From Bacteroidota bacterium (GTDB lineage Bacteria; Bacteroidota; Bacteroidia; Flavobacteriales_D; Sanyastnellaceae): 64,000 nucleotides of DNA. The notes beneath the pieces are model-generated. The model ran no database searches, was not told where the DNA came from, and worked only from the letters and a program-made list of their open reading frames with translations. This document shows, piece after piece, positions 1 through 64,000 of the stretch (position 1 is its first letter; the number at the start of each line of letters is the position of its first letter). The DNA lies in the NCBI GenBank assembly GCA_027621555.1, contig JAQCBJ010000004.1, positions 1-64,000 on the forward strand. The letters run 5' to 3'. The translations under genes and the position numbers were made by a program.

Positions 1-168
1 CAAGTAGCGGTAGACGATGTCGAAGGTCAAAAACGTCCTCACGTTCCCCAAGTGCACGTTGCTGTACACGGTAGGTCCGCACACGTACATCCCGACGAAC
101 GGGGGGTTGATCGGTTCGAATTTTTCCTTTTGGCGGGTCAGGCTGTTGCTGATGTGCAAGGCGTCCAT
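1..168 (-). CDS. cysS: Cysteinyl-tRNA synthetase, N-terminal fragment (cut by window edge)
   Basis: Reading the minus strand from the ATG at 168 gives 56 codons open to the window edge. Residues about 23-30 read MYVCGPTV, followed by HLGN at about 34-37. This is the N-terminal active-site region of class I cysteinyl-tRNA synthetases: the Cys of the CGPT motif is a zinc ligand that helps select cysteine, and HLGN is the HIGH-type ATP-binding motif. The enzyme charges tRNA-Cys in the cytoplasm. Only the first part is present; the rest lies to the left of the window. It follows the threonine dehydrogenase gene on the same strand after a gap of 78 bases. That gap shows no clear -7 element. Confidence 0.9.
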
Positions 169-246
169 GGCTCTCGGTTCAAGTTCAGACTGCAAAGAAA
201 AGCTTTTACGCCGCACCCCGTCACCCGGTCGCAGAGGTTGTCAACG

Positions 247-1191
247 TCAGGCTGGTTGCTCGAGGCCTTGGAAGATGTGCTCCACAAGGCTTGCCACGTC
301 GTGTTCCGCCTTCCATCCCCAGTCCTGTTGAGCGGCGGAGTCGTCGATGCTGTTGGGCCAAGAGGCGGCAATCCCTTGACGGTGGTCTGGCGCAAACGTC
401 ATGGCAAAATCAGGCACGTGAGCCCGGATTGCGGCTTCGAGCTCAATGGGGCTGAAATCGCAACCGTGCAAGTTGTAGGACGTACGCACGGTGAGGGCTT
501 CGGACGGCGCGTCCATCAGTTGAAGGGTTCCTCGGATGGCGTCCTCCATGGACATCATGGGCAGTCGCTCGTTGGCGTCCAGGTAGCATTCCAAACCTCG
601 CCCTTGGGCTGCCTGAATCAATGCATCCACAGCGTAATCGGTCGTGCCACCTCCAGGCTGAGAGCGGTACCCAATCAACCCGGGGTAGCGCAAGCTTCGC
701 ACGTCGACCCCATATTTGGTGTGGTAGTAATCGCACCACAACTCCCCGGCAATTTTGGACACGCCATACACGGTCGTTGGATGCAATGGGGCGTCTTGCG
801 GTGTATGGTCTTTGGGAGCATCTGGGCCAAACACGGCGATTGAACTGGGCCAAAACACCTTTTTGACCAACCCCTCACGCGCCAATTCGAGCACGTGCAG
901 CAACGGGTCCATGTTCAGTTTCCAAGCGGCCATCGGATTGGCTTCGCCTCGGGCGGAAAGCATGGCCACAAGGTTGTACACGACGTCGATGTCGTGGGCT
1001 TCCACCATGGCCTTGAGGGCCACCGCGTCACAGGCATCGGCTTCGACGTACATGCTCTTCGCGCCGTCCGGGTGCGGCGTGGGTCGGATGTCCGTCAACA
1101 CCACTTGGTCTGCACCAAAGCGTGAGTGCAACGAGAGCATCAATTCGATGCCAAGTTGACCTGCTGCGCCGACAATCAAATGCTTGCCCAT
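247..1191 (-). CDS. L-threonine 3-dehydrogenase, short-chain (epimerase-like) type
   Basis: A 314-aa protein that begins MGKHLIVGAAGQLG, so the NAD-binding glycine motif is at residues 8-14. The catalytic tyrosine and lysine are in YGVSK (Y142, K146), with serines at 116-117. The length and the motif order fit the UDP-galactose-epimerase-like threonine dehydrogenases common in Bacteroidota, which oxidise L-threonine to 2-amino-3-ketobutyrate. Another SDR-family sugar-nucleotide epimerase is a weaker alternative. The frame is open upstream to 1236, but the start at 1191 places the Rossmann fold at the N-terminus and sits 6 nt after a TACCTTCG element. It is divergent from queA across only 35 bp. 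Confidence 0.85.
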   Translation of the reverse strand: MGKHLIVGAAGQLGIELMLSLHSRFGADQVVLTDIRPTPHPDGAKSMYVEADACDAVALKAMVEAHDIDVVYNLVAMLSARGEANPMAAWKLNMDPLLHVLELAREGLVKKVFWPSSIAVFGPDAPKDHTPQDAPLHPTTVYGVSKIAGELWCDYYHTKYGVDVRSLRYPGLIGYRSQPGGGTTDYAVDALIQAAQGRGLECYLDANERLPMMSMEDAIRGTLQLMDAPSEALTVRTSYNLHGCDFSPIELEAAIRAHVPDFAMTFAPDHRQGIAASWPNSIDDSAAQQDWGWKAEHDVASLVEHIFQGLEQPA

Positions 1192-1197
1192 GGGGGA

Positions 1198-1205
1198 CGA
1201 AGGTA
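1198..1205 (-). promoter_or_regulatory. -7 type promoter element (TACCTTCG) of threonine dehydrogenase gene
   Basis: The minus strand reads TACCTTCG, a TAnnTTCG variant of the Bacteroidota -7 consensus. It ends 6 nt before the ATG at 1191, so the transcript should have almost no 5' leader. No convincing -33 element is seen. Confidence 0.55.
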
Positions 1206-1214
1206 GGGTCAGGG

Positions 1215-1222
1215 TACCTTTG
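1215..1222 (+). promoter_or_regulatory. -7 type promoter element (TACCTTTG) of queA
   Basis: An exact match to TAnnTTTG. It ends 1 or 4 nt before the two in-frame GTG codons at 1224 and 1227, so transcription should start at the start codon itself. It lies back to back with the opposite-strand element at 1198-1205. Confidence 0.6.
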
Positions 1223-1226
1223 GGTG

Positions 1227-2456
1227 GTGAACTCAAACGACTTTCATTACGACCTTCCTGAAGCGGCCATTGCCAAACATCCGGTGGAGCCCCGTCGCGC
1301 GGCGAAAATGGCCATTCTCGGTCGGGACGGCACCTTGAGCCACCGGACGTTTGAGGACTTGCCCGAGGCTCTTGTGCGAGAAGGCGTCGACGGCTTGTGG
1401 GCCAACGACACCAAAGTCCTTCATGCGCGCATTTTGGCCAGCAAAGCGACGGGTGGCCAGTTGGAGATTTTCCTGTTGGCGCCCTTCAAAGCGCCGGTGG
1501 AGGAGTCCTTGGCGGCCCGCAAGGAGGTCGTATGGACGGCCATGGTTCGCAACGCCAAACGATGGTCCGACGGCCGAGCCACCGCCGAGGGTCGCCGCCA
1601 TGTTCTCGCCGTGGAGCGCTTGTCCGATGCCGACGATGGCACGCGTGTGGTGCGCTTGTCGTGGGACGTCAAGAATGGGAACGATGGAGATTCGACGTTT
1701 GGGGAAGTGCTTGAAGATTTGGGGAAGACTCCGCTCCCGCCGTACATGCGTCGTGCCGCCCAAGATCAAGATCGCACGGATTACCAAACCGTCTTCGCCA
1801 TGGCACCGGGAAGCGTGGCCGCCCCGACCGCCGGGCTGCATTACGACGACCCATTGCTCGGAGCCTTGAAAGCGTCAGGGTGCCCCTTGCATCGGCTCAC
1901 GTTGCACGTGGGGGCAGGCACCTTCAAGCCCCTCGCGGAGGGTAAGGTGTTGGAGCACGAGATGCACGCGGAACGTTGCGTCTTGTCGCGCGATGCCCTC
2001 ACCACGATGGCGAACCAACGCGTTCGGGTGGCCACAGGCACCACCACGCTTCGGACCATGGAGAGCTTGTATTGGTGGTCTCTGCATCACCGCGTCCTTG
2101 GAACGTGGCCTGACGTGCTTCCTCAGCGGAGCCCTTACAGCTCTTGGGCTGTTCAGTCAGAATCGATGGGATGGACCGACCGCGACGCGTTGAATCACAT
2201 TCTTGAATGCGCGACTTGGGATGAACGGGGTGAAGTCACCTTCGAAACTCAACTCATGATCGTGCCAGGCTACCCCATTCGAATGGTGCAGGGATTGGTG
2301 ACCAATTTCCACCAACCCGGAAGCACCCTGCTGTGCTTGGTTGGAGCTTTTGTAGGGATGGAGGCGTGGAAGTCCATGTACGCACAGTGCCTCGCGCAGG
2401 ACTACCGCTTTTTGAGTTACGGGGACGGCAGCCTGCTTTGGTTGCCGGAGGAATGA
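1227..2456 (+). CDS. queA: S-adenosylmethionine:tRNA ribosyltransferase-isomerase
   Basis: A protein of about 409 aa that transfers and isomerises the ribosyl group of S-adenosylmethionine to preQ1 at the tRNA wobble position, giving epoxyqueuosine. Typical family segments are seen: an N-terminal FHYDLPEAAIAKHP, the central PTAGLHY, and the C-terminal VTNFHQPGSTLLCLV. It is longer than the roughly 340-350 aa of many bacterial QueA proteins, because of extra sequence between the central and C-terminal blocks, as in Bacteroidota members. The open frame reaches back to 1122, inside the divergent gene. I place the start at GTG 1227 (GTG 1224 is equally possible) because homology begins there and a -7 element lies immediately upstream. 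Confidence 0.9.
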   Translation: MNSNDFHYDLPEAAIAKHPVEPRRAAKMAILGRDGTLSHRTFEDLPEALVREGVDGLWANDTKVLHARILASKATGGQLEIFLLAPFKAPVEESLAARKEVVWTAMVRNAKRWSDGRATAEGRRHVLAVERLSDADDGTRVVRLSWDVKNGNDGDSTFGEVLEDLGKTPLPPYMRRAAQDQDRTDYQTVFAMAPGSVAAPTAGLHYDDPLLGALKASGCPLHRLTLHVGAGTFKPLAEGKVLEHEMHAERCVLSRDALTTMANQRVRVATGTTTLRTMESLYWWSLHHRVLGTWPDVLPQRSPYSSWAVQSESMGWTDRDALNHILECATWDERGEVTFETQLMIVPGYPIRMVQGLVTNFHQPGSTLLCLVGAFVGMEAWKSMYAQCLAQDYRFLSYGDGSLLWLPEE

Positions 2457-2472
2457 GAAGCGTTTAAAAGCA

Positions 2473-2499
2473 CAAACCCCGCCGGATGGGCAGGGTTTG
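2473..2499. terminator. Bidirectional terminator between queA and the foldase gene
   Basis: An inverted repeat with arms CAAACCCCGCC and GGGCAGGGTTTG around a short GGAT loop lies between the convergent ends of queA (2456) and the foldase gene (2525). The flanking A and T residues could serve both directions. Confidence 0.7.
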
Positions 2500-2524
2500 C
2501 AATGCGTTTCGGTTGTCGCTCAGA

Positions 2525-4588
2525 TCAGTTGAGTTGGCGACGGTTGTCTTCCACACCGGCTGCTTTTTGCATGACGCTGAGCACCGTGAACGGGAAGTTC
2601 GTGCGAGCACGCGTTGCGAGCGTGCTTTGCTCGTCGAGGTAGCTGTCCTTGCTTCCGGCAGGTGTGACGCTCGTTGGAGCAATCACCCAAACGCCGTACG
2701 TCCCCACAATCGGGCTCGACATGCTACCTTCTGGAATGGCGAAGGCCGCACCGGCCACTTGAGGTTCTGCAGAGGCACCGCTACCGCGAACGGTGGGGAA
2801 CTTGATGCTGAGGTCGCGCCCCGTTTTCACGGTCTCGCCAATGGCTGCCGCGATGTCTTCGAGGTTCGCACCGTTCATTTTTTCTGCGTAGAGCTCACCT
2901 TTCGCTTCGTTGGTGGCCCCTTCGCGCATCTCGTCTTCGACGTCCTTCAAGTCGGGGGTTCCCGCTTTCGTCGCGGCATCAAGGTGAGCCACGATGTAGA
3001 AGTCAGGCGTCAAGATGGGGTTCGACACTTCGCCTTCTTCACTGCGGTACGCCCAAGACACGATTTCCGCGGCGTCACGGATGCCCGCGATGGTGCGCGC
3101 TGCCGGGGCAATGCTGTTGGCTTCTCCCGTGGCGTAACCTGCCTCTTCTGCGGCCGAGAGGAGGCTCTCTTTGTCGGTGGCGTTGATGGCAAACTCGCTG
3201 GCCATGGCGTAGGCTTCACGAGCCGTGTTCGCAGAAGCTCCCACCGTGTTGGAGATGAAAGCCACGCGCGCTTCTTCAATTTCCGTGCGGCGGTCAAGAA
3301 CTTCAATCAAGTGCACGCCGTAGGTGGTCTCAACCCACCCCAACGACCCAATCGGCTGATTGAAGCAGAAGTCTTCAAAAGGCTTCACCATACGTCCTTT
3401 GGGGAAGAAATCGTACACACCGCCGGTGCTCTTGGATCCAGGGTCGCCGCTGAAGCGCTGCACCAAGTCGTCAAAATCTCCACCATTCCGCAACACGCGC
3501 TTCAAGCTGTCGGCACGAGCACCGAGCTCAGCCATCTCGGCCTCATCCTTGGCGTCCTTGGCCGTGAGCAAGATGTGGCGGCACTTGGCGGCTTCGTCAG
3601 GGGCCATCCCACGCTCGAGAACTTGGGCAATCATCATCTGGCCGTTCTTGGTGTACGGACCCACAACGGTGCCAACAGGTTCTGAGAAGAATTTGGATTC
3701 GTTCACGTCCAACTCCACCTGAGCCAACCGCAAGTTGCGGATGTCCTCCCGGCCTTCGTTGGCTGCCTTGGCGAACGCTTCTGCGTCTTCGGCATCGCGC
3801 CACTCTTCGGCAGTTGCCTCGAGTTTCACCTCCATGGCTTTGATGTCGGACTCGCTGGCTCCCAAAGGAATTTTCACGTAGCTGATGTCGCGGCCTTCGG
3901 TTTGCTGGTACTTGGGGTCGTCCTTGTGCGCGTTGTAGTAGCGCTTGACATCGCTGTCGGACACGTTCACCTCCGAGTCAGGGATGTTCTTGTACAGCTT
4001 AGCCACGTACTGGACTTCAGCCTTCTTTTCCGTGTTGATGTACTCGTACTTGCCTTCGAGGCTGTTGGTGTACAAGGCGTCGGTCAGCAAGGCATCCATC
4101 TTTTCCTTTTTGCGCTTGGCAATGATGAGCTTCTTGTAGCTCAACAGGTTCAGTTTGCCCTGATCCGTGGTGAGCATGGCACCGAAGTTTTGTTGCCAAA
4201 AAGCCTTGTTCTCGCCGTTGCTGAAGAAGGCACGACCCATGTAAGGGCTGTCCAAGCTGCCGAAGAGCATTTCCTGGAACTCCGCGTCCGTGACTTCCAA
4301 TCCGAGGGCGTCGTAGGTGTCGTCCAACACGATGTTGGCGGTCAGGTCACCCCAAACCTCATCTTGAAGCTGGTCGCCGGAGAATCCGAGTCGGCGGCGT
4401 TCGTCCAGTTCCATTCGGTAGTCCAACGCTGAGATGCTTTCGCCTCCAACACTGCCCACGTCGCGGGCATTGCCTTGGCCCATCAAGGCCAACACTGCGT
4501 CGTAGGGCACCAAGAAGCCCAACATTCCGATTCCGATCATTCCGAGCAACAGGCCTTGCCGGTTGCGGATTTTTTCAATCATTGCCAT
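2525..4588 (-). CDS. SurA/PpiD-like periplasmic peptidyl-prolyl isomerase
   Basis: A 687-aa membrane-anchored foldase. One hydrophobic segment at about residues 14-33 follows a basic MIEKIRNRQ start, giving an N-in, periplasm-out topology. A SurA_N-like chaperone region follows. A parvulin rotamase domain lies near residues 340-440, with CRHILL at its start, GSKSTGGVYDFFPKGRMV in the middle, and YGVHLIEVLDR at its end. The protein should help outer-membrane and secreted proteins fold in the periplasm. The start is ATG 4588; the frame extends to 4648, but the upstream part is leader carrying a TATCTTCG promoter element. It is the last gene of the minus-strand envelope cluster and probably has its own promoter. 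Confidence 0.88.
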   Translation of the reverse strand: MAMIEKIRNRQGLLLGMIGIGMLGFLVPYDAVLALMGQGNARDVGSVGGESISALDYRMELDERRRLGFSGDQLQDEVWGDLTANIVLDDTYDALGLEVTDAEFQEMLFGSLDSPYMGRAFFSNGENKAFWQQNFGAMLTTDQGKLNLLSYKKLIIAKRKKEKMDALLTDALYTNSLEGKYEYINTEKKAEVQYVAKLYKNIPDSEVNVSDSDVKRYYNAHKDDPKYQQTEGRDISYVKIPLGASESDIKAMEVKLEATAEEWRDAEDAEAFAKAANEGREDIRNLRLAQVELDVNESKFFSEPVGTVVGPYTKNGQMMIAQVLERGMAPDEAAKCRHILLTAKDAKDEAEMAELGARADSLKRVLRNGGDFDDLVQRFSGDPGSKSTGGVYDFFPKGRMVKPFEDFCFNQPIGSLGWVETTYGVHLIEVLDRRTEIEEARVAFISNTVGASANTAREAYAMASEFAINATDKESLLSAAEEAGYATGEANSIAPAARTIAGIRDAAEIVSWAYRSEEGEVSNPILTPDFYIVAHLDAATKAGTPDLKDVEDEMREGATNEAKGELYAEKMNGANLEDIAAAIGETVKTGRDLSIKFPTVRGSGASAEPQVAGAAFAIPEGSMSSPIVGTYGVWVIAPTSVTPAGSKDSYLDEQSTLATRARTNFPFTVLSVMQKAAGVEDNRRQLN

Positions 4589-4619
4589 AGTCCTCTGGCT
4601 TAACGTTTTTACAGGATTG

Positions 4620-4627
4620 CGAAGATA
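4620..4627 (-). promoter_or_regulatory. -7 type promoter element (TATCTTCG) of the foldase gene
   Basis: The minus strand reads TATCTTCG, a TAnnTTCG variant. It gives a leader of roughly 25-31 nt before ATG 4588. Confidence 0.5.
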
Positions 4628-4660
4628 ACATTTCCGGCGCAACTGCACACGCTCTCCGCG

Positions 4661-5950
4661 TTACGCGCTCCGTTCAGGATCAAATTCGACCCACATGATG
4701 CGGTTTTCTTCCACTTCTCGCACTACCAATTCGACGTCCTCCACCTCCACCACAGTCCCTTCTTCGGGGATGTCACCAACGGTGTGCAAGATGAGGCCTC
4801 CAAGGGTGTCGTAATGGTCCGATTCAGGTAGATTCCATCCGTGCAAGTCGTTGAGAACCCGCACTTCACGTCGCGCTGGAACGCGCCAGGTGCCGTTGTC
4901 CTGCACGTGTTCGACGTCCTCCGTTTCGTCGTCGTGCTCGTCGTCGATTTCGCCCAGCAATTCCTCCACGATGTCTTCCATGGTCAGGATGCCTGCAGTT
5001 CCTCCGAATTCATCGACCACCACGGCCAAGTGCCGCCGACGTTTCAAAAATTGCCGCAGCAATTCGTCTCCAGGCATGGGTTCGGGCACCAAAAACGTCG
5101 GAAGCAAGATGTCCTTCAACGATTCGGGACGATCAAACAGGTCCTTGGCGTGGACGTAGCCGACGATGTCGTCCATGTCGCCTTGGTAGACCACGAGTTT
5201 GGAGAAGCCGGAATCGGCAAACGCTTGCTGAAGCTCTGCAATGGAGGTCTCCAATTCCACGCCACTGACCTCGTTGCGGGGAATCATGCTGTCGCGGGCC
5301 TGGATGCTCGGAAGGTCCAAGGCATTCTGGAGAATTTGAAGCTCGTGCTCCAATTCTTGCTCAGGTTCCATGCGGCCACTTAACCCTTTGACAAAATGGT
5401 CCAAGTCGCTGACGCCAAGGCTTTCTACGGTGACCTTGACTTGCCCTCCTACGAAGGGCCGCAAAAGTGATTTGCTGATCATCATCACCACCCATGCTGG
5501 CAACGCAAGCACCCCAAACACCAACAGCAATGGCACTGCAAAGAGGTTGAGCCAAAAGTTGGGTGAGGCGTGAAAGAGCGATTTGGGCATGAATTCGGCC
5601 AGCACGAGGACCACGGCCGTGGTGACAAGCGTTTGGGTGGCCAGAACGGCCAAGGGCTGCGAGGCGGTTTGCCACCCTTCTACCTCAAAGAGCCATTGGC
5701 TGATCAAGGCTCCAGATTCCATGCCGCAAATGACCAAGGCCAAGTTGTTGCCCACCAGCATGGAAGCAATGAAGAGTTGCGGATGGTTGGACAGATAAGC
5801 GACAATCTTGCCGCGGAGGGACTGCTGGGCTTGCAATTCCGTTTGCAGGCGGCTGGAGGCAACAAAGGCCATCTCCATGCCTGAGAAAAAGGCCGAGGCC
5901 AACAAGGACAATGCGAGAATCAAAAGCGAACTCGAGGGGTCAGGATCCAT
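4661..5950 (-). CDS. CNNM/CBS/CorC-HlyC domain membrane protein
   Basis: A 429-aa protein with the standard layout of the HlyC/CorC family: an N-terminal CNNM-type membrane domain (hydrophobic segments within about residues 8-165), a CBS pair (about 205-330, including VVVDEFGGTAGILTMEDIVEE) and a C-terminal CorC_HlyC domain (about 345-425, with the DTLGG motif). Family members are linked to Mg or Co export, but the substrate cannot be read from sequence. It is a paralogue of GldE at 11118-12461. It lies between the small membrane protein gene and the foldase gene, a neighbourhood often seen next to lptC in Bacteroidota. A TATCTTTC element at 5973-5980 on the minus strand could be its promoter. 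Confidence 0.88.
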   Translation of the reverse strand: MDPDPSSSLLILALSLLASAFFSGMEMAFVASSRLQTELQAQQSLRGKIVAYLSNHPQLFIASMLVGNNLALVICGMESGALISQWLFEVEGWQTASQPLAVLATQTLVTTAVVLVLAEFMPKSLFHASPNFWLNLFAVPLLLVFGVLALPAWVVMMISKSLLRPFVGGQVKVTVESLGVSDLDHFVKGLSGRMEPEQELEHELQILQNALDLPSIQARDSMIPRNEVSGVELETSIAELQQAFADSGFSKLVVYQGDMDDIVGYVHAKDLFDRPESLKDILLPTFLVPEPMPGDELLRQFLKRRRHLAVVVDEFGGTAGILTMEDIVEELLGEIDDEHDDETEDVEHVQDNGTWRVPARREVRVLNDLHGWNLPESDHYDTLGGLILHTVGDIPEEGTVVEVEDVELVVREVEENRIMWVEFDPERSA

Positions 5951-5990
5951 GCAGGTAGGGGTAGGTCAAACCGAAAGATAGCACATCCTC

Positions 5991-6230
5991 TCAAAGCTCA
6001 CTCTCCATGCGCTTCCGAAACGCCCGACGCACGACAAACCACAACCATGCGATGCAGGGAAAGAGCCCCAGCGTCCATCGGGTCATGTCTTCCGTCACCC
6101 AAAGGTACCCGACGTAAATCGTGGTGGCGGCGGCGGCGACGAGCCAAAATTTCTCAGCCGCTTTGGCCGTCTTGTACGTCACCGAGGACGAAGGGTCGGA
6201 GGGTTGGATCATGGGGCAAAGATCATTCAA
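5991..6230 (-). CDS. Small two-helix membrane protein next to lptC
   Basis: A 79-aa protein with two hydrophobic segments, about residues 28-45 and 51-68, followed by a basic tail (RRAFRKRMESEL). I do not recognise a named family. Its start overlaps the 3' end of lptC by 8 nt, which suggests translational coupling; an internal ATG at 6212 would avoid the overlap. The conserved place between lptC and a CorC-like gene suggests an envelope role, but nothing in the sequence shows a mechanism. Confidence 0.7.
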   Translation of the reverse strand: MNDLCPMIQPSDPSSSVTYKTAKAAEKFWLVAAAATTIYVGYLWVTEDMTRWTLGLFPCIAWLWFVVRRAFRKRMESEL

Positions 6231-6873
6231 GGTCCTCGGTGGCGGACCCGTTGTTGGTCATTCCGAGTTCGAAGGAACCCGTCGGGGCCAAGATTTCGTA
6301 GCGCTCGAAGTGGCTGTCCGCGTTCAAACCGCGCCCGCGAAGCACCCCCTGTGCGGTTCGAATTTCTACCGGGCGTTGGGTTCTGACCAGGTCCGAATCG
6401 TGGGACCAAATGAGGTGTTCCGTAAGAAGCATGTCGCCAGCTTCATTGACCAGAACCACTTCTTCCCACGCCTCCAAACGGCCTTTTTGGTCGTCGTAGG
6501 TTCCCCGGACCGCCGAGAGTCGGGCGGTGTGTTGACTCTTCGTTCCACCGATGTACAAAGTGAATCCTTCGTCCACTTGCCAAAGGGGGTCCAATTCGGG
6601 TTCGCTGCCCGAGGTCTTCTGCTCCCAGCGTTCCAGCCGTGCCGCCTCCAAGGATTGCACGACTTTGCCCTTTTCGGTGTATTCAAAGTATCCCCCTTCG
6701 ACGACTTGGGCGGGCAGGCGCTGGTCCTCGTGACGGTCGTCCTGAACCCCGGTTTCCACGGTGGTTCCACATCCTTCGAAAGCAAGTGCCGAGACCAGTG
6801 CAAACGCAAAAACCGCCCATCCCCTGAAGGGTGAGCGGCTTTCGCAGCGCGTTGCCGACCGCAATTGCGGCAT
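6223..6873 (-). CDS. lptC: LptC-like LPS export periplasmic protein
   Basis: A 216-aa exported protein. A basic N-terminus and hydrophobic segment (residues 17-32) end in FEGC, a weak lipobox, so it may be a lipoprotein or anchored by its helix. The rest is beta-rich and resembles the LptC/YrbK family of Bacteroidota: repeated short strands such as EGGYFEYTEKGK, and a late segment about converting one form of strand to another, as in the bridge proteins that carry lipopolysaccharide from the inner-membrane ABC transporter to the LptA/LptD machinery. The start at 6873 overlaps the TPR gene stop by one base (TGATG). The frame is open upstream to 7119, but that part is a shadow of the TPR gene. 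Confidence 0.75.
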   Translation of the reverse strand: MPQLRSATRCESRSPFRGWAVFAFALVSALAFEGCGTTVETGVQDDRHEDQRLPAQVVEGGYFEYTEKGKVVQSLEAARLERWEQKTSGSEPELDPLWQVDEGFTLYIGGTKSQHTARLSAVRGTYDDQKGRLEAWEEVVLVNEAGDMLLTEHLIWSHDSDLVRTQRPVEIRTAQGVLRGRGLNADSHFERYEILAPTGSFELGMTNNGSATEDLE

Positions 6874-8267
6874 CAGCGCACGCGGATCGTGGTGGTTTCG
6901 CCCGCGCAGGGACAGCCACCTTTGTTGGGGACCGTGAACGAGCCGCCTGCTTGCTTTCCGTAGGTGAAGATGTCGTCCACCGTGGGGAATTGCTTCGCCA
7001 TGTTGGCGATCTTCTTGTCCGCCAATTCGGCGAGTTCCGCGTTCATGCGCTTGGCACGAGCGTAGTAGTCTGAGGCGACCCAAAACACCGAACGGCCGCC
7101 CAATGCGCCGTCGTCGCATGCGGAAGAGCTGCCTGCGATGGCATCACCAATTAGCATGTACGCGTCCGCGTTTTCAGCATCGATTTCGAGCACCTGACGG
7201 GCGTAATTGCGGGCAGTGCTGGTGCGGCCCATGGCGCTGGCGATTTGGCCTGTCTTCAAGAGGTAGGTCAGCTTTTCGCTGCAATCCTCGCAGCGGTTCA
7301 CCGCGTCTTCCATGTACTTGAAGCTCGAATCCAACTCGCTCGACTTGGCGAACCCAATGCCGATGGCGTACGCTGCAGGTGCCGAGGGCTCCATGCTGTA
7401 GACGGACGTTGCGACGGGCAGGAACAAGTCGTTGTCCGTGCATTCCTTCTTATTCAGGAGGCGCAAGACCTTCTGCTTGAGGTCCATGTTTTCGGCGTCG
7501 GCGGCGACAGCGGCATCGAGCACGGGAACCATGTCCGCGCAGTCGGCGATGGCGACAAACACAGTCTCGATGTTGCCTTTGGCTTTGTCGTAGCGCTCGG
7601 CGTCACGCGAGTCACCGTCCGCTTCCGCGCGAGCCATTCCCACGTCGACGTATTCGATGAGGCTGAGGTAGTCGGTCAACATTTGGGCGCGCATTTCGCG
7701 CTGCGCCAAGCTGTCTCCCTTCAACGAGCGCGTCAACGTGTAGAAGCTGGCCGTGTAAAACTGGTACAACGTCGTGGCGGACGATTCCGCTCCCAGGCAA
7801 TCCAAGCTTTCCTTGAACATCTCGTAGGCGGCTTGGTGCTCGTCGCGGTTGTACTTGTAGAAGTCCGACGCTTTGCGGCCCAAAATCTCACAGCGGTTGT
7901 TGGGGCTGCGCTTGGTGCTGGGGTACAATTCCATGCGCTTGTCGTGCAAATAGAGCAGGCTGTCCACCAGCACCGCTTCGCGCTCCGAACCTTCTTCGAC
8001 CTCTTGAAGCTCTTTGCTGACGAAGGTCGTCCCGTCGGCGTACAAGCCTTCGCTTGCCGTTTCTGGACAGACCTCACAGGCCTTTCTCCATTGGATGTAG
8101 GCTTCGTCGTAGTTCTTCTGCTTCTTGTACGATTTGTACACGCTCAGCGCTTCCTTGCACTTGAGTTGTTGTTCAGGGGTGTCGCCGTAGCGTTCGTCTT
8201 GCGCCAAGCCCAAGGGAGCGAGGAGGAGCACAAAAACGGCGGTCAACAGGGTCTGATAGGCTTTCAT
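6873..8267 (-). CDS. Exported tetratricopeptide-repeat protein
   Basis: A 464-aa protein with a signal peptide (MKAYQTLLTAVFVLLLAPLG, then LAQ) and helical TPR-like repeats, for example the block around KKQKNYDEAYIQWRKACEVCP near the N-terminus and a DAENADAYMLIGDAIAG block near the C-terminus. It carries several cysteine pairs, including CxCAG near the end. TPR proteins in this position, between an outer-membrane protein gene and lptC, are usual in Bacteroidota, but the partner is unknown. I chose ATG 8267 rather than the open frame to 8291 because the signal peptide starts there. It is followed directly by lptC with a 1-nt overlap. Confidence 0.8.
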   Translation of the reverse strand: MKAYQTLLTAVFVLLLAPLGLAQDERYGDTPEQQLKCKEALSVYKSYKKQKNYDEAYIQWRKACEVCPETASEGLYADGTTFVSKELQEVEEGSEREAVLVDSLLYLHDKRMELYPSTKRSPNNRCEILGRKASDFYKYNRDEHQAAYEMFKESLDCLGAESSATTLYQFYTASFYTLTRSLKGDSLAQREMRAQMLTDYLSLIEYVDVGMARAEADGDSRDAERYDKAKGNIETVFVAIADCADMVPVLDAAVAADAENMDLKQKVLRLLNKKECTDNDLFLPVATSVYSMEPSAPAAYAIGIGFAKSSELDSSFKYMEDAVNRCEDCSEKLTYLLKTGQIASAMGRTSTARNYARQVLEIDAENADAYMLIGDAIAGSSSACDDGALGGRSVFWVASDYYARAKRMNAELAELADKKIANMAKQFPTVDDIFTYGKQAGGSFTVPNKGGCPCAGETTTIRVR

Positions 8268-8319
8268 GGTTGGAGAGTTTCTCAGGTTCAATGGGTTCTT
8301 CTCTTGGAGTTCAAGTTCT

Positions 8320-9771
8320 TCAATCGTACAACCGCGGCGTCAGCCAAAGGTTCTTCACGTAGGGCGTGACCGTCACGCCGACGTGCAATCGGAGGTTGGT
8401 TTCACGGTGGATGGATTCGAGTTCAGTGTAGCGTTGTCCAACATCCATGCCAAGATGGAGTTGGCTTGCGCTTCGGCTTCCTTTGAGCGGGGTGTTCAAG
8501 CCCAAACTCACGCGTCGTTCCAAAAGCGGGTAAGCGTCCGCCTCGTCTGCGCTATTCAGGACCACGGGCAAAGTGCTTTGGCTGTATCCGGCACGGTAGG
8601 TCGGGCGCACGATCTTCCCAGGCTTTCGCCCTGGCGTCCAAACCAATCCGACGGCCGTCGTGCTCGCGTCGCCCCAAGAACCGGAACCGTCCATCAAGTG
8701 GGGAAGGGTGGTGGCCGCCTCGGACCACGCTTGGCTGTGGTGGTCGACGTAAAGGCCAATGCGATTTCCAGTCGGTCCGTCCCATTGAATGCCAGCACCA
8801 GCCGTCCATTTGGCCGGAATGGTTCCGCTCAACACTTGCTCGTCGAATGCCGACGTGTCCACCCCCGTCACCACGTTGTTCAGAATCAGGGTGGATTCCA
8901 CAAGGCGATAGTAGTCGGTGTTCAAAGCGCGTGAAGGACTCCAAGTGCCTCCCATGCGAAACAACCAGCTTCCCTGGAATTGCTTGTATTCGTTGTACTT
9001 GGCTTTCAGAACTTGAAAGGCCTCGGCACCGAGCACAGCACCTGTCGCGCGATGACGGGAGGAGATGGTGGTTCGGACGTCTCGGAAGGAGAGGTCGGCG
9101 ATGTCCAGGGTGGCCGTTTGGAGGGCATTTCCAAACCAGTGGTCGACCTGCGCTCCCACGTCGAGTCCATTCGAACTGATCAAGACACTGTCCGCGGAAC
9201 CCGCATTGATCCAATGCCGGCCACGCCATCCATGAGCGAATCCGAGGTAGGCACGAGCCAACCCTCCCGTGCCGTCATACGATTCCACGATGTTTCCTAA
9301 CGTGGTGTCTGTGGTGGCTCGAGTCACGGCAAAGGCCTTGGAGGTCAAAGGTGTCAATCCAACTTGCAGGGCGCTGCGCGAGCGAGGCTGCTTGATCACG
9401 AGCCCAAAATTTCCGGGCCCACCCGTCAAGGCGGTGCTCGTTGCGTCTCCCTCACTCAATCGCATGCCTTGCACGTGAATGGATCCTTGAAACGTCGGAT
9501 TCGTGAGCCCAGCTGCCGCGGCAGGTTGGTCCGCGTTGACCACCAAGTTGTTGGCGGAAACGCTCGTGATGCCACCCATGCTCGCGAGGTTGGGGTTCAA
9601 AGTCCCCTGCGAGGTTCCGAGCCCAAACCGGGCAAACGGGCTGAAATCCGTTTCTTGCGACCAACCGAGCGTGGCCGCACCGAGTCCCAGCACGAGCGCA
9701 AGCCCAAGGCGTGTTCCAATGGAAAACACGGAGCTGTCAGGGGTGAGGGTGGGCGTGTGTGAAAAGTGCAT
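8320..9771 (-). CDS. Probable outer-membrane beta-barrel protein
   Basis: A protein of about 483 aa with a signal peptide ending near GWSQ and many alternating polar/hydrophobic stretches typical of porin-like barrels. The N-terminal region FSPFARFGLGTSQGTLNPNLASMGG resembles the start of the uncharacterised outer-membrane proteins found downstream of coaX in Bacteroidota. The ATG at 9771 overlaps the end of coaX by 35 nt. A GTG at 9729 would begin just after the coaX stop and give a more compact signal peptide (VFSIGTRLGLALVLG), so the true start is uncertain. No substrate can be named. Confidence 0.72.
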   Translation of the reverse strand: MHFSHTPTLTPDSSVFSIGTRLGLALVLGLGAATLGWSQETDFSPFARFGLGTSQGTLNPNLASMGGITSVSANNLVVNADQPAAAAGLTNPTFQGSIHVQGMRLSEGDATSTALTGGPGNFGLVIKQPRSRSALQVGLTPLTSKAFAVTRATTDTTLGNIVESYDGTGGLARAYLGFAHGWRGRHWINAGSADSVLISSNGLDVGAQVDHWFGNALQTATLDIADLSFRDVRTTISSRHRATGAVLGAEAFQVLKAKYNEYKQFQGSWLFRMGGTWSPSRALNTDYYRLVESTLILNNVVTGVDTSAFDEQVLSGTIPAKWTAGAGIQWDGPTGNRIGLYVDHHSQAWSEAATTLPHLMDGSGSWGDASTTAVGLVWTPGRKPGKIVRPTYRAGYSQSTLPVVLNSADEADAYPLLERRVSLGLNTPLKGSRSASQLHLGMDVGQRYTELESIHRETNLRLHVGVTVTPYVKNLWLTPRLYD

Positions 9772-10507
9772 GGTACCCTTTGAGGGTCAAATGAGCGTCG
9801 GCGAATTTCGGGCGGATGTCGCGGAGTTCCAAGTGGGAAACGTCTCCACCTGTGAGGACGACCCCGAGATTTGGCACTTCTTGGCGCAAAGACTCCCATT
9901 TTCCGACGAGTTCTGCGGACAACCCGCCGCATGCTCCTGCGAGCAAGGCTTCCTCGGTGCACGTGCCAATGGCCGCAGGTTGGTTCAGACTGGGCGTCGT
10001 TGTGTCGAGGTTGGGGAGGGGCAAGCGTGCGGTGCCTTCGGACATGGATCGGAGCCTCATGCGAATCCCCGGCGAAATGGTCCCCCCAAGGTGAAGGCCT
10101 TGATGGACCACATCGACGGTCACACACGTGCCTGCATCCACAACCATCCACGAACCTTGTGGGTCGAGGTTGGGGATTCCTCCGTTCAACACGGCCAACA
10201 CGTTGGCCACCCGATCCAAGCCGAGCGTCTGTTGTTCACGCACCTTGGTGTTCAAGGGAATGGGGTCGCCCGGACGCAGAACCCAAGCTTGAGGAAAGGC
10301 AGCTGCCCAAGGATCGAGGTCGCCACTTCCGGTGACCATGATGACGTCTTTCGCGGCCACCTTGTCCAGCCAGGCTGCTGCGTGACTGGGATCCTTGGCA
10401 GGCGCGGTCTCGACGCCAAAAAGGGGCGCCCCACCGACACCCGCCTGCGCGGAGAAACACGCCCACTTGGCGCGTGTGTTGCCGACGTCGAGGATCCACC
10501 TGTTCAT
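9737..10507 (-). CDS. coaX: Type III pantothenate kinase
   Basis: A 256-aa cytoplasmic enzyme for the first step of coenzyme A synthesis, phosphorylating pantothenate. The ASKHA-fold motifs are present: DVGNTRAK at residues 7-14 (phosphate 1), GLDRVAN in the middle, and DAGTCVTVD (phosphate 2). The start is ATG 10507, which overlaps the gldD stop in an ATGA junction; the frame extends to a TTG at 10513. It belongs to the gldE-gldD-coaX run, so these genes are probably cotranscribed. Confidence 0.93.
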   Translation of the reverse strand: MNRWILDVGNTRAKWACFSAQAGVGGAPLFGVETAPAKDPSHAAAWLDKVAAKDVIMVTGSGDLDPWAAAFPQAWVLRPGDPIPLNTKVREQQTLGLDRVANVLAVLNGGIPNLDPQGSWMVVDAGTCVTVDVVHQGLHLGGTISPGIRMRLRSMSEGTARLPLPNLDTTTPSLNQPAAIGTCTEEALLAGACGGLSAELVGKWESLRQEVPNLGVVLTGGDVSHLELRDIRPKFADAHLTLKGYHALFTHAHPHP

Positions 10508-11121
10508 GGCCAAGACAACGTTTCCATGACGCGGCGCATGTCTGCTTCCATGCGTTCCAACACGGGGGCCGTGCTGTCGGGGTTCGGTTGATGCGCGAAG
10601 TAGAGGGAACCGCGCATGAAATGTTCCGAACTGTCGGTGACGAAGAATTGCAAGGGCGCCGCGACAGGGCCTTCCAGAACGTACAGCATGCCCGACTTCC
10701 CTTCTTCGTTCAGGGCGTATCGGCGGATTCCTGTGGCGGCCACCTCGTGACCAAACACCAGGTCTTGTGCGTCGTGCATCAACTCAGGGAGCCGATTGCT
10801 CACCGCCACCTCGGTGCAATGGACTTTGGCATTGAATCGAGGAAACGTCAGGTTGTACCAACACTCGGCATCGCCTTCGGGCGTGGTGCGGAGCTCGACT
10901 TTGGCGTGGTTGGGCAACCTGTAGGTGGTGCCACACGGACTGACGTAGGGCGTGGAGGCGGTGTCCGGCAAGGTGATGCGAACGTGGCCAAGGGGTTTGG
11001 GAACGGGCACCGGCTCGGGCCGGGTCCACGCGTACACGCTGCACAACAACACGGCCAGTCCAGCCAACCAACCCCACGGGAGGGTGCGTCTCGGGGAGTT
11101 TTCGCGAGCCGGGGCGCTCAT
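10504..11121 (-). CDS. gldD: Gliding motility lipoprotein-like GldD
   Basis: A 205-aa protein with an N-terminal hydrophobic segment (about residues 14-28) and the conserved GldD pattern: a KPLGHVRI strand, a PCGTTYRLP cysteine segment, a WYNLTFPRFNAKVH block, the DAQDLVFGHEVAA block, and near the end QFFVTDSSEHFMRGSLYF. In Flavobacterium GldD is a lipoprotein needed for gliding and type IX secretion. Here the hydrophobic segment contains a cysteine (LLCSVY) that could be the lipidated residue. It overlaps gldE upstream and coaX downstream by 4 nt each, and the order mutY-ssb-gldE-gldD matches gliding Bacteroidota. Confidence 0.87.
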   Translation of the reverse strand: MSAPARENSPRRTLPWGWLAGLAVLLCSVYAWTRPEPVPVPKPLGHVRITLPDTASTPYVSPCGTTYRLPNHAKVELRTTPEGDAECWYNLTFPRFNAKVHCTEVAVSNRLPELMHDAQDLVFGHEVAATGIRRYALNEEGKSGMLYVLEGPVAAPLQFFVTDSSEHFMRGSLYFAHQPNPDSTAPVLERMEADMRRVMETLSWP

Positions 11122-12461
11122 TCCAAATCGGAATCTTGGGAGGCCGAGTCCTCAGGGCGCGGCAACATGATTTTCACGCGGTGAATGCGTCGTGCGTCTC
11201 CGGCGTCCACTTGGAGGATCGTGCCTTCGAATTCCACGGACTCACCTTTCCGCATCAACCGACCCGATTGCTCGACCATGAATCCTCCCAAGGTGTCGCT
11301 TTCGCCCTTTGCGGCTTCCCAGACTTCTTCGTCCAAACCGAGGATCCGGTAAGCGTCGAGGAGTGGGGTTTTGGCCTCCATGAGGTAGGTGAATTCATCG
11401 AGCACCGAGTGCATCACCTCCTCGTCGTCGAATTCATCCGCGATTTCTCCCACGATTTCCTCCAAGACGTCCTCGAGCGTGACCAAGCCGCTCGTGCCTC
11501 CGTATTCATCGACCACGATGGCCATGTGAATCTTTTTCTCCTGGAATTCGCGCAGGAGGTCGTCGATTTTCTTGCTTTCCGGGATGTACAATGGCGGGCG
11601 CAACACTTCCGTCCAGTCGAGGTCGTCTTGGTGAAGGGACGGCAGCAGGTCCTTGACGTGGAGGACGCCTACGATTTGGTCAGCCGATCCTTCGTGCACC
11701 GGAATGCGGCTGAAGCCCGAGGCCACGATGGTGGCGCGCACGTGCTCCCACGAATCTCCCTTGCTGAATGTGCTGATGTCCGTGCGCGGCGTCATCACTT
11801 GCTTGGCATCCTTGGACCCAAAATTGACAATGCCCTCCAAAATCCGCTGCTCGTCCTCCGTCCGGTCCGCATTGTCCGTCAACTCGAGGGCTTGTTCCAA
11901 GTCCTCGACGCTCACCTCTGTGCTTGGCGAGGTCAACTTGTCGTCCATCCAGCTTCCCAAGCTCACCAGAGGAAGCCAAGCAGGCTTCAACATGCGTTGG
12001 GCCCAAAGCAGCGGAGCCGAGGTGAATTTGGCGAGCTGCACCCCAAATGAGGTGGCGTAGATTTTAGGAATGACTTCGCCGAACAACACGAGCAAGAACG
12101 TGACGCCCACCACGTGAATGAGTGTGTTCACCCACGCGGGCAAGGTGTCGCTGGGAAAGAGTTGCTCGGCGACGACGGTCGCAATGAGCACTATGGAAAT
12201 GTTGACGAGGTTGTTGACCACGAGGATGGTCCCAAGCAAGTTGCGAGGACCCTCGGTGTTGTTGGGCGTGCGCATCAACTGCAGCACCCTCTTTGCACCA
12301 GGATGGTCTTCGTTTTCGAGGTCTTGAAACGCTTGAGGGGACAAGCTAAAAAACGCCACCTCCGACCCAGAGACGAGGGCAGACACGACGAGCAATCCGG
12401 CGACAACGGCCAAACTCACTCCGTGATCCATCAAGGTTGACGCACTCTCCACAGGGTCCAT
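11118..12461 (-). CDS. gldE: Gliding motility-associated CNNM/CBS protein GldE
   Basis: A 447-aa HlyC/CorC-family membrane protein. The N-terminal CNNM domain has about four hydrophobic segments, including SGSEVAFFSLSP and NNLVNISIVLIATVV. A CBS pair follows (about residues 210-345, with VVDEYGGTSGLVTLEDVLEE), then the C-terminal CorC_HlyC domain with DTLGGFMVEQSG. The neighbours ssb and gldD, with a 4-nt overlap to gldD, identify it as GldE rather than a generic CorC. GldE and GldD are thought to act together in gliding and type IX secretion. It is the paralogue of the protein at 4661-5950. Confidence 0.88.
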   Translation of the reverse strand: MDPVESASTLMDHGVSLAVVAGLLVVSALVSGSEVAFFSLSPQAFQDLENEDHPGAKRVLQLMRTPNNTEGPRNLLGTILVVNNLVNISIVLIATVVAEQLFPSDTLPAWVNTLIHVVGVTFLLVLFGEVIPKIYATSFGVQLAKFTSAPLLWAQRMLKPAWLPLVSLGSWMDDKLTSPSTEVSVEDLEQALELTDNADRTEDEQRILEGIVNFGSKDAKQVMTPRTDISTFSKGDSWEHVRATIVASGFSRIPVHEGSADQIVGVLHVKDLLPSLHQDDLDWTEVLRPPLYIPESKKIDDLLREFQEKKIHMAIVVDEYGGTSGLVTLEDVLEEIVGEIADEFDDEEVMHSVLDEFTYLMEAKTPLLDAYRILGLDEEVWEAAKGESDTLGGFMVEQSGRLMRKGESVEFEGTILQVDAGDARRIHRVKIMLPRPEDSASQDSDLE

Positions 12462-12476
12462 GAACGCGGACTTGCG

Positions 12477-12959
12477 TTAGAAGGGCAGGTCGTCGGCCGA
12501 TCCGTCCGCCACGGCAGGTTGGGCCACAGGCTGTGCCGCAGGTTGGGCCACGGGCTGGGCTTGAGGCGCGGCGGCTTGTTGGGCCGCGGGTTGAGCCGCA
12601 GGGGCTGCTTGGCCTTCGCGTCCGGGTGCAGGTCCCAAGAGTTGCATCACGTCGCCGACCACCTCGGTGGTGTATCGGTTTTGGCCTTGTTGATCCTGCC
12701 ATTGGCGGGTCTTCAACTTGCCCTCGATGTACACCTGGGACCCCGACTTCAGGTACTTCCCTGCCGTTTCCGCCAAGCCGCGCCACAGCACCACGTTGTG
12801 CCACTCGGTGGTGGTGATGCGCTCGCCGGATGCGCGGTCGGTGTACGATTCGGATGTGGCCATGCGCAAGGTGCACACGGGGACGCCGCTGGGCGTGTAG
12901 CGCAATTCAGGGTTTTGACCGAGGTTGCCTACCAAGATGACTTTGTTGATGCCTGCCAT
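12477..12959 (-). CDS. ssb: Single-stranded DNA-binding protein
   Basis: A 160-aa protein with an N-terminal OB fold (residues 1-105, starting [18 protein letters not shown]), a low-complexity Ala/Gln/Pro linker (about 108-150), and the acidic tip ADDLPF that recruits repair and replication partners. It protects single-stranded DNA. The start at 12959 fits the family N-terminus; the longer open frame to 13070 is a shadow of mutY. A TACCTTCG element ends 4 nt before the ATG, so the mRNA is predicted to be leaderless or nearly so. Confidence 0.95.
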
Positions 12960-12963
12960 GGTT

Positions 12964-12971
12964 CGAAGGTA
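12964..12971 (-). promoter_or_regulatory. -7 type promoter element (TACCTTCG) of ssb
   Basis: The minus strand reads TACCTTCG, 4 nt from the ssb ATG at 12959. It lies inside the gap of 17 bases between mutY and ssb, so ssb can be transcribed apart from mutY. Confidence 0.55.
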
Positions 12972-12976
12972 CGGTT

Positions 12977-14053
12977 TTACGCGCGTTCTGATGCGGTCCA
13001 AACGTCGGAGAGTTCCTCCCACATTTTGGTCAAGAGTCGTGGCCGCGCGAGCGCACCCAACTCCTCCCACGTCATGACGTAGGCCGCGACTTCGTCGGCA
13101 TAGGATCTGAGGCTCGCTTCATCCGGCGCTTGCCATCCGTGGAACGAGGCCGTAATGCGGCGGTGCGACAAGATGTGCGTCACGGGGTCGAACAGCAGCC
13201 CGAGGGCCGCGAAGCGATTGGATGGCGGCCCTTCCGGGAAGGTCCACATCTTCGCCCAAACCCCCGAGTCCGGACGCTGCACCACGACCACCAAATCCCC
13301 GCAGGTTGCGACGTGCCAATCCAAGTCCCATGGCACAGGTTTTTTCTTAGGCTGTTTCACGGGCAAGTTGGTCCACGCCTCTTCGCGCCCTGCGCTCGTG
13401 CACGTCGCTGCGAGGGGACAAGTCCCGCACTGGGCGGCGCGCGGGGTGCAAACCAGGGCTCCGAGCTCCATCACGGCCTGGTTGTGGTCTCCGGGGTGAT
13501 TCGTGTCCAGGAGGGCATCCGCCACGAGCCCGACGGCGCGTGCTCCATCTTTGCTGTCCACCGCTTGACGGATGCCAGCCCAGCGTGCCACCACGCGTTG
13601 CACGTTGCCGTCCACGGCCGCCACGGCTTCCCCCAAGCCGATCGACGCGATGGCTGCGGCGGTGTAGGGGCCGATCCCGGGAAGGGCCAACCACTCGGCG
13701 TGCGTCGAAGGAAAGTCGCCCGCCTCGTGGATGGCCTTCGCGGCGCGGTGCAACAACCGAGCCCGGCGGTAATACCCCAAGCCTTCCCACGCCTTCAGCA
13801 CCTCGTCTTCCGTCGCGCGCGCCAAATCGGCCACGCTCGGGAACGCCTCCCGGAAGGCATGCCACTTCGGAACACCCGTCTCCACGCGGGTTTGTTGCAA
13901 CATGATTTCGCTGAGCCACGTGCCGTAGAGGGAGGGCTCTGAGCGCCACGGCAAGTCGCGAGCGTGCCCCAAATACCACGTTCTCAATGCCTTTTGGGCC
14001 ACAGTCGTGCGCTTGGGGTCCAAAGAATTTTGCAAGAAACCCTGGTCATTCAT
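12977..14053 (-). CDS. mutY: A/G-specific adenine DNA glycosylase
   Basis: A 358-aa base-excision repair enzyme that removes adenine paired with 8-oxoguanine. Helix-hairpin-helix [12 protein letters not shown] is followed by VDGNVQRV with the catalytic aspartate. A perfect [4Fe-4S] cluster motif has cysteines spaced C-X6-C-X2-C-X5-C ([17 protein letters not shown]). The C-terminal NUDIX-like domain recognises 8-oxoG and includes [14 protein letters not shown]. The start is ATG 14053 rather than the open frame to 14086, because a TACCTTTG element ends 8 nt before it. It is divergent from the HU gene. Confidence 0.95.
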
Positions 14054-14061
14054 TTCGTTTT

Positions 14062-14069
14062 CAAAGGTA
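14062..14069 (-). promoter_or_regulatory. -7 type promoter element (TACCTTTG) of mutY
   Basis: The minus strand reads TACCTTTG, an exact match, 8 nt before ATG 14053. It lies beside the divergent HU promoter. Confidence 0.6.
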
Positions 14070-14075
14070 TGCGTG

Positions 14076-14083
14076 TATTTTTG
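14076..14083 (+). promoter_or_regulatory. -7 type promoter element (TATTTTTG) of the HU gene
   Basis: TATTTTTG matches TAnnTTTG. It predicts a leader of about 65-70 nt before the HU start at 14154, so this abundant protein, unlike its neighbour mutY, has a normal leader. Confidence 0.55.
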
Positions 14084-14153
14084 CACCCCTGAAAACGCCC
14101 CGCTTGGGACGTTGAATCTGAAACCACCACCCTACAAGAAACCTAAGAAGACC

Positions 14154-14444
14154 ATGACCAAGGCGGACATCGTAAGCCAAATTTCCGATCAGACCGGAAT
14201 GGAGAAAGGAGACGTTCAAGTCACTGTGGAAGCATTTATGCGTGCAGTACGGAGCAACTTGGAAAGCGGAGAAAACGTGTACTTGCGCGGATTTGGAAGC
14301 TTCGTAGTAAAAACCCGTGCGGCAAAAACCGGCCGCAACATCTTGGCCAAGAAGTCCATCCAGATTCCCGCTCACAACATTCCTTCGTTCAAGCCGAGCA
14401 AGGATTTTGTGGAGAACGTGAAGCTCAACGTCAAGGTCAAGTAA
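14154..14444 (+). CDS. HU/IHF-family DNA-binding protein
   Basis: A 96-aa nucleoid protein beginning MTKADIVSQISDQTG, with the helical dimer body at residues 1-45, the beta-arm region containing YLRGFGSFVVKTRAAKTGRN, and the C-terminal PSFKPSKDF block typical of the HU/IHF fold. It binds and bends DNA. I chose ATG 14154 because the family begins at MTKAD; the open frame back to 14007 runs through the promoter and mutY. It is followed by a TPR gene after 12 bases. Confidence 0.93.
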   Translation: MTKADIVSQISDQTGMEKGDVQVTVEAFMRAVRSNLESGENVYLRGFGSFVVKTRAAKTGRNILAKKSIQIPAHNIPSFKPSKDFVENVKLNVKVK

Positions 14445-14456
14445 GGCGCATTCATC

Positions 14457-15071
14457 ATGGCAATGTCCAAATCCACATGGGTCCTTGTAGCTGGCGCGGG
14501 TGTGCTGGCGGCAAACATCATGTGGATGCCTCGCGTCCCTGCTTCAGCTTCTGCGGCCCATGCCCATGCTGAAGAAGTGGCGCAGGAAGGCATCGGGACG
14601 GACCCCGTGGACATCGCAATCGCCAAGGTGAACGGGGACAACCCTATGGAGGGCATCCTTGAACTCCGAGCCTTGGCCGAAGAAACGCCCCCCAACCTCG
14701 ATGCCGTCCTTTGGCTTGGGCGGTTCAGCGTTCAAAGCGGCCAACTCGACAAGGCTCGCGAACGGTTTGAGCAGGTCATTGACGCTGCACCCGATCGTGT
14801 GGAGGCCTACTGGGAGCGCGCCATGCTTGACATGGAAGAGGGGTTTTTGGAAGATGCAGTTCAGGGATTTGACCTCTGCATCTCTGCCGACGAACTGTAC
14901 GTGAATGGTCGCTTCTTCAAAGCGCGTTGCTTCGAAGCCATGGGCCAAGTGGACCAAGCACTGACCGAATACAAATCTTACCTTCCTCTCTCGCCTGACA
15001 CGGCTGTGTCGCGAAGCGTGGAAGGCATCATCGAACGGCTCGAAGCTGGCTCGCCAGCTTTGGGCACCTAA
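14457..15071 (+). CDS. Exported TPR protein downstream of HU
   Basis: A 204-aa protein with an N-terminal hydrophobic segment (about residues 7-24; possible signal peptide or anchor) and two to three TPR-like units, such as VLWLGRFSVQSGQLDKARERFEQV and VDQALTEYKSYLPLSP. The position between HU and RNase G is conserved in Flavobacteriales-type genomes, but no specific role is known. It is probably cotranscribed with HU. Confidence 0.78.
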   Translation: MAMSKSTWVLVAGAGVLAANIMWMPRVPASASAAHAHAEEVAQEGIGTDPVDIAIAKVNGDNPMEGILELRALAEETPPNLDAVLWLGRFSVQSGQLDKARERFEQVIDAAPDRVEAYWERAMLDMEEGFLEDAVQGFDLCISADELYVNGRFFKARCFEAMGQVDQALTEYKSYLPLSPDTAVSRSVEGIIERLEAGSPALGT

Positions 15072-15082
15072 ACAACATCATC

Positions 15083-15172
15083 ATGCCTAGCGGAAAAAAG
15101 CGCAAGCGTCACAAGATGGCGACGCACAAGCGGAAGAAGCGTCTTCGCAAGAACCGTCACAAGAAGAAGTAA
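15083..15172 (+). CDS. 29-aa lysine/arginine-rich small protein (AURKAIP1/COX24-like)
   Basis: The ATG at 15083 starts a 29-residue frame, MPSGKKRKRHKMATHKRKKR then LRKNRHKKK, ending in TAA at 15170-15172. About 60 percent of residues are Lys or Arg. Near-identical tiny proteins annotated with the AURKAIP1/COX24 domain are widespread in Bacteroidota, and the composition fits a ribosome-associated protein. It lies 11 bases after the TPR gene and 58 bases before the RNase G start. It is easily missed because of its length. The ribosomal role is inferred from family annotation. Confidence 0.85.
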   Translation: MPSGKKRKRHKMATHKRKKRLRKNRHKKK

Positions 15173-15230
15173 TTGACGCGGCGCGGAGCAGGGCTTAGGC
15201 TTGTGCTCCGCCGCCGTGAGACTTCATGTG

Positions 15231-16784
15231 ATGGACGCCGAACTCGTCATCAACTCGACGCCTGCGGGCGTCGACATTGCCCTTCTCGAGAACGGTCAGC
15301 TCGTTGAGCTCCACCGCGATCGGGGAGACGTGCAATACGCCGTGGGCGACTTTTATGTCGGCCGCGTCAGGAAGGTTATGCCCAATTTGAATGCGGGCTT
15401 TGTGGACGTTGGGCATGGGAAGGACGCGTTCCTCCACCATTCCGATTTGGGGCCACAATTCAAGACGCAACAGACTTGGGTCAAACGCGTGATGTCTGGC
15501 AAGCAGCCGACATCCGACATCAGTCAATTCAAGCGGGAAGAGGACATCGACCGCAAGGGCAAGATGAAGGACTACGTGTCCGCGTCGCAGCTCGTGCTGG
15601 TCCAAGTCGCCAAGGAACCCATCAGCACCAAAGGCCCCCGATTGACCGCCGAGGTCAGTCTGCCGGGTCGCTATTTGGTGTTGGTTCCCTTCAGCGACAA
15701 AGTGAGCCTGTCTTCCCGCATCAAGGGAGAAAAGGAGCGGAACCGCTTGAAGCGGCTCATGCAAAGCATCCAGCCTCCTGGGTTTGGAATCATCGTGCGC
15801 ACCGTGGCCGAGAACAAAGGCTCGGCCGACCTGCACAGCGACCTCGAAGACCTCGTGTCGCGTTGGAAGAAGCTCTACGACAACCTCAAGAGCGCGAAGC
15901 CCGGGAAGCGGGTGCTCGGAGAGGTGAACAAGGTGAGTGTTGTGATGCGCGACGTGATGACGCCCGACTGCAAAACCATCCACGTCAACAATCCTCGCGT
16001 TGCCGATGAAGTCAAGGAGTTTTTGGTTGGCAACGGTTCGGGTGACGAGAGCATGGTGAAATTGAGTCCGGCGAAGGACTTGTTCAACGCGATGTCCATT
16101 CACCGCCAGATCAAGGCGGCGTTTGGTCGGCAAGTGAACCTGCAGAGCGGGTCGTACCTCGTGCTCGAGCAAACGGAAGCCATGCACGTCATCGACGTGA
16201 ACAGCGGTGGCCGAAAGAAGGGCGCGTCCACCCAGGAAGAGAACGCTTTGATCACCAACCTTGACGTGGTGAACGAGATTGCCCGTTTGTTGCGCTTGCG
16301 CGACATGGGCGGCATCATCGCCATTGATTTCATCGACATGGCCAAGCGTGAGCACAACAAGCAGCTCACGGACGCCATGAAAGAGGCCATGAAGCGCGAC
16401 AAGGCGAAGCATAACATCTCCCAGCCGAGTCGGTTTGGGGTGATGGAGATGACGCGCCAGCGCGTCCGTGACGTGGCGGTGGTGGCGACGCAAGACGCTT
16501 GCCCAGCTTGCAACGGCTCGGGCAAGGTCGAAGCGAGCATCCTTATCACGGAGCGCATCATGTCGGCCTTGAAGTACCTCGTGGAAGGGGAGAACCGCAC
16601 GCGGATGACGCTGATGGTCCACCCCATGCTTGAGGCCTACTTGACCCAGGGTTGGTGGAAGTCCATTCGTCGTGCGTGGCAAAAGGAGTTGGGCATCAAG
16701 TTGGGGATCGAGTCAAACTCCAATTTGGAGATCCTCGAGTACCACATCCACAACGCTCTCGGCGAGGAAATCACGCCGGACTGA
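15231..16784 (+). CDS. rng: Ribonuclease G/E family endoribonuclease
   Basis: A 517-aa cytoplasmic RNase for rRNA and mRNA processing. It starts MDAELVINSTPAGVDIALLE. An S1-like RNA-binding segment is near residues 35-120 (FYVGRVRKVMPNLNAGFVDVG, then KDAFLHH). The catalytic aspartates lie in MHVIDVNSGG and IAIDFIDM, and a zinc-link-like CPACNGSG occurs near residue 425. The length and the lack of a long C-terminal scaffold fit RNase G more than RNase E. The frame is open to a TTG at 15201, but homology begins at 15231. A weak TAGGCTTG at 15196-15203 could be a promoter. Confidence 0.93.
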   Translation: MDAELVINSTPAGVDIALLENGQLVELHRDRGDVQYAVGDFYVGRVRKVMPNLNAGFVDVGHGKDAFLHHSDLGPQFKTQQTWVKRVMSGKQPTSDISQFKREEDIDRKGKMKDYVSASQLVLVQVAKEPISTKGPRLTAEVSLPGRYLVLVPFSDKVSLSSRIKGEKERNRLKRLMQSIQPPGFGIIVRTVAENKGSADLHSDLEDLVSRWKKLYDNLKSAKPGKRVLGEVNKVSVVMRDVMTPDCKTIHVNNPRVADEVKEFLVGNGSGDESMVKLSPAKDLFNAMSIHRQIKAAFGRQVNLQSGSYLVLEQTEAMHVIDVNSGGRKKGASTQEENALITNLDVVNEIARLLRLRDMGGIIAIDFIDMAKREHNKQLTDAMKEAMKRDKAKHNISQPSRFGVMEMTRQRVRDVAVVATQDACPACNGSGKVEASILITERIMSALKYLVEGENRTRMTLMVHPMLEAYLTQGWWKSIRRAWQKELGIKLGIESNSNLEILEYHIHNALGEEITPD

Positions 16785-16802
16785 GGGGGCGCAAGTCAGG
16801 GG

Positions 16803-18044
16803 TCAACGCGAGGGAGCCGAGAGCTCCTTCGGATAGCACAAAAAGCTTTTCTCGACCGGCCGACTCAACATTTGAAGGTTGAGGTGGTCGTTCGCGTCCG
16901 CAAAATCGCGGGGGGTGCCGTCTTTGTAGAGGACGAGGATGCCCTTGGGGACGTAGGCCTTGTTGTCGATTCGGGCGTTGCTGACTAAAAACTCGGCGTC
17001 CTCCTTTGTGAAGCCGAGGGCGTCTGCGGTGGCTTGGACCCGCTCTTGCACGTCGGCCTCGGTGAAAGGGTCCGGGCGCAATTCGATGCGGAACAACCCT
17101 CGGTCGAGCAGGCGCTGGCTGAGCATGGCGAGCACGCGGTCTTCGTGGTGCCGCCACGACTTCATGGCGACGAAGATGTCGCTGTCGTCCAATTCGCAGA
17201 ATCGCTCAAGCACTTCCGGGTCGGCCAAGAATTTCGCGCGGTCGAGGTCGTCGTGCAAAAAGAGCGACAGCGCCGGAGAGGCAAACACGGGAACGCCTTG
17301 GCGCACCAAATGCTTGGCTCGACGCAGCACAAGCATGAGCATGTGCTCGGCACTCAACACCGTGCGGTGCAGGTACACCTGCCAGTACATGAGGCGTCGC
17401 GCTACGATGAACTTTTCAATGGAATAGATGGCCTTCTCTTCCACACACAGTTGGCCGTCGACCACGTTGAGCATTTTGATGATGCGCTCGCTGCCCACCT
17501 TGCCTTCGGTCACGCCGCTGTAGAAGCTGTCGCGGGCGAGGTAGTCGAGCCGGTCCATGTCGAGTTGGCTGCTCACCAATTGGTGGAGGAACGGCTTGGG
17601 ATGGTGGTCGTTGAAAATCTCAATGGCCAAATCCAAGGCCCCGCCCATCTCCTCGTTCAGCCGTCCCATGATCAGCGCACTCACGTCTTCGTGGTTCACG
17701 CCCTGCACGATGCTGTGCTCCAACGCGTGGCTGAAAGGACCGTGCCCCACGTCGTGGAGCAGGATGGCGAGGCACGCGGCCTCCGCTTCCGCCTCGGTGA
17801 TGTCCACGCCTTTGTTCCGGAGGCTGTCGATCGCTTCCTGCATCAGGTGCATGCAGCCGACTGCGTGGTGGAAGCGGTTGTGGACGGCCCCGGGGTAGAC
17901 GAGGTGGGAAAGCCCGAGTTGCGAGATGCGGCGCAAGCGTTGCATGTAGCGGTGGTCCATCAAATCGAGCGCCCGCTCGTGGCGCAGGGTCACAAACCCG
18001 TAGACGGGGTCATTGAGAATTTTGTGGCGGTTCACCGTGCTCAT
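16803..18044 (-). CDS. HD-domain phosphohydrolase (dGTPase-like)
   Basis: A 413-aa protein with an intact HD metal-binding signature: RFHHAVGCMHLM (first His), LLHDVGHGPFSH (HD pair) and LDMDRLDYLARDS (last Asp). The family resembles dNTP triphosphohydrolases, but the C-terminal two thirds are typical of the Bacteroidota HD superfamily protein of unknown substrate. It is convergent with RNase G with only 18 bases between stops, and divergent from porX. The minus strand carries TATCTCG immediately before the ATG, a degenerate -7 element that would give a leaderless start. Confidence 0.85.
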   Translation of the reverse strand: MSTVNRHKILNDPVYGFVTLRHERALDLMDHRYMQRLRRISQLGLSHLVYPGAVHNRFHHAVGCMHLMQEAIDSLRNKGVDITEAEAEAACLAILLHDVGHGPFSHALEHSIVQGVNHEDVSALIMGRLNEEMGGALDLAIEIFNDHHPKPFLHQLVSSQLDMDRLDYLARDSFYSGVTEGKVGSERIIKMLNVVDGQLCVEEKAIYSIEKFIVARRLMYWQVYLHRTVLSAEHMLMLVLRRAKHLVRQGVPVFASPALSLFLHDDLDRAKFLADPEVLERFCELDDSDIFVAMKSWRHHEDRVLAMLSQRLLDRGLFRIELRPDPFTEADVQERVQATADALGFTKEDAEFLVSNARIDNKAYVPKGILVLYKDGTPRDFADANDHLNLQMLSRPVEKSFLCYPKELSAPSR

Positions 18045-18157
18045 CGAGATACGAAGTCGGGCGTCTCGACGTTACTTTGCCGTCAGGCGAGGTTCACGGC
18101 GAGAGACGCCGCAAGATACGCGCCGAGCCAACGCTCTGAAACGAGGTTGGCGCACGA

Positions 18158-19732
18158 ATGCAAACCGAGATGGGACGACCACAAATTCTTTGGGCCGACG
18201 ACGAGATTGAGTTGTTGCGACCTCACATCATGTTCCTCGACGAAAAGGGCTACGACGTGACAGGCGTGAACAGCGGGGTGGAAGCCCTGGACGAAGTGGA
18301 GGCGCGGCCTTTTGACGTGGTGTTTTTGGACGAAAACATGCCCGGATTGAACGGCATCGAAACGCTGCAGCGCATCAAGGAGAAGCACCCGCACTTGCCC
18401 GTGATCATGATTACGAAGAGCGAGGAGGAGCACATCATGGAGGAGGCCATTGGGTCCAAAATCAGCGACTACCTCATCAAGCCCGTCAACCCTCACCAGA
18501 TTCTGTTGGCGGTCAAGAAGATCTTGGACAACCAGCGCCTTCAGGGCGAGCAGGCGCAGTCAACGTACATGCGCGAGTTCAGGGAGCTGGCGATGAGGTT
18601 GGGGGGACGCATGGGGGCCCAAGAATGGTCGGAGGTGTATCGGCGGTTGATGCACTGGCACACGACGTTGGGCGAGTCGGGGGACCGGAGCATGTTGGAG
18701 ATTTTGGAAAGCCAACATGCGGAGGCCAACCACCAATTCGTGCGCTTTGTGGAGGACAACTACGAGGCGTGGATGACGGGGTTGAAGGAGGCGCCCATGA
18801 TGTCCCATCGGGTGCTGCCCGAGTGGTTGCCCAGCGCCATCGAAGGGGCGGATGGTCGGCCCGTGTTTTTGGTGGTCATCGACAACCTCCGTTGGGACCA
18901 GTGGCGCACCATTGCTCCGACGCTTCGCCCCAAGTGGAACATGGTCGAAGAGAAGACGTACTTCAGCATTCTGCCCACCGCCACGCAGTATGCGCGCAAC
19001 GCGTTGTTTGCAGGAATGACCCCTGGCGAGATTGCTCGGGTCATGCCCAACCTCTGGATCGGAGAAAACGAGCAAGGCTCGAAAAACGCCAACGAGGAAG
19101 CGTTGCAACAGGGTTTGTTTTCGCGTTTGGGCGTGCAGGGAAAGACGTCGTACCACAAGATCACCAACCTGCAGGCGGGCAAGAAATTGGCGGACCGCTT
19201 CCACGAGTTGAAGGGCCAAGAGGTCATCACCGTGGTGTACAATTTTGTGGACATGCTCAGCCATGCCCGGTCCGAGATGGAAGTGATCAAAGAGCTGGCC
19301 GACGACGAGGCCGCCTACCGAAGCTTGACCCATTCTTGGTTCCAGCACAGCCCCCTGAAGGAAATGATGGACGCCATGGCCGAGATGGGCGGGCGCATGA
19401 TTTTGACGACCGACCACGGGACCATTCGTGTCGACCACCCCGTGGAAGTGCGTGGCGACCGCGAAACCAACAGCAACCTGCGCTACAAAGTCGGTCGAAA
19501 CTTGGGGTACGACACCAGCGAGGTCATGGAGCTTCGCAACCCGGACAAAGCGGGGTTGCCCAAGCCCAACGTCTCGAGTTCGTACATTTTTGGGAAAGGC
19601 AAGGATTTTCTCGTGTACCCCAACAACGCTGCGAAATACACCAAAACGTTCCGCGACACATTCCAGCACGGCGGTGTGAGCATGGAAGAGATGATTGTGC
19701 CGTTTGTGATTTTGGATCCCAAAGGGGTGTGA
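18158..19732 (+). CDS. porX: PorX-type response regulator with PglZ domain
   Basis: A 524-aa protein. A receiver domain (residues 1-125) has acidic pocket DDE at 14-16, phosphoacceptor D58 in VVFLDENMPG, the T/S position in MITKS, and lysine in LIKPVNP. It is followed by a helical linker and a PglZ domain (about residues 215-520), an alkaline-phosphatase-like fold with metal-site segments VVIDNLRWDQW and TTDHGTIRVDHP. In Porphyromonas this protein, with kinase PorY, controls type IX secretion genes. No kinase gene is adjacent here. The start may also be ATG 18170 (MGRPQILW). tsaE follows after 1 nt. Confidence 0.92.
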   Translation: MQTEMGRPQILWADDEIELLRPHIMFLDEKGYDVTGVNSGVEALDEVEARPFDVVFLDENMPGLNGIETLQRIKEKHPHLPVIMITKSEEEHIMEEAIGSKISDYLIKPVNPHQILLAVKKILDNQRLQGEQAQSTYMREFRELAMRLGGRMGAQEWSEVYRRLMHWHTTLGESGDRSMLEILESQHAEANHQFVRFVEDNYEAWMTGLKEAPMMSHRVLPEWLPSAIEGADGRPVFLVVIDNLRWDQWRTIAPTLRPKWNMVEEKTYFSILPTATQYARNALFAGMTPGEIARVMPNLWIGENEQGSKNANEEALQQGLFSRLGVQGKTSYHKITNLQAGKKLADRFHELKGQEVITVVYNFVDMLSHARSEMEVIKELADDEAAYRSLTHSWFQHSPLKEMMDAMAEMGGRMILTTDHGTIRVDHPVEVRGDRETNSNLRYKVGRNLGYDTSEVMELRNPDKAGLPKPNVSSSYIFGKGKDFLVYPNNAAKYTKTFRDTFQHGGVSMEEMIVPFVILDPKGV

Positions 19733-19733
19733 C

Positions 19734-20189
19734 ATGGCGACGTTGGTGGACATCTGCACGTGGCGTCGGTTTGAACTGAGCGAGCTCGAGGAGGTGGCAG
19801 CGCGCCTGTCCCAGTGCTTGCCCCACTCCGGTGTGGTGGCTGTGCACGGCCCCATGGGCGCGGGAAAGACCACCCTGGTGCGTGCGTTGTTGCAGGCGTG
19901 GGGCGTGGAGGAAGATGCGGCGAGCCCAACCTTTGGGCTCGTGCACCACCACAAGGCACATCGGAACGGAGAGGAGGTCAAGGTGCGTCACATGGACCTG
20001 TATCGCCTTGAAGACGAGGAAGAAGCGGAACGGTCGGGCATTGCCGAAATGCTGGGCGATCCGGCATTGAATTTGGTGGAATGGCCGGAGCGGGTGCCAG
20101 GGTTGATGCCCGACGACGCTTGGCTTTTGCGCATCGAGCCGTTGGAGGACGGGGCGCGTTCTTGCATTTTGTCGCAGTTGCAGGCGTGA
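19734..20189 (+). CDS. tsaE: tRNA t6A biosynthesis ATPase TsaE
   Basis: A 151-aa P-loop protein. Walker A is GPMGAGKTTLVRAL at about residues 39-52; then come the family segment SPTFGLVHHH and the RHMDLYRLEDEEEAERSGI block. TsaE works with TsaB and TsaD to make threonylcarbamoyladenosine in tRNAs reading ANN codons. It starts 1 base after the porX stop and so is probably translated from the same mRNA. Confidence 0.93.
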   Translation: MATLVDICTWRRFELSELEEVAARLSQCLPHSGVVAVHGPMGAGKTTLVRALLQAWGVEEDAASPTFGLVHHHKAHRNGEEVKVRHMDLYRLEDEEEAERSGIAEMLGDPALNLVEWPERVPGLMPDDAWLLRIEPLEDGARSCILSQLQA

Positions 20190-20205
20190 TTCGCGAAGGG
20201 TTGGC

Positions 20206-20213
20206 TATTTTGG
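20206..20213 (+). promoter_or_regulatory. Degenerate -7 element (TATTTTGG) before alanine dehydrogenase gene
   Basis: TATTTTGG resembles TAnnTTTG with one T missing and ends 6 nt before the ATG at 20220. It is a weaker example of the close-spaced promoter pattern. Confidence 0.35.
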
Positions 20214-20219
20214 GCCCGC

Positions 20220-21437
20220 ATGGATTCTGGACGCAAAGCCATCAAAGCCCTCGCACGTGAGGCGGCCCTTCTTCCCCAGGAGGAATTGCTGCATGCCAAA
20301 CAGGGGCACGCCGAATTGACCATTGGCATCCCCGCAGAGACCAGCCTTCAAGAAAAGCGGGTTGCACTCGTGCCGGAGGCCGTTGCCCTGCTCGTTGCCC
20401 ATGGGCACCAAGTCCTTGTGGAAACCCAAGCGGGAGCGGAAGCCCAATTTTCTGACAACGACTACAGCGAGTCTGGCGCGCGCATCGTGTACGACCGACG
20501 ACAAGTCTTTCAGGCCAACATCGTTTTGAAAGTCGAGCCGCCTTCGCTCGAGGAGGTGGAGTTGATGGGCATGCGTCAAACCCTCATTTCCGCGCTTCAA
20601 TTGAGCGTCCAAAACGAGGGTTTGCTCGAGGCGTTAAGCGCCAAGAAAACAACGGCCATTGCTTGGGACTTTGTCCAAAACGAAAATGGCATTCAACCGT
20701 TGGTTCGCGCCATGGGCGAAATCGCGGGAAACACCGCCGTGCTTCTTGCAGGCGAGTTGATGGCAAGCGTGAGCGGCCAGGGCACCATGCTCGGTGGCGT
20801 GAGCGGGGTACGGCCCAGCGAAGTGGTCATCCTCGGTGCGGGCACCGTCGGCGAATACGCCACGCGCTCGGCGCTGGGACTTGGTGCAAGCGTCAAGGTG
20901 TTTGACAACTCGGTCCACCGCCTCATCCGCCTCCAAAATGCCGTAGGCCAGCGCCTCTGGACGTCGACCCTCCAGCCTTCCGTGTTGGAAGAGGCGTTGC
21001 GCACGGCGGACGTCGCCATTGGCGCTGTTCGGGGCTCCGGTTCGCGCGCTCCCATGTTGGTCAGCGAGCCCATGGTTGCGGGCATGCGCGATCGATCCAT
21101 CGTCGTGGACGTGAGCATCGACCGTGGAGGGGTGTTTGAAACCTCGCGACTTACGAGCCACGAACGCCCCACGTTCATCGAATGCGGAGTGATTCACTAC
21201 TGCGTACCCAACATCCCGTCCCGGGTGTCGCGCACCGCGAGCAAGGCCTTGAGCAACATCTTTGCCCCCATGCTTCTCGGTGTGGCCGGCGAGGGAGGGG
21301 TGGTTCCGTCCATCAAGGAGCACAACTTGATCCGCACCGGGGTATACATGTTCAACGGCACCCTCACCAACGAGGAAATTGCGTTGCATCGGAACCTGCC
21401 ATGGAAGCCACTTGATTTGTTGGCGGCCACCCTCTGA
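20220..21437 (+). CDS. ald: Alanine dehydrogenase
   Basis: A 405-aa NAD-dependent enzyme that interconverts alanine and pyruvate plus ammonia. It has the N-terminal domain start TIGIPAETSLQEKRVALVPE, the dinucleotide-binding VVILGAGTVGEYA at about residues 199-211, and the C-terminal YCVPNIPSRVSRTAS. It carries about 32 extra N-terminal residues before the usual family start, including QEELLHAKQGHAE, as seen in the long Bacteroidota form; a pyridine nucleotide transhydrogenase alpha subunit is less likely given the single-chain length. It is convergent with mutS after 14 bases. Confidence 0.88.
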   Translation: MDSGRKAIKALAREAALLPQEELLHAKQGHAELTIGIPAETSLQEKRVALVPEAVALLVAHGHQVLVETQAGAEAQFSDNDYSESGARIVYDRRQVFQANIVLKVEPPSLEEVELMGMRQTLISALQLSVQNEGLLEALSAKKTTAIAWDFVQNENGIQPLVRAMGEIAGNTAVLLAGELMASVSGQGTMLGGVSGVRPSEVVILGAGTVGEYATRSALGLGASVKVFDNSVHRLIRLQNAVGQRLWTSTLQPSVLEEALRTADVAIGAVRGSGSRAPMLVSEPMVAGMRDRSIVVDVSIDRGGVFETSRLTSHERPTFIECGVIHYCVPNIPSRVSRTASKALSNIFAPMLLGVAGEGGVVPSIKEHNLIRTGVYMFNGTLTNEEIALHRNLPWKPLDLLAATL

Positions 21438-21451
21438 TTCGAAGCTTCCGT

Positions 21452-24082
21452 TTAGGCGTTCAGGGCCTCTCCCGACTTTTTGCCCGTCAGGGTGGCCTTG
21501 ATTTCATGCAGTTTCATCAGCGCCTGCACTGGCGTCAAATGGTCGATGTCGACCTCCATGATTTGGTCTCGAATGGACTCGAGGGCAGGGTCGTCGAGCT
21601 GGAAGAAACTCATTTGAATGCCCTCCTCAGGAGTGACGATGCCGCGGATGTCCGGTTGCGGTGAAGCCGCGCCTTCCGCTCGGGCCGATTCAAGCGTCGC
21701 CAACACCTCCTCCGCTCGACGCACGAGGCTGCGCGGCATGCCGGCCAATTGCGCCACGTGGATCCCAAAACTGTGGTTGGAACCGCCCGGCGCCAGCTTC
21801 CGCAAAAACACAATCTTGCCTCCCATCTCCTTCACACTGACGTTGACGTTGACGATGCGCGGGAAGCGCTGGCTCATGTCGTTCAGCTCGTGGTAGTGGG
21901 TCGCGAACAGCGTCAAGGGCCGCACCGATCCCGACTGGTGGAGGTGCTCGGCGATGGCCCAAGCAATGCTTACTCCGTCGTAGGTGCTCGTTCCACGCCC
22001 GATTTCGTCAAGCAAGACCAGACTGCGTTCCGTGAGGTTGTTCAGGATCGCCGCCGTCTCATTCATTTCCACCATGAACGTGGATTCTCCGCTGCTGATG
22101 TTGTCGGACGCACCCACGCGGGTGAAAATCCGGTCCAAAATTCCGAGGTCGGCATGCTTGGCCGGCACGAATGAACCGGCCTGCGCCATCAAGGAGATCA
22201 GCGCGGTCTGCCGGAGAAGCGCACTCTTTCCCGACATGTTGGGGCCAGTGACCATCAAGATTTGCCGTGAATCCGGGTCGAGCTGGACGTCGTTGGCCAC
22301 GTACGTTTCTCCCGTGGGAAGTTGCCTTTCGATGACCGGATGACGCCCCTCCGTGATGGTCAAGCCTTGGGCCTCGGTCATGCGGGGGCGGGTGTACCCC
22401 AAGTTCGTCGCTGTCTCGGCATGGCTCGCCAACATGTCGAGGAGGCCCATGGCGCGAGCGTTTTGCATGAGTGGTGCCACTTCGGCCACGCACGCCGCCA
22501 CAACCGCGGCAAACGCGGTGTGCTCAAGGGATTCCGCTTGTTCCTTGGCGGTGAGGATTTGGGATTCCAACTCCTTCAGTTCCTCGGTGATGTACCGCTC
22601 CGCCTGCGTGAGGGTCTGCTTGCGAATCCACTCCTCAGGGACCTTGTCTTTGTGCGCATTCCGCACCTCGAGGTAGTATCCAAAGACGTTGTTGAACGCA
22701 ATCTTCAACCCGCTGATGCCCGTGGCTTCTGCCTCTCGGTCGCGAATCGCATCCAACGCCTCTTGGCTGTGGAAGGCCAAACGTCGCACCTCATCCAATT
22801 TGGCATTCACGCCTGAGGCAATGACTTCTCCTTTGCCGATGGCGGTGGCCGGTTCCTCCACCAATTCGCGGTCGAGTCGCTCGAGCAGGCTTGTGCAGGG
22901 ACTGAGTTTTTCGAGGTAAGGCAGGAGGGCATCTTCACCCGCTGTGGCGTCGGCGACCGATTGAACGGCGTGCAAACCGCGACGGACGTGCCCCATCTCC
23001 CGGGGATTGATGCGTCCCGAGCTCGCCTTTGACGTGAGGCGTTCCAGGTCGCCCACTGAATTGAGAATGCCGCGCAAGTCGTGGCGGAGCGCCACTTGCT
23101 CGGCGAGGCGGTCGACGGCTTCGTGCCGTGCCGTGATGGCTTGAAGGTCCGTCAACGGGGCCACCAAGCTGCGCCGCAGGGCGCGTCCGCCCATCGGAGT
23201 GCACGTGCGGTCGAGCACATCCACAAGCGTCGTGCCGTCGGGATGGTTGGGATGAAGGATCTCGAGGTTGCGAACCGTGAACCGGTCAAGCCACATGCCT
23301 TCGTCTGGGCGCAAGCGGCGGATGCCTTGCACGTGGTCCAATTGACGGTGATGGGTGGCGTCGAGATAATGCAAAATGGCGCCCGCCGCCACGGTGGCCA
23401 GCGGCGCGTCATCGAGCCCAAATCCCTTCAACGTCCCTGTGGCGAACTGGCGTTCGATTTGATCGTGCGCGTGCGCTTCGGTGAACACCCAATCGTCCAG
23501 CCGGGTTCGCGGCACGTCATCACCAAACAGGGTTTGCACGTCCCGTTCGTGCAAGCGGTTGACCAGCCACTCTTTGGGCTCCAAGCTTCGAAGGATGCGG
23601 TCCACCCAGCGGCTGTCGCCTTCTGCCGCCTGAAATTCCCCAGTGCTGAGGTCGAGCAGGGCGAGTCCCACCGCTTTAGGCGTCCAATGGAGGGCGGCGA
23701 TGAAGTGGTTGGCTTTGCTCTCGAGCACGTGGTCGTGCATGACCAAGCCCGGCGTGACCAACTCGGTGACGCCACGCTTGACAAGTCCTTTGGCTTGTTT
23801 GGGGTCCTCGAGTTGGTCGCACACCGCCACCTTCAGCCCGCTCTTGACCAACTTCGGCAAATAAGTGTCCAAGCTGTGGTGAGGGAAACCGGCGAGCTCG
23901 ATCTCCGAAGCGCTTCCGTTGCCGCGCTTGGTCAATACAATGTTGAGGACCTTGGCGGCCGCAATGGCATCCTCGCCAAACGTCTCGTAGAAATCCCCCA
24001 CACGAAAGAGCAGCACGGTGTCCGGATGCTTGGCTTTGATCCGGTTGTATTGCTTCATCAAGGGGGTTTCCTTCCCAGCCAC
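21452..24082 (-). CDS. mutS: DNA mismatch repair ATPase MutS
   Basis: An 876-aa protein with mismatch-binding motif FYETFG near residue 37, the connector and lever domains, Walker A TGPNMSGKSALLRQT, Walker B LVLLDEIGRGTSTYDG and the ATHYHEL switch. It recognises mismatches and recruits repair factors. The start is GTG 24082 (MAGKETPLMKQYN); ATG 24058 is the nearest alternative, but family members usually include the KETPLMKQYN segment. A TACATTCG element at 24126-24133 on the minus strand predicts a leader of about 40 nt. Confidence 0.96.
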   Translation of the reverse strand: MAGKETPLMKQYNRIKAKHPDTVLLFRVGDFYETFGEDAIAAAKVLNIVLTKRGNGSASEIELAGFPHHSLDTYLPKLVKSGLKVAVCDQLEDPKQAKGLVKRGVTELVTPGLVMHDHVLESKANHFIAALHWTPKAVGLALLDLSTGEFQAAEGDSRWVDRILRSLEPKEWLVNRLHERDVQTLFGDDVPRTRLDDWVFTEAHAHDQIERQFATGTLKGFGLDDAPLATVAAGAILHYLDATHHRQLDHVQGIRRLRPDEGMWLDRFTVRNLEILHPNHPDGTTLVDVLDRTCTPMGGRALRRSLVAPLTDLQAITARHEAVDRLAEQVALRHDLRGILNSVGDLERLTSKASSGRINPREMGHVRRGLHAVQSVADATAGEDALLPYLEKLSPCTSLLERLDRELVEEPATAIGKGEVIASGVNAKLDEVRRLAFHSQEALDAIRDREAEATGISGLKIAFNNVFGYYLEVRNAHKDKVPEEWIRKQTLTQAERYITEELKELESQILTAKEQAESLEHTAFAAVVAACVAEVAPLMQNARAMGLLDMLASHAETATNLGYTRPRMTEAQGLTITEGRHPVIERQLPTGETYVANDVQLDPDSRQILMVTGPNMSGKSALLRQTALISLMAQAGSFVPAKHADLGILDRIFTRVGASDNISSGESTFMVEMNETAAILNNLTERSLVLLDEIGRGTSTYDGVSIAWAIAEHLHQSGSVRPLTLFATHYHELNDMSQRFPRIVNVNVSVKEMGGKIVFLRKLAPGGSNHSFGIHVAQLAGMPRSLVRRAEEVLATLESARAEGAASPQPDIRGIVTPEEGIQMSFFQLDDPALESIRDQIMEVDIDHLTPVQALMKLHEIKATLTGKKSGEALNA

Positions 24083-24125
24083 GTTCGCGCGATTTCGAGG
24101 TTCGTCTCACCAAATGGATGAACTT

Positions 24126-24133
24126 CGAATGTA
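24126..24133 (-). promoter_or_regulatory. -7 type promoter element (TACATTCG) of mutS
   Basis: The minus strand reads TACATTCG, fitting TAnnTTCG, about 43 nt upstream of GTG 24082. Confidence 0.4.
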
Positions 24134-24183
24134 CCCCGTTCGTGCCGGGAGTGCCCTGTTTCAGGGGGTTCCGTTATTCACAA

Positions 24184-24222
24184 GGGGTTCACATTGAAGG
24201 TCCACACGCGGACCTCAACCCC
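24184..24222 (-). terminator. Hairpin after the rhodanese lipoprotein gene
   Basis: A nested inverted repeat: outer arms GGGGTT (24184-24189) and AACCCC (24217-24222), inner arms AGGTCC (24198-24203) and GGACCT (24210-24215) with loop ACACGC. It lies just past the rhodanese stop on the minus strand and before the mutS promoter. There is no strong T-tract, so termination is plausible but not certain. Confidence 0.5.
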
Positions 24223-24230
24223 GGATGGCG

Positions 24231-24686
24231 CTAAAAATCCGACGGGGGCCCCGTCACAAGCGGGAGGCCATCTCGTTCCCATCCCGAGATGCCGTTTTCG
24301 AGGTTGTACACCTCCTTGTGGCCTGCCGCGACCAACTCTTTGGCGGTCAACCCACTCCGTCCGCCACCGGCACAGTACACCAGCACAGGGCGGTTGCGGG
24401 GAATCGAGTTCATGGCGTCTGCAAAGGCTTGCTCATCCCCCCAATAGTCCGCGTGCGCTGCGCCAGCGAGGTGTCCTTCGCTCCATTCTTCCGGCGTGCG
24501 CACGTCCAACAACAACGGCCCGTCCAGGGACGTCATCAGTTGCTGGAATTCCGCGTTGCTAACGTCTTTGAGGATGGGCCCTGCTTCCTTCTCAGTTTGA
24601 GCGTTGGAACACCCTGAAGAAAAGGCGACCACCGCCACCAAAAAGGGGAGAGCGATTCGAGAAAGGAGAGTTGCGGTCATGGTCAT
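24231..24686 (-). CDS. Rhodanese-domain lipoprotein
   Basis: A 151-aa exported protein. A hydrophobic signal segment ends in SSGC (a lipobox-like site at about residue 26), followed by one rhodanese domain with [19 protein letters not shown] and the active-site loop [10 protein letters not shown] (catalytic Cys). Single-domain rhodaneses transfer sulfane sulfur or sense redox; here it would act in the periplasm. Its start overlaps the clpX stop by 4 nt, so it is translated with clpX. Confidence 0.85.
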
Positions 24687-25966
24687 GAAGCTTTGGCTCC
24701 TGATTTAGGCTTGGTGCCACTCGGCTTGGCTTCGACGGGTTTTTGATCGTCGAAGTGGTCGTGCTGTGCTTGGATTTGTTCGTGCGCGTATTGGGCGGTG
24801 ACCCTGAGGCTTTTGGTGTCGCTGCCTGGCAGGTCAAACATGGCGTTGCGCAAGATGATCTCGCAGATGCCACGGAGTCCGCGTGCGCCCAGTTTTCGCT
24901 CGACCGCGTGGTCCACGATCAAATCCAGTGCGTCGGCCTCGAACTTCAACTCGATGTCGTCCATGGCGAACAGCTTCGTGTACTGCCGGATCAACGCGTT
25001 CTTCGGCTCGGTCAAGATGCGGCGCAACGCGCTCCGCTTGAGGGGACGCAACGCCGTCAACACCGGGAAGCGTCCAATCAATTCAGGAATCAACCCAAAC
25101 GCCCGAAGGTCCGCCGGATCGACGAACGCCAACGCCTCGTCTTCTTCCACCACTTGGCCGGCAGAAGCGTAGCCGATGGTGCTCTTGCGAAGGCGCCGAG
25201 CGACAATTTTCTCCATGCCCGCAAAGGCCCCTCCGCAAATGAAAAGGATGTTTCCCGTGTTGACGGTGATGAGCTTTTGCTCAGGGTGCTTCCGTCCGCC
25301 TTGCGGGGGTACTTGCACATCCGTGCCTTCGAGGAGCTTCAGCAAGGCTTGCTGCACCCCCTCGCCGCTCACGTCTCGCGTGATGGAGGGGTTGTCACTT
25401 TTGCGGGCAATCTTGTCAATCTCGTCGATGAACACGATGCCACGTTCTGCCGCTTGCACGTCGAAATCAGCGGATTGAAGCAAGCGTGACAACACGCTTT
25501 CCACGTCTTCGCCCACGTAGCCGGCTTCGGTGAGTACCGTCGCGTCAGCGATGCAAAACGGCACGTCCAACATCCGGGCGATGGTCTTGGCCAGCAGCGT
25601 TTTTCCCGTCCCGGTTTCCCCGACGAGGATCACGTTGCTCTTGTCCAATTCCACGCCTCCGTCGTCGTCGGTGTTTTTGTGGGTCAACCGCTTGTAGTGG
25701 TTGTACACCGCCACACTCAGGGTGCGCTTGGCCGCTTCCTGCCCGATGACAAAATCATCGAGGTAGGCTTTGATTTCGGCAGGCCTCCTCAGCGTGAAGT
25801 CCAAAGCGGATTGCACGCCGCTTTTGGCGGAGGCTTCCTCGAGCACGATGGCTTCCGCCTGCTCGACGCAGCGGTCGCAGATGTGACCGGTCGCACCGGC
25901 GATGAGGATTTCCACCTCGTCTTTGCGTCGACCGCAAAACGAGCATTGAATGTCTTGTTCGGACAT
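24683..25966 (-). CDS. clpX: ATP-dependent Clp protease ATP-binding subunit ClpX
   Basis: A 427-aa AAA+ unfoldase. The N-terminal zinc-binding domain has cysteines C8, C11, C30 and C33; Walker A is [13 protein letters not shown], Walker [13 protein letters not shown], the IGF-type ClpP loop reads TIGYASA-like sequence, and sensor-2 GARGLRGI is present. It feeds substrates to ClpP, whose gene lies immediately upstream. The C-terminal tail is Lys/Pro rich. A TAACTTCA element about 28 nt upstream may be a promoter, so clpX can also be transcribed alone. Confidence 0.96.
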
Positions 25967-26006
25967 GGGCGTTCGTTCCGTTGTTTGCCCTTGAAGTTAG
26001 GAAGAA

Positions 26007-26699
26007 TCAGCTCGGGCGAACCAAGACTTCGTCAATCATTCCGTACTCCTTGGCTTCTTCGGCAATCATCCAGTAATCGCGGTCGCTGTCTTCCCAAACC
26101 TTGTCGTACGTCTGGCCGCTGTGCGTGGCGATGATGTCGTAGAGCTCCTTCTTGAGCTTCTGGATTTCGCGTGCCGTGATTTCGATGTCGGATGCTTGGC
26201 CACGAGCACCGCCCAAGGGCTGGTGGATCATGACGCGGCTGTGCTTGAGGCCGGTGCGCTTGCCCGCAGCACCTCCACAGAGCAACACTGCACCCATGGA
26301 GGCGGCCATGCCCGTGCAGATCGTCGCCACGTCCGGACGGATGTACTGCATCGTGTCGTAGATGCCCAATCCGGCGTACACGCTTCCCCCTGGGGAGTTG
26401 ATGTAAATCTGAATGTCTTTGCCAGGATCCGTCGATTCCAAAAAGAGGAGCTGAGCCTGAATGATGTTGGCGATGTAGTCGTCCACCCCGGTGCCGAGGA
26501 AGATGATGCGGTCGGCCATCAAACGAGAGAACACATCGACTTCCCGGAAGGGCATCGGACGTTCTTCAATCACCGTGCGCGTCATGTTGTCTGGACCCGA
26601 CACAGGGCTGTGCGTGGCCGAGATGTAATCTTCGACGGTGTGGCTGCTCATGCCGTGGTGGTGCACGGCGTACTTCAGGAATTCTTTGCGGTTGTTCAT
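26007..26699 (-). CDS. clpP: ATP-dependent Clp protease proteolytic subunit
   Basis: A 230-aa serine protease subunit with the complete triad S134 ([10 protein letters not shown]), H159 ([10 protein letters not shown]) and D208 (SDRDYWM). The N-terminal extension of about 40 residues is processed or structural, as is usual in Bacteroidota. It forms tetradecamers capped by ClpX. The order tig-clpP-clpX is the classic bacterial proteostasis operon. Upstream, TAATTTGG on the minus strand, about 17 nt from the start, may act as a promoter. Confidence 0.96.
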
Positions 26700-26729
26700 G
26701 GTGCGAATCTTGAGGCCAAATTACGCCCC

Positions 26730-26765
26730 ACAACCCTCACCCCCGGCACGTCCGCACCGGGTTGT
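26730..26765 (-). terminator. Hairpin between tig and clpP
   Basis: The inverted repeat ACAACCC (26730-26736) and GGGTTGT (26759-26765) encloses a second small CCGG-rich stem. It lies in the 86-base gap after tig. There is no T-tract, so it could be an attenuator or an RNA-processing site. Confidence 0.35.
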
Positions 26766-26785
26766 TCACAACTGTTGGGGTAGAA

Positions 26786-28141
26786 TCAACGGACCTCCGC
26801 CGCGAGCTTTCCGAACTCGTCAAAGCTCACGAGCTTTTCGGAAATCGTCACGCGCGTCTTCAGGTCGTCGACCACCTTCCGCTCGACCAAAACGTCGGCG
26901 ATGCGGCGGCGTTCCTTCTCGTCGTTCAGCACGTTCTTCGCCACGTTGGTGAGGGTTTCCTCGTCCATGGGCATGCCGTACTGGGCGTATTGGGCGCCGA
27001 CCATGCGTTTGGCCTCGTCCTCGAGCTCGTCCGCCGTCACCTTCAAATCGATGGCCTCGGCCACGGTCTGCTGCAGGATTTGCCAGCGCAGCGACTCGGC
27101 GTACCCGGGGTATTCCTCCTCGACCTGCTCAGGCGTCAGCGGATTTTCGTTGGTCAACATGATCCAACGCTTGAGGAACGTGTCGGGCAGCTCGACCTTC
27201 ATGTGGTCAATGAGATCCACCACGAAGCGGCGGCGGAACACCCACTCTGCGTCGCGGTCGAAGTGGCCGTCGAGGTCTTGCGAAACGCGCTCACGGAAGA
27301 CCTTCTCGTCGGTCACGATGCCTTCGCCGTAGACCTTGTCAAACAACGCTTGGTTGATGTCGTGGGGCTCGAGTCGCTTCACCTCCTTCACCGTGAATTG
27401 GAAATCACCCTTCAAATCGTGCACCTGCTCGTGGCTGATGCCCAACATGCGGCCCAAATCGTCGTGCCCGCGGCTCACCTTGTGAGGATCCACCGTCACT
27501 GTGGCGCCAGGTTCAAGGCCCACCAACGCCTTCTTGGTCTTCTTGTCCTCCACGAATTCGACGCTGATTGTGCTGTCGCTTGCGATGCCGCCTTCCAAGA
27601 CGTTGCCGTCGGAATCGAGCTGGGCAAACGCGCCCACCAACATGTCGTTTTCCGCGCTCTTGTCAGGGTCGGTCATCTTGCCGTGCCGGCGCTGCAAGTC
27701 GGTCACTTGACGCTGGATGGCGTCCTTGTCCACCTTGATTTTGTGGCGGGTGAATTTGGCCTTTTTGCCGAAGTCGAGGCTCAACGCTGGGGCCAAACCC
27801 AATTCGTAGTGAAACGTGAACGAATCGGGGTTGTTCCAATCGCCGGCATCTTCCTTGTTCTCGCTGGGGATGGGGTTGCCCAACACGTTCAATTTGTTCT
27901 CTTGAATGTGCGACTGAAGCTGCTCGCTAAGCAACGAGTTCAATTCTTCCGCCAACACAGACTGGCCGTATTGGCGCTTGATCAGCTGCATGGGAACCTT
28001 GCCCTTGCGAAAGCCGGGCATGGCTGCGTTTTGCTGGTGGCGCTTCAAAGTGCGCTCCACGCGAGGGCTGTAATCTTCGGGGGTCAGGGTGACGGCCAAT
28101 TCAATGCGGAGGTCGTCGAGGGAAGTCTGGGAGACGTTCAT
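26786..28141 (-). CDS. tig: Trigger factor
   Basis: A 451-aa ribosome-associated chaperone and prolyl isomerase. The N-terminal ribosome-binding domain holds the signature GFRKGKVP (about residues 45-52). A middle FKBP-like domain, reduced in Bacteroidota, is followed by a long helical C-terminal arm ending in FGKLAAEVR. ATG 28141 (MNVSQTSLDDLRIELAV) matches the family N-terminus; the long open frame to 28489 reads through the tRNA gene and is spurious. It lies 40 bases downstream of tRNA-Leu on the same strand and may share its promoter. Confidence 0.93.
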   Translation of the reverse strand: MNVSQTSLDDLRIELAVTLTPEDYSPRVERTLKRHQQNAAMPGFRKGKVPMQLIKRQYGQSVLAEELNSLLSEQLQSHIQENKLNVLGNPIPSENKEDAGDWNNPDSFTFHYELGLAPALSLDFGKKAKFTRHKIKVDKDAIQRQVTDLQRRHGKMTDPDKSAENDMLVGAFAQLDSDGNVLEGGIASDSTISVEFVEDKKTKKALVGLEPGATVTVDPHKVSRGHDDLGRMLGISHEQVHDLKGDFQFTVKEVKRLEPHDINQALFDKVYGEGIVTDEKVFRERVSQDLDGHFDRDAEWVFRRRFVVDLIDHMKVELPDTFLKRWIMLTNENPLTPEQVEEEYPGYAESLRWQILQQTVAEAIDLKVTADELEDEAKRMVGAQYAQYGMPMDEETLTNVAKNVLNDEKERRRIADVLVERKVVDDLKTRVTISEKLVSFDEFGKLAAEVR

Positions 28142-28181
28142 GGGCGAGGTTGATGTTGCCGGTTCAAGTTCCTCGAAGATG

Positions 28182-28261
28182 TGCGGGTGGAGGGACTCGA
28201 ACCCCCACGCCGAAGCACCAGATCCTAAGTCTGGCGTGTCTACCAATTTCACCACACCCGC
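28182..28261 (-). tRNA. tRNA-Leu (anticodon UAG)
   Basis: The minus strand folds as a class II tRNA: acceptor GCGGGTG pairs with CACCCGC, the D arm contains GGTAGAC, and the anticodon stem CCAGA/TCTGG holds loop CTTAGGA (anticodon TAG). A variable arm (TGCTTCGGCG) is followed by the T arm with GGTTCGAGTCC. No CCA is encoded. It reads CUN leucine codons. Confidence 0.95.
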
Positions 28262-28276
28262 GTCCTTCGAGGGCCG

Positions 28277-28306
28277 CAAAGGTACAAGGTTTTTCTCGCC
28301 TGTCAA
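28277..28306 (-). promoter_or_regulatory. Promoter of tRNA-Leu (TTGACA and TACCTTTG)
   Basis: The minus strand carries TTGACA (28301-28306) and an exact -7 element TACCTTTG (28277-28284) separated by 16 bases. The tRNA 5' end at 28261 is 15 nt beyond. It is the best two-part promoter in the window, and tig may be read from it too. Confidence 0.65.
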
Positions 28307-28354
28307 CCTGCACGTTGCGCTGATGAAATGGGAGGTTTTTGGCGGTGAGGTCGG

Positions 28355-29230
28355 ATGAGATTTGGCCCCATGAGGCGAGCAGTACAAATCGCGATGCTGG
28401 CATGGGTGCTGGCATGGGGAGGGGTGTGGGGGCAGGAGGCGAGGTCGGGGCGGTCCAACTTGGGCGGGGAAGTGCGTGGCACCCAGCACGTAGGGGTGCC
28501 TTGGAATGCGATTTCAGCTCGAATTTGGGGAAGGCGCGGTCCCGCTCCGTTCGAAGAGTGGACGCTGGGGATGTCCCACCAAGGCTGGTCCGCCTGGACG
28601 CAGTCGGATGTCGTTTCAGGTGGCCGATTTCAATCCGGCGAGCAAGCGTGGTTCGAAGGCACGGTTTCCGCGGGGCTGGTGCGTTGGCCCGAGGTCCGCG
28701 CGCGCTCGGGCTTGTTGCGCGCCGAGGTGGCAGGAACGCATGAACGTCCTTGGGGACTCTTCCGATGCCATGCCTTCACAGAGGCAGGGCAGGGCCAAAC
28801 GTGGTGGCGAGAAAATCCCAACCCAAACGTGGTTTTGGGCGGCAACCGCTGGGGATGGGAAATGATGTGGGCGCCTCAATTTGACGGAGTGCCTTGGCCG
28901 CTCCCGGCTTTGAGTTGGGCTTCCGATGGTTCGTGGACGCTGGCGTGGAGCTCCTCGCACGATGCCTGGGCCAACCAAAGGTTGTGGCGCCCGCCACCGG
29001 GGAGCATTCAGCTTGCATGGACCTTCCCTGAGTCGCGGGTTGAACTCGCGTGGCGATGTTCGCTTCGTCCACGCGGCTCCGGCGTGGGTCGCGCATCGAC
29101 GCAGGGCCCTGAAGATGAGGGCCCAAGACGCGCGCATTTCATGCGAGTGGGCACGTCCGCCCAACGTGTTTCGAGCACGTGGCAATGGGCGTGGGAATGG
29201 TGTCCTTCTGAGAGCCAAGAGCAGTTTTGA
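28355..29230 (+). CDS. Tryptophan-rich exported protein, unknown function
   Basis: A 291-aa protein with a signal peptide (RRAVQIAMLAWVLAWGGVWG, cleavage near QEA). By my count 28 of 291 residues are tryptophan, about 10 percent. Repeated short stretches such as GNRWGWEMMW and SDGSWTLAWSSS alternate Trp with small or polar residues, which fits amphipathic beta strands. I recognise no domain. ATG 28370 (MRRAVQ) is an alternative start. It overlaps the next gene by 4 nt in an ATGA junction, so the two are probably coexpressed and functionally linked. It is divergent from tRNA-Leu. Confidence 0.72.
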   Translation: MRFGPMRRAVQIAMLAWVLAWGGVWGQEARSGRSNLGGEVRGTQHVGVPWNAISARIWGRRGPAPFEEWTLGMSHQGWSAWTQSDVVSGGRFQSGEQAWFEGTVSAGLVRWPEVRARSGLLRAEVAGTHERPWGLFRCHAFTEAGQGQTWWRENPNPNVVLGGNRWGWEMMWAPQFDGVPWPLPALSWASDGSWTLAWSSSHDAWANQRLWRPPPGSIQLAWTFPESRVELAWRCSLRPRGSGVGRASTQGPEDEGPRRAHFMRVGTSAQRVSSTWQWAWEWCPSESQEQF

Positions 29231-30690
29231 AGCGGCACATCATCTTCATCGGCCTTTCGGCGCTTTTGGCGACGCCGTGGGCCCAAAACGCGGATTCCGA
29301 CTCCCGTGGTCTCTGGAACGTCAGGTGGTTTTTGGTTCGAGCGGTGGAAGACGGAAACCTGTCAAGCCCAAGTGCCGAAGTCGTGCTGTCCCACGTTTCA
29401 CAACACGGTTCTCCACGGGCACCTGAAGAAGCTTGGAGAATCGAAGGGTTGAGTGTGAAAGAGCGCGCGTGGTTGGTGTCCGCAGAGGAGTGGCATGCGA
29501 TGTGCCAACCTCTCAGCACGGCCGGTGCACCTGCCGTCCGAGGGTCGTTCACGTCGCTGCAGCGTTGGGCTGATTCTCGGACCGCACGGCGGGACTGGCG
29601 CATGCAAGTGGGTTCGGTGCGGGCCCGGGTGCGCACGGAAGCGGGCGTGGATGTATCAGGTTCTTGGGCAGGAGGTGCGTCGAACTGGTCGTGGGTCTTG
29701 GGGGACCAGGCTTTGGGCTGGGGGCAGGGCCTCACCGTGCCGAGGTCGGACCCGTTTGGGTTGGCTTTTTTTCTTGGCTCATCAGAATTGCGGCTTCCCA
29801 ATCGCCCCCTTCCCCTGTATCACAGTGAGTTTGCCGGGGGATTGCGGGGAGCGGCTTTGGAGCATGCCGGCATGCGCTGGTCCGCCGGAGTTGGCGCAGG
29901 GCGAGGACACGTCGCTGGAATGGTGCGGAGAAAGTGGTCGCACCACGAAGGCGGCTGGTCCTGCTTTTACTCCGAAGGGCGGACGCGGTGGGGGGTGGAT
30001 TGGACAGGCCGACGCGGGTCCTGGGACGGTCAAGCAGCGTTTGCACGGAGTGAAGGGAACACGGCACTTCGCTTGTCTTGCCGCGTTGCGCGGTCCTCGT
30101 TTTTTGCGCTGCAGGCGGGTGGAGACCTCGAGGTGAACGGCGGAACATGGACTGGAGAGGTCAGAGGCTACGCCACATGGGAAGATCCTGACGAAGAAGG
30201 AAATGTCCAATTGCGCGTTCGTGGACGGTCGGAGGATGGCGGAGACGTGCGCCTCCAAGGAAGGATTCGCAAGGGCCATGCATTGAAATGGTCTTTTTTG
30301 GGAACACGAGACGAGCGCATCTTGGGGTTGCATTGGTCGGGTCATGGCGTCCGGGCAACGTTGTGGACGGGACGGAGTCCGACGGGGAGTTGGTCGATGG
30401 TGCGCCACGTGGAAGCCCAATGGAGCTTGCCAGGGGGAGGAAGTTGGGGCATGTTTGGGCTAGACGGCCAAGCGGATTGGACGGGGACATACGTGGCTCT
30501 GCCCGCGCTCGATGTCCGGCAGTGGTCTCATGCTCCACGGGCAGGGAGCCAGTTGGGAGTTTGGTGGCGTTCAGAATTGAATTGGTTGCCGTTTGATCGT
30601 GTTCAGTTGCGGTCGTCGTGGCAGGCCTCTTGGGCACCTTCTCAACAAGAGTCCTTTCGTTGTGCGTGGCGAGTGCGTTGGGAAGCGTGA
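29227..30690 (+). CDS. Tryptophan-rich probable outer-membrane beta-barrel protein
   Basis: A 487-aa protein with a short signal peptide (MKRHIIFIGLSALLATPWAQ). By my count 35 residues are Trp (about 7 percent). The segment WVLGDQALGWGQGLTVPRSDPFG resembles the GDYQLxFGQGL motif in the beta-barrel part of larger Bacteroidota outer-membrane proteins that carry a helix-hairpin-helix region. That region is absent here. The remainder has the alternating strand pattern of a barrel, ending SFRCAWRVRWEA with an aromatic near the C-terminus. Coupled to the preceding gene by a 4-nt overlap. The function is unknown; a DNA-uptake or surface role is speculation. Confidence 0.68.
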   Translation: MKRHIIFIGLSALLATPWAQNADSDSRGLWNVRWFLVRAVEDGNLSSPSAEVVLSHVSQHGSPRAPEEAWRIEGLSVKERAWLVSAEEWHAMCQPLSTAGAPAVRGSFTSLQRWADSRTARRDWRMQVGSVRARVRTEAGVDVSGSWAGGASNWSWVLGDQALGWGQGLTVPRSDPFGLAFFLGSSELRLPNRPLPLYHSEFAGGLRGAALEHAGMRWSAGVGAGRGHVAGMVRRKWSHHEGGWSCFYSEGRTRWGVDWTGRRGSWDGQAAFARSEGNTALRLSCRVARSSFFALQAGGDLEVNGGTWTGEVRGYATWEDPDEEGNVQLRVRGRSEDGGDVRLQGRIRKGHALKWSFLGTRDERILGLHWSGHGVRATLWTGRSPTGSWSMVRHVEAQWSLPGGGSWGMFGLDGQADWTGTYVALPALDVRQWSHAPRAGSQLGVWWRSELNWLPFDRVQLRSSWQASWAPSQQESFRCAWRVRWEA

Positions 30691-30700
30691 CCCTCTGAAG

Positions 30701-30707
30701 TATCTTG
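30701..30707 (+). promoter_or_regulatory. Degenerate -7 element (TATCTTG) before efp
   Basis: TATCTTG fits TAnnTTG, one T short of the consensus, about 45 nt before the EF-P start. It lies in the gap after the outer-membrane gene. Confidence 0.3.
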
Positions 30708-30751
30708 CAACAACATCCAATTCACCTGAAACTGCATTCAGCGACCCAAGC

Positions 30752-31318
30752 ATGGCCAACACGAGCGACATCAAGAACGGCATGGTTTTGAACCACAACA
30801 ACGGATTGTGGCAAATTGTGGAATTTCTCCACGTCAAACCTGGAAAGGGTGCGGCATTCGTTCGCACCAAACTCAAAAACATCGAAACTGGAAAGGTGGT
30901 CGATCACACCTTCAATGCAGGACACAAGATTGATCCTGTTCGCATCGAGACGAGGGAACACCAGTTTCTCTACAACGACGACGACGGTTACCACTTCATG
31001 AACACGGACACCTATGAGCAGGTACGGCTTGAGAAGCACCTCATTAGCGCTCCTCAATTTTTGAAGGACGGCACGATGTGCTTGGTGGTGTTCCACGCGG
31101 ATGAAGAGCGAGCCATCAGCTGCGATTTGCCGAGCCACGTGGAACTCGAAATTACCTACACGGAGCCTGGAGTCAAAGGCGATACCGCGACGAATACGTT
31201 GAAGCCAGCGACAGTGGACACGGGGGCGGAAGTGCGCGTGCCCTTGTTCATCGACAACGGCGATTGGATCAAAGTCGATACCCGAACCGGTGAGTACACC
31301 GAGCGCGTCAAAAAGTAA
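30752..31318 (+). CDS. efp: Translation elongation factor P
   Basis: A 188-aa three-domain factor that enters the ribosomal E site and relieves stalling at polyproline. The N-terminal KOW-like domain carries the tip loop KPGKGAAF with Lys at residue 32, the position modified in many bacteria. The C-terminal OB domains include TGAEVRVPLFIDNGDWIKVDTRTGEY. The start is ATG 30752 (MANTSDIKNGMVL); the upstream open frame to 30593 belongs to the previous gene region. No modification enzyme gene is nearby. Confidence 0.95.
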   Translation: MANTSDIKNGMVLNHNNGLWQIVEFLHVKPGKGAAFVRTKLKNIETGKVVDHTFNAGHKIDPVRIETREHQFLYNDDDGYHFMNTDTYEQVRLEKHLISAPQFLKDGTMCLVVFHADEERAISCDLPSHVELEITYTEPGVKGDTATNTLKPATVDTGAEVRVPLFIDNGDWIKVDTRTGEYTERVKK

Positions 31319-31340
31319 AGCCGCCGAGGCGGCCCAAGCC

Positions 31341-32585
31341 ATGCCCAACCAAAAGGAAAGTCGACTCAAGCAGAAGCTCGAATTGCGAGACTTCAAGCTG
31401 AGCGCGCTCCTCAAGGTCACGCAGGCGATCAATTCCCAAACGTCGGAAGAGGAATTGATGCAGCAATACGTCGACGCCCTGAAGGCCAACTTGGGCATCG
31501 ACCGCTTGGTGTTGTACGCGGCAGATTTGGACGGAGAACGTTGGAAATTGCTGGTCTCGGAAGGCACCGATGCTTCGTGGCCGGCATCTCAACCCGCGGC
31601 ATTCTTCAAAGGTCTTGACCTCGACAACATCGGTCTTGCGGGAGCCATGGGTGGAGACCAGCACCCCTCAGACGTGGTGGTGCCTGTGCATCAAAACGAC
31701 GAAGCCATTGCCTTTGTCCTTGCCGGGGACACCACCGACGACGACCGCGGAGTCAGTCCCGTGGTCAAGCACCTCAATTTTTTGGTGACGTTGACCAACA
31801 TTCTCGTGGTCGCTCGACGCAACACCGCGATGGTGGATCGCAATTTGAGGCAAGAGGCGCTCCGCCGGGAGCTCGAGCTTGCTGGTGAAATGCAAGCGAT
31901 GCTCCTCCCCAATTCGTGGGACCACTTGGATTTGGATGTGGCGGGGTACTACAAGCCGCACACCGAGGTGGGTGGAGACTACTACGACGCTTTTGCCACA
32001 GATGCAGGAGATGTCGTCATGTGCATGGCGGACGTCAGCGGGAAAGGCATGAGTGCCGCGCTGTTGATGAGCAACTTCCAAGCCCAGGTTCGCGCGTTGT
32101 TTCAAGCGGGAACTTCGTCTTTGACGGACACGTTGAACGTGTTGAACTCTCGGGTGATGCAGATTGCCCAGGGCGAGAAGTACATCACGTTTTTTGTTGC
32201 AGTCTTTCATCCGGCGAAACGGGCCATGAGCTACGTGAATTGCGGGCATAACCCGCCTTTGTTTGTTTGCTCGGACGGCAGCAGTCAACTGCTTGAAGAG
32301 GGATGCGTTGGGCTAGGCATGTTCCGGGAGATCCCGTCCATGAACGTGGGATCCGTGGACGTGCCTGTCGGCAGTTTGCTCTGCTGCTACACAGACGGAT
32401 TGATCGAGCAGGAGAACGACCAAGAAGTGCCATTTGGTACCGACCGGTTGCTGGGGTTGCTCGCTCACCACAAGGGCCAGTCCCTGGAGGCCGTTCACCG
32501 AACGGTGGTCGCAACCTTGGATGCGTTCCGTGGCGACGAACCGCCTCTGGACGATACCGCCATGCTGAGCTGCCGATTCACCTAA
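31341..32585 (+). CDS. GAF-SpoIIE (PP2C-type) serine/threonine phosphatase
   Basis: A protein of about 414 aa. An N-terminal coiled segment (ESRLKQKLELRDFKLSALLKV) leads into a GAF-like sensor domain (about residues 30-160). A second helical linker (VDRNLRQEALRRELELAGEMQAMLLP) precedes an RsbU/SpoIIE phosphatase domain with metal-binding GGDYYD, ADVSGKGMSAALL, CGHNPPL and YTDGLIEQEN, ending in DDTAML. Such proteins dephosphorylate anti-anti-sigma-type partners or other regulators, but no partner gene is seen here. ATG 31341 starts after the efp stop; an in-frame GTG at 31290 would overlap efp by 29 nt. It converges with the polymerase gene, sharing 4 nt. Confidence 0.85.
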   Translation: MPNQKESRLKQKLELRDFKLSALLKVTQAINSQTSEEELMQQYVDALKANLGIDRLVLYAADLDGERWKLLVSEGTDASWPASQPAAFFKGLDLDNIGLAGAMGGDQHPSDVVVPVHQNDEAIAFVLAGDTTDDDRGVSPVVKHLNFLVTLTNILVVARRNTAMVDRNLRQEALRRELELAGEMQAMLLPNSWDHLDLDVAGYYKPHTEVGGDYYDAFATDAGDVVMCMADVSGKGMSAALLMSNFQAQVRALFQAGTSSLTDTLNVLNSRVMQIAQGEKYITFFVAVFHPAKRAMSYVNCGHNPPLFVCSDGSSQLLEEGCVGLGMFREIPSMNVGSVDVPVGSLLCCYTDGLIEQENDQEVPFGTDRLLGLLAHHKGQSLEAVHRTVVATLDAFRGDEPPLDDTAMLSCRFT

Positions 32586-34000
32586 GCTTGTTTGGTCGAA
32601 GCCTGAAGGTCCAAGACCACCATCATCGCGAGAAACCCCCAAAACGGAGCGCTGGCTTTGTCCGTGTCCAGGTAGTTGTTCAAGACGCCATGCACGAAAT
32701 AAGTCACGAGGCCCAAAAACACGCCCATGGCGAGGCGTCGGTCGTCCGGGTCGAGCAACTTGCGTTGCAACTTGAATCCGAGGTGTCCTGTGGCCAAGAG
32801 CAGCGCCAACACGGCCATGAAACCAAGGAATCCCTGCTCGGAAAGGGGGCCGAGGTATTCGCTGTGGGCATTGCCTACATCCCCATTGTTGGTGCTGATC
32901 AGGGTGCGAAGGTCTGAGGTTTGGAAGGGAGCGTATTCGAATTGATACGTGCCGGGGCCCCAGCCGAAGACGGGGCGCTCCTCAAACATGGCCAAGGCAC
33001 AGGACCAGCGGTTGAGGCGCTCGAGGTTGGAGTCGTCACTCGAAACGTTGGAAATGCTCTCGACGTGTTGGGCGAGGTCGTCCGAGGAGTCTTGCTTGTT
33101 GCGCTCCAATTGGATCACCAAGGCATCCCAAGAAAAGATCAGTCCAACGACACTGGCCATGCCGATGCTGAGCAACGTGCGAAAGCGCATGCCGAGCAGA
33201 ATGAGAACCCACAACCCACCCGCCGCGGCGAGACTGACCCATGCGGCCCGGGTGAAGGAAAGCACCGTGCCTAGGGAAATCCAAGCCACGGCCAACGTCC
33301 AGAGTACGCGAGAAAGCGTGGATTGGCTGGAACGCCAAGCCATGGCGATGGCGGGGGGAAGGAGCATGGCGAGGACCGCTCCGTAGGAGGTGTGATCCTT
33401 GAAAAACGGTTTCATCACCCAGTGGCCCGCGCCTTTGCTGAATCCGTAGTCCGCGTGACGGACGAGGGTGTAGGCGATGACGATGGAGAGGGGGATGACG
33501 AGAAGCGTGAGGAAACGGTGTTTGGCCTTGGGGTCGGATTGAAACCACTCCGCGAGCAGGAGGTAGAACGAGGCCAAAAACCAAGCACGCGCCACCCACG
33601 CCTTGAGCGACACCACGACGTGGCTGCTGGGCAAAATGGTCAATCCCATCCACAGGAAGCCTGCCCCGATGACCCACGATATGGGGTGTCGAAGCAAGGA
33701 CTGTTGCGGGGATTGTCCCGAAAGCCAGCGCGCGACGAAGACGGCGAGCAGGGCGAAAAGCATGGGCTCCGTGGGCATGTACCATCCGATCGACGTCAAT
33801 CCAAATTCACTCAGATTCAAGGAAAGAGGGACGAGGAACACGACCGTCGAGAGGTACAGGTCAATGCGCGCGAACGCCCACCAAAAGAGCAGCGCCGCCG
33901 CCGGCAATGCCAACACGTAGGGCAAGTCGGTCGCCCACCCTGCGAGGGCAAGGAGGGTCATGGCGAGGCCTGCGAGGATGCCGGCGCGTGCGGTGGTCAT
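32582..34000 (-). CDS. O-antigen ligase/polymerase family membrane protein
   Basis: A protein of about 472 aa with about eleven to twelve hydrophobic segments and a large periplasmic loop (about residues 300-395) containing RLNRWSCALAMFEERPVFGWGPGTYQ and NAHSEYLGPLSEQG. This is the signature of the Wzy_C/O-antigen ligase family, which joins or polymerises surface polysaccharides. Its start ATG 34000 is 8 bases past the stop of the chain-length regulator gene. Its stop overlaps that of the converging phosphatase gene (32582-32585). Polymerase and ligase cannot be separated by sequence alone. Confidence 0.85.
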   Translation of the reverse strand: MTTARAGILAGLAMTLLALAGWATDLPYVLALPAAALLFWWAFARIDLYLSTVVFLVPLSLNLSEFGLTSIGWYMPTEPMLFALLAVFVARWLSGQSPQQSLLRHPISWVIGAGFLWMGLTILPSSHVVVSLKAWVARAWFLASFYLLLAEWFQSDPKAKHRFLTLLVIPLSIVIAYTLVRHADYGFSKGAGHWVMKPFFKDHTSYGAVLAMLLPPAIAMAWRSSQSTLSRVLWTLAVAWISLGTVLSFTRAAWVSLAAAGGLWVLILLGMRFRTLLSIGMASVVGLIFSWDALVIQLERNKQDSSDDLAQHVESISNVSSDDSNLERLNRWSCALAMFEERPVFGWGPGTYQFEYAPFQTSDLRTLISTNNGDVGNAHSEYLGPLSEQGFLGFMAVLALLLATGHLGFKLQRKLLDPDDRRLAMGVFLGLVTYFVHGVLNNYLDTDKASAPFWGFLAMMVVLDLQASTKQA

Positions 34001-34007
34001 GGAGCGG

Positions 34008-35009
34008 TCAGGCAGCGTTTTGGGCGCGTTGCAACGTATCCCACGCCAACATGGCAAGAAAGGCTGCGGCCACCGCCACGACAGAGGTCATGACCACGAT
34101 GAGCCAGCGCACGGGTTTGGCCTTCTTGTCGGCGGCACTCGCGTAGTCTACAATGAATGAGGAGGAAAGCTGGGTCTCTGCATCCACGCGCATCAGTTCC
34201 AAACGCTTCTTCAGCAGGGCTTGCTGTTCGTAGGCTGCTTCGAGGTAGGCCGACAGGTTGTTGTAACCGTTCGCAAGGGCACCAAGCTGCTCAAGGTCCT
34301 GCTTGATGGTGGCGGCAGCTCTCGGATTGCCTGAAGCGAGCGCCATGCCGTATTGCGCCGTGAGACCTTCGACTTGAGCCTCAAAATCATAGATGCCCAG
34401 GGCGTGCAAGGTGGCGAGACTGTCCTCCGCTTCGGCGATTTGCTTCGACGTGTTGGAGAGCGTGCTCCTTGCCAAGTCATAGGCTTCTTTCGCGCGGTCG
34501 TTGCGCATCTTGTTGGCCACGCTGTCCACCAAAAAGGCCATGTCGTTGGCCATGTCACGTGCGAGTTCAGGATCGGTGTCCAGCACCCGAACTTGAATGG
34601 ACCCAAACCGCGTCAGGTTGGCGCTGACGTTGCTGTTGTAAGTCAACCCCATGGCGGCTTTGGCACCGGGTTCATTGGGGACGATGTCGTAGTGGGTGTA
34701 GAGGTCGTACTTCTCGATGATTCGGTTTCGGATGCGGTGGGAATTGAGGATCTGGAGCAACCGCTCGGCGTCTTCGGTTTCCCCGTAAGCGAGCAGGTCG
34801 TTCTTCTTGTTTTCCTCAAAGAACTGCTCCCCGATGCTGTGCTGTGAAGTGGCAAACATGACCACCGTGCTTTCGTAGTATTCGTCCAGAATCAACGCGA
34901 CGCCGGATGCGGCGATGGCGGCAAGGAAACCGACCGCAGCGAGCGTTTTCAAATTGCGCCACAAAAACACGAGAAGGTGAGTGGACTCCATGGGGTTGGA
35001 TGTAGACAT
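34008..35009 (-). CDS. Wzz-type polysaccharide chain-length regulator
   Basis: A 333-aa protein with two membrane helices, about residues 19-40 and 298-320, flanking a periplasmic helical domain rich in coiled-coil pattern. The GNPRAAATIKQDLEQLGALANGYNNL stretch and the proline-containing segment KKAKPVRW before the second helix fit the Wzz family. Such proteins set the length of polysaccharide chains with a Wzy polymerase, which is encoded just downstream. The start is ATG 35009; ATG 34991 is possible. A TACCTTCG element lies 29 nt upstream. Confidence 0.8.
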   Translation of the reverse strand: MSTSNPMESTHLLVFLWRNLKTLAAVGFLAAIAASGVALILDEYYESTVVMFATSQHSIGEQFFEENKKNDLLAYGETEDAERLLQILNSHRIRNRIIEKYDLYTHYDIVPNEPGAKAAMGLTYNSNVSANLTRFGSIQVRVLDTDPELARDMANDMAFLVDSVANKMRNDRAKEAYDLARSTLSNTSKQIAEAEDSLATLHALGIYDFEAQVEGLTAQYGMALASGNPRAAATIKQDLEQLGALANGYNNLSAYLEAAYEQQALLKKRLELMRVDAETQLSSSFIVDYASAADKKAKPVRWLIVVMTSVVAVAAAFLAMLAWDTLQRAQNAA

Positions 35010-35038
35010 GCGTTCAGGGATTGGGTGGAGAAGAGCCG

Positions 35039-35046
35039 CGAAGGTA
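35039..35046 (-). promoter_or_regulatory. -7 type promoter element (TACCTTCG) of the wzz-wzy pair
   Basis: The minus strand reads TACCTTCG, giving a leader of about 25-29 nt. It lies back to back with TACCTTTG for the divergent glycosyltransferase gene. Confidence 0.5.
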
Positions 35047-35060
35047 ATGGGCGCGGTCGG

Positions 35061-35068
35061 TACCTTTG
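35061..35068 (+). promoter_or_regulatory. -7 type promoter element (TACCTTTG) of the glycosyltransferase gene
   Basis: An exact TAnnTTTG match ending 5 nt before ATG 35074, so the mRNA should start at or next to the start codon. Confidence 0.6.
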
Positions 35069-35073
35069 AGCAC

Positions 35074-36204
35074 ATGGCGCGCATTGCCTTGAACGGACGA
35101 TTGTTGGTGCCCGGCAAGATGGAAGGAATCGGGAGATTCACCCTCCGCTGCTTGGAGGGTTTGGTCGCGTTGCGCCCCAACGACTCGTTTTTGCTCCTGG
35201 TGGATCGGCCGGACGATGACTTGTTCCATTTGGGACCCAACGTCGAAGTACGTCGAATTCGCATCCCGGCACGCCGACCGTGGCTGATTCGTTGGTGGTT
35301 TGGCCGGCCGATGAGTCGGGTCTTGAAGTCCTGGAAAGCCGATGCATTTGTGTCGTTGGAGGGCCCTGTTGCCACCCAGATGCCATCTGATTTTCCGCAA
35401 TTGTCCGTCATTCACGACTTGAACTTTGAGCACCGGCCAGAGGGTTTGCCTGCCCGATGGGCGAATTACTACACCACGGAATTCCCCAAATACGCGAGGC
35501 GTGCGGACGTTCTCGGAACCGTGTCTGAATTCAGTCGCCGGGACTTGGGACGCACTTACGGGCTGGACGCATCGGCCATCCAGGTGTTTTCCAATGCGGC
35601 CGACGAGTTGTTCCAACCAGCGGCGGATCGGGATGTCGATCGAGCTCAGAAATCGTACGCCGAAGGACGTCCGTATGTTTTGTTCGTCGGTTCGTTGCAC
35701 CCCCGCAAAAACGTGGAGGGACTGCTCGCCGCCTTTGAAATGTATTGCAGGCAGGGTGGTTCATGGGACTTGGTCGTGGTGGGGGTGGCCATGTGGTCCG
35801 AGGCGCTTCCTCGAATGTCCGAGGAGGTCGCGCCGCGCGTGCATTTTGCGGGCCGACTCGATCAAGGCGACCTCGTTCTCGCCGTTTCCGGGGCGCGGGG
35901 CCTTGTGTTTGTGCCTTGGTTTGAAGGGTTTGGGGTTCCTGTGGTGGAAGCCATGGCCTGTGGCGTTCCCGTCATTGCTTCCAACGTCACGTCACTCCCC
36001 GAGGTCTGTGGGGATGCCGCGTTTGCGCTGGTCGACCCTTCGGAGACGTCTTCCATCGCGGCCGAGATGACCCGGTTGGAGTCAGATCCTGAGGCGGCCG
36101 TTGAGGCGGCGGAACGTGGGCTGCGACGTGCCAAGGAATTTTCGTGGTCGGCGACAGCCGCCAAACTGAGCGCCGCTCTGAACCTCATTCTTCCTGAATC
36201 ATGA
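35074..36204 (+). CDS. GT4-family glycosyltransferase
   Basis: A 376-aa GT-B enzyme. The N-terminal half begins MARIALNGRLLVPGKMEGIGR. The C-terminal donor-binding half has VLFVGSLHPRKNVEGLLAAF, then FEGFGVPVVEAMACGVPVIASN, which carries the E-X7-E motif typical of GT4 retaining enzymes. It probably adds a sugar to a lipid-linked polysaccharide made with the divergent wzz/wzy genes. The open frame starts at 34981, but the promoter element and homology indicate ATG 35074. It overlaps rnhB by 4 nt. Confidence 0.9.
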   Translation: MARIALNGRLLVPGKMEGIGRFTLRCLEGLVALRPNDSFLLLVDRPDDDLFHLGPNVEVRRIRIPARRPWLIRWWFGRPMSRVLKSWKADAFVSLEGPVATQMPSDFPQLSVIHDLNFEHRPEGLPARWANYYTTEFPKYARRADVLGTVSEFSRRDLGRTYGLDASAIQVFSNAADELFQPAADRDVDRAQKSYAEGRPYVLFVGSLHPRKNVEGLLAAFEMYCRQGGSWDLVVVGVAMWSEALPRMSEEVAPRVHFAGRLDQGDLVLAVSGARGLVFVPWFEGFGVPVVEAMACGVPVIASNVTSLPEVCGDAAFALVDPSETSSIAAEMTRLESDPEAAVEAAERGLRRAKEFSWSATAAKLSAALNLILPES

Positions 36205-36815
36205 GTGTGAAGCTGATGCCTCAGGTGGTGCGTGGTCGAGTGGAAGCGGGATGCGACGAGGCGGGGCGCGGGTGTTTGGCGGGCCCTGTGGTGGCCGCAG
36301 CGGTGGTCCTCACCCCCAAGGTGGCGAGGTCCCTGCCGCTGAACGACAGCAAACAACTCACAGCGTTGCAGCGGCAGGAGCTCCGGAAGGAAATCGAACA
36401 GAAAGCAGTCACGTGGTGCGTGGCTTTTGTCTCTCCTGAGGACATCGATCGCATGAACATTTTGCAGGCGTCTTTTGAGGCCATGCGCCGAGCGGTGCGC
36501 GGATTGGTCGCACCTCCCGATCATTTGTTGATCGACGGAAACAGGTTTGTCACGTCTCCGGATCTGCCATCTCACACCTGCTTCGTAAAGGGCGATGCCA
36601 AAGTGGCGAGCATTGCGGCGGCCAGCATTTTGGCCAAAACACACCGCGACGAGTACATGCAGGCAGCGGCTGAAACCTATCCTGGATACGGGTGGAAAAC
36701 CAACATGGGGTACCCTACAGTCGCTCATCGAAAGGCCCTTGTCCAACAGGGTCCCACACCCCTTCATCGCAGGACGTTTTCGTGGGCGCCTCCGGCCCCA
36801 ACGCTTTTCGACTAA
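36201..36815 (+). CDS. rnhB: Ribonuclease HII
   Basis: A 204-aa enzyme that cleaves RNA in RNA/DNA hybrids and removes single ribonucleotides from DNA. Catalytic D19 and E20 are in GCDEAGRGCLAGP, another aspartate in LLIDGN, and a further one in AKTHRDEYM; the GYPT block follows. The start ATG overlaps the glycosyltransferase stop in an ATGA junction, so it is cotranslated although the functions are unrelated. Confidence 0.95.
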   Translation: MSVKLMPQVVRGRVEAGCDEAGRGCLAGPVVAAAVVLTPKVARSLPLNDSKQLTALQRQELRKEIEQKAVTWCVAFVSPEDIDRMNILQASFEAMRRAVRGLVAPPDHLLIDGNRFVTSPDLPSHTCFVKGDAKVASIAAASILAKTHRDEYMQAAAETYPGYGWKTNMGYPTVAHRKALVQQGPTPLHRRTFSWAPPAPTLFD

Positions 36816-36890
36816 CCTTCTGATTCGTTGCAGGTTGTGTAATAGTTATACCTCCAGACAAGGGAAGTATGTCAACCCCATGTGAAGCGA

Positions 36891-36945
36891 GGGTGAAATC
36901 TCCGTCCAAATGGCATTTTTGGTGGCGGAATGCGTAATTTCACCC
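36891..36945. repeat. 9-bp inverted repeat with an internal direct repeat upstream of the large surface protein gene
   Basis: GGGTGAAAT at 36891-36899 is repeated inverted as ATTTCACCC at 36937-36945, 37 bases apart. A direct repeat CCGTCCAAA occurs at 36902-36910 and again at 36944-36952. The group lies in the 154-base gap between rnhB and the large surface protein gene. It could be an operator or a leader structure. Confidence 0.4.
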
Positions 36946-36969
36946 GTCCAAAACCTTAATTCCCAACCC

Positions 36970-39900
36970 ATGCGTTTTTCAACTTGGCTCGCCGCGACTT
37001 TCCTCTTCTGGGGCGCTGGCACCGCAATGGCCCAATGCGAGAACCTCTTTTTCTCTGAGGCGGCAGAAGGCTCATCCAACAACAAGTATTTGGAGATTTA
37101 CAACCCCACTTCGGCGGCGGTTGACTTGACAGGCTACGCGTTCCCAAGCGTATCCAATGCTCCCGACAACGGAGTAGGCAACTACGACAACTGGAATGCC
37201 TTTCCTGCAGGCGCCACTGTTGCGGCAGGAGACGTATACATCATCGCACACCCTTCTGCTGATCCCAGCATTGTTGCGGTTGCGGACATGACCTTCACGT
37301 TCCTGTCTAACGGGGATGACGGCTTCATCTTGGTGCAAGGCGACACTGCAAGCTTCGTCCAAATCGACGCTGTCGGCGACTGGAACGGCGATCCTGGAAC
37401 AGGATGGGACGTGGCCGGCGTCGCGGCTGGAACGGCGAACCACACGTTGGTCCGCAAATCCTCTGTGCAGTCGGGCAACGCGGGCGACTGGGTGACCAGC
37501 GCTGGAACCAACGCCGACGACAGCGAGTGGATCGTGTTGGCTTCGGACGACTGGACCAACTTGAATATCCACACATTTGACGGATGTGGCGCAGCGGTTC
37601 TCGGTTGCACCAACCCCAACGCCACGAACTACGACGCTACGGCAACGGAGGACGACGGCAGCTGCCTGTTTGACAACCCTTGCAACGTGGACGGGGTGGT
37701 TGTGGAAGCCAGCAGCTTCCAGTTTGTGCCTGCTGATTTGAGCATCGCCGTAGGCCAAACGGTCGTGTGGTCCAACCTCGGAGGCTCACACAACGCCAAC
37801 GGCGACGTGGACACGCAGACAGGTGCTTCATTTGGCAACCCTGAGGCCTTCTTCTTCAGCCCTGTGATGGGTGACGCTGCTGGTGTGTGCATTGGATCGT
37901 TCACCTTCAACACTCCGGGTGTCTACACGTACGATTGTTCGGTTGGAACGCACGCAGCCCTTGGCATGGTCGGAACCATCACGGTTGGAACGGGTGGCTG
38001 CACCAACGCAGCGTCCGCGAACTACAACCCTGCCGCGGACTACGACGACGGGTCGTGCCTCGCTGTGAGCTTGACCGCCATCGCGGACATCCAACTCGGA
38101 CAAGAAACGGGCCTCTTCACGGACAGCGTGGTGGTCACGTCTGGTGTGGTCACGGGTGTTTTTGGAAGCAACGTGAGCATCCAAGACGGCCAAGGTGCGT
38201 ACAGCGGCTTGTGGCTCTTCTCTCCCGACGTGCCTGTGCAAGTGGGAGACCAAATCGAAGCCACGGGCGCCGTGACGGAGTATTTTGACAAAACCCAAAT
38301 CAGCACCCCTGCGGTCGTCATCCTCAGCCAGGGCAACGCATTGCCAACCGCCGAAGTTCTCACCACGGCGGAAGCCGGAACAGAGCCTTGGGAAGGCGTC
38401 CTCGTGCAAGTCACGGGTGCAGTGACCAACCCAAGCTTGGGATTTGGCGAATGGGCCATGTCGGACGGTTCCGGAGAAATCGGTGCGGACGACGCCGGCT
38501 TTGACGCCATCGGCGCCGGCCTCGTGGGCCTCGGCAACGAGCTTCAGTTGACTGGTGCAGTTGATTTCACGTTCAGCGCCTTCAAGATTCAGCCACGTGA
38601 CGTGGCAGACGTTCTTTTGTACGGTTGCACCGACACCAACGCGGCCAACTACAACGCCTTGGCGACCATCGACGATGGCGGTTGTGTGTACGAAGGCGGC
38701 GAGTGTGGCCTCTTCATCTCGGAATACGCGGAAGGTTCTTCGAACAACAAGTACATGGAGTTGTACAACCCCACGTCTTCGCCCATCTTCTTGGACGAGT
38801 ACACGTTTGGCAACTGCAGCAACGGATGTGATTTTGTCGCGCTCGGAGGGGCATCTTCAATCACCGACAGCGTGGACTTCTGGACGTTCAACTTCCCTGC
38901 GGGATCCCAAATCGCGCCAGGAGGAACGTTCATCGTGGCTCACCCCACATCGGACCCCACCATCTTGGCCGTGGCGGACATGACGTACACCTTCCTCAGC
39001 AACGGAGACGATACGTTTGTTCTCGCCAACATCACAGGGGGGGACACCACTTTTGTCGACGTTATCGGCGAATTCGGTGCTGACCCTGGATCGGGCTTCA
39101 CGGTGGCTGGCGTGCTGAACGCCACGCAGAATGCCACGCTCGTTCGCAAACCAAGCGTTTCGACGGGCAACGGCGGTGACTGGGCGGCAAGCGCGGGCAC
39201 CAACGAGATCGACACCGAGTGGATCATCAACCTCCAGGACGACTGGACCAACCTTGGCGTGCACACCTTCACGGGCGCTTGTGCTGTGGACAACACGGGC
39301 TGCACCGATCCAGGTGCGGTGAACTACGACCCCACCGCCACGGAAGACGATGGTTCATGCATCTTCATCCCAAGCTTGACGATCCAGGAAATCCACAGCA
39401 GCGCATTTGCAGGATCTGTGGTGACTTCCGGTGTTGTGACGGCAGTGTACGCCAACAACAGCGCGCTCGCGGGTCAACCTTCTTACGCCATTCAGAATGG
39501 CACGGGTGCTTACTCCGCGATTTGGGTCATTGGCACCGGTGTTGCCATTGGCGATCAAGTCGAAGTGGCAGGTAGCGTGAGTGAAGTTTATGGCTTGCGC
39601 CAAATTCTCTCAGCCGTTCCAACGGTTCAGTCTTCTGGCAATGCTTTGCCTGCTGCAGAAGTGCTTGCCCCTTCTGCCATTAACGACGAGCAGTGGGAAA
39701 GCGTGTTGGTTCAAATGACCGGTGAAGTGGCCAGCCTGAACGCGACGTACGGCGAATGGCTCTTGAGCGACGGTGTCGGTACGGGAATGGCCGCCGCCCT
39801 CGGTTACAACGCCATCAATGACAGCGTGGACGTGGCAGGCGTGATGACCCCAGTCGTCGAAGCGGGTCGCAACTACCGCGTGACGGGCCCCAACTTCTTC

Positions 39901-40998
39901 AGCTTCAACAACTGGAAGTTGTGCCCACGCGACACGACCGACGTCGTGCGCATCGGCTGCACGGACGCGACGTTCCCCAACTACGACCCGCTCGCTACGG
40001 AAGACGACGGATCTTGCTCGAACGTCTCAGGTTGCACGGATCCTACTGCAGACAACTACGACCCCGCGGCCACTTTGGACGACGGTTCTTGCGTCATTAC
40101 CGGCTGCACGGACCCCACGGCTTTGAACTACAACGCCAACACGACGTTGGAAGACAACACCACGTGCTACTACACGTTGCCTAACATCCTCATCAACGAG
40201 ATTCACTACAACCCTTGCAGCAACCAAGGTGCCGACTTTGACTACGAATTTGTCGAATTGGTGAACGTTGGCGATTTGTCCGCGGACATCTCTGGATACG
40301 AATTCTACAACACGGCAGGTGGTTTGGACCAGCTCGGATTGACCTTCCCAGAAGGAACGTCCATCGGTGCGGGTGAGTTCGTGATCATCGTGGTGTCTGA
40401 CGCAGGCATGACGAACTACGGCGGCAACGGCTACCAAGTGTTCCAGATGGACCAGGGCAACTTCAGCAACTCCGGTGAGGCGTTGTCGTTGCGTGATGCC
40501 TTCGGCAACGTGGTCAACGCGGTGACCTACGCCACGGCTGCTCCTTGGCCGTCTTCGGCACAGGGCATCTTGGGCTTCAACTACATTGACAGCCCCAACG
40601 GCGGTTGCGCGACGTTGGAGTACGTCCCTGAAATTCTGGAAGTATACCTCACGACCCCTGTGGGCAACGGCAACGACTTTGGCGGAAACTGGCAAGCCTC
40701 TTGGGTGGACAACGGTACGCCAGGTGCGGCGAACAGCTCGGCGTTTGGTTGCAACAACCCCAACGCGTGCAACTTCAACGCAAGCGCGATTTTGGGTGAC
40801 GAAAGCCAGTGCACGTTCGATTGCATTGGTTGTACGTACCCCAACGCCGACAACTTCACGTCGGGCGCGACCCAAGACGACGGCTCATGCCAATTCACGA
40901 TTGCCAACCCTTGTCCCTCGGACTTGAACGGCGACGGTTCGACGACCACGGCTGACCTTCTGGTCTTCCTCGTGGACTTCGGAAACACGTGCCTCTGA
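36970..40998 (+). CDS. Large multi-domain surface protein: lamin-tail-like, cupredoxin-like and OB-fold-like modules with nine Cys motifs
   Basis: A 1342-aa secreted protein with a clear signal peptide (cleavage after GTAMA, before QCEN). Modules in order: lamin-tail-like domain (about 22-210); a cupredoxin-like domain (about 235-340) with GSHN and the C-X4-H-X4-M copper-ligand pattern in YDCSVGTHAALGM; an OB-fold-like region (about 365-550); a second lamin-tail-like domain (575-775); a second OB-fold-like region (800-990); a third lamin-tail-like domain (1067-1255). They are joined by nine copies of a motif like GCTDPTADNYDPAATLDDGSC starting near residues 212, 343, 552, 777, 996, 1021, 1045, 1260 and 1287. 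The C-terminus (1313-1342) holds DLNGDGSTTTADLLVFLVDFG, a dockerin/EF-hand-like segment, not a type IX sorting domain. It is followed by a strong terminator. The role is unknown; adhesion or metal binding is inference. Confidence 0.85.
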   Translation: MRFSTWLAATFLFWGAGTAMAQCENLFFSEAAEGSSNNKYLEIYNPTSAAVDLTGYAFPSVSNAPDNGVGNYDNWNAFPAGATVAAGDVYIIAHPSADPSIVAVADMTFTFLSNGDDGFILVQGDTASFVQIDAVGDWNGDPGTGWDVAGVAAGTANHTLVRKSSVQSGNAGDWVTSAGTNADDSEWIVLASDDWTNLNIHTFDGCGAAVLGCTNPNATNYDATATEDDGSCLFDNPCNVDGVVVEASSFQFVPADLSIAVGQTVVWSNLGGSHNANGDVDTQTGASFGNPEAFFFSPVMGDAAGVCIGSFTFNTPGVYTYDCSVGTHAALGMVGTITVGTGGCTNAASANYNPAADYDDGSCLAVSLTAIADIQLGQETGLFTDSVVVTSGVVTGVFGSNVSIQDGQGAYSGLWLFSPDVPVQVGDQIEATGAVTEYFDKTQISTPAVVILSQGNALPTAEVLTTAEAGTEPWEGVLVQVTGAVTNPSLGFGEWAMSDGSGEIGADDAGFDAIGAGLVGLGNELQLTGAVDFTFSAFKIQPRDVADVLLYGCTDTNAANYNALATIDDGGCVYEGGECGLFISEYAEGSSNNKYMELYNPTSSPIFLDEYTFGNCSNGCDFVALGGASSITDSVDFWTFNFPAGSQIAPGGTFIVAHPTSDPTILAVADMTYTFLSNGDDTFVLANITGGDTTFVDVIGEFGADPGSGFTVAGVLNATQNATLVRKPSVSTGNGGDWAASAGTNEIDTEWIINLQDDWTNLGVHTFTGACAVDNTGCTDPGAVNYDPTATEDDGSCIFIPSLTIQEIHSSAFAGSVVTSGVVTAVYANNSALAGQPSYAIQNGTGAYSAIWVIGTGVAIGDQVEVAGSVSEVYGLRQILSAVPTVQSSGNALPAAEVLAPSAINDEQWESVLVQMTGEVASLNATYGEWLLSDGVGTGMAAALGYNAINDSVDVAGVMTPVVEAGRNYRVTGPNFFSFNNWKLCPRDTTDVVRIGCTDATFPNYDPLATEDDGSCSNVSGCTDPTADNYDPAATLDDGSCVITGCTDPTALNYNANTTLEDNTTCYYTLPNILINEIHYNPCSNQGADFDYEFVELVNVGDLSADISGYEFYNTAGGLDQLGLTFPEGTSIGAGEFVIIVVSDAGMTNYGGNGYQVFQMDQGNFSNSGEALSLRDAFGNVVNAVTYATAAPWPSSAQGILGFNYIDSPNGGCATLEYVPEILEVYLTTPVGNGNDFGGNWQASWVDNGTPGAANSSAFGCNNPNACNFNASAILGDESQCTFDCIGCTYPNADNFTSGATQDDGSCQFTIANPCPSDLNGDGSTTTADLLVFLVDFGNTCL

Positions 40999-41026
40999 TC
41001 TCAAAGGGCCACTAACGAACGACGAG

Positions 41027-41054
41027 AAGGGCGCCCATGCGGCGCCCTTTTTTT
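41027..41054 (+). terminator. Rho-independent terminator of the large surface protein gene
   Basis: Stem AAGGGCGCC/GGCGCCCTT with loop CATGC, followed by a run of T. The T-run merges into TATCTTCC, a possible -7 element for the next gene. Confidence 0.88.
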
Positions 41055-41061
41055 ATCTTCC
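41054..41061 (+). promoter_or_regulatory. -7-like element (TATCTTCC) of the Na/Pi symporter-like gene, inside terminator tail
   Basis: TATCTTCC is close to TAnnTTCG and ends 5 nt before ATG 41067. It starts on the last T of the preceding terminator, so transcription of the two genes is separated within a few bases. Confidence 0.35.
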
Positions 41062-41066
41062 CCCCG

Positions 41067-42740
41067 ATGATTTGGATGAAATGGCTGTTGAGTGTGCTGG
41101 GAGGCCTTGGGGTCTTTCTGTTTGGCATGCGAACGTTGAGCGACGCCATTCGACGCGTCTCGGCAACTTCGTTTCGCGAATTTTTGTCCAGCATCACCCA
41201 AAGCACTTGGGTAGGTACGGTGACCGGCATGTTCGTCACGAGCCTGCTTCAATCGAGCTCTGCGGTGACAGTGACGTTGGTGAGTTTGGTGAATGCCGGG
41301 TTGCTGACCATTCGTGAATCCGTTGGTGTCTTGTTTGGCGCCAACATCGGCACCACCATCACGGCTTGGCTCATTGTCCTCTCACTTGGAGGGTTTTCGC
41401 TCAGCGACATGGCGTTGCCCATTGCGGGACTCGCGGTTCCACTCCTTTTGATGGAGCGCCGGTTGCCACGTCAGATTGCCAACATCATGATTGGCTTTGC
41501 CTTGCTCTTCATCGGTCTGGGATTGCTCAAGGGCCAAATGGAAAGCGTCGGAGCTCGCGAACTCTTCACGTCCATCTTCCCGGACGGCAGCGGGGGATTT
41601 GGGCACAACGTGCTTTTCCTGCTTATCGGCGCGGCGTTGACAGCGCTGATCCAATCGTCCTCCGCGGCCACCGCACTGACCTTGGCCGCCATGGTGTCGG
41701 GCTTGATTGGCCTTGAGAGCGCCCTAGCCATGGTGCTCGGGGAAAACATTGGCACAACCTTGACGGCCAACCTTGCCGCGTTTGTGGGCAACCGAGCCGC
41801 GAAGCGGGTGGCACGCATCCATTTTCTGATCAACGCCTTGGGGGCGGTGTGGATGATTGGCCTCATTCCATTCATGGCGGACGTGTTGACCAACATGTTC
41901 TCTGCCGCAGAGACGGAAGATGTGCGAAACGGCTACGCGCTGGCGATGTTCCACACGGCCTTCAACGTGCTGAATGGTCTTGTGATGGGCTTGTTCATCG
42001 ATTCGCTGGTCAAGTTGTCCAAGAAGCTGGTGTGGGTGGAGGATCCGGAAGGGGAGTCGTCCTTTTCCTCCGTAGCCATTCCGGGGCGCATTGTGGACGC
42101 GCGTTTGAGCCTGGAAGAGGTCCAAAACGACTTCCGACGCAGCGCATCCCAACTCAAACGCATGGTTCAAGGGGTGGAAGATCTGTTGGGGATTCTTGAA
42201 TCGGAAGACCACGTGGACGTCATCAACCACATGGTCAAATGGGAAGAACGTACCGACCGCATCGAACAGACCATCAACGCCAAACTTTCCGTCGTAGCTC
42301 AGCAAGAGCTTAGCCCGGAGTTGAGTGGGCGACTTGCAGCGTTGTCGGCGATCAACCCGGATTTTGAACGAGTAGGAGACATGCTCTTGAGCATGGCTTG
42401 GCAGCTCGACGGCAAGGAGCGTGAAGGGGTGTTTTTTATGCCGCGCCAAAGAACCAATGTGCTTCAGATGTTGGGCTTGTTGAAGGAAGCCATTCAAGTG
42501 ATGGACAACCAGCTCAAATCCACGGCGGTGGATTTGGACGCCGTGGCGGAGGTTGAAGGCAAAATCAATGCACTTCGGAAGCAGCTCCGTGACAAGCACC
42601 TGAAGGACGTCGAGAAGGGCAAATACTCCGCTTCAAGCGGCGTCCTGTACGCTGAGTTGATTTCCTCTCTGGAGGAATGTGGCGACCGCATTGCGCACGT
42701 GAGTGCGCAGCTCGCAGGGACGTGGTCCGAGGAGGATTAA
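41067..42740 (+). CDS. Na/Pi cotransporter (NptA-type) with PhoU-like C-terminus
   Basis: A 557-aa inner-membrane protein. Two inverted copies of the Na/Pi signature are seen, QSSSAVTVTLVSLVNAG (about residues 64-80) and QSSSAATALTLAAMV (about 195-210), within eight to nine hydrophobic segments, and GANIGTT/GENIGTT pairs follow each. The C-terminal 200 residues form helices like PhoU (LEEVQNDFRRSASQLKRMV, DFERVGDMLLS). It should move phosphate with sodium, direction unknown. The start is ATG 41067; upstream codons lie in the terminator. Its stop overlaps the stop of the converging lipoprotein gene by 4 nt. Confidence 0.88.
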   Translation: MIWMKWLLSVLGGLGVFLFGMRTLSDAIRRVSATSFREFLSSITQSTWVGTVTGMFVTSLLQSSSAVTVTLVSLVNAGLLTIRESVGVLFGANIGTTITAWLIVLSLGGFSLSDMALPIAGLAVPLLLMERRLPRQIANIMIGFALLFIGLGLLKGQMESVGARELFTSIFPDGSGGFGHNVLFLLIGAALTALIQSSSAATALTLAAMVSGLIGLESALAMVLGENIGTTLTANLAAFVGNRAAKRVARIHFLINALGAVWMIGLIPFMADVLTNMFSAAETEDVRNGYALAMFHTAFNVLNGLVMGLFIDSLVKLSKKLVWVEDPEGESSFSSVAIPGRIVDARLSLEEVQNDFRRSASQLKRMVQGVEDLLGILESEDHVDVINHMVKWEERTDRIEQTINAKLSVVAQQELSPELSGRLAALSAINPDFERVGDMLLSMAWQLDGKEREGVFFMPRQRTNVLQMLGLLKEAIQVMDNQLKSTAVDLDAVAEVEGKINALRKQLRDKHLKDVEKGKYSASSGVLYAELISSLEECGDRIAHVSAQLAGTWSEED

Positions 42741-43231
42741 GGAACGGCCAGCGCGTCGGTCACCGCTTCGTTGCTCGGGTTGAGGTCGCGGTCCCAAAGA
42801 GTCCATGTAAACCGCACGGAGTCGGCCGAGGTTCCCACGAGGTGCCAGGAGGTCAAGGCGAGGTCAATCGTGCCGTCCAAGGCTGGGCTTGACCCGGTGG
42901 GCTCGGCGACGGGGACGCGGTACGCGAAGGGCACCAAGAGGTTGGGGACGTTCCAGGTTTCGTTTTCCCATTCTTGGTATTCTCCCACCAAATTGAAGTG
43001 GTGCTCGCAGGTGGCACAAAACGGAGGAAGCGTGTCGGCTTGCGTCAGCCCAACGTTGCCGTCACCGTCCGTAAATCGAAGTGTGAGCGTGGCCGTGCCA
43101 TCGCTGTGCGTCACAAACCGCTCCACGGCCAAGGTCGGTTCGTCGGGGTACATGGGATCCGGCAAACAACCGAACCAAGCCCAGCACAAGGCCATGACCA
43201 TCGTAGCTGGGAAAATTCTGCGGCGAACCAT
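42737..43231 (-). CDS. Small lipoprotein, unknown function
   Basis: A 164-aa protein with a signal peptide and lipobox WFGC (Cys22), so an outer-membrane or periplasmic lipoprotein. The mature part has the extracellular Ca-binding-like FTDGDGNVG and a CATC cysteine pair. Similar Bacteroidota lipoproteins annotated as hypothetical carry the same FxDxDGDIG-type segment. It is convergent with the Na/Pi gene (4-nt shared end) and divergent from the LuxE-like gene. An exact TAGATTTG element lies 4 nt before the ATG. Confidence 0.78.
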   Translation of the reverse strand: MVRRRIFPATMVMALCWAWFGCLPDPMYPDEPTLAVERFVTHSDGTATLTLRFTDGDGNVGLTQADTLPPFCATCEHHFNLVGEYQEWENETWNVPNLLVPFAYRVPVAEPTGSSPALDGTIDLALTSWHLVGTSADSVRFTWTLWDRDLNPSNEAVTDALAVP

Positions 43232-43235
43232 GACA

Positions 43236-43243
43236 CAAATCTA
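43236..43243 (-). promoter_or_regulatory. -7 type promoter element (TAGATTTG) of the small lipoprotein gene
   Basis: The minus strand reads TAGATTTG, an exact match to TAnnTTTG, ending 4 nt before ATG 43231. Confidence 0.58.
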
Positions 43244-43277
43244 CCGACATGGGCGGAGCTTTCCGAACTTGCCGGTC

Positions 43278-44351
43278 ATGTCAATGGCCTTTGAAGATTG
43301 GGGGAGCGATGCGTGCATGGACGACGTTCGCTGTGCGCTTCAGGGTTGGATGAATGCAGGCGACAAGGAGGGGTTCGAAGAGCGAGCGCTGGCCTTGTTT
43401 CGGTGGCAATGCGCCCACAACTTGGTCTATTACACATTTGTGTCTGCGCTCGGAGTGAATCCAGCTCAGGTCAAGGACGTGCAAGACATCCCGTTTTTGC
43501 CGGTGGAGGTGTTCAAGTCTCACTGCGTCCAAAGCGGTCAGTGGGAACCGGCACACACCTTTCGGAGTTCCGGGACCTCTCAGGCCGTTCAGCGCGCCCA
43601 GCACCACCTCGATGACTCTGGTATGGTGTGGTACAGGCAGGTTGCGCGGCGAGCTTGGAAGGAGGTGTGGGGGCACGACGTGTCGTCTTGCGCATGGTTG
43701 GGGCTGTTGCCGGGCTATGTGGGGCGCGAGGATGCCTCGCTTTTGGCCATGGTGTCGGACTTCTTGGAACAATCCGGAGGGTCTCACGAATCCATGCTGA
43801 TGAACAATCACACGGCGCTGATGGAGCGGTTGGGAGCGTGGGCGTTGGAAAAAGGGGGGCGGCCCATGGTGTTGTTCGGCGTGACGTGGGCCGTGCTTGA
43901 TTGGGTGGATGCGCTCGAGTCGAATCCACTTTGGGCTGAAGGCATTCCATGGGAGCGCGTGACCCTGATTGACACGGGAGGAATGAAAGGTCGGGGCGTA
44001 GAGCCTGTTCGCGAGGAGGTTCGAGCGCGAATTCATCACGTGCTTCCCAGGTTGAAGCTTGCGTCCGAGTACGGCATGACGGAAATGATGTCCCAAGGGT
44101 ACGCGTTGGATGGCGTGCATCACGTGTTCCCCAAATGGGTCAGACCCGTTGTTCGGGACCTTCGAGATCCCCGTTCTGCAGAGCTTGAGAACCGAACGGG
44201 ACGGCTGGATGTCATCGATTTAGCCAATGTCCACAGCTGCGCATTCCTCGCCACGGGGGATGCTGCCCAGCGCGTTGAGCAAGGGGTGATTCTGCTTGGT
44301 CGAACCGACCACTCTGAGGCGCGTGGTTGCAGTTTGTTGGCTGCTCCGTAA
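43278..44351 (+). CDS. LuxE/PaaK-like acyl-protein synthetase (acyltransferase)
   Basis: A protein of about 357 aa of the LuxE-like branch of adenylate-forming enzymes. Visible features: the N-terminal block ALALFRWQCAHNLVYYTFVSALGV, the phosphate-loop-like FRSSGTSQAVQRAQ, the segment PMVLFGVTWAVLDWV, SEYGMTEMMSQGYAL (the adenylation A5-type motif) and the late TGRLDVIDLANVHSCAFLATGD. LuxE activates acyl groups and normally works with an acyl-CoA reductase; none is present here. Several in-frame ATGs exist (43230, 43278, 43284); 43278 fits the family start best. No clear promoter element is seen. Confidence 0.82.
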   Translation: MSMAFEDWGSDACMDDVRCALQGWMNAGDKEGFEERALALFRWQCAHNLVYYTFVSALGVNPAQVKDVQDIPFLPVEVFKSHCVQSGQWEPAHTFRSSGTSQAVQRAQHHLDDSGMVWYRQVARRAWKEVWGHDVSSCAWLGLLPGYVGREDASLLAMVSDFLEQSGGSHESMLMNNHTALMERLGAWALEKGGRPMVLFGVTWAVLDWVDALESNPLWAEGIPWERVTLIDTGGMKGRGVEPVREEVRARIHHVLPRLKLASEYGMTEMMSQGYALDGVHHVFPKWVRPVVRDLRDPRSAELENRTGRLDVIDLANVHSCAFLATGDAAQRVEQGVILLGRTDHSEARGCSLLAAP

Positions 44352-44417
44352 ATCATAACACCATTTCGTTGGCAGACTGAAATTCGTGGGGCATCTTGCG
44401 CCCGCAACAGCGACCCC

Positions 44418-45467
44418 GTGGAATCCCTCTTCGCCCTGCTCGGTTTTGCCTTGGCTGCCTATTCGGTGGTCGGGAACGACAGCATCCAAACTTTGGGGAC
44501 GTTCCTCGTGTCGAACGACGGTCGGAAGTGGTGGCACCTGTGGATTTTTGCAGGCACCATCATGGCGGTGGTGGTCACGCTCGGCTATTTAGGGTACGGC
44601 GAATACCTCGGGGGAAAAGGCGATGACCTCACGTTTGGCAAGTTTGACGGCATCTTCAAGGATGGTCAAGTGTTTCCGACCATCAGCGCGTGGTACGTTT
44701 TGCCTCCCCTTGCGTTGTTGTTTATCACGCGCTTGGGCATTCCCGTGAGCACGACGTTTCTGGTCCTGACCTTTTTCGCCCCCAAGGCACTGCCGCAAAT
44801 GCTCATCAAAAGCCTCGGAGGTTATGGCGTGGCTTTTGGTTTTGCCATCGTGGCATTTTTCATCCTTAGCCGATTCACGGAACGCTTGTTCATGCGGCAC
44901 CCTCTCGAAGAGGAGGGACATGGTCTGTGGACCAACCGGCGGTTTTGGACTGTCTTGCAGTGGGGCTCCACCGGTTTCTTGTGGAGCCAGTGGTTGACCC
45001 AGGATTTGGTGAACATCATGGTGTACCTCGGCGATCCTCGAGACGTGGGATTGGGCACCTTTGCCTTCGCGTTGGGAACGTTGTTGGTGATGTTGGGCTA
45101 CATCTTTTACCGCCGAGGCGGCAAAATCCAAGAGATTGTCCGCGTCAAGACCAACACCCAGGACATCCGTTCGGCCACCTTCATCGACTTCTTCTACGGC
45201 CTCGTGCTGTTGCTTTTCAAGTTCGACATGCTCGGAATCGGGGCGAAAATTCCGATGAGCACGACATGGGTCTTCTTGGGGATGCTCGCCGGCCGTGAAG
45301 TGGCCCTGCGTCTTCGCCTCGAGGAGGCCCATCAAGACGGGAAGCGCGTGGCCAACATGGTCTTTTCCGACCTTGGCAAAGCCACCATTGGGTTGGTGGT
45401 CTCCGTGCTGCTTGTGGTCTTCCTCTACCTGGTGGAAGGGCGAGACTTGACCCTGCTCTTCAGCTAA
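44418..45467 (+). CDS. PiT-related inorganic phosphate permease-like membrane protein
   Basis: A 349-aa protein with about nine to ten hydrophobic segments. Two inverted motifs recall the PiT phosphate transporter signatures: GNDSIQTLGTFLVSN near residue 19 (compare GANDVANAFG) and PVSTTFLVLTFF near residue 110, with PMSTTWVFLGMLAGRE near residue 275. The match is distant, so the substrate is uncertain. It starts with GTG 44418. It lies two genes after the Na/Pi symporter-like gene. Confidence 0.72.
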   Translation: MESLFALLGFALAAYSVVGNDSIQTLGTFLVSNDGRKWWHLWIFAGTIMAVVVTLGYLGYGEYLGGKGDDLTFGKFDGIFKDGQVFPTISAWYVLPPLALLFITRLGIPVSTTFLVLTFFAPKALPQMLIKSLGGYGVAFGFAIVAFFILSRFTERLFMRHPLEEEGHGLWTNRRFWTVLQWGSTGFLWSQWLTQDLVNIMVYLGDPRDVGLGTFAFALGTLLVMLGYIFYRRGGKIQEIVRVKTNTQDIRSATFIDFFYGLVLLLFKFDMLGIGAKIPMSTTWVFLGMLAGREVALRLRLEEAHQDGKRVANMVFSDLGKATIGLVVSVLLVVFLYLVEGRDLTLLFS

Positions 45468-45482
45468 GAATTCGCTTAGGGG

Positions 45483-46760
45483 TTAGCCTTCGATGCGTAC
45501 CAAGAAGTAATTCTTCTTGCCCCGTTGCAACAGAATCAAGCCCGAACCAATCGCATCCGCGATGCCGACCACTTTGCTGTCGTCCACCTTCGATTTGTTG
45601 ACGCTGACACTGCCTTCTTTCAGCGCACGGCGGGCTTCGCCGTTGCTCGCCAAAAAGGGCGTGTCTCCTCCCGCCAAAAGGTCGATGATGCCCACACCTG
45701 CTTCGAGTTCATCTCGGGACACGGTCCGTTGTGGCACCCCCTCAAACACGCTTAGCAATTCGGATTCTGGCAAAGCGCGCAGATCCTCTTCGGAGCTCTT
45801 TCCAAACAACAACCCACTCGCCGCAATCGCGGTGTCGAGGTCGTTCTGACCGTGAATCCGTCGGGTGACGTCCTCCGCCAAGGCTTTTTGCATGGCACGG
45901 GCTCCCGGGTTCTCCGCATGGGCGGCCTCGATGGCTTCGATTTCCTCGCGGCTGAGCAGCGTGAAGATGCGCAGGTACCGCGCGGCGTCTTGGTCCGCGG
46001 CGTTGATCCAGTACTGGTAAAACTTGTAGGCTGACGTGCGGTTCTTGTCGAGCCACACGTTGCCTCCTTCGCTCTTTCCAAACTTCGATCCGTCCGCCTT
46101 CGTGATCAAGGGAGCAGTCACGGCAAAGGCTTGTCCACCACCCTTTCGACGGACGAGCTCCGTGCCGGTGACAATGTTGCCCCATTGGTCGCTGCCACCC
46201 ATTTGGACTTTCACGCCATGCTCCTTCCACAAGTGGTAGAAGTCGTAGCCTTGGACAAGCTGGTACGTGAACTCCGTGAAACTCATGCCGCTTTCGAGGC
46301 GGTTTTTCACACTGTCCTTCGCCATCATGTAGTTGACGGTGATGTGCTTGCCAACGTCGCGTATGAAGTCGAGGAAGGTGAAATCCTTGAACCAGTCGTA
46401 GTTGTTGACCACCGTGGCGGCGTTCTCTCCACTAAAGTCCAAAAACTTCTCCAGCTGCGCTTTTTGGCACGCGAGGTTGTGTTGAAGCACGTCGACGTCG
46501 AGGAATTGACGTTCTGCCGTTTTGCCGCTGGGGTCGCCGACCATGCCTGTGGCTCCCCCCACTAGGGCCACGGGTGTGTGGCCTGCCCGCTGCCAGTGCA
46601 CAAGCAGCATGATGGGCACGAGGTTTCCGATGTGGAGGCTGTCCGCCGTGGGGTCAAAACCCACGTAGGCCTTCACGCGCTCTTGCGCCATCAGCTCCTC
46701 GGTGCCGGGCATGATGTCATGCAGCAGCCCGCGCCATTTCAATTCTTCGATCAACGACAT
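45483..46760 (-). CDS. tyrS: Tyrosyl-tRNA synthetase
   Basis: A 425-aa class I synthetase with the HIGH-type motif HIGNLVP (about residues 42-48), the tyrosine-binding GGSDQWGNI, the KMSKS-type motif KFGKSEGG and a C-terminal S4 RNA-binding domain. It charges tRNA-Tyr. An exact TATCTTTG element ends 5 nt before the ATG, in the 20-base gap after murF. It is convergent with the PiT-related gene. Confidence 0.96.
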
Positions 46761-46765
46761 GGTCG

Positions 46766-46773
46766 CAAAGATA
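46766..46773 (-). promoter_or_regulatory. -7 type promoter element (TATCTTTG) of tyrS
   Basis: The minus strand reads TATCTTTG, 5 nt before ATG 46760. Its upstream region lies within the end of murF. Confidence 0.6.
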
Positions 46774-46780
46774 ACCCGCG

Positions 46781-48082
46781 TTACAGGTACGGCACGACCC
46801 TTTCAAGGGCTGCGCTTCGGCTTCCCTTCACCAAGATTTGTCGGCCGGCGGGCGGCTCCTTTTCGAGCTGTTCACGAAGGATGTCAAAGGACTCCCAGTG
46901 GGTCCAGCCGGAAAGGAGTTCTTTTTGGTGGACCTCCCCAAACCATCGGCCCACGGTCCACAACTCAGCCCCCGATTGACGCGCTCTCAGGACCACGTCG
47001 AGGTGGGCCTGTTCGCTTACTCCTCCAAGTTCAGCCATGTCTCCGAGCAGGATAAGGGGGTTGGCATGGCCTCTTGCGGCAAAATCGTCCAAAGCGTGAG
47101 TCACGCTCGAGGGGTTGGCGTTGTACGCGTCGAGCAGCACCCAGTTGCGTTCAGTTTGGACCACCTGAGACCGGTGGTTGTTGGGCTGGTATGCGGAGAT
47201 GGCCTGAGCCGCTTTTTCGAATGGAATGCCAAAATGCTCACCAATCCGCAACGCGGCCACCACGTTGGCCAAATTGTAACTTCCCTCCAAATGCACAACG
47301 CAGGATTGGCCCTCAGGCCCTGTGACGGAGGCTGCGCCGTTTGCGGGATGACTCCATCGCCAAGCCGGCGTGTCGATGACAACCCGTTGCTCAATCCCTT
47401 GGGCGGCTTCCACCACTTTAGGGTCCCCCGACTGGACAAACGCCAGCCCTCCCGATTCCACGAGGTGGTCGAACAGCTCTTTCTTGCCGAGAAACACCCC
47501 CCGTTCCCCTCCAAATCCTTCGAGGTGGGCCAGGCCGATGTTGGTGATGTACCCGCAAGTAGGTTCGGCGATGCGAGCGAGCAAGTCAATTTCGCGTTGG
47601 TGATTGGCGCCCATTTCAACCACGACGAACTCGGGCTGTTTGGGGGCGTTCAGCAACGTCAAAGGGACGCCAATGTGGTTGTTGAAGTTGCCCGGTGTGG
47701 CGTGAACGTTGTGTGCGGTGGCCAGCACGTCTCGAATGAGCTCTTTCGTCGTGGTCTTTCCGTTGCTCCCCGTCATGGCGAGCACGGGACATTCCCAGCG
47801 CTTCCTGTAAGCCCAGGCGAGCCTCTGCAAGGCGCCAAGTTCGTCGCTCACCACCGTGACATCCGTGTGACCTTCCCACATGCCGTCCGTTGTCACCGCA
47901 TGGACCGCACCAGCTTCAAGGGCTTGACGAACAAACGTATTCCCATCAAAGTTGGCGCCTTTCAATGCAAAGAACATTTGCCCCGAGAGTTGGGCGCGCG
48001 TGTCGGTGGACACGCCACTGCAACGGTCGCGAGCGTCCAAAAGGCGGTCCAAGAGAGTGGGGGACAATTCCAGCATGACCAT
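46781..48082 (-). CDS. murF: UDP-N-acetylmuramoyl-tripeptide:D-alanyl-D-alanine ligase
   Basis: A 433-aa Mur ligase for the last cytoplasmic step of peptidoglycan precursor synthesis. It has the N-terminal substrate domain ([18 protein letters not shown]), the ATP loop [14 protein letters not shown], the catalytic [11 protein letters not shown] segment, [10 protein letters not shown] and the C-terminal [11 protein letters not shown]. The ATG 48082 or 48076 both fit. It follows gldJ on the same strand, separated by a terminator. TTTCTTTG, one mismatch from the -7 consensus, lies 9 nt upstream within the terminator tail. Confidence 0.95.
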
Positions 48083-48099
48083 GGGTTAGCGCAAAGAAA

Positions 48100-48124
48100 A
48101 ACCCCACGGCTCAGCCGCGGGGTT
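48100..48124 (-). terminator. Rho-independent terminator after gldJ
   Basis: Arms AACCCCACGGC (48100-48110) and GCCGCGGGGTT (48114-48124) with loop TCA. On the minus strand the stem is followed by TTTTTCTTT. Confidence 0.85.
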
Positions 48125-48167
48125 GTTCGATTTCGAGTTGTTGACGCTTCGTTGGGGAAGGCTCACA

Positions 48168-49922
48168 TCACTGGCCGCTGAATGGGACAGGAGTTCCCAA
48201 ACGGTCCATGGCGCAGCGGAAGCCAATGGACGCAGAGCTTTGGCGCTCGTCCAAGAAGCGGCGTGTTCCTGGAATGAGGTAGTACGCGCGATCGTCCCAT
48301 CCGCCGCCTTTGTAGACGCGGCTTCGGTTGCTGATGAGCGTCGACCCTCCGAAGTTGTAGACTCGCTTGTTCTTCAATTGATCTTCCTCTGCAGACTGCG
48401 CCGCAAAGTCAAACGAGCTGTTGCGGTCCCCGTCGAGGTAGTCAATGTTGTCTGCGATGCGGTAGTTCGTTCGGTCGAGATTTTCCTCAAGCGATTCTTT
48501 CCGCTTCTGCATCTGGCCGGGCAACGCGTCGATGTTCTGGCTGAACCCTTTGCGCAGGTCTGCAGCAGCCAACGCGTCGCTGTCGACGATGAGGTCCATG
48601 GCGTCTTGCATCAAGGTCTGGGCCTCTTCAAAGCGCTGTTCTTTCAATCGCTGCTCGGCGTCGTTCACTTTGGAGGTCAAGTTGCCCATGAGGGTCACGT
48701 CTTCCGGCGTGAAAATTTGGACCGAGTTGCCTTCCTTTTCGTAGCGGCGAAGGAATTCCTTCACGCCTTCGATGTTGTAGACTACGTAATCGTACTTGTC
48801 GACGGGGTTCCCTTCGGCATCCAAACGCTTGGTTTGGTAAACGTTGCCGCGGAATGGGCGGAATTCGTTGTTGTCCTGGATGGAAAGAGGTCGGTACACG
48901 TCAGCCACCCATTCGTTGACGTTGCCAGCCATGTTGAACAGGCCATAGTCGTTCGGCGCGTACGTGTAGACGTTCACGGTGATGTCCCCGAAGTCGTCGA
49001 GCGCACCGGCGACACCCATGTAGTCACCGTTGCCTTTCACAAAGTTGGCGTTGATCGTTCCGTATCCCGCGGTGCGGCTGTCTCCGTTACGGACGAAGTG
49101 CCCGTTCCAGGGATAGGTCTTCCGCTCGGCCACCAATTCGCCAAGGCTGTTTCCAATGAGGCCGAGGGCTGCGAATTCCCACTCCGCTTCGGTTGGGAGT
49201 CTGTAGTCGGGGAGAAGGACCCCGTCTTCCACGCGAACATCTCGGAATTCCGAGTTCAAGCCGTAGCTCGGCAATCCCTCGCGGAGGCGTTCGCCCTGGT
49301 ATTGACCAGAGAGGTAGGTTTCCGTGGTGAAATGCTCCTCGTCAATTTGAGCGTCGGGATTGTGAACCAACAGGCCTTCTCGAATCAAGATGCCTTCGTT
49401 CACGCGGTCGGAACGCCACTTGCAGAAATCGTTGGCCTGCAACCAGCTGACACCAACGACGGGGTAGTCGCGGTACGCTGGGTGGCGCAGGTAAAAGTTG
49501 ACCATGGGCTCGTTGTACGCCAACTTGTTTCGCCATGCCGCCGTGTCAGGCAAGGCACGTTCCACAATTTCAGGGTATGAGGAGCCGTAGATCCGTTGGA
49601 GCCAATCGACGTATTCCAACCAAAAGTGGTTCGTGACTTCGGTTTCATCCATGTAGAAGGAGGACACCGTCGTGCGACGAGGGATGTTGTCCCAAGAGTA
49701 GTTCAGGTCGTCGTCCACTTGACCCATGGTGAACGTACCGCCTTCCACGAAAATCAGGCCAGGGCCCGTTTCTTGTTCGAAGTACGGCGTGCGTTCAAAG
49801 CCACCGTTGTCTTGGAAGTTGTACGCCCAACCCGTGGCGCCTGAGCGCTCGTAGTAACAACCATTGAGGGTCATCAGACCCATGGCGACTGCGAGCAAGC
49901 CGAAGATGTGCTTTTGCGTCAT
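48168..49922 (-). CDS. gldJ: Gliding motility/type IX secretion lipoprotein GldJ
   Basis: A 584-aa lipoprotein with lipobox LNGC (Cys about 22) and a formylglycine-generating-enzyme-like (SUMF1) fold: the segments LIFVEGGTFTMGQ, YRLPTEAEWEFAALG, NVNEWVADVYR and IGFRCAMDR. GldJ associates with GldK in the outer-membrane ring of the type IX system and is needed for gliding and secretion. The SUMF1 catalytic cysteines are not evident, as in other GldJ proteins. ATG 49922 gives a compact signal peptide; ATG 49937 is possible. The porP-like gene lies upstream, and a strong terminator follows. Confidence 0.92.
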   Translation of the reverse strand: MTQKHIFGLLAVAMGLMTLNGCYYERSGATGWAYNFQDNGGFERTPYFEQETGPGLIFVEGGTFTMGQVDDDLNYSWDNIPRRTTVSSFYMDETEVTNHFWLEYVDWLQRIYGSSYPEIVERALPDTAAWRNKLAYNEPMVNFYLRHPAYRDYPVVGVSWLQANDFCKWRSDRVNEGILIREGLLVHNPDAQIDEEHFTTETYLSGQYQGERLREGLPSYGLNSEFRDVRVEDGVLLPDYRLPTEAEWEFAALGLIGNSLGELVAERKTYPWNGHFVRNGDSRTAGYGTINANFVKGNGDYMGVAGALDDFGDITVNVYTYAPNDYGLFNMAGNVNEWVADVYRPLSIQDNNEFRPFRGNVYQTKRLDAEGNPVDKYDYVVYNIEGVKEFLRRYEKEGNSVQIFTPEDVTLMGNLTSKVNDAEQRLKEQRFEEAQTLMQDAMDLIVDSDALAAADLRKGFSQNIDALPGQMQKRKESLEENLDRTNYRIADNIDYLDGDRNSSFDFAAQSAEEDQLKNKRVYNFGGSTLISNRSRVYKGGGWDDRAYYLIPGTRRFLDERQSSASIGFRCAMDRLGTPVPFSGQ

Positions 49923-49975
49923 GTCGTGCGGTTTCAATTTTCAGGTTTCGAGTAGAGTGCAGGTCGATTCAGGTC

Positions 49976-50971
49976 TCAGAAAGTCGGGCAGGACACCGTG
50001 CGGAACTTGGAGCGCTGAGGCGAAGCAAACTTCATGCTCAGGCTGAGTTCGTGGGCACCTCCCGTTGCAGGGGTAAGATCTGAAATCGTGATGTCGTAGC
50101 TGTATCCAAAGCGCATCAGGGCGGTTTCAACCCCGAGAAGCACAATCAACGCGTCTCGCGTGTCTTCAGAGAAGAAGCCGCGGTGCCACACACCGGCCAC
50201 GAGGGGGCCTTTGCTGACGTACGTGCCGATGTTCAATTGTTGGAACTCGCCTTGGCGGCGGTACAAGATGTTGGGCGAAATCCATGCCTCCACCCCTTTC
50301 ACGCTGCGCTGCAAGGGAAGTTTTGCGCCTGCGTGCCCTGTGATCTTCATCGGGAGGCGGCTCGTTCCGACCACCAAGCTCTCGTTGGGCTCGTTGAGGT
50401 GGTGGCCCGCCACACCGGCGTAGAACTTCTCCGTGAACGCCAGCAAGCCTGCGCCGAAGTCCACTTTCTTCACCGTTTCGCCACGAGGGGTGTCTTGCGT
50501 CTCGTAAATGAATCCGCGACGTGGGTCAATCATGTCGCCAAACGTCAAGTTGCTCCAGTCCAGCGCTTTTTGGAAGTAGCTAGCTTCAAGGGCCATGCGC
50601 AGCGACAACTTGCGCGTGATCGCCTGCTGGTAGGAGTACATCCCGGTGATGCGGGTCGTCGTCAGCGTGTTTTGGCCTGCTTGGTCGTTCATGACCACCA
50701 AGCCCAAACCGCCTTGGATGGAGTTGAAATGCTGGTCGTACCCCACCGCCTGGGTCACAAACGCCCCGCTCATGGCAGGCCATTGGTTGCGGTGAGACAT
50801 CACCACACGTGGGCCACGTGCTGTCCCGGCAAAGGCGGGGTTGAGCAACAGCGGGTTGGAGTAGAATTGCGAGAATTCAGGGTCTTGGGCGTGGCATTCC
50901 TGGGGAGCTACACCGACAAACAGCGCACTGGCGAGTGCGGTGAGCAAAAGGCAGGAGGTGAGTTTCGTCAT
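49976..50971 (-). CDS. PorP/SprF-family outer-membrane protein
   Basis: A 331-aa protein with a signal peptide (MTKLTSCLLLTALASALFVG, cleavage near CHAQDP) and a beta-barrel pattern. The start of the mature chain, DPEFSQFYSNPLLLNPAFAGT, is the signature of the PorP/SprF family of Bacteroidota, whose members serve type IX secretion or anchor secreted adhesins. The C-terminal region GYSYDITISDL and HELSLSMKF completes the family pattern. ATG 50971 starts it, although the frame is open to 51208. It precedes gldJ (53 bases) and is divergent from porU. Confidence 0.9.
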   Translation of the reverse strand: MTKLTSCLLLTALASALFVGVAPQECHAQDPEFSQFYSNPLLLNPAFAGTARGPRVVMSHRNQWPAMSGAFVTQAVGYDQHFNSIQGGLGLVVMNDQAGQNTLTTTRITGMYSYQQAITRKLSLRMALEASYFQKALDWSNLTFGDMIDPRRGFIYETQDTPRGETVKKVDFGAGLLAFTEKFYAGVAGHHLNEPNESLVVGTSRLPMKITGHAGAKLPLQRSVKGVEAWISPNILYRRQGEFQQLNIGTYVSKGPLVAGVWHRGFFSEDTRDALIVLLGVETALMRFGYSYDITISDLTPATGGAHELSLSMKFASPQRSKFRTVSCPTF

Positions 50972-51158
50972 GATCGAACGGACTGTTGAACCCACAATAC
51001 TACGGAAAAATGCCGAGGTAGCATGGAGAAGACCGGCCCAAATCCCGTGGTCCTCCGCTGACAACCGCGGTCCGCCGGGCAAGACACAATATGCCTCACC
51101 TTTGTGCGTATCTGTTGTGATGGTAGTCCACATGGCCGGTCCAAACTTTCTTGCGAAA

Positions 51159-54100
51159 ATGCACGATTCACTTCCCCAACTTTCTAGCGCTGCTGGAAGG
51201 TTGTTCACATCTCAACGTGAGCGGAGCCTGTTTTGGTATGTGAAAAAAGGCGTTCTGCTGTCTTTGGCGCTTGTTGCCTTCGAGTCAACGCATGCCCAAT
51301 CCGAGTTGGAATGGTCGGAAGAAGGTCCCGTGGCCCGCGTTGCCTTGGAGTGGTCCTTGGCAGATCTCGACGTTGCACTTGCTCAACCGGAAGGACGCGC
51401 CATGGGGGAGTGGCAAAAACGCCTCGTTGGAGATTGGCTCGGAGTAGAGGTGTTGGATTGGCGTGAAGAGTGGGTTCCGTTGGAAGCGGAGTTGGAAGGA
51501 AGTTTTCGATCTCAATGGCGTTCAAAATCTGCCTTGCCCTGGTCGTGGGAGGTGCAAAGGGCCCAAAACAAGACGTGGCTGCGAGGCTCGGGGTCGCTGT
51601 TGCGATGGAACGCCGGCATTTGGGAGCGTCTCCTCGCGGTCGAAATCGTTGCAGGAGCGTCGCCCGTTGGAGCGCAGCGCGTGGTGCGAGATTGGCCGGA
51701 AAGCAGCGCACGCGCGGAGGGCACCTGGTTGGCCTACGCCAGCACCGAGGAAGGCATGCACTGTTTGGGGTACGACGAACTCCTCGCGGGGGGCGTGCAG
51801 CCTGAGGCCATCGACCCGCAAGGGTTGCGGTTGTTTGGGAGTGGGGGACGGTCGCTGCCGCTTTCGAACGATGTGGAGCGTCCGCTCGACATTCCTCAGC
51901 AGCGAGTGGTGCTGCGCGGGCTGGAAGACGGGTCGTTTGATCCGGGCGACGAGCTCTGTTGGTACGCTCCCTCTCACGAGACCTGGGCCTGGGACTCCCT
52001 CGATGGGTGGACGCATCAAGCGCCTTGGTGGGGAGACACCGCCAAATGGTACCTCCGGCTTGACGCCCCTCCGACGTTGGAGCGCTTGGACATGGCAACG
52101 ACGCTCGAAGTGACTGGGCCGGTGGACGAAACGCGCACTGCTCACGTCGCCTACGGCGTGGTGGAAGAGCACGAAGTGAACTTGATTCGGTCTGGCCGAA
52201 ATTGGTTCGGCGAACGGTTGTCGGCCCTTGGGGCCAACACGGCCACGTGGAACATCCCGTTGGCCAACCCCGTCCTGGGGGAGCAGGCCACCGTGAGGTT
52301 TGCCGCAGCCATGCGCAGCACGGGGTCGGGCACTTCGTCTCAATTGGAATACAGTTTTGGCAACGAGTCGCTCTTGTTGACGGACAACCTGTTGTCGCCC
52401 AGCTCCTTGTCTTACGGAAAGCTCGTGAGCGGAGAATTGTCTGCGCCGTTGACCCAGGCGGGCATTCAGGTTTTAGCCTCCTTCACCGCAGGGACCGACG
52501 ACTCCAACGCTTGGATGGATTACCTGGCCTATCAAGCGCCCCAATTGTTGGTTTACACCTCAGGCCAAACGACCGTCAACGGCCTTCCGGTTGACGCCGC
52601 TGGCAACAGCGTGGCGAGCGCGGAGTATGTGATGGGTGGGGCGACACCGGACGAGGTTTGGGATGTGACGGACCCGTTGGAGGTCAAGCGCATGCCGTCC
52701 TTTTCCGAATCGGGAAGCACCGTGTGGCGAGACGTCCAAGGCGTGCAACCCAAGCGCTACGCCGTGTTCCGTTGGAATGCCGCGAAACGCCCGGTCGCCC
52801 TGGGCGACGCGGCAAACAGCAACGTCCACGGCCTCGGTGAGGTGGACTACGTGATGGTGACGGTGCCTGCCTTAAGGCAAGCCGCAGACTCGTTGGCAGC
52901 CCTTCACGCGGCGCTGGGAAAGCGCGTGGCCGTAGTCCTTCAGCAAGACGTGTTTGACGCCTTTAGCTCCGGGGCGGGAGACCCCACGGCCCTCAAGATG
53001 CTCATGATGATGCTTCGCGATCGGGCTGAGGTCAGCCAAGGCGAGGTGGATCCGGCGAAATACCTCCTTTTGATGGGGGATGCTTCGTTCGAAAACCGCA
53101 ACGTGCAAGGTGCGGGCAACACCATCGTTGGATTTTATTCGTCCGAGTCGCTTCAAACCACTACGAGTTACATCTCGGACGACTATTTCGCCCTGACTGG
53201 AGAAGGGCAAGGAGCCTCACCACTGGACGCCCTGCAATTTGGGGTGGGGCGCATTCCGGCAACAGACTTGAATGCGGCCATGGCTGTGGTGGGCAAGGTG
53301 GCGACCTACCTCGGTTTTGGTGAGGTTGGCAGCGACGCTGAGTCGTGTTTGGACCCCAACGGGAGCAGCATCTATGGGCCGTGGCGCAACCGCGTGCTGT
53401 TTGTGTCGGACGACCAAGACGGCAACAATTTGGACGGCCATCGCTACATGCAAAACAGCGAAGAGCACAGCAACACGATTCGCACCAACCACAACGAATA
53501 CGACGTGCTGAAGGTGTACCCCGACGCGTACGTCCAAACCAACACGCCCGGCGGCGAGCGCTACGACGACGCGGCCGCGGAGATCGCGCGACGGGTGGAC
53601 GAAGGTGCGCTCATCGTGAATTACATCGGTCACGGTGGCGAGCGCGGCTGGGCGCACGAACGGATCCTCAACCTCGAGACCATTCAGGGTTGGCGTAACC
53701 GTCGTCGACTGCCGGTGTTCATGACAGCAACGTGCGAGCTGTTCCGGTACGACGATCCAGACATCTCTTCTGCAGGCGAAGCCATTTTGTTCAATCCCGA
53801 CGGCGGCGGGGTGGCTTTGCTCACCACAACGCGCACGGTGTACAGCGCCGGAAACCAGCAGGTGAACCGCGCGTTTTTCGAGACCGCTTTGAACGACGTG
53901 GGGAGCCGTTGTTTGGGCGACATCTACATGGACACCAAGAATTCAGACCAAATCACGTCCAACACGAACAGCCGCAACTTCAGCTTGATGGGCGACCCAG
54001 GGCTCGCGCTGGCCTACCCCAAGCAGCATGTGTACCTCACGCAAGTGCCGGACACCATCCGGTCGCTGGAAGAGGTCGTGGTGCGCGGATACGTGGGGAA

Positions 54101-55085
54101 CGCGACCGGGGACACCTTGTCGGATTTCAACGGGGTGGTGGTGCCCAGCGTGTTTGACAAGCGGGCCACGGTGACGACGCTTGACAACGACCAGTCGGAC
54201 GGTCCGTACACCTATGAAGTGTACCAAAACATCCTGCACAAGGGACTCGCGACGGTGAACGAGGGAGTGTTTGAATTTCGTTTCATCGTTCCGAGGGACA
54301 TCGACTACACCTACGGTACGGGCCGCATCAGTTGCTATGCGCTGTCAGACCAAACCGACGCCCACGGTTACACGGAAGAGGTTGTCATTGGCGGCACGGT
54401 GGAAAATCCGTTGTTTGACGACCAAGGGCCGGTGTTGTCGTTGTTCATGAACGACACCCTGTTCCGTGCCGGGGACGTGGTTCACGAAGATCCTTGGCTC
54501 TTCGCGAGGGTGTTTGACGAGAGCGGCATCAACACCTCGGGGAACGGCATCGGCCACGATGCAAAGGCGATCTTGGACGGCGATGCGAGCCGACCCTTCG
54601 TGTTGAACGAATACTTCGTCTCCGATTTGGACACGTACCAGAGCGGCAGCATTCGCTTCCCCTTCCAAAACTTGAGCGAAGGGACCCACGAACTGGAAAT
54701 GAAGGTTTGGGATGTGGCCAACAACAGCGCCACGGCGTCGACCCATTTTGTGGTCGCGTCGTCGTTGGACGTAGCCTTGGTCGAAGTGCTGGCTTACCCC
54801 AACCCCGCCTACGAGGACGTGACGTTTCGAATGACGGGGAACCAAGCGTGCAAGCCGGCCAACGTCACGTTGGAAATCTTCAACGTGCGCGGGGACAAGG
54901 TGCACGAACAGTTCTTTGAGGGCGAGGTGCTCGGTTTTCGAGACGACGTGATGACATGGGATTTGAAACCTTCAGGCGGCGGTTCCGTAACCCCCGGCGT
55001 GTATGTGTTCCGTGTCACCTGGAAAAACGAATTTGAACAATCCGCACAATACGCGGACAAATTGGTCGTTCTTCGACCCCAATGA
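51159..55085 (+). CDS. porU: Type IX secretion sortase PorU (C25 gingipain-like)
   Basis: A protein of about 1308 aa. A signal peptide region (VKKGVLLSLALVAFESTHAQ) precedes a long beta-rich N-terminal part and a C25 peptidase domain with catalytic His825 (NYIGHGGE) and Cys859 (MTATCELF). The C-terminus (about 1210-1308) is a type IX sorting domain: VLAYPNPAYEDV, the LEIFNVRGDKV strand, GVYVFRVTW and a final KLVV. PorU removes sorting domains from secreted cargo and attaches cargo to lipid at the cell surface, in a shuttle with PorV, whose gene follows. The start may be ATG 51159 or GTG 51240, which begins directly with the signal peptide. The gldJ-porP-porU-porV neighbourhood is conserved. 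Confidence 0.93.
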   Translation: MHDSLPQLSSAAGRLFTSQRERSLFWYVKKGVLLSLALVAFESTHAQSELEWSEEGPVARVALEWSLADLDVALAQPEGRAMGEWQKRLVGDWLGVEVLDWREEWVPLEAELEGSFRSQWRSKSALPWSWEVQRAQNKTWLRGSGSLLRWNAGIWERLLAVEIVAGASPVGAQRVVRDWPESSARAEGTWLAYASTEEGMHCLGYDELLAGGVQPEAIDPQGLRLFGSGGRSLPLSNDVERPLDIPQQRVVLRGLEDGSFDPGDELCWYAPSHETWAWDSLDGWTHQAPWWGDTAKWYLRLDAPPTLERLDMATTLEVTGPVDETRTAHVAYGVVEEHEVNLIRSGRNWFGERLSALGANTATWNIPLANPVLGEQATVRFAAAMRSTGSGTSSQLEYSFGNESLLLTDNLLSPSSLSYGKLVSGELSAPLTQAGIQVLASFTAGTDDSNAWMDYLAYQAPQLLVYTSGQTTVNGLPVDAAGNSVASAEYVMGGATPDEVWDVTDPLEVKRMPSFSESGSTVWRDVQGVQPKRYAVFRWNAAKRPVALGDAANSNVHGLGEVDYVMVTVPALRQAADSLAALHAALGKRVAVVLQQDVFDAFSSGAGDPTALKMLMMMLRDRAEVSQGEVDPAKYLLLMGDASFENRNVQGAGNTIVGFYSSESLQTTTSYISDDYFALTGEGQGASPLDALQFGVGRIPATDLNAAMAVVGKVATYLGFGEVGSDAESCLDPNGSSIYGPWRNRVLFVSDDQDGNNLDGHRYMQNSEEHSNTIRTNHNEYDVLKVYPDAYVQTNTPGGERYDDAAAEIARRVDEGALIVNYIGHGGERGWAHERILNLETIQGWRNRRRLPVFMTATCELFRYDDPDISSAGEAILFNPDGGGVALLTTTRTVYSAGNQQVNRAFFETALNDVGSRCLGDIYMDTKNSDQITSNTNSRNFSLMGDPGLALAYPKQHVYLTQVPDTIRSLEEVVVRGYVGNATGDTLSDFNGVVVPSVFDKRATVTTLDNDQSDGPYTYEVYQNILHKGLATVNEGVFEFRFIVPRDIDYTYGTGRISCYALSDQTDAHGYTEEVVIGGTVENPLFDDQGPVLSLFMNDTLFRAGDVVHEDPWLFARVFDESGINTSGNGIGHDAKAILDGDASRPFVLNEYFVSDLDTYQSGSIRFPFQNLSEGTHELEMKVWDVANNSATASTHFVVASSLDVALVEVLAYPNPAYEDVTFRMTGNQACKPANVTLEIFNVRGDKVHEQFFEGEVLGFRDDVMTWDLKPSGGGSVTPGVYVFRVTWKNEFEQSAQYADKLVVLRPQ

Positions 55086-55102
55086 CGCGCTGCGCGCTTG
55101 AT

Positions 55103-55110
55103 TAACTTTG
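55103..55110 (+). promoter_or_regulatory. -7 type promoter element (TAACTTTG) of porV
   Basis: An exact TAnnTTTG match in the 36-base gap between porU and porV, 11 nt before ATG 55122. PorV may therefore be made in excess of PorU. Confidence 0.55.
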
Positions 55111-55121
55111 GCAGCTCTACG

Positions 55122-56375
55122 ATGAAGCAACTACTTACTTACGCCTTTGCCGGACTTGTGGTCTTGGCCCTCGGAACGCCTCAGCACGCATGGGGCCAAA
55201 TCGTCGAGGAGGATCCCACGCAATTGCTGCAATTGAACACCATCACCACCGCGGTTCCGTTTTTGATGATCGCGCCGGACTCTCGTTCCGGAGCCATGGG
55301 AGATGTGGGCGTGGCGTTGTCACCCGACGCGAACAGCATGCACTGGAACCCCGCGAAAATGGCGTTCACGGCGAATGAAGTCGAGATGAGCCTCAGCTAC
55401 GCGCCCTGGCTGCGAGCGTTGGTGGACGACATGAATCTCGCGTACGTCAGCAGCGTACGCCGCTTGAACAAGCGCCAAGCCTACGGGGTGGCGCTTCGCT
55501 ATTTCAGCTTGGGAAACATCACGTTTACGGACGAAGTGGGAACGACCATTCGGGACTTTCAACCGGCCGAACTCAGTTTGGACGGAGGATTTTCTCAAAA
55601 ATTCTCGGACCGCTTTAGCGGAGGCTTCTCCGCCCGATTCATCCACAGCAACTTGACGGGAGGTACGGCCGTGCAAGGTGCGGAGAGCCGACCTGGCATT
55701 TCCGTCGCAGCGGACCTAAGCATGTACTACGTGAACGACCAGGCGGATTGGGGAAACAAAGATGGAACGTTCAGCTGGGGCCTCAACATGAGCAACCTCG
55801 GTGCGAAGATGTCCTACACTGAGACGGCGGCACGGGATTTCATCCCGAGCAACCTTCGAATCGGGGCAGCCTACGAAACGGAGATTGACGACTACAACAG
55901 CATTACGATTGCTTTGGACGGCAACAAGCTTTTGGTGCCCACCCAGCCCATTTACGCTTTGGACGACCCGTCGCAGATTGTCAGCGGGTTGGACCCCAAC
56001 GTCGGGGTGGCCTCAGGCATCGTTCAGAGCTTTTACGACGCACCGGGTGTCGTGACCTTTGACAACGACGGCAACCCTTCGGTCCTCGAAGGAAGTCGTT
56101 TGAAGGAAGAACTCCGTGAAGTCAACCTCGGTGCTGGCTTGGAGTACAACTTCGCCGATGTGTTCGCGTTCCGAACGGGGTATTTCTTTGAGCACTTCAG
56201 CAAAGGAAACCGCCAGTTCATCACGTTGGGCGCCGGTGTGAAGTACACGGTATTCACGGTGGACCTCAGCTACTTGATCAGCACCACCCAACAGAATCCT
56301 TTGGCGAACACGTTGCGGTTCTCCCTGCGCCTGCAGTTCTCTGACCTCGCGGATTACATCCAAGGCGAGGAATGA
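55122..56375 (+). CDS. porV: Type IX secretion outer-membrane protein PorV (LptO)
   Basis: A 417-aa FadL-like barrel with a signal peptide ([18 protein letters not shown]). The mature start has the family block [24 protein letters not shown] and the segment [12 protein letters not shown]. PorV shuttles secreted cargo from the SprA pore to the PorU/PorQ/PorZ attachment complex. The start ATG 55122 rather than the frame opening at 55098 is supported by the signal peptide and the TAACTTTG element. It overlaps ispF by 4 nt. Confidence 0.94.
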
Positions 56376-56854
56376 GCATGCGCATTGGCTACGGTTACGA
56401 CGTTCACCAACTCGCAGAAGGTGAGGACTTGGTGATTGGCGGATTGACCGTTCCTCACGAAAAAGGATCCGTAGGCCACAGCGACGCGGACGTGTTGCTT
56501 CACGTCATTTGCGACGCCTTGCTCGGTGCCCTAGCACTTGGGGACATCGGCACCCACTTTCCCGACACCGATCCCACTTACAAGGGCATTGACAGCAAAA
56601 TCCTGTTGCGTGACACCTGGAAATTGGTTCAGGCTGAAGGCTACGCCTTGGCCAACCTTGATTCCACAGTGTGTTTGCAGCGCCCCAAACTGAAGCCTCA
56701 CATTCCTGCCATGCGGGAGTGCATCGCGGGCATCCTAGGTGTGGACATCAGTCGCATTGGCATCAAGGCGACCACCACCGAAAAGCTCGGATTTGTAGGA
56801 CTGGAGCAAGGAATCAGCGCCCACGCCGTAGTGCTTCTCGAGGCTCAGGCCTGA
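56372..56854 (+). CDS. ispF: 2-C-methyl-D-erythritol 2,4-cyclodiphosphate synthase
   Basis: A 160-aa trimeric enzyme of the non-mevalonate isoprenoid pathway. The zinc ligands are in GYDVHQL (Asp10, His12) and the H of the [10 protein letters not shown] segment; the substrate loop [10 protein letters not shown] and the C-terminal [13 protein letters not shown] are complete. It starts in an ATGA overlap with porV and may be cotranslated. It converges with the DUF4956 gene, overlapping by 10 nt. Confidence 0.96.
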
Positions 56855-57504
56855 CCTTCTTCGAAATGGCCCGGCTCGTTGTCGGCGGAGAAGTGAATCT
56901 TGATGTTCGCGGTGTCGCGAAGCAAGTCCACCTTGCCAATCTCAAGTTGCACGATGGTCACGCCTGTACGGCGCTCCAAGTCGGCCACGAGTTCGCCGCG
57001 CTTGCCTTCGTGGAGCAAATCGATGCGGTCGTACACCACCATTTTGGTGGCGAGGTGTTCCACAAACCACAGGCGTTCCAAGACGAAAGAGAGCACCCAA
57101 ATGAGCACGTTTGCCACGACAATCTCCATCCACGAAGCCGCGAGGGGTGCCAAGGCATTGATGACTGCCAGCGCAATCACGATGAACAAGTAGGTCATCT
57201 CCCGAATGGGGATGGCGTTGGTTCGGTAGCGAATGATTCCGAAAATGGCAAACAGCCCTAGGGCAAAGGCCAAATCAATCTCCACTCCGGCAAGCAAGCG
57301 GCAGAGCAGGAACACCGCGGTCGACACCAACATGAAGGTGAACACGAAGTCGCGGCGTTTCGCGGCCATGTGGTAGATGAACCTCACCACGACCAACGAC
57401 GAAACCAAGTTCAAAGCGAACAAGGCCAGGAGCGAATCCCAGCCGCTGACCAAGGAATTCAAGGCTTGGAGGGGGAGGGAGGTCAAAAGGGTGGTGCAGA
57501 TCAT
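56845..57504 (-). CDS. DUF4956 membrane protein
   Basis: A 219-aa protein with about four hydrophobic segments (about residues 25-45, 55-72, 78-92, 103-120) and a soluble C-terminal domain. The family pattern [19 protein letters not shown] follows the fourth segment. DUF4956 proteins are usually encoded next to VTC-domain proteins, as here (4-nt overlap with the gene upstream), so the two probably form a unit. Their joint function in bacteria is not established. Confidence 0.85.
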
Positions 57505-58343
57505 CTCAAGAGGGATTCGAGGGCAAAGGTCGGGTTTGCAGCGTAGTGTTCAGCACGGGCCAAATCACGCAAGGCGGAACGGTACGATCGGATGGGACGA
57601 TTGGGGGCGATGACGGCGTTTCCGAGGACGAATTTGGAAACACGGAGTGCACGTCCGAGAGGCCCACGCCGCCCAGGTTGTCGGCGAAACGATTGGATCA
57701 AGGAGCCTTGGTGATTGACGGTGCTCTGCTTCCATTCGACGACCGCCAAGTGAGGAATGGGGCGGGTCCAGGCGTGGCTGTCTGCACTTTGGTCAGGCTT
57801 GACATAGGCCAAGTCTTGGTCAAACGTGATGCGTTCGTCCGACTCGAGGTGAACCAAGGTAAAGCGTTCGAAGGAGCTCTGAAGCATGGGTTCGAGTTGG
57901 TCTGCGTAGGGGACCAATTCGGCCAAAAAGGCTTGTTCACGATCCGTCAACGGGTCGTTCCATGCGAGTGAATTCGAGCGAACCATGCGTTCTTTCGTGG
58001 TCTTGCCGTAGACGTCACGTCGCTTGACTTCCAAAAAGGCCACTCCAGTGTTGTCGTAGTGTCGAATCCGTATTTTGAACCGTGAATTTCTTCCCCGTGT
58101 GTGGTCCTCCAGGCATTGAGCGTTCGCTGTATCGAAATACAGGTTGTTGTATCTCGTGGAGGGGTGTCCTTCGATGGTCAGCACACAATGCTCGCTCAGG
58201 TCCGTTACCACCGGTGCGAGCCAATCGGTAGGCACCACAAATTTGGAGTCGAATCGGTCCATGAGGGCCACGCTTTCGATGGCATCCAGACCAATGGACT
58301 CCTTGCGGTGGAGCAATTCGTTGAGGTTCAGCACGGGATTCAA
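57501..58343 (-). CDS. VTC-domain (polyphosphate polymerase-like) protein
   Basis: A 280-aa protein of the VTC/CYTH-like tunnel fold. Characteristic basic and acidic strands are visible: MDRFDSKFVVP, TRYNNLYFDT, RFKIRIRHYD, FLEVKRRD, RITFDQDLAY and AVVEWK. In yeast the VTC domain makes polyphosphate from ATP; bacterial homologues are unproven. It lies upstream of, and overlapping, the DUF4956 gene. A TACCTTCA element at 58383-58390 on the minus strand may be the promoter of the pair. Confidence 0.85.
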   Translation of the reverse strand: MNPVLNLNELLHRKESIGLDAIESVALMDRFDSKFVVPTDWLAPVVTDLSEHCVLTIEGHPSTRYNNLYFDTANAQCLEDHTRGRNSRFKIRIRHYDNTGVAFLEVKRRDVYGKTTKERMVRSNSLAWNDPLTDREQAFLAELVPYADQLEPMLQSSFERFTLVHLESDERITFDQDLAYVKPDQSADSHAWTRPIPHLAVVEWKQSTVNHQGSLIQSFRRQPGRRGPLGRALRVSKFVLGNAVIAPNRPIRSYRSALRDLARAEHYAANPTFALESLLR

Positions 58344-58515
58344 AATTCAGGCAGGCAGGGGTGCACTACGAAAGCGCGGCGGTGAAGGTACAACGCGCAG
58401 TGCAAGGCGTTCGTTGCTTGGGTTTGTGAGTCCTTGTAAATCGTGTATTTAGTACACGGATAAGCCCCATGGAAGGCTCGTGGACTTGGTCCGGCGAACG
58501 GGTGAGGCAGAACGC

Positions 58516-58523
58516 TATATTTG
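58516..58523 (+). promoter_or_regulatory. -7 type promoter element (TATATTTG) of the pyruvate dehydrogenase operon
   Basis: An exact TAnnTTTG match with a leader of about 18 nt to ATG 58542. Confidence 0.55.
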
Positions 58524-58541
58524 AGCGTTAATCCCATCGAG

Positions 58542-59612
58542 ATGGCAACTTCACAACCCACTGCCGCTGCAGCGCCTAAAAAGCCTGCAAAAGCAAGTCG
58601 TCAGCCGGCTGCCAAGAAGTCCGGTTCGGCCCTCAAAAAGGAAACGTACACGCGTTGGTTCCGCGAGATGTACCTCATGCGCAAGTTCGAGGAACGTTGC
58701 GGTCAACTCTACATTCAGCAAAAGTTTGGTGGTTTTTGCCACTTGTACATTGGACAAGAAGCGGTGCTTTCTGGCATGCGCGAGGCCATCCGACCCACGG
58801 ATCGGGTCATCACGGCCTACCGTGACCACGCGCACCCGTTGGTGCTGGGCACTGACCCCAAGTACGTGATGGCGGAGATGTATGGCAAAAAGACCGGCAC
58901 CAGCAAGGGCAAAGGCGGCTCCATGCACATGTTTGACAAAGAGCGCAACCTCTTTGGCGGGCACGGCATCGTTGGCGGCCAGATTGGCCTCGGCGCGGGC
59001 ATCGCCTTCGCAGACAAGTACCGCAAGGAAGACCACGTAACGGTCTGCTTCATGGGAGACGGTGCGGCCCGTCAGGGCATGTTGCACGAGACGTTCAACA
59101 TGGCCATGACGTGGAAGCTCCCCGTGATTTTCATCATCGAGAACAACCAATACGCGATGGGCACGTCGGTGGAGCGCACCTCGAATGTGACTGATCTCGA
59201 GACCTTGGGTGCCAGCTACAAGATGCCTTCGGCGACGGTGGACGGCATGAGCCCCGAGGCGGTGCGCGACGCCATTGCGGAGGCCGCTGAACGCGGCCGC
59301 AAAGGCGAGGGCCCCACGTTGTTGGACATCCAGACCTACCGCTACAAGGGGCACTCCATGAGTGACCCTCAGAAGTACCGCACCAAGGAAGAGGTTGCGA
59401 GTTACGTGGAGCGCGATCCGATCGAGCACGTGCGTGGTGTGATTTTGGACAACAAGTGGATGAAGGAAGACGAGCTGAAGGCCGTCGAAAAAGAGATCAA
59501 AGCGCAGGTGGAAGACGCCATCAAATTCGCTGAAGAGAGCCCACTTCCAGATGCTTCCGAATTGTACGAAGACGTCTACATGCAACCCGATTACCCCTTT
59601 GTGAACGACTGA
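58542..59612 (+). CDS. pdhA: Pyruvate dehydrogenase E1 component subunit alpha
   Basis: A 356-aa protein. After an unusual Ala/Lys-rich N-terminal tail (residues 1-35, likely disordered), the E1-alpha fold carries the thiamine diphosphate motif GDGAARQGMLHE...ENNQYAMGT (about residues 170-210), the phosphorylation-loop region YRYKGHSMSDPQKYR and KFGGFCHLYIGQEA. With the beta subunit, encoded elsewhere, it decarboxylates pyruvate. It forms a unit with the E2 gene 1 nt downstream. The start is ATG 58542; the frame is open to a TTG at 58521 inside the promoter. Confidence 0.95.
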   Translation: MATSQPTAAAAPKKPAKASRQPAAKKSGSALKKETYTRWFREMYLMRKFEERCGQLYIQQKFGGFCHLYIGQEAVLSGMREAIRPTDRVITAYRDHAHPLVLGTDPKYVMAEMYGKKTGTSKGKGGSMHMFDKERNLFGGHGIVGGQIGLGAGIAFADKYRKEDHVTVCFMGDGAARQGMLHETFNMAMTWKLPVIFIIENNQYAMGTSVERTSNVTDLETLGASYKMPSATVDGMSPEAVRDAIAEAAERGRKGEGPTLLDIQTYRYKGHSMSDPQKYRTKEEVASYVERDPIEHVRGVILDNKWMKEDELKAVEKEIKAQVEDAIKFAEESPLPDASELYEDVYMQPDYPFVND

Positions 59613-59613
59613 C

Positions 59614-60861
59614 ATGGCAGAGATCATTCGCATGCCTAAACTGAGCGACACCATGACCGAAGGGGTCGTCGCTGAGTGGCACAAAAAGATTGGCGACGAG
59701 GTGGAGAGCGGCGAATTGCTTGCTGAAATCGAAACCGACAAGGCCACGATGGAATTTGAGTCGTTCCAGGACGGCGTGCTCTTGCACATCGGGGTGGACA
59801 AAGGGGGCACGGCTCCCGTCGACAGCGTGTTGTGCGTGTTGGGCGAGAAAGGCGAAGACATCGCCGAGCTTTTGGCTTCCGCCGAGGCGGAGGCTCCCGC
59901 GAAGGAGGCGGCAGCGGCCCCAGCTCCGGCCCCAGCTCCGGTACCCGCAGCGGCACCCGCCCCTGCCCCCGCAGCACCGTCTCCTGCTCCCCAAGCGTCT
60001 CCAGCTCCAGCACCCGCAGTGGCGAATGGACGCGTGAAAGCCTCCCCGCTCGCGAAGAAACTCGCTGAGGACCGCGGATTGAGCTTGGGATTGATTCCCG
60101 GTTCAGGCGAAGGCGGACGCATTGTGAAGCGCGACGTGGAAGCGTTTGTCGGAGGCGGTGCGAGTGCCGCAACGGCTGTGGAGCGCTTCACCGAAGTAGG
60201 TGTGTCGCAGATGCGCAAGACCATTGCTCGTCGTTTGGCCGAGAGCAAGTTCACGGCGCCTCACTTCTACTTGAGCCTGACCATTGACATGGACGCGGCC
60301 ATGGTGGCCCGCAAGGCCATCAACGACCGCGGCCCGCATAAAGTCAGCTTCAACGACATGGTCGTCAAGGCTGTAGCGATGGCCCTCAAGAACCATCCAG
60401 CCGTCAACAGCAGCTGGTTGGAGGACCGCATTCGCTACAACGAGCACGTCCACATTGGCGTGGCGGTGGCGGTGGAAGATGGCTTGCTCGTGCCCGTGGT
60501 GCGCCACGCGAACGTGAAGTCGTTTGGGGAGATTGGCGTGGAAGTGCGCGAGTTTGCCCAAAAAGCCAAGGACAAGAAGCTCCAGCCCAGCGACTGGGAA
60601 GGCAACACGTTCACGATTTCCAACCTCGGCATGTTTGGCATCGACGAGTTCACGGCCATCATCAACCCACCCGATGCATGCATCCTTGCGGTGGGTGGCA
60701 TCCAGGCTGTGCCTGTGGTGCGCGACGGAGCCGTGGTTCCCGGCCACACCATGAAGGTGACCTTGAGCTGCGACCACCGCGTGGTGGACGGTGCCACGGG
60801 CGCGGCCTTCTTGAACGAGGTCAAGCAAAACTTGGAGAATCCCGTTTTGATGTTGGTCTGA
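59614..60861 (+). CDS. pdhC: Pyruvate dehydrogenase E2 component (dihydrolipoyl acetyltransferase)
   Basis: A 415-aa protein with one lipoyl domain (residues 1-80, lipoylated Lys in ETDKATM), an Ala/Pro-rich linker (about 95-140), an E3-binding domain (about 145-180) with ASPLAKKLAEDRG, and the acetyltransferase core (about 190-415) ending with the HRVVDGATGAAF active-site His. Many Bacteroidota E2 proteins carry two lipoyl domains; this one has one. It is coupled to pdhA. Confidence 0.95.
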   Translation: MAEIIRMPKLSDTMTEGVVAEWHKKIGDEVESGELLAEIETDKATMEFESFQDGVLLHIGVDKGGTAPVDSVLCVLGEKGEDIAELLASAEAEAPAKEAAAAPAPAPAPVPAAAPAPAPAAPSPAPQASPAPAPAVANGRVKASPLAKKLAEDRGLSLGLIPGSGEGGRIVKRDVEAFVGGGASAATAVERFTEVGVSQMRKTIARRLAESKFTAPHFYLSLTIDMDAAMVARKAINDRGPHKVSFNDMVVKAVAMALKNHPAVNSSWLEDRIRYNEHVHIGVAVAVEDGLLVPVVRHANVKSFGEIGVEVREFAQKAKDKKLQPSDWEGNTFTISNLGMFGIDEFTAIINPPDACILAVGGIQAVPVVRDGAVVPGHTMKVTLSCDHRVVDGATGAAFLNEVKQNLENPVLMLV

Positions 60862-60875
60862 CGGGACGGGGGACG

Positions 60876-60882
60876 TAGCTTG
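60876..60882 (+). promoter_or_regulatory. Degenerate -7 element (TAGCTTG) before recG
   Basis: TAGCTTG fits TAnnTTG and ends 8 nt before ATG 60891. It is a weaker member of the close-spaced group. Confidence 0.3.
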
Positions 60883-60890
60883 CCGTAACC

Positions 60891-62996
60891 ATGGCTGAGG
60901 TGCTCCCATCGACTCCTGTAGAATTTCTCAAAGGCGTCGGGCCCAAACGGTCCGACGCCCTTGTTTCCGAGCTGGGCATTCGCACCTGCATGGACCTGCT
61001 CTTGCACCTGCCGTTTCGGTACGAGGACCGCAGCCAATTTCACCGCATTGCGGACATCCAGAGCGAGCACACGGCGGTGCAAATGCTCGGCGTCATCACC
61101 CAAGCCAAGGAGGTTCGAGGCGCCCGAGGGAGCCGCTTGATCGCGGTGTTTGATGACGGCGAGTCCACCCTCGAATTGCAGTGGTTCCGAGGGGCGCAAT
61201 GGATCCTGCGCAACCTGCCTGTTCAAAAGGAGGTGGTGATTTACGGCAAGCCGAACCTTTACAAGGGCAAGTGGAACATCGCCCATCCGGAAGTGGAGTT
61301 GCTCGCGCACTACGAGACGCGCAAAGGAGACGGCTTGCACCCGGTGTATTCCAGCACGGAGAAGTTGGGAAGGCATGGTTTGCACAGCCAGGGCCTCGCG
61401 AAGCTCATCCGCAACGTGGCGGCTGAGATCGCACCTGCATTGACGGAGACCTTGCCCGAACGGGTGCTGCGTGAAATGAAGTTGGTGGGGCGAGCGGACG
61501 CACTGCGAAAAGTGCATCAACCGGCGACCCCTGCCGAAGCAGAACAGGCCCAAACCCGGCTGCGGTTCGAGGAGCTGTTCTTGCTCCAGTTGACTCTGTT
61601 GCAACACAAAAAAACCGTCACGCAAGACTTGCCGGGTGTTCGGTTTGAGGAAGTGGGCGAGGCGTTCAACGCCTTCTACCACGAGCGGTTGCCATTTGAA
61701 TTGACGGATGCCCAAAAGCGCGTGCTCCGCGAAATCCGAAGCGACCTCAACACGGGATGGCACATGAACCGCCTGCTTCAAGGGGACGTGGGTAGCGGCA
61801 AGACAGTGGTGGCGTTGCTCACGGCCTTGCTCGCCAAGGACAACGGCTACCAAGCGGCCATCATGGCCCCAACGGAAATCCTCGCCCAGCAGCACCTCGA
61901 AGGTTTGCGAGAGATGCTGGGGCCCATGGACGTTAGGGTGGAACTTTTGACGGGCTCGGTCAAGGGCGCCACGCGCAAGACCATCCTTGAGGACCTCAAG
62001 GCAGGGGATATCGACATCTTGGTGGGCACGCATGCCTTGATTGAGCCGACGGTGGTGTTTGACCGGTTGGGACTCGCGGTCATTGACGAGCAGCACCGGT
62101 TTGGGGTGGCCCAGCGCGCGAAGCTTTGGAAGAAAGCGAAGGTGGCTCCCCACATCTTGGTGATGACGGCCACGCCGATCCCGCGCACGTTGGCGATGAC
62201 CGCCTACGGCGACCTTGATGCGAGCATTTTGGACGAATTGCCGCCCGGGCGCAAGCCCATCCAAACGGTGCATCGCACCGATGCGGCCCGACTCGGGGTG
62301 TTCCAGTTCTTGGAAGACCAAATCGCCGAGGGTCGCCAGATTTACCTCGTGTACCCGCTCATTGAGGAAAGCGCGACGCTCGATCACAAAGATTTGATGG
62401 ACGGCTACGAAAGCATCGTTCGTCGCTTCCCGCCACCGCAGTACCAAGTGGCCATCGTGCATGGTCGGATGAAGCCCGAGGACAAGACGTGGGAAATGGA
62501 CCGGTTTGCCAAGGGGCAAGCCCAAATCCTCGTCGCCACCACCGTCATCGAGGTCGGCGTGAATGTGCCGAACGCGAGCGTGATGGTGATCGAGAGTGCG
62601 GAACGGTTTGGGTTGTCGCAGCTTCACCAGTTGCGCGGCCGCGTGGGGCGCGGAGCGAGCCAGAGCTACTGCATTTTGATGTCCTCCTCCGACCTTGGAA
62701 ACGATGCGCGCCGGCGCCTCGAGACCATGTGCCGCACCAACGATGGGTTTGAAATCGCGGAGGTGGACATGGAGTTGCGGGGTCCCGGTGACGTGATGGG
62801 CACGCAGCAAAGTGGCGTCCCCGACCTGAAAGTCGCGGACCTCGTCCGGGACAGGCCCTTGCTCACCAGTGCGCGCTACCTCGCGCAATCCGTGCTCGAA
62901 GACGACCCCGACCTGGGCCGTCCCGAACACGACGCGTTGCGGGAAGCGTTGGAAACTGCGTTGAAAGCCCGCAGCAATTGGGTGCGGATTTCGTGA
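60891..62996 (+). CDS. recG: ATP-dependent DNA helicase RecG
   Basis: A 701-aa helicase that remodels stalled replication forks and recombination intermediates. It has an N-terminal wedge OB domain (about residues 1-150, KGVGPKRSDALVSELGI), Walker A LLQGDVGSGKTVVAL, the DEQH box VIDEQHRFG, and motif VI with RGRVGRGASQSYC. All helicase motifs are intact. It follows pdhC after 29 bases. Confidence 0.96.
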   Translation: MAEVLPSTPVEFLKGVGPKRSDALVSELGIRTCMDLLLHLPFRYEDRSQFHRIADIQSEHTAVQMLGVITQAKEVRGARGSRLIAVFDDGESTLELQWFRGAQWILRNLPVQKEVVIYGKPNLYKGKWNIAHPEVELLAHYETRKGDGLHPVYSSTEKLGRHGLHSQGLAKLIRNVAAEIAPALTETLPERVLREMKLVGRADALRKVHQPATPAEAEQAQTRLRFEELFLLQLTLLQHKKTVTQDLPGVRFEEVGEAFNAFYHERLPFELTDAQKRVLREIRSDLNTGWHMNRLLQGDVGSGKTVVALLTALLAKDNGYQAAIMAPTEILAQQHLEGLREMLGPMDVRVELLTGSVKGATRKTILEDLKAGDIDILVGTHALIEPTVVFDRLGLAVIDEQHRFGVAQRAKLWKKAKVAPHILVMTATPIPRTLAMTAYGDLDASILDELPPGRKPIQTVHRTDAARLGVFQFLEDQIAEGRQIYLVYPLIEESATLDHKDLMDGYESIVRRFPPPQYQVAIVHGRMKPEDKTWEMDRFAKGQAQILVATTVIEVGVNVPNASVMVIESAERFGLSQLHQLRGRVGRGASQSYCILMSSSDLGNDARRRLETMCRTNDGFEIAEVDMELRGPGDVMGTQQSGVPDLKVADLVRDRPLLTSARYLAQSVLEDDPDLGRPEHDALREALETALKARSNWVRIS

Positions 62997-63018
62997 ATTC
63001 ACCCCCGAACTTGGGCCC

Positions 63019-64000
63019 ATGCGAACGTGGGTGCTTCCCCTGATTTCCTTGCTGGCTGCCTTTGCGGTCGGTTACTTGCACTTGACGGTGCCGGTTGCGA
63101 GTGAGCGCACGGAGAACCCGATGCATTGGGCGACGGATGCCTGGACCACGTGGGAGCAGCTCCGGCCGTCCGACGCGGCGGAGGAGTGGGGCGACGGAGA
63201 TCTGCCTGCGGGAGAATGGATTCGGAGGTTTTCAAACGAACAAGGGCTTGAAGTTTGGCATGCGGAGCAGGAGTGGTCCTCCTTGCCTGAAGGTTGGCAG
63301 CAGAAGGCCTGGCGCGGCGGGTGGCTCACGGGTACGGAAGCGTCGTTGTTGGCTTGGTCGGAAGGGCCTGGAGCCATGGCGCAGCATTGGAAAGAGGGTG
63401 AGGACGGTGCGCGTTTGGAACGCACGACGTGCGGTTGGGCTTGGCGCGGCGAGGGTTGGGTGGTTTGGCCGGATGCTGCCGCGGCGTGCGGCTTATATGG
63501 TTCTGCGGGAGCCACGTCATGGATCCCGACAGGCGCCGGAAGTCCGGCCACGTGGTGGACCGGGCCGTGGAGCCAGGCTCCGGCATCGTGGGTTCGAACG
63601 AACGTCGTGCAGGAATGGCGAGCCTCGGGCATCCCCGTGACAGGCTGGGGAACGTGGTGGCAAGGAGGAGCCCGGCTCGAGGTAGACGGAGGTGAGAATT
63701 GGCGGGAGGCGGTGCAGGAGGTGGCGTCAAGGCAAGGGTGGTCGGTGTTTTGGGCGGACGACGATGTGGTGGTCAACGGCGGGGAAGCGTGGGGATGGGA
63801 GGCCTCCACGGAGGCCTACGAGGCCCAAAACAACGAGGGCCGTTGGACAGGATCGAGCTTGGCCGAGCCGTTGGCGGTGGTGTGGACCCTCAAACGCAAC
63901 GAAGCTCGAGAGGGTGGGGCGCAGAGGCCAGCGGTTGCAGGATGGGATGCTTTGGTCCCAAGCGATCGCGAATTGGGGACGGTCCGAAATCACCGGACCC
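63019..64000 (+). CDS. Tryptophan-rich exported protein, 5' part (runs off window)
   Basis: From ATG 63019 the frame stays open to the window edge (327 codons). An N-terminal hydrophobic segment (MRTWVLPLISLLAAFAVGYL) acts as a signal peptide or anchor. By my count 34 of about 327 residues are Trp (about 10 percent), with motifs such as ATWWTGPWSQAPASW and GWGTWWQGG. No domain is recognised. It starts 22 bases after recG and is probably cotranscribed. The composition resembles the proteins encoded at 28355-30690, although I see no shared motif long enough to call them homologous. Confidence 0.75.
   Translation, partial: MRTWVLPLISLLAAFAVGYLHLTVPVASERTENPMHWATDAWTTWEQLRPSDAAEEWGDGDLPAGEWIRRFSNEQGLEVWHAEQEWSSLPEGWQQKAWRGGWLTGTEASLLAWSEGPGAMAQHWKEGEDGARLERTTCGWAWRGEGWVVWPDAAAACGLYGSAGATSWIPTGAGSPATWWTGPWSQAPASWVRTNVVQEWRASGIPVTGWGTWWQGGARLEVDGGENWREAVQEVASRQGWSVFWADDDVVVNGGEAWGWEASTEAYEAQNNEGRWTGSSLAEPLAVVWTLKRNEAREGGAQRPAVAGWDALVPSDRELGTVRNHRT

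Follow-up and report, generated by a model that had tools for sequence, protein, structure and literature searches.

Seven genes in the window, which is the whole 64,000-nt stretch of DNA analysed, are preceded at 4 to 8 nt by an exact -7 element. These elements are very probably promoters of a single Bacteroidota-type primary sigma factor, placed such that RNA polymerase would begin on the start codon's first base or a few bases away from it. The -7 element is TAnnTTTG or the variant TAnnTTCG; a gap of 4 to 5 nt between element and start codon would give an mRNA without a leader, a gap of 6 to 8 nt a leader of about 1 to 4 nt, and translation would begin at an AUG or GUG at the 5' terminus. 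The other genes would sit within operons or have leaders, which in most cases would be about 11 nt or longer. Established in silico are the element, the peak in its spacing, the conservation of this spacing, the absence of another exact element upstream, the lack of Shine-Dalgarno enrichment and the presence of one primary sigma factor of the Bacteroidota type; the position of the mRNA 5' end and the route of initiation on leaderless mRNA are what we infer from sequence.

Seven elements and their start codons

All seven octamers were found at the coordinates and on the strands claimed in the initial annotation, with gaps of 4, 4, 4, 5, 5, 6 and 8 nt, and all match TAnnTTTG or TAnnTTCG exactly, the latter departing from the consensus TAnnTTTG at one position. 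Two of them share a divergent intergenic region of 35 bp (positions 1192 to 1226): the reverse-strand element TACCTTCG (1198 to 1205) lies 6 nt from the ATG at 1191 of a NAD-dependent epimerase/dehydrogenase gene (247 to 1191; initially annotated as threonine dehydrogenase, tdh), and the forward-strand element TACCTTTG (1215 to 1222) lies 4 nt from the GTG at 1227 of a queA-like gene (1227 to 2456). Also on the reverse strand, TACCTTCG recurs at 12964 to 12971, 4 nt before the ATG at 12959 of ssb (12477 to 12959), and TACCTTTG at 14062 to 14069, 8 nt before the ATG at 14053 of mutY (12977 to 14053), for which a leader of ~3 to 4 nt is predicted. On the forward strand, TACCTTTG (35061 to 35068) stands 5 nt before the ATG at 35074 of a group 1 glycosyltransferase gene (35074 to 36204). 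The reverse-strand elements TAGATTTG (43236 to 43243) and TATCTTTG (46766 to 46773) precede, respectively, the ATG at 43231 of a putative lipoprotein gene (42737 to 43231; name from the initial annotation) with a gap of 4 nt and the ATG at 46760 of tyrS (45483 to 46760) with a gap of 5 nt.

The claim that seven such genes lie far above background was borne out, since 7 of the 49 genes called in the window carry an element, whereas 2000 dinucleotide-preserving shuffles of the 60 nt upstream of each gene gave 0.06 such genes on average and never more than 1. The start codons of queA, mutY, the glycosyltransferase and the lipoprotein gene were taken from the initial annotation and not from the gene finder, so that the count falls to tdh, ssb and tyrS if the gene finder's starts are used throughout. 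Those of queA, mutY and the glycosyltransferase are backed by relatives; that of the lipoprotein gene is less secure, the exact element standing at gap 4 in 6 of the 10 genus genomes (own included). No further called window gene among the 49 has an exact element at gaps 3 to 9, and a single-mismatch element at these gaps precedes five of them (starts at 20220, 26699, 41067, 48082 and 50971). The gene recG (60891), initially listed as a weaker case of the pattern, has two mismatches at best.

Spacing, conservation and lineage distribution

A scan of the distance between element and start codon, run on 464 kb (22% of the genome), revealed a sharp peak at gap 4. TAnnTTYG was found 29 times exactly 4 nt before an ATG and 0 to 8 times at every other gap from 0 to 25, with a background of ~3.1 on average at gaps 10 to 25. 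In 824 kb of three congeners the peak reached 53 (TTTG 22, TTCG 31) versus ~5; one-mismatch elements in the same sequence gave small gap-4 excesses (e.g., TTGG 8, TTYC 9) and were left out of the counts. Over the whole own genome TANNTTYGN4ATG occurs 129 times and the reversed pattern 23 times. The gap-4 peak is independent of gene calling. Of the 29 own matches, 28 share frame and stop with a called gene; in 16 of them the ATG is the called start and in 12 a different start in the same frame.

When the called starts of the three congeneric genomes were used, 64 of 675 genes had an element 3 to 8 nt upstream (control motifs: 1, 4 and 0), and the bins 9-14, 15-20, 21-26 and 27-32 held 8, 17, 14 and 8 cases. 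With in-frame alternative starts allowed, the count rose to 85 of 675 (controls: 2, 5 and 1); starts came from our own coding-potential gene finder, and 21 of these 85 elements were seen only at an alternative start. As the other six-gap bins then fill too (22, 39, 34 and 40), 85 is an upper figure. The leaderless-type class is a minority of genes, about 9 to 13%, yet it holds about half of the exact elements near starts.

The spacing is conserved among relatives, and spacer bases vary among queA, ssb and glycosyltransferase orthologues while the gap stays. All counts for the genus given here include the own genome. The 35-bp region between tdh and queA is conserved in genus relatives; in 10 of 10 loci the tdh element has a gap of 4 to 7 (it is also present in L120 and L121, outside the genus) and the queA element a gap of 4 before the aligned GTG. 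In five of the eight other family genomes (L121, L123, L124, L130, L132) the queA start codon lies 4 to 8 codons further upstream and the element has moved along with it. The ssb element has a gap of 4 in all 8 genus genomes seen, in 3 of 8 other family genomes and, as gap 7, in one more. The glycosyltransferase element stands at gap 5 in 11 of 11 genus genomes, and the tyrS element at gap 5 in L021 and L022 and at gap 6 in L028; no exact tyrS element was found at gaps 2 to 9 in L023 to L027, with one lying 22 nt away in L023 and 20 nt in L025. The mutY element keeps gap 8 in each of the 9 genus genomes seen and stands there in none of the 8 other family genomes; with this exactly constant gap mutY is not strictly leaderless, which counts against a strict reading. 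The initial prediction of leaderless mRNAs can be kept for gaps 4 to 5, where the 5' end would fall on or next to the start codon, but not for gaps 6 to 8 (tdh, mutY), where a leader of ~1 to 4 nt is predicted.

The signature is strongest in one genus, where all 11 genomes show it at 5.3- to 13-fold over control; its family shows it less strongly. Near starts, 26 of 57 exact -7 elements in the own genome and 37 of 68 in congeners are at gap 3 to 8 (46 to 54%), versus 20 of 185 (11%) by the same method in Flavobacteriaceae (pooled p ~1e-14), for which the 39 loci are all neighbourhoods of tyrS and do not count as independent genes. The per-gene contrast is smaller (63 of 665 versus 20 of 543), and gaps 9 to 14 are sparse in both groups (7 and 3 cases). 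Leaderless translation had also been proposed as a strategy of a phylum that lacks Shine-Dalgarno use; phylum-wide this does not hold, since 129 of the 185 Flavobacteriaceae elements lie 15 to 32 nt upstream, and what stands is a trait of this lineage, found throughout the genus and less marked in the family. Family f25 has a high gap-4 ratio, and its genome G105 is intermediate (8 of 30 elements at gap 3 to 8; 179 genes); G136 of this family yielded short contigs only. A small TTCG excess (34 versus 20) is seen in a single one, G419, of 11 genomes from the order's other families.

Probable promoter identity and competing readings

The Flavobacterium psychrophilum -7 element is placed at -12 to -5 in PMC9723704, by which a gap of 4 sets +1 on the A of ATG, and 4 to 5 nt from element to start site are given in PMC6847099; the modal gap of 4 equals this published spacing. 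The commonest form is TACCTTYG, and G is rare at the two spacer positions (6 of 56 cells in the own gap-4 matches), as likewise reported for F. johnsoniae (PMC6847099). In the three congeners the element is found most often in divergent genes whose neighbour is 30 to 99 nt away (26 of 69), and overlapping operon genes seldom have it (1 of 89). No second exact element was found in intergenic sequence to -150 of the 85 leaderless-type genes, ~11 being expected at the rate of other genes; this search covered exact elements, beside which weaker or other promoters may be present, and it supports the view that elements at the leaderless gap would replace upstream exact elements and not add to them. 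A -33 TTTG partner was not found: no offset has TTG in more than 4 of the 85 genes, and -33 has it in 4. As PMC6847099 reports -33 TTTG for B. fragilis and much less evidence of it in F. johnsoniae, it was not treated as defining.

Five genus genomes each gave one full-length RpoD-type match; these matches score below the curated cut-off of the family, as did every match across the 15 genomes searched. The ratio of TTCG to TTTG is 38:33 at leaderless spacing versus 16:38 at leadered spacing (p=0.01; three congeners). A second primary sigma factor behind TTCG is unsupported, given the single match per genome. The compared sigma segment, which we take to be region 2, is near identical to that of Flavobacteriaceae, and the few residues that differ include no change obviously explaining TTCG. 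Shine-Dalgarno enrichment is absent: SD-like tetramers occur at -18 to -5 in 38 of 590 other genes versus 66 at -48 to -35, and in the 85 leaderless-type genes, where the element fills the place, the counts are 2 and 9. No 16S rRNA match was found in the own MAG. A C at -1 was considered as a start-site signature and mostly rejected; C precedes 64 to 69% of ATG starts, with a share of 67% where operon genes are close or overlap and of 78% in the leaderless-type class, so that this general CCATG context lends weak support to a start-site preference.

There is a slim chance that the -7 elements are genuine but that translation begins at a later in-frame start codon, which would imply ordinary leaders. 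The start codons are predicted ones, and 5 of the 28 in-frame gap-4 matches fall upstream of the called start; however, family profiles for ssb, queA and tyrS align from residue 1 to 4 of the proposed proteins, orthologues conserve the gap and not the element alone, and the element-to-start distance peaks at a single value. It is just as improbable that the element serves near starts as a translation-context or DNA-binding motif, with no promoter function and an mRNA that begins further upstream. Its identity with the published Bacteroidota -7 consensus, down to the scarcity of G in the spacer, its preference for divergent over overlapping operon genes and the lack of another exact element upstream all argue for a promoter, whereas the missing -33 element and the TTCG excess at leaderless spacing, which a pure promoter reading leaves unexplained, fit such a motif. 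Chance, or a composition artefact of a GC-rich MAG, hardly enters into consideration: the seven genes were picked by eye from about 46, but dinucleotide shuffles, reversed and permuted motifs and orthologue conservation all speak against it, and the gap-4 peak recurs elsewhere in the genome and in every one of the 11 genus genomes.

It is conceivable, though rather doubtful, that in the family leaderless initiation is the main start mode for the first gene of a transcription unit, that the choice of transcription start sets the translation start, that leaders of ~5 to 10 nt are avoided and that the lineage-specific TTCG form is a mark of the leaderless genes. Two promoters could then occlude each other in compact divergent regions (33 to 35 bp) where neither gene has a leader.

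Comparison with known leaderless systems

The proposed promoters resemble those of the Bacteroidota primary sigma factor sigma-ABfr in the octamer TAnnTTTG, the primary sigma type and the rarity of G in the spacer, and those of F. johnsoniae in the weak or missing -33 element. They differ in that TAnnTTCG and TAnnTTTG are about equally common at gap 4 in the studied genus, and in that the element lies right next to the start codon. The leaderless mRNAs known from Flavobacterium and Bacteroides share phylum, promoter type and lack of Shine-Dalgarno sites; their published figures are RNA based, whereas the 26 of 57 and 37 of 68 of the studied genus are sequence predicted. Leaderless mRNAs amount to 5.5% in F. 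psychrophilum (PMC9723704), and about 3.7% of 5' UTRs are under 10 nt in B. thetaiotaomicron (PMC7366714). For F. johnsoniae, PMC6847099 states that 87% of leaders exceed 10 nt and rules out leaderless mRNA as the answer to start-codon choice.

Mycobacterium, Deinococcus and others are alike in having a promoter element just before ATG or GTG in a substantial share of genes, but differ in phylum and promoter consensus. Predicted shares of leaderless genes are 19.2% in Actinobacteria and 39.4% in Deinococcus-Thermus; in the same source leaderless genes with a Pribnow-like signal appear in 1 of 37 Bacteroidetes/Chlorobi genomes (2.4%), and its authors note a possible underestimate for Bacteroidetes (PMC3160421). 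Among the literature matches listed, whose coverage mostly leaves out subscription journals, none described a Bacteroidota lineage rich in leaderless genes. Leaderless mRNA as such is already known; new would be a Bacteroidota lineage predicted to use it so heavily.

The predicted abundance of leaderless genes is unusual in the phylum and bears on the unsettled question of how start codons are chosen in Bacteroidota without Shine-Dalgarno sites; the F. johnsoniae evidence excludes the leaderless answer there. A lineage with about half of its exact -7 elements near starts of leaderless type is a natural experiment, in which orthologues such as tyrS seem to switch between leaderless and leadered. 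The prediction is directly testable with 5'-end data, and promoters would predict start codons, which is useful for annotating these MAGs. The genome is that of an uncultured member of the Bacteroidota, perhaps marine to judge from what its relatives are called; in it and its close relatives, transcription of a good share of genes seems to begin right at the start codon, leaving no untranslated leader.

Elements and start codons in the window and the source genome

All seven exact TAnnTTYG elements (TAnnTTTG or TAnnTTCG, the -7 promoter element of Bacteroidota) that the initial annotation had placed shortly before start codons are present as written. Its view that they are far above background also holds, since 7 of 49 called genes carry an exact element at a gap of 4-8 nt (start codons of the initial annotation being used for four genes), compared with a mean of 0.06 and a maximum of 1 in 2000 dinucleotide-preserving shuffles. 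Family profiles support the gene names queA, ssb, mutY, tyrS and glycosyltransferase (group 1). The "threonine dehydrogenase" (tdh) matched NAD-dependent epimerase/dehydratase families only, and the profile search gave no family match for the "lipoprotein", so that both names remain those of the initial annotation. The window QueA (1227-2456) is a second paralogue of 409 aa, about 60 of its residues being additional; the same genome encodes a shorter QueA-like protein at G000:C63:17253-18290 (363-aa frame, 36% identity in the main part).

The window (GC content 0.59) corresponds to contig C98 of a genome of 2.12 Mb in 129 contigs (92% complete), placed in genus g1 and family f1 of our genome set. 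Its tyrosyl-tRNA synthetase shares 92% identity with that of the MAG "Flavobacteriales bacterium isolate CPC84" and 90% with that of "Bacteroidetes bacterium isolate casp150-mb.187". Together with 20 stretches of 20 kb, the window gave a sample of 464 kb, in which a gene finder based on coding potential and blind to upstream sequence called 393 genes. The element was found at gap 4-8 in 27 of 374 regions upstream of called starts, 17 of them at gap 4, and five control motifs (reversed, complemented, reverse-complemented and two shuffled) in 0, 1, 2, 1 and 0 of the same regions. The scan proposed in the initial annotation, run on the 464 kb without gene calls, revealed 29 cases of TAnnTTYG-N4-ATG and 0-8 at each of the other gaps between 0 and 25; for the reversed motif, the counts were 5 at gap 4 and 0-12 at the remaining gaps. 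C precedes the ATG in 27 of these 29 sites. In 28 of them the ATG is in the frame of a called gene: 16 coincide with its called start, 7 lie downstream and 5 upstream of it. In the whole source genome, the gap-4 pattern occurs 129 times versus 23 for the reversed pattern.

When the source genome was pooled with its congeners G401 and G395 (824 kb, 675 genes), 64 genes were of the leaderless type, with a gap of 3-8 nt between element and called start (1, 4 and 0 genes for three control motifs). This number rose to 85 (controls: 2, 5 and 1) when all in-frame starts from -90 to +60 were allowed. The same freedom fills the other six-gap bins (22, 39, 34 and 40 for 9-14 to 27-32, versus 8, 17, 14 and 8 with called starts only), some of the elements being the same ones measured from a different start, and 85 is thus an upper figure. 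The class represents about 9-13% of genes, so that most genes still use other initiation.

Conservation among orthologues

In the following counts, genus figures include the source genome and, except for the tdh/queA genus loci, rows of identical sequence were dropped. The gap between the queA element and the aligned GTG is exactly 4 nt at all 10 genus loci, representing 10 of 11 genomes (G404 gave no match), and the divergent tdh has its own element at 4-7 nt at the same 10 loci. In five of the eight other family genomes (loci L121, L123, L124, L130 and L132) queA begins 4-8 codons further upstream than the aligned start in the genus, and the element has shifted accordingly and is found at gap 4-6. 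It is absent in family genomes L120, L129 and L131 and order genomes L125, L126 and L128; other rows, of 27-30% identity, were taken as the other queA paralogue.

The ssb element is at gap 4 in 8/8 genus genomes seen; in the other eight family genomes it is at gap 4 in three, at gap 7 in one and absent in four. For the glycosyltransferase, gap 5 was found in 11/11 genus genomes, and the other eight family genomes have gap 5-6 in two, gap 9 in one and no element in five. The lipoprotein has an exact element at gap 4 in 6 of 10 genus genomes, the one-mismatch form TAACATTG at that gap in 3 of the remaining 4, and gap 5-7 in 5 of 8 family genomes outside the genus. For tyrS, the gap is 5-6 at loci L021, L022 and L028, an element lies 22 nt (L023) and 20 nt (L025) upstream, and none was found at gaps 2-9 in L024, L026 and L027. 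The mutY gap of 8 is kept in 9/9 genus genomes seen and in 0/8 genomes outside the genus. Its 8-nt spacer, [AG]AAACGA[AC] (window 14054-14069, with the element), is also kept in 9/9 genus genomes seen, which is more than spacing alone would require.

Distribution in the lineage and published leaderless figures

The link between element and start codon is real and general in this lineage. Pattern-to-control ratios were 5.3-13.0 in all 11 genus genomes, 1.7-5.4 in the other eight family genomes and 0.8-2.3 in 11 order genomes of other families. Among 395 genomes sampled across the phylum, the source genome had the highest ratio spotted when the table was read by eye (129:23), followed by G136 (73:14) and G018 (10:2). 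At gap 4, the 11 members of the genus, G411 and G407 all have a clear excess of the TTCG form. This excess is weaker or absent in the remaining six family genomes; of the 11 other order genomes, G419 alone has a small one (34 versus 20).

Counted from called starts over intergenic sequence of up to 60 nt, with two cases at gaps 0-2 excluded, exact elements were at gap 3-8 in 26/57 cases in the source genome, 37/68 in G401 plus G395, 6/13 in G411, 7/12 in G407, 6/16 in G045, 8/30 in G105 (another family) and 20/185 at 39 Flavobacteriaceae loci, which all surround tyrS, so that their genes are not independent. The share differs between genus and Flavobacteriaceae (p about 1e-14), with a smaller contrast per gene (63/665 versus 20/543, p = 6e-5). 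Gaps of 9-14 are sparse in both (63, 7 and 17 elements at 3-8, 9-14 and 15-20 in the genus; 20, 3 and 46 in Flavobacteriaceae), which suggests two initiation modes, with leaders of about 5-10 nt avoided. G041, of the same order and another family, has a TTTG-type gap-4 excess (128 versus 33, all-form minus TTCG counts) without the TTCG form; it is possibly a second leaderless-leaning lineage, though 5/24 of its elements in 163 kb are at gap 3-8.

The sources cited here report low figures for Bacteroidota: 5.5% of mRNAs without a leader in F. psychrophilum (PMC9723704), about 3.7% of 5' UTRs below 10 nt in B. thetaiotaomicron (PMC7366714), 87% of leaders above 10 nt in F. johnsoniae, counted over genes for which a promoter is probable (PMC6847099), and leaderless genes in 1 of 37 Bacteroidetes/Chlorobi genomes, at 2.4%, for which the authors note a possible underestimate (PMC3160421). 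AT-rich non-canonical sites have been described in FCB genomes (PMC9581028), and a further study suggests leaderless mRNA and/or S1 as possible reasons for the nucleotide biases of Bacteroidetes (PMC5397173). No report of a leaderless-rich Bacteroidota lineage was found in the literature searched. Leaderless promoters are known as a kind; their strong variant in a Bacteroidota lineage, as predicted from sequence, is new.

Promoter reading and divergent gene pairs

The elements are best read as promoters that depend on the ordinary sigma factor of Bacteroidota and are predicted to give mRNAs with no leader or almost none. The TAnnTTTG box is reported at -12 to -5 in F. psychrophilum (PMC9723704), and the element is reported 4 or 5 nt from the start site in F. 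johnsoniae (PMC6847099), so that gap 4 would put +1 on the A of the ATG. The F. johnsoniae element is described as nearly invariant at T-12 A-11 T-8 T-7 T-6 G-5, with G almost absent at -10 and -9 (PMC6847099); the gap-4 elements of the source genome agree, with G in 6 of 56 spacer cells of 28 aligned sites. Five genus genomes each have one full-length and one weak partial match to RpoD-type sigma, every match in this search of 15 genomes being below the curated cut-off of the family. In region 2, the Gramella, Aquimarina and Flavobacterium sigma factors are a few residues off that of genus g1, and later parts diverge more.

In the pooled 824 kb, no second exact element was found in intergenic sequence to -150 at any of the 85 leaderless-type genes (4,826 bases), where about 11 were expected from the 2.33 per kb at the other 590 genes; the element next to the start thus seems to take the place of one further upstream. 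A -33 TTTG partner was not found. TTCG is favored at leaderless spacing (38:33 versus 16:38; p = 0.01, ignoring relatedness). C at -1 and -2 is the general start context of the genus (C at -1 in 67% of operon genes and 78% of the leaderless-type class) and is thus weak evidence for a transcription start. Across the window, L001-L020 and L200-L217, this CCATG context has C at -1 in 64-69% of genus ATG starts, operon genes included, and in 13% at Flavobacteriaceae loci.

Leaderless-type genes are most frequent among divergent genes 30-99 nt apart (26/69) and scarce among overlapping operon genes (1/89), both in the pooled 824 kb. In the same sample, seven divergent pairs within 300 bp have both genes of this type: window 1191-1227, its G401 orthologue L209 9725-9759, L004 14328-14401, L200 2387-2451, L201 1231-1292, L213 19607-19642 and the weak case L203 11898-12097 (both genes at gap 8, with one TTG start codon). 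Three pairs are just 33-35 bp apart, a distance at which two polymerases should exclude each other.
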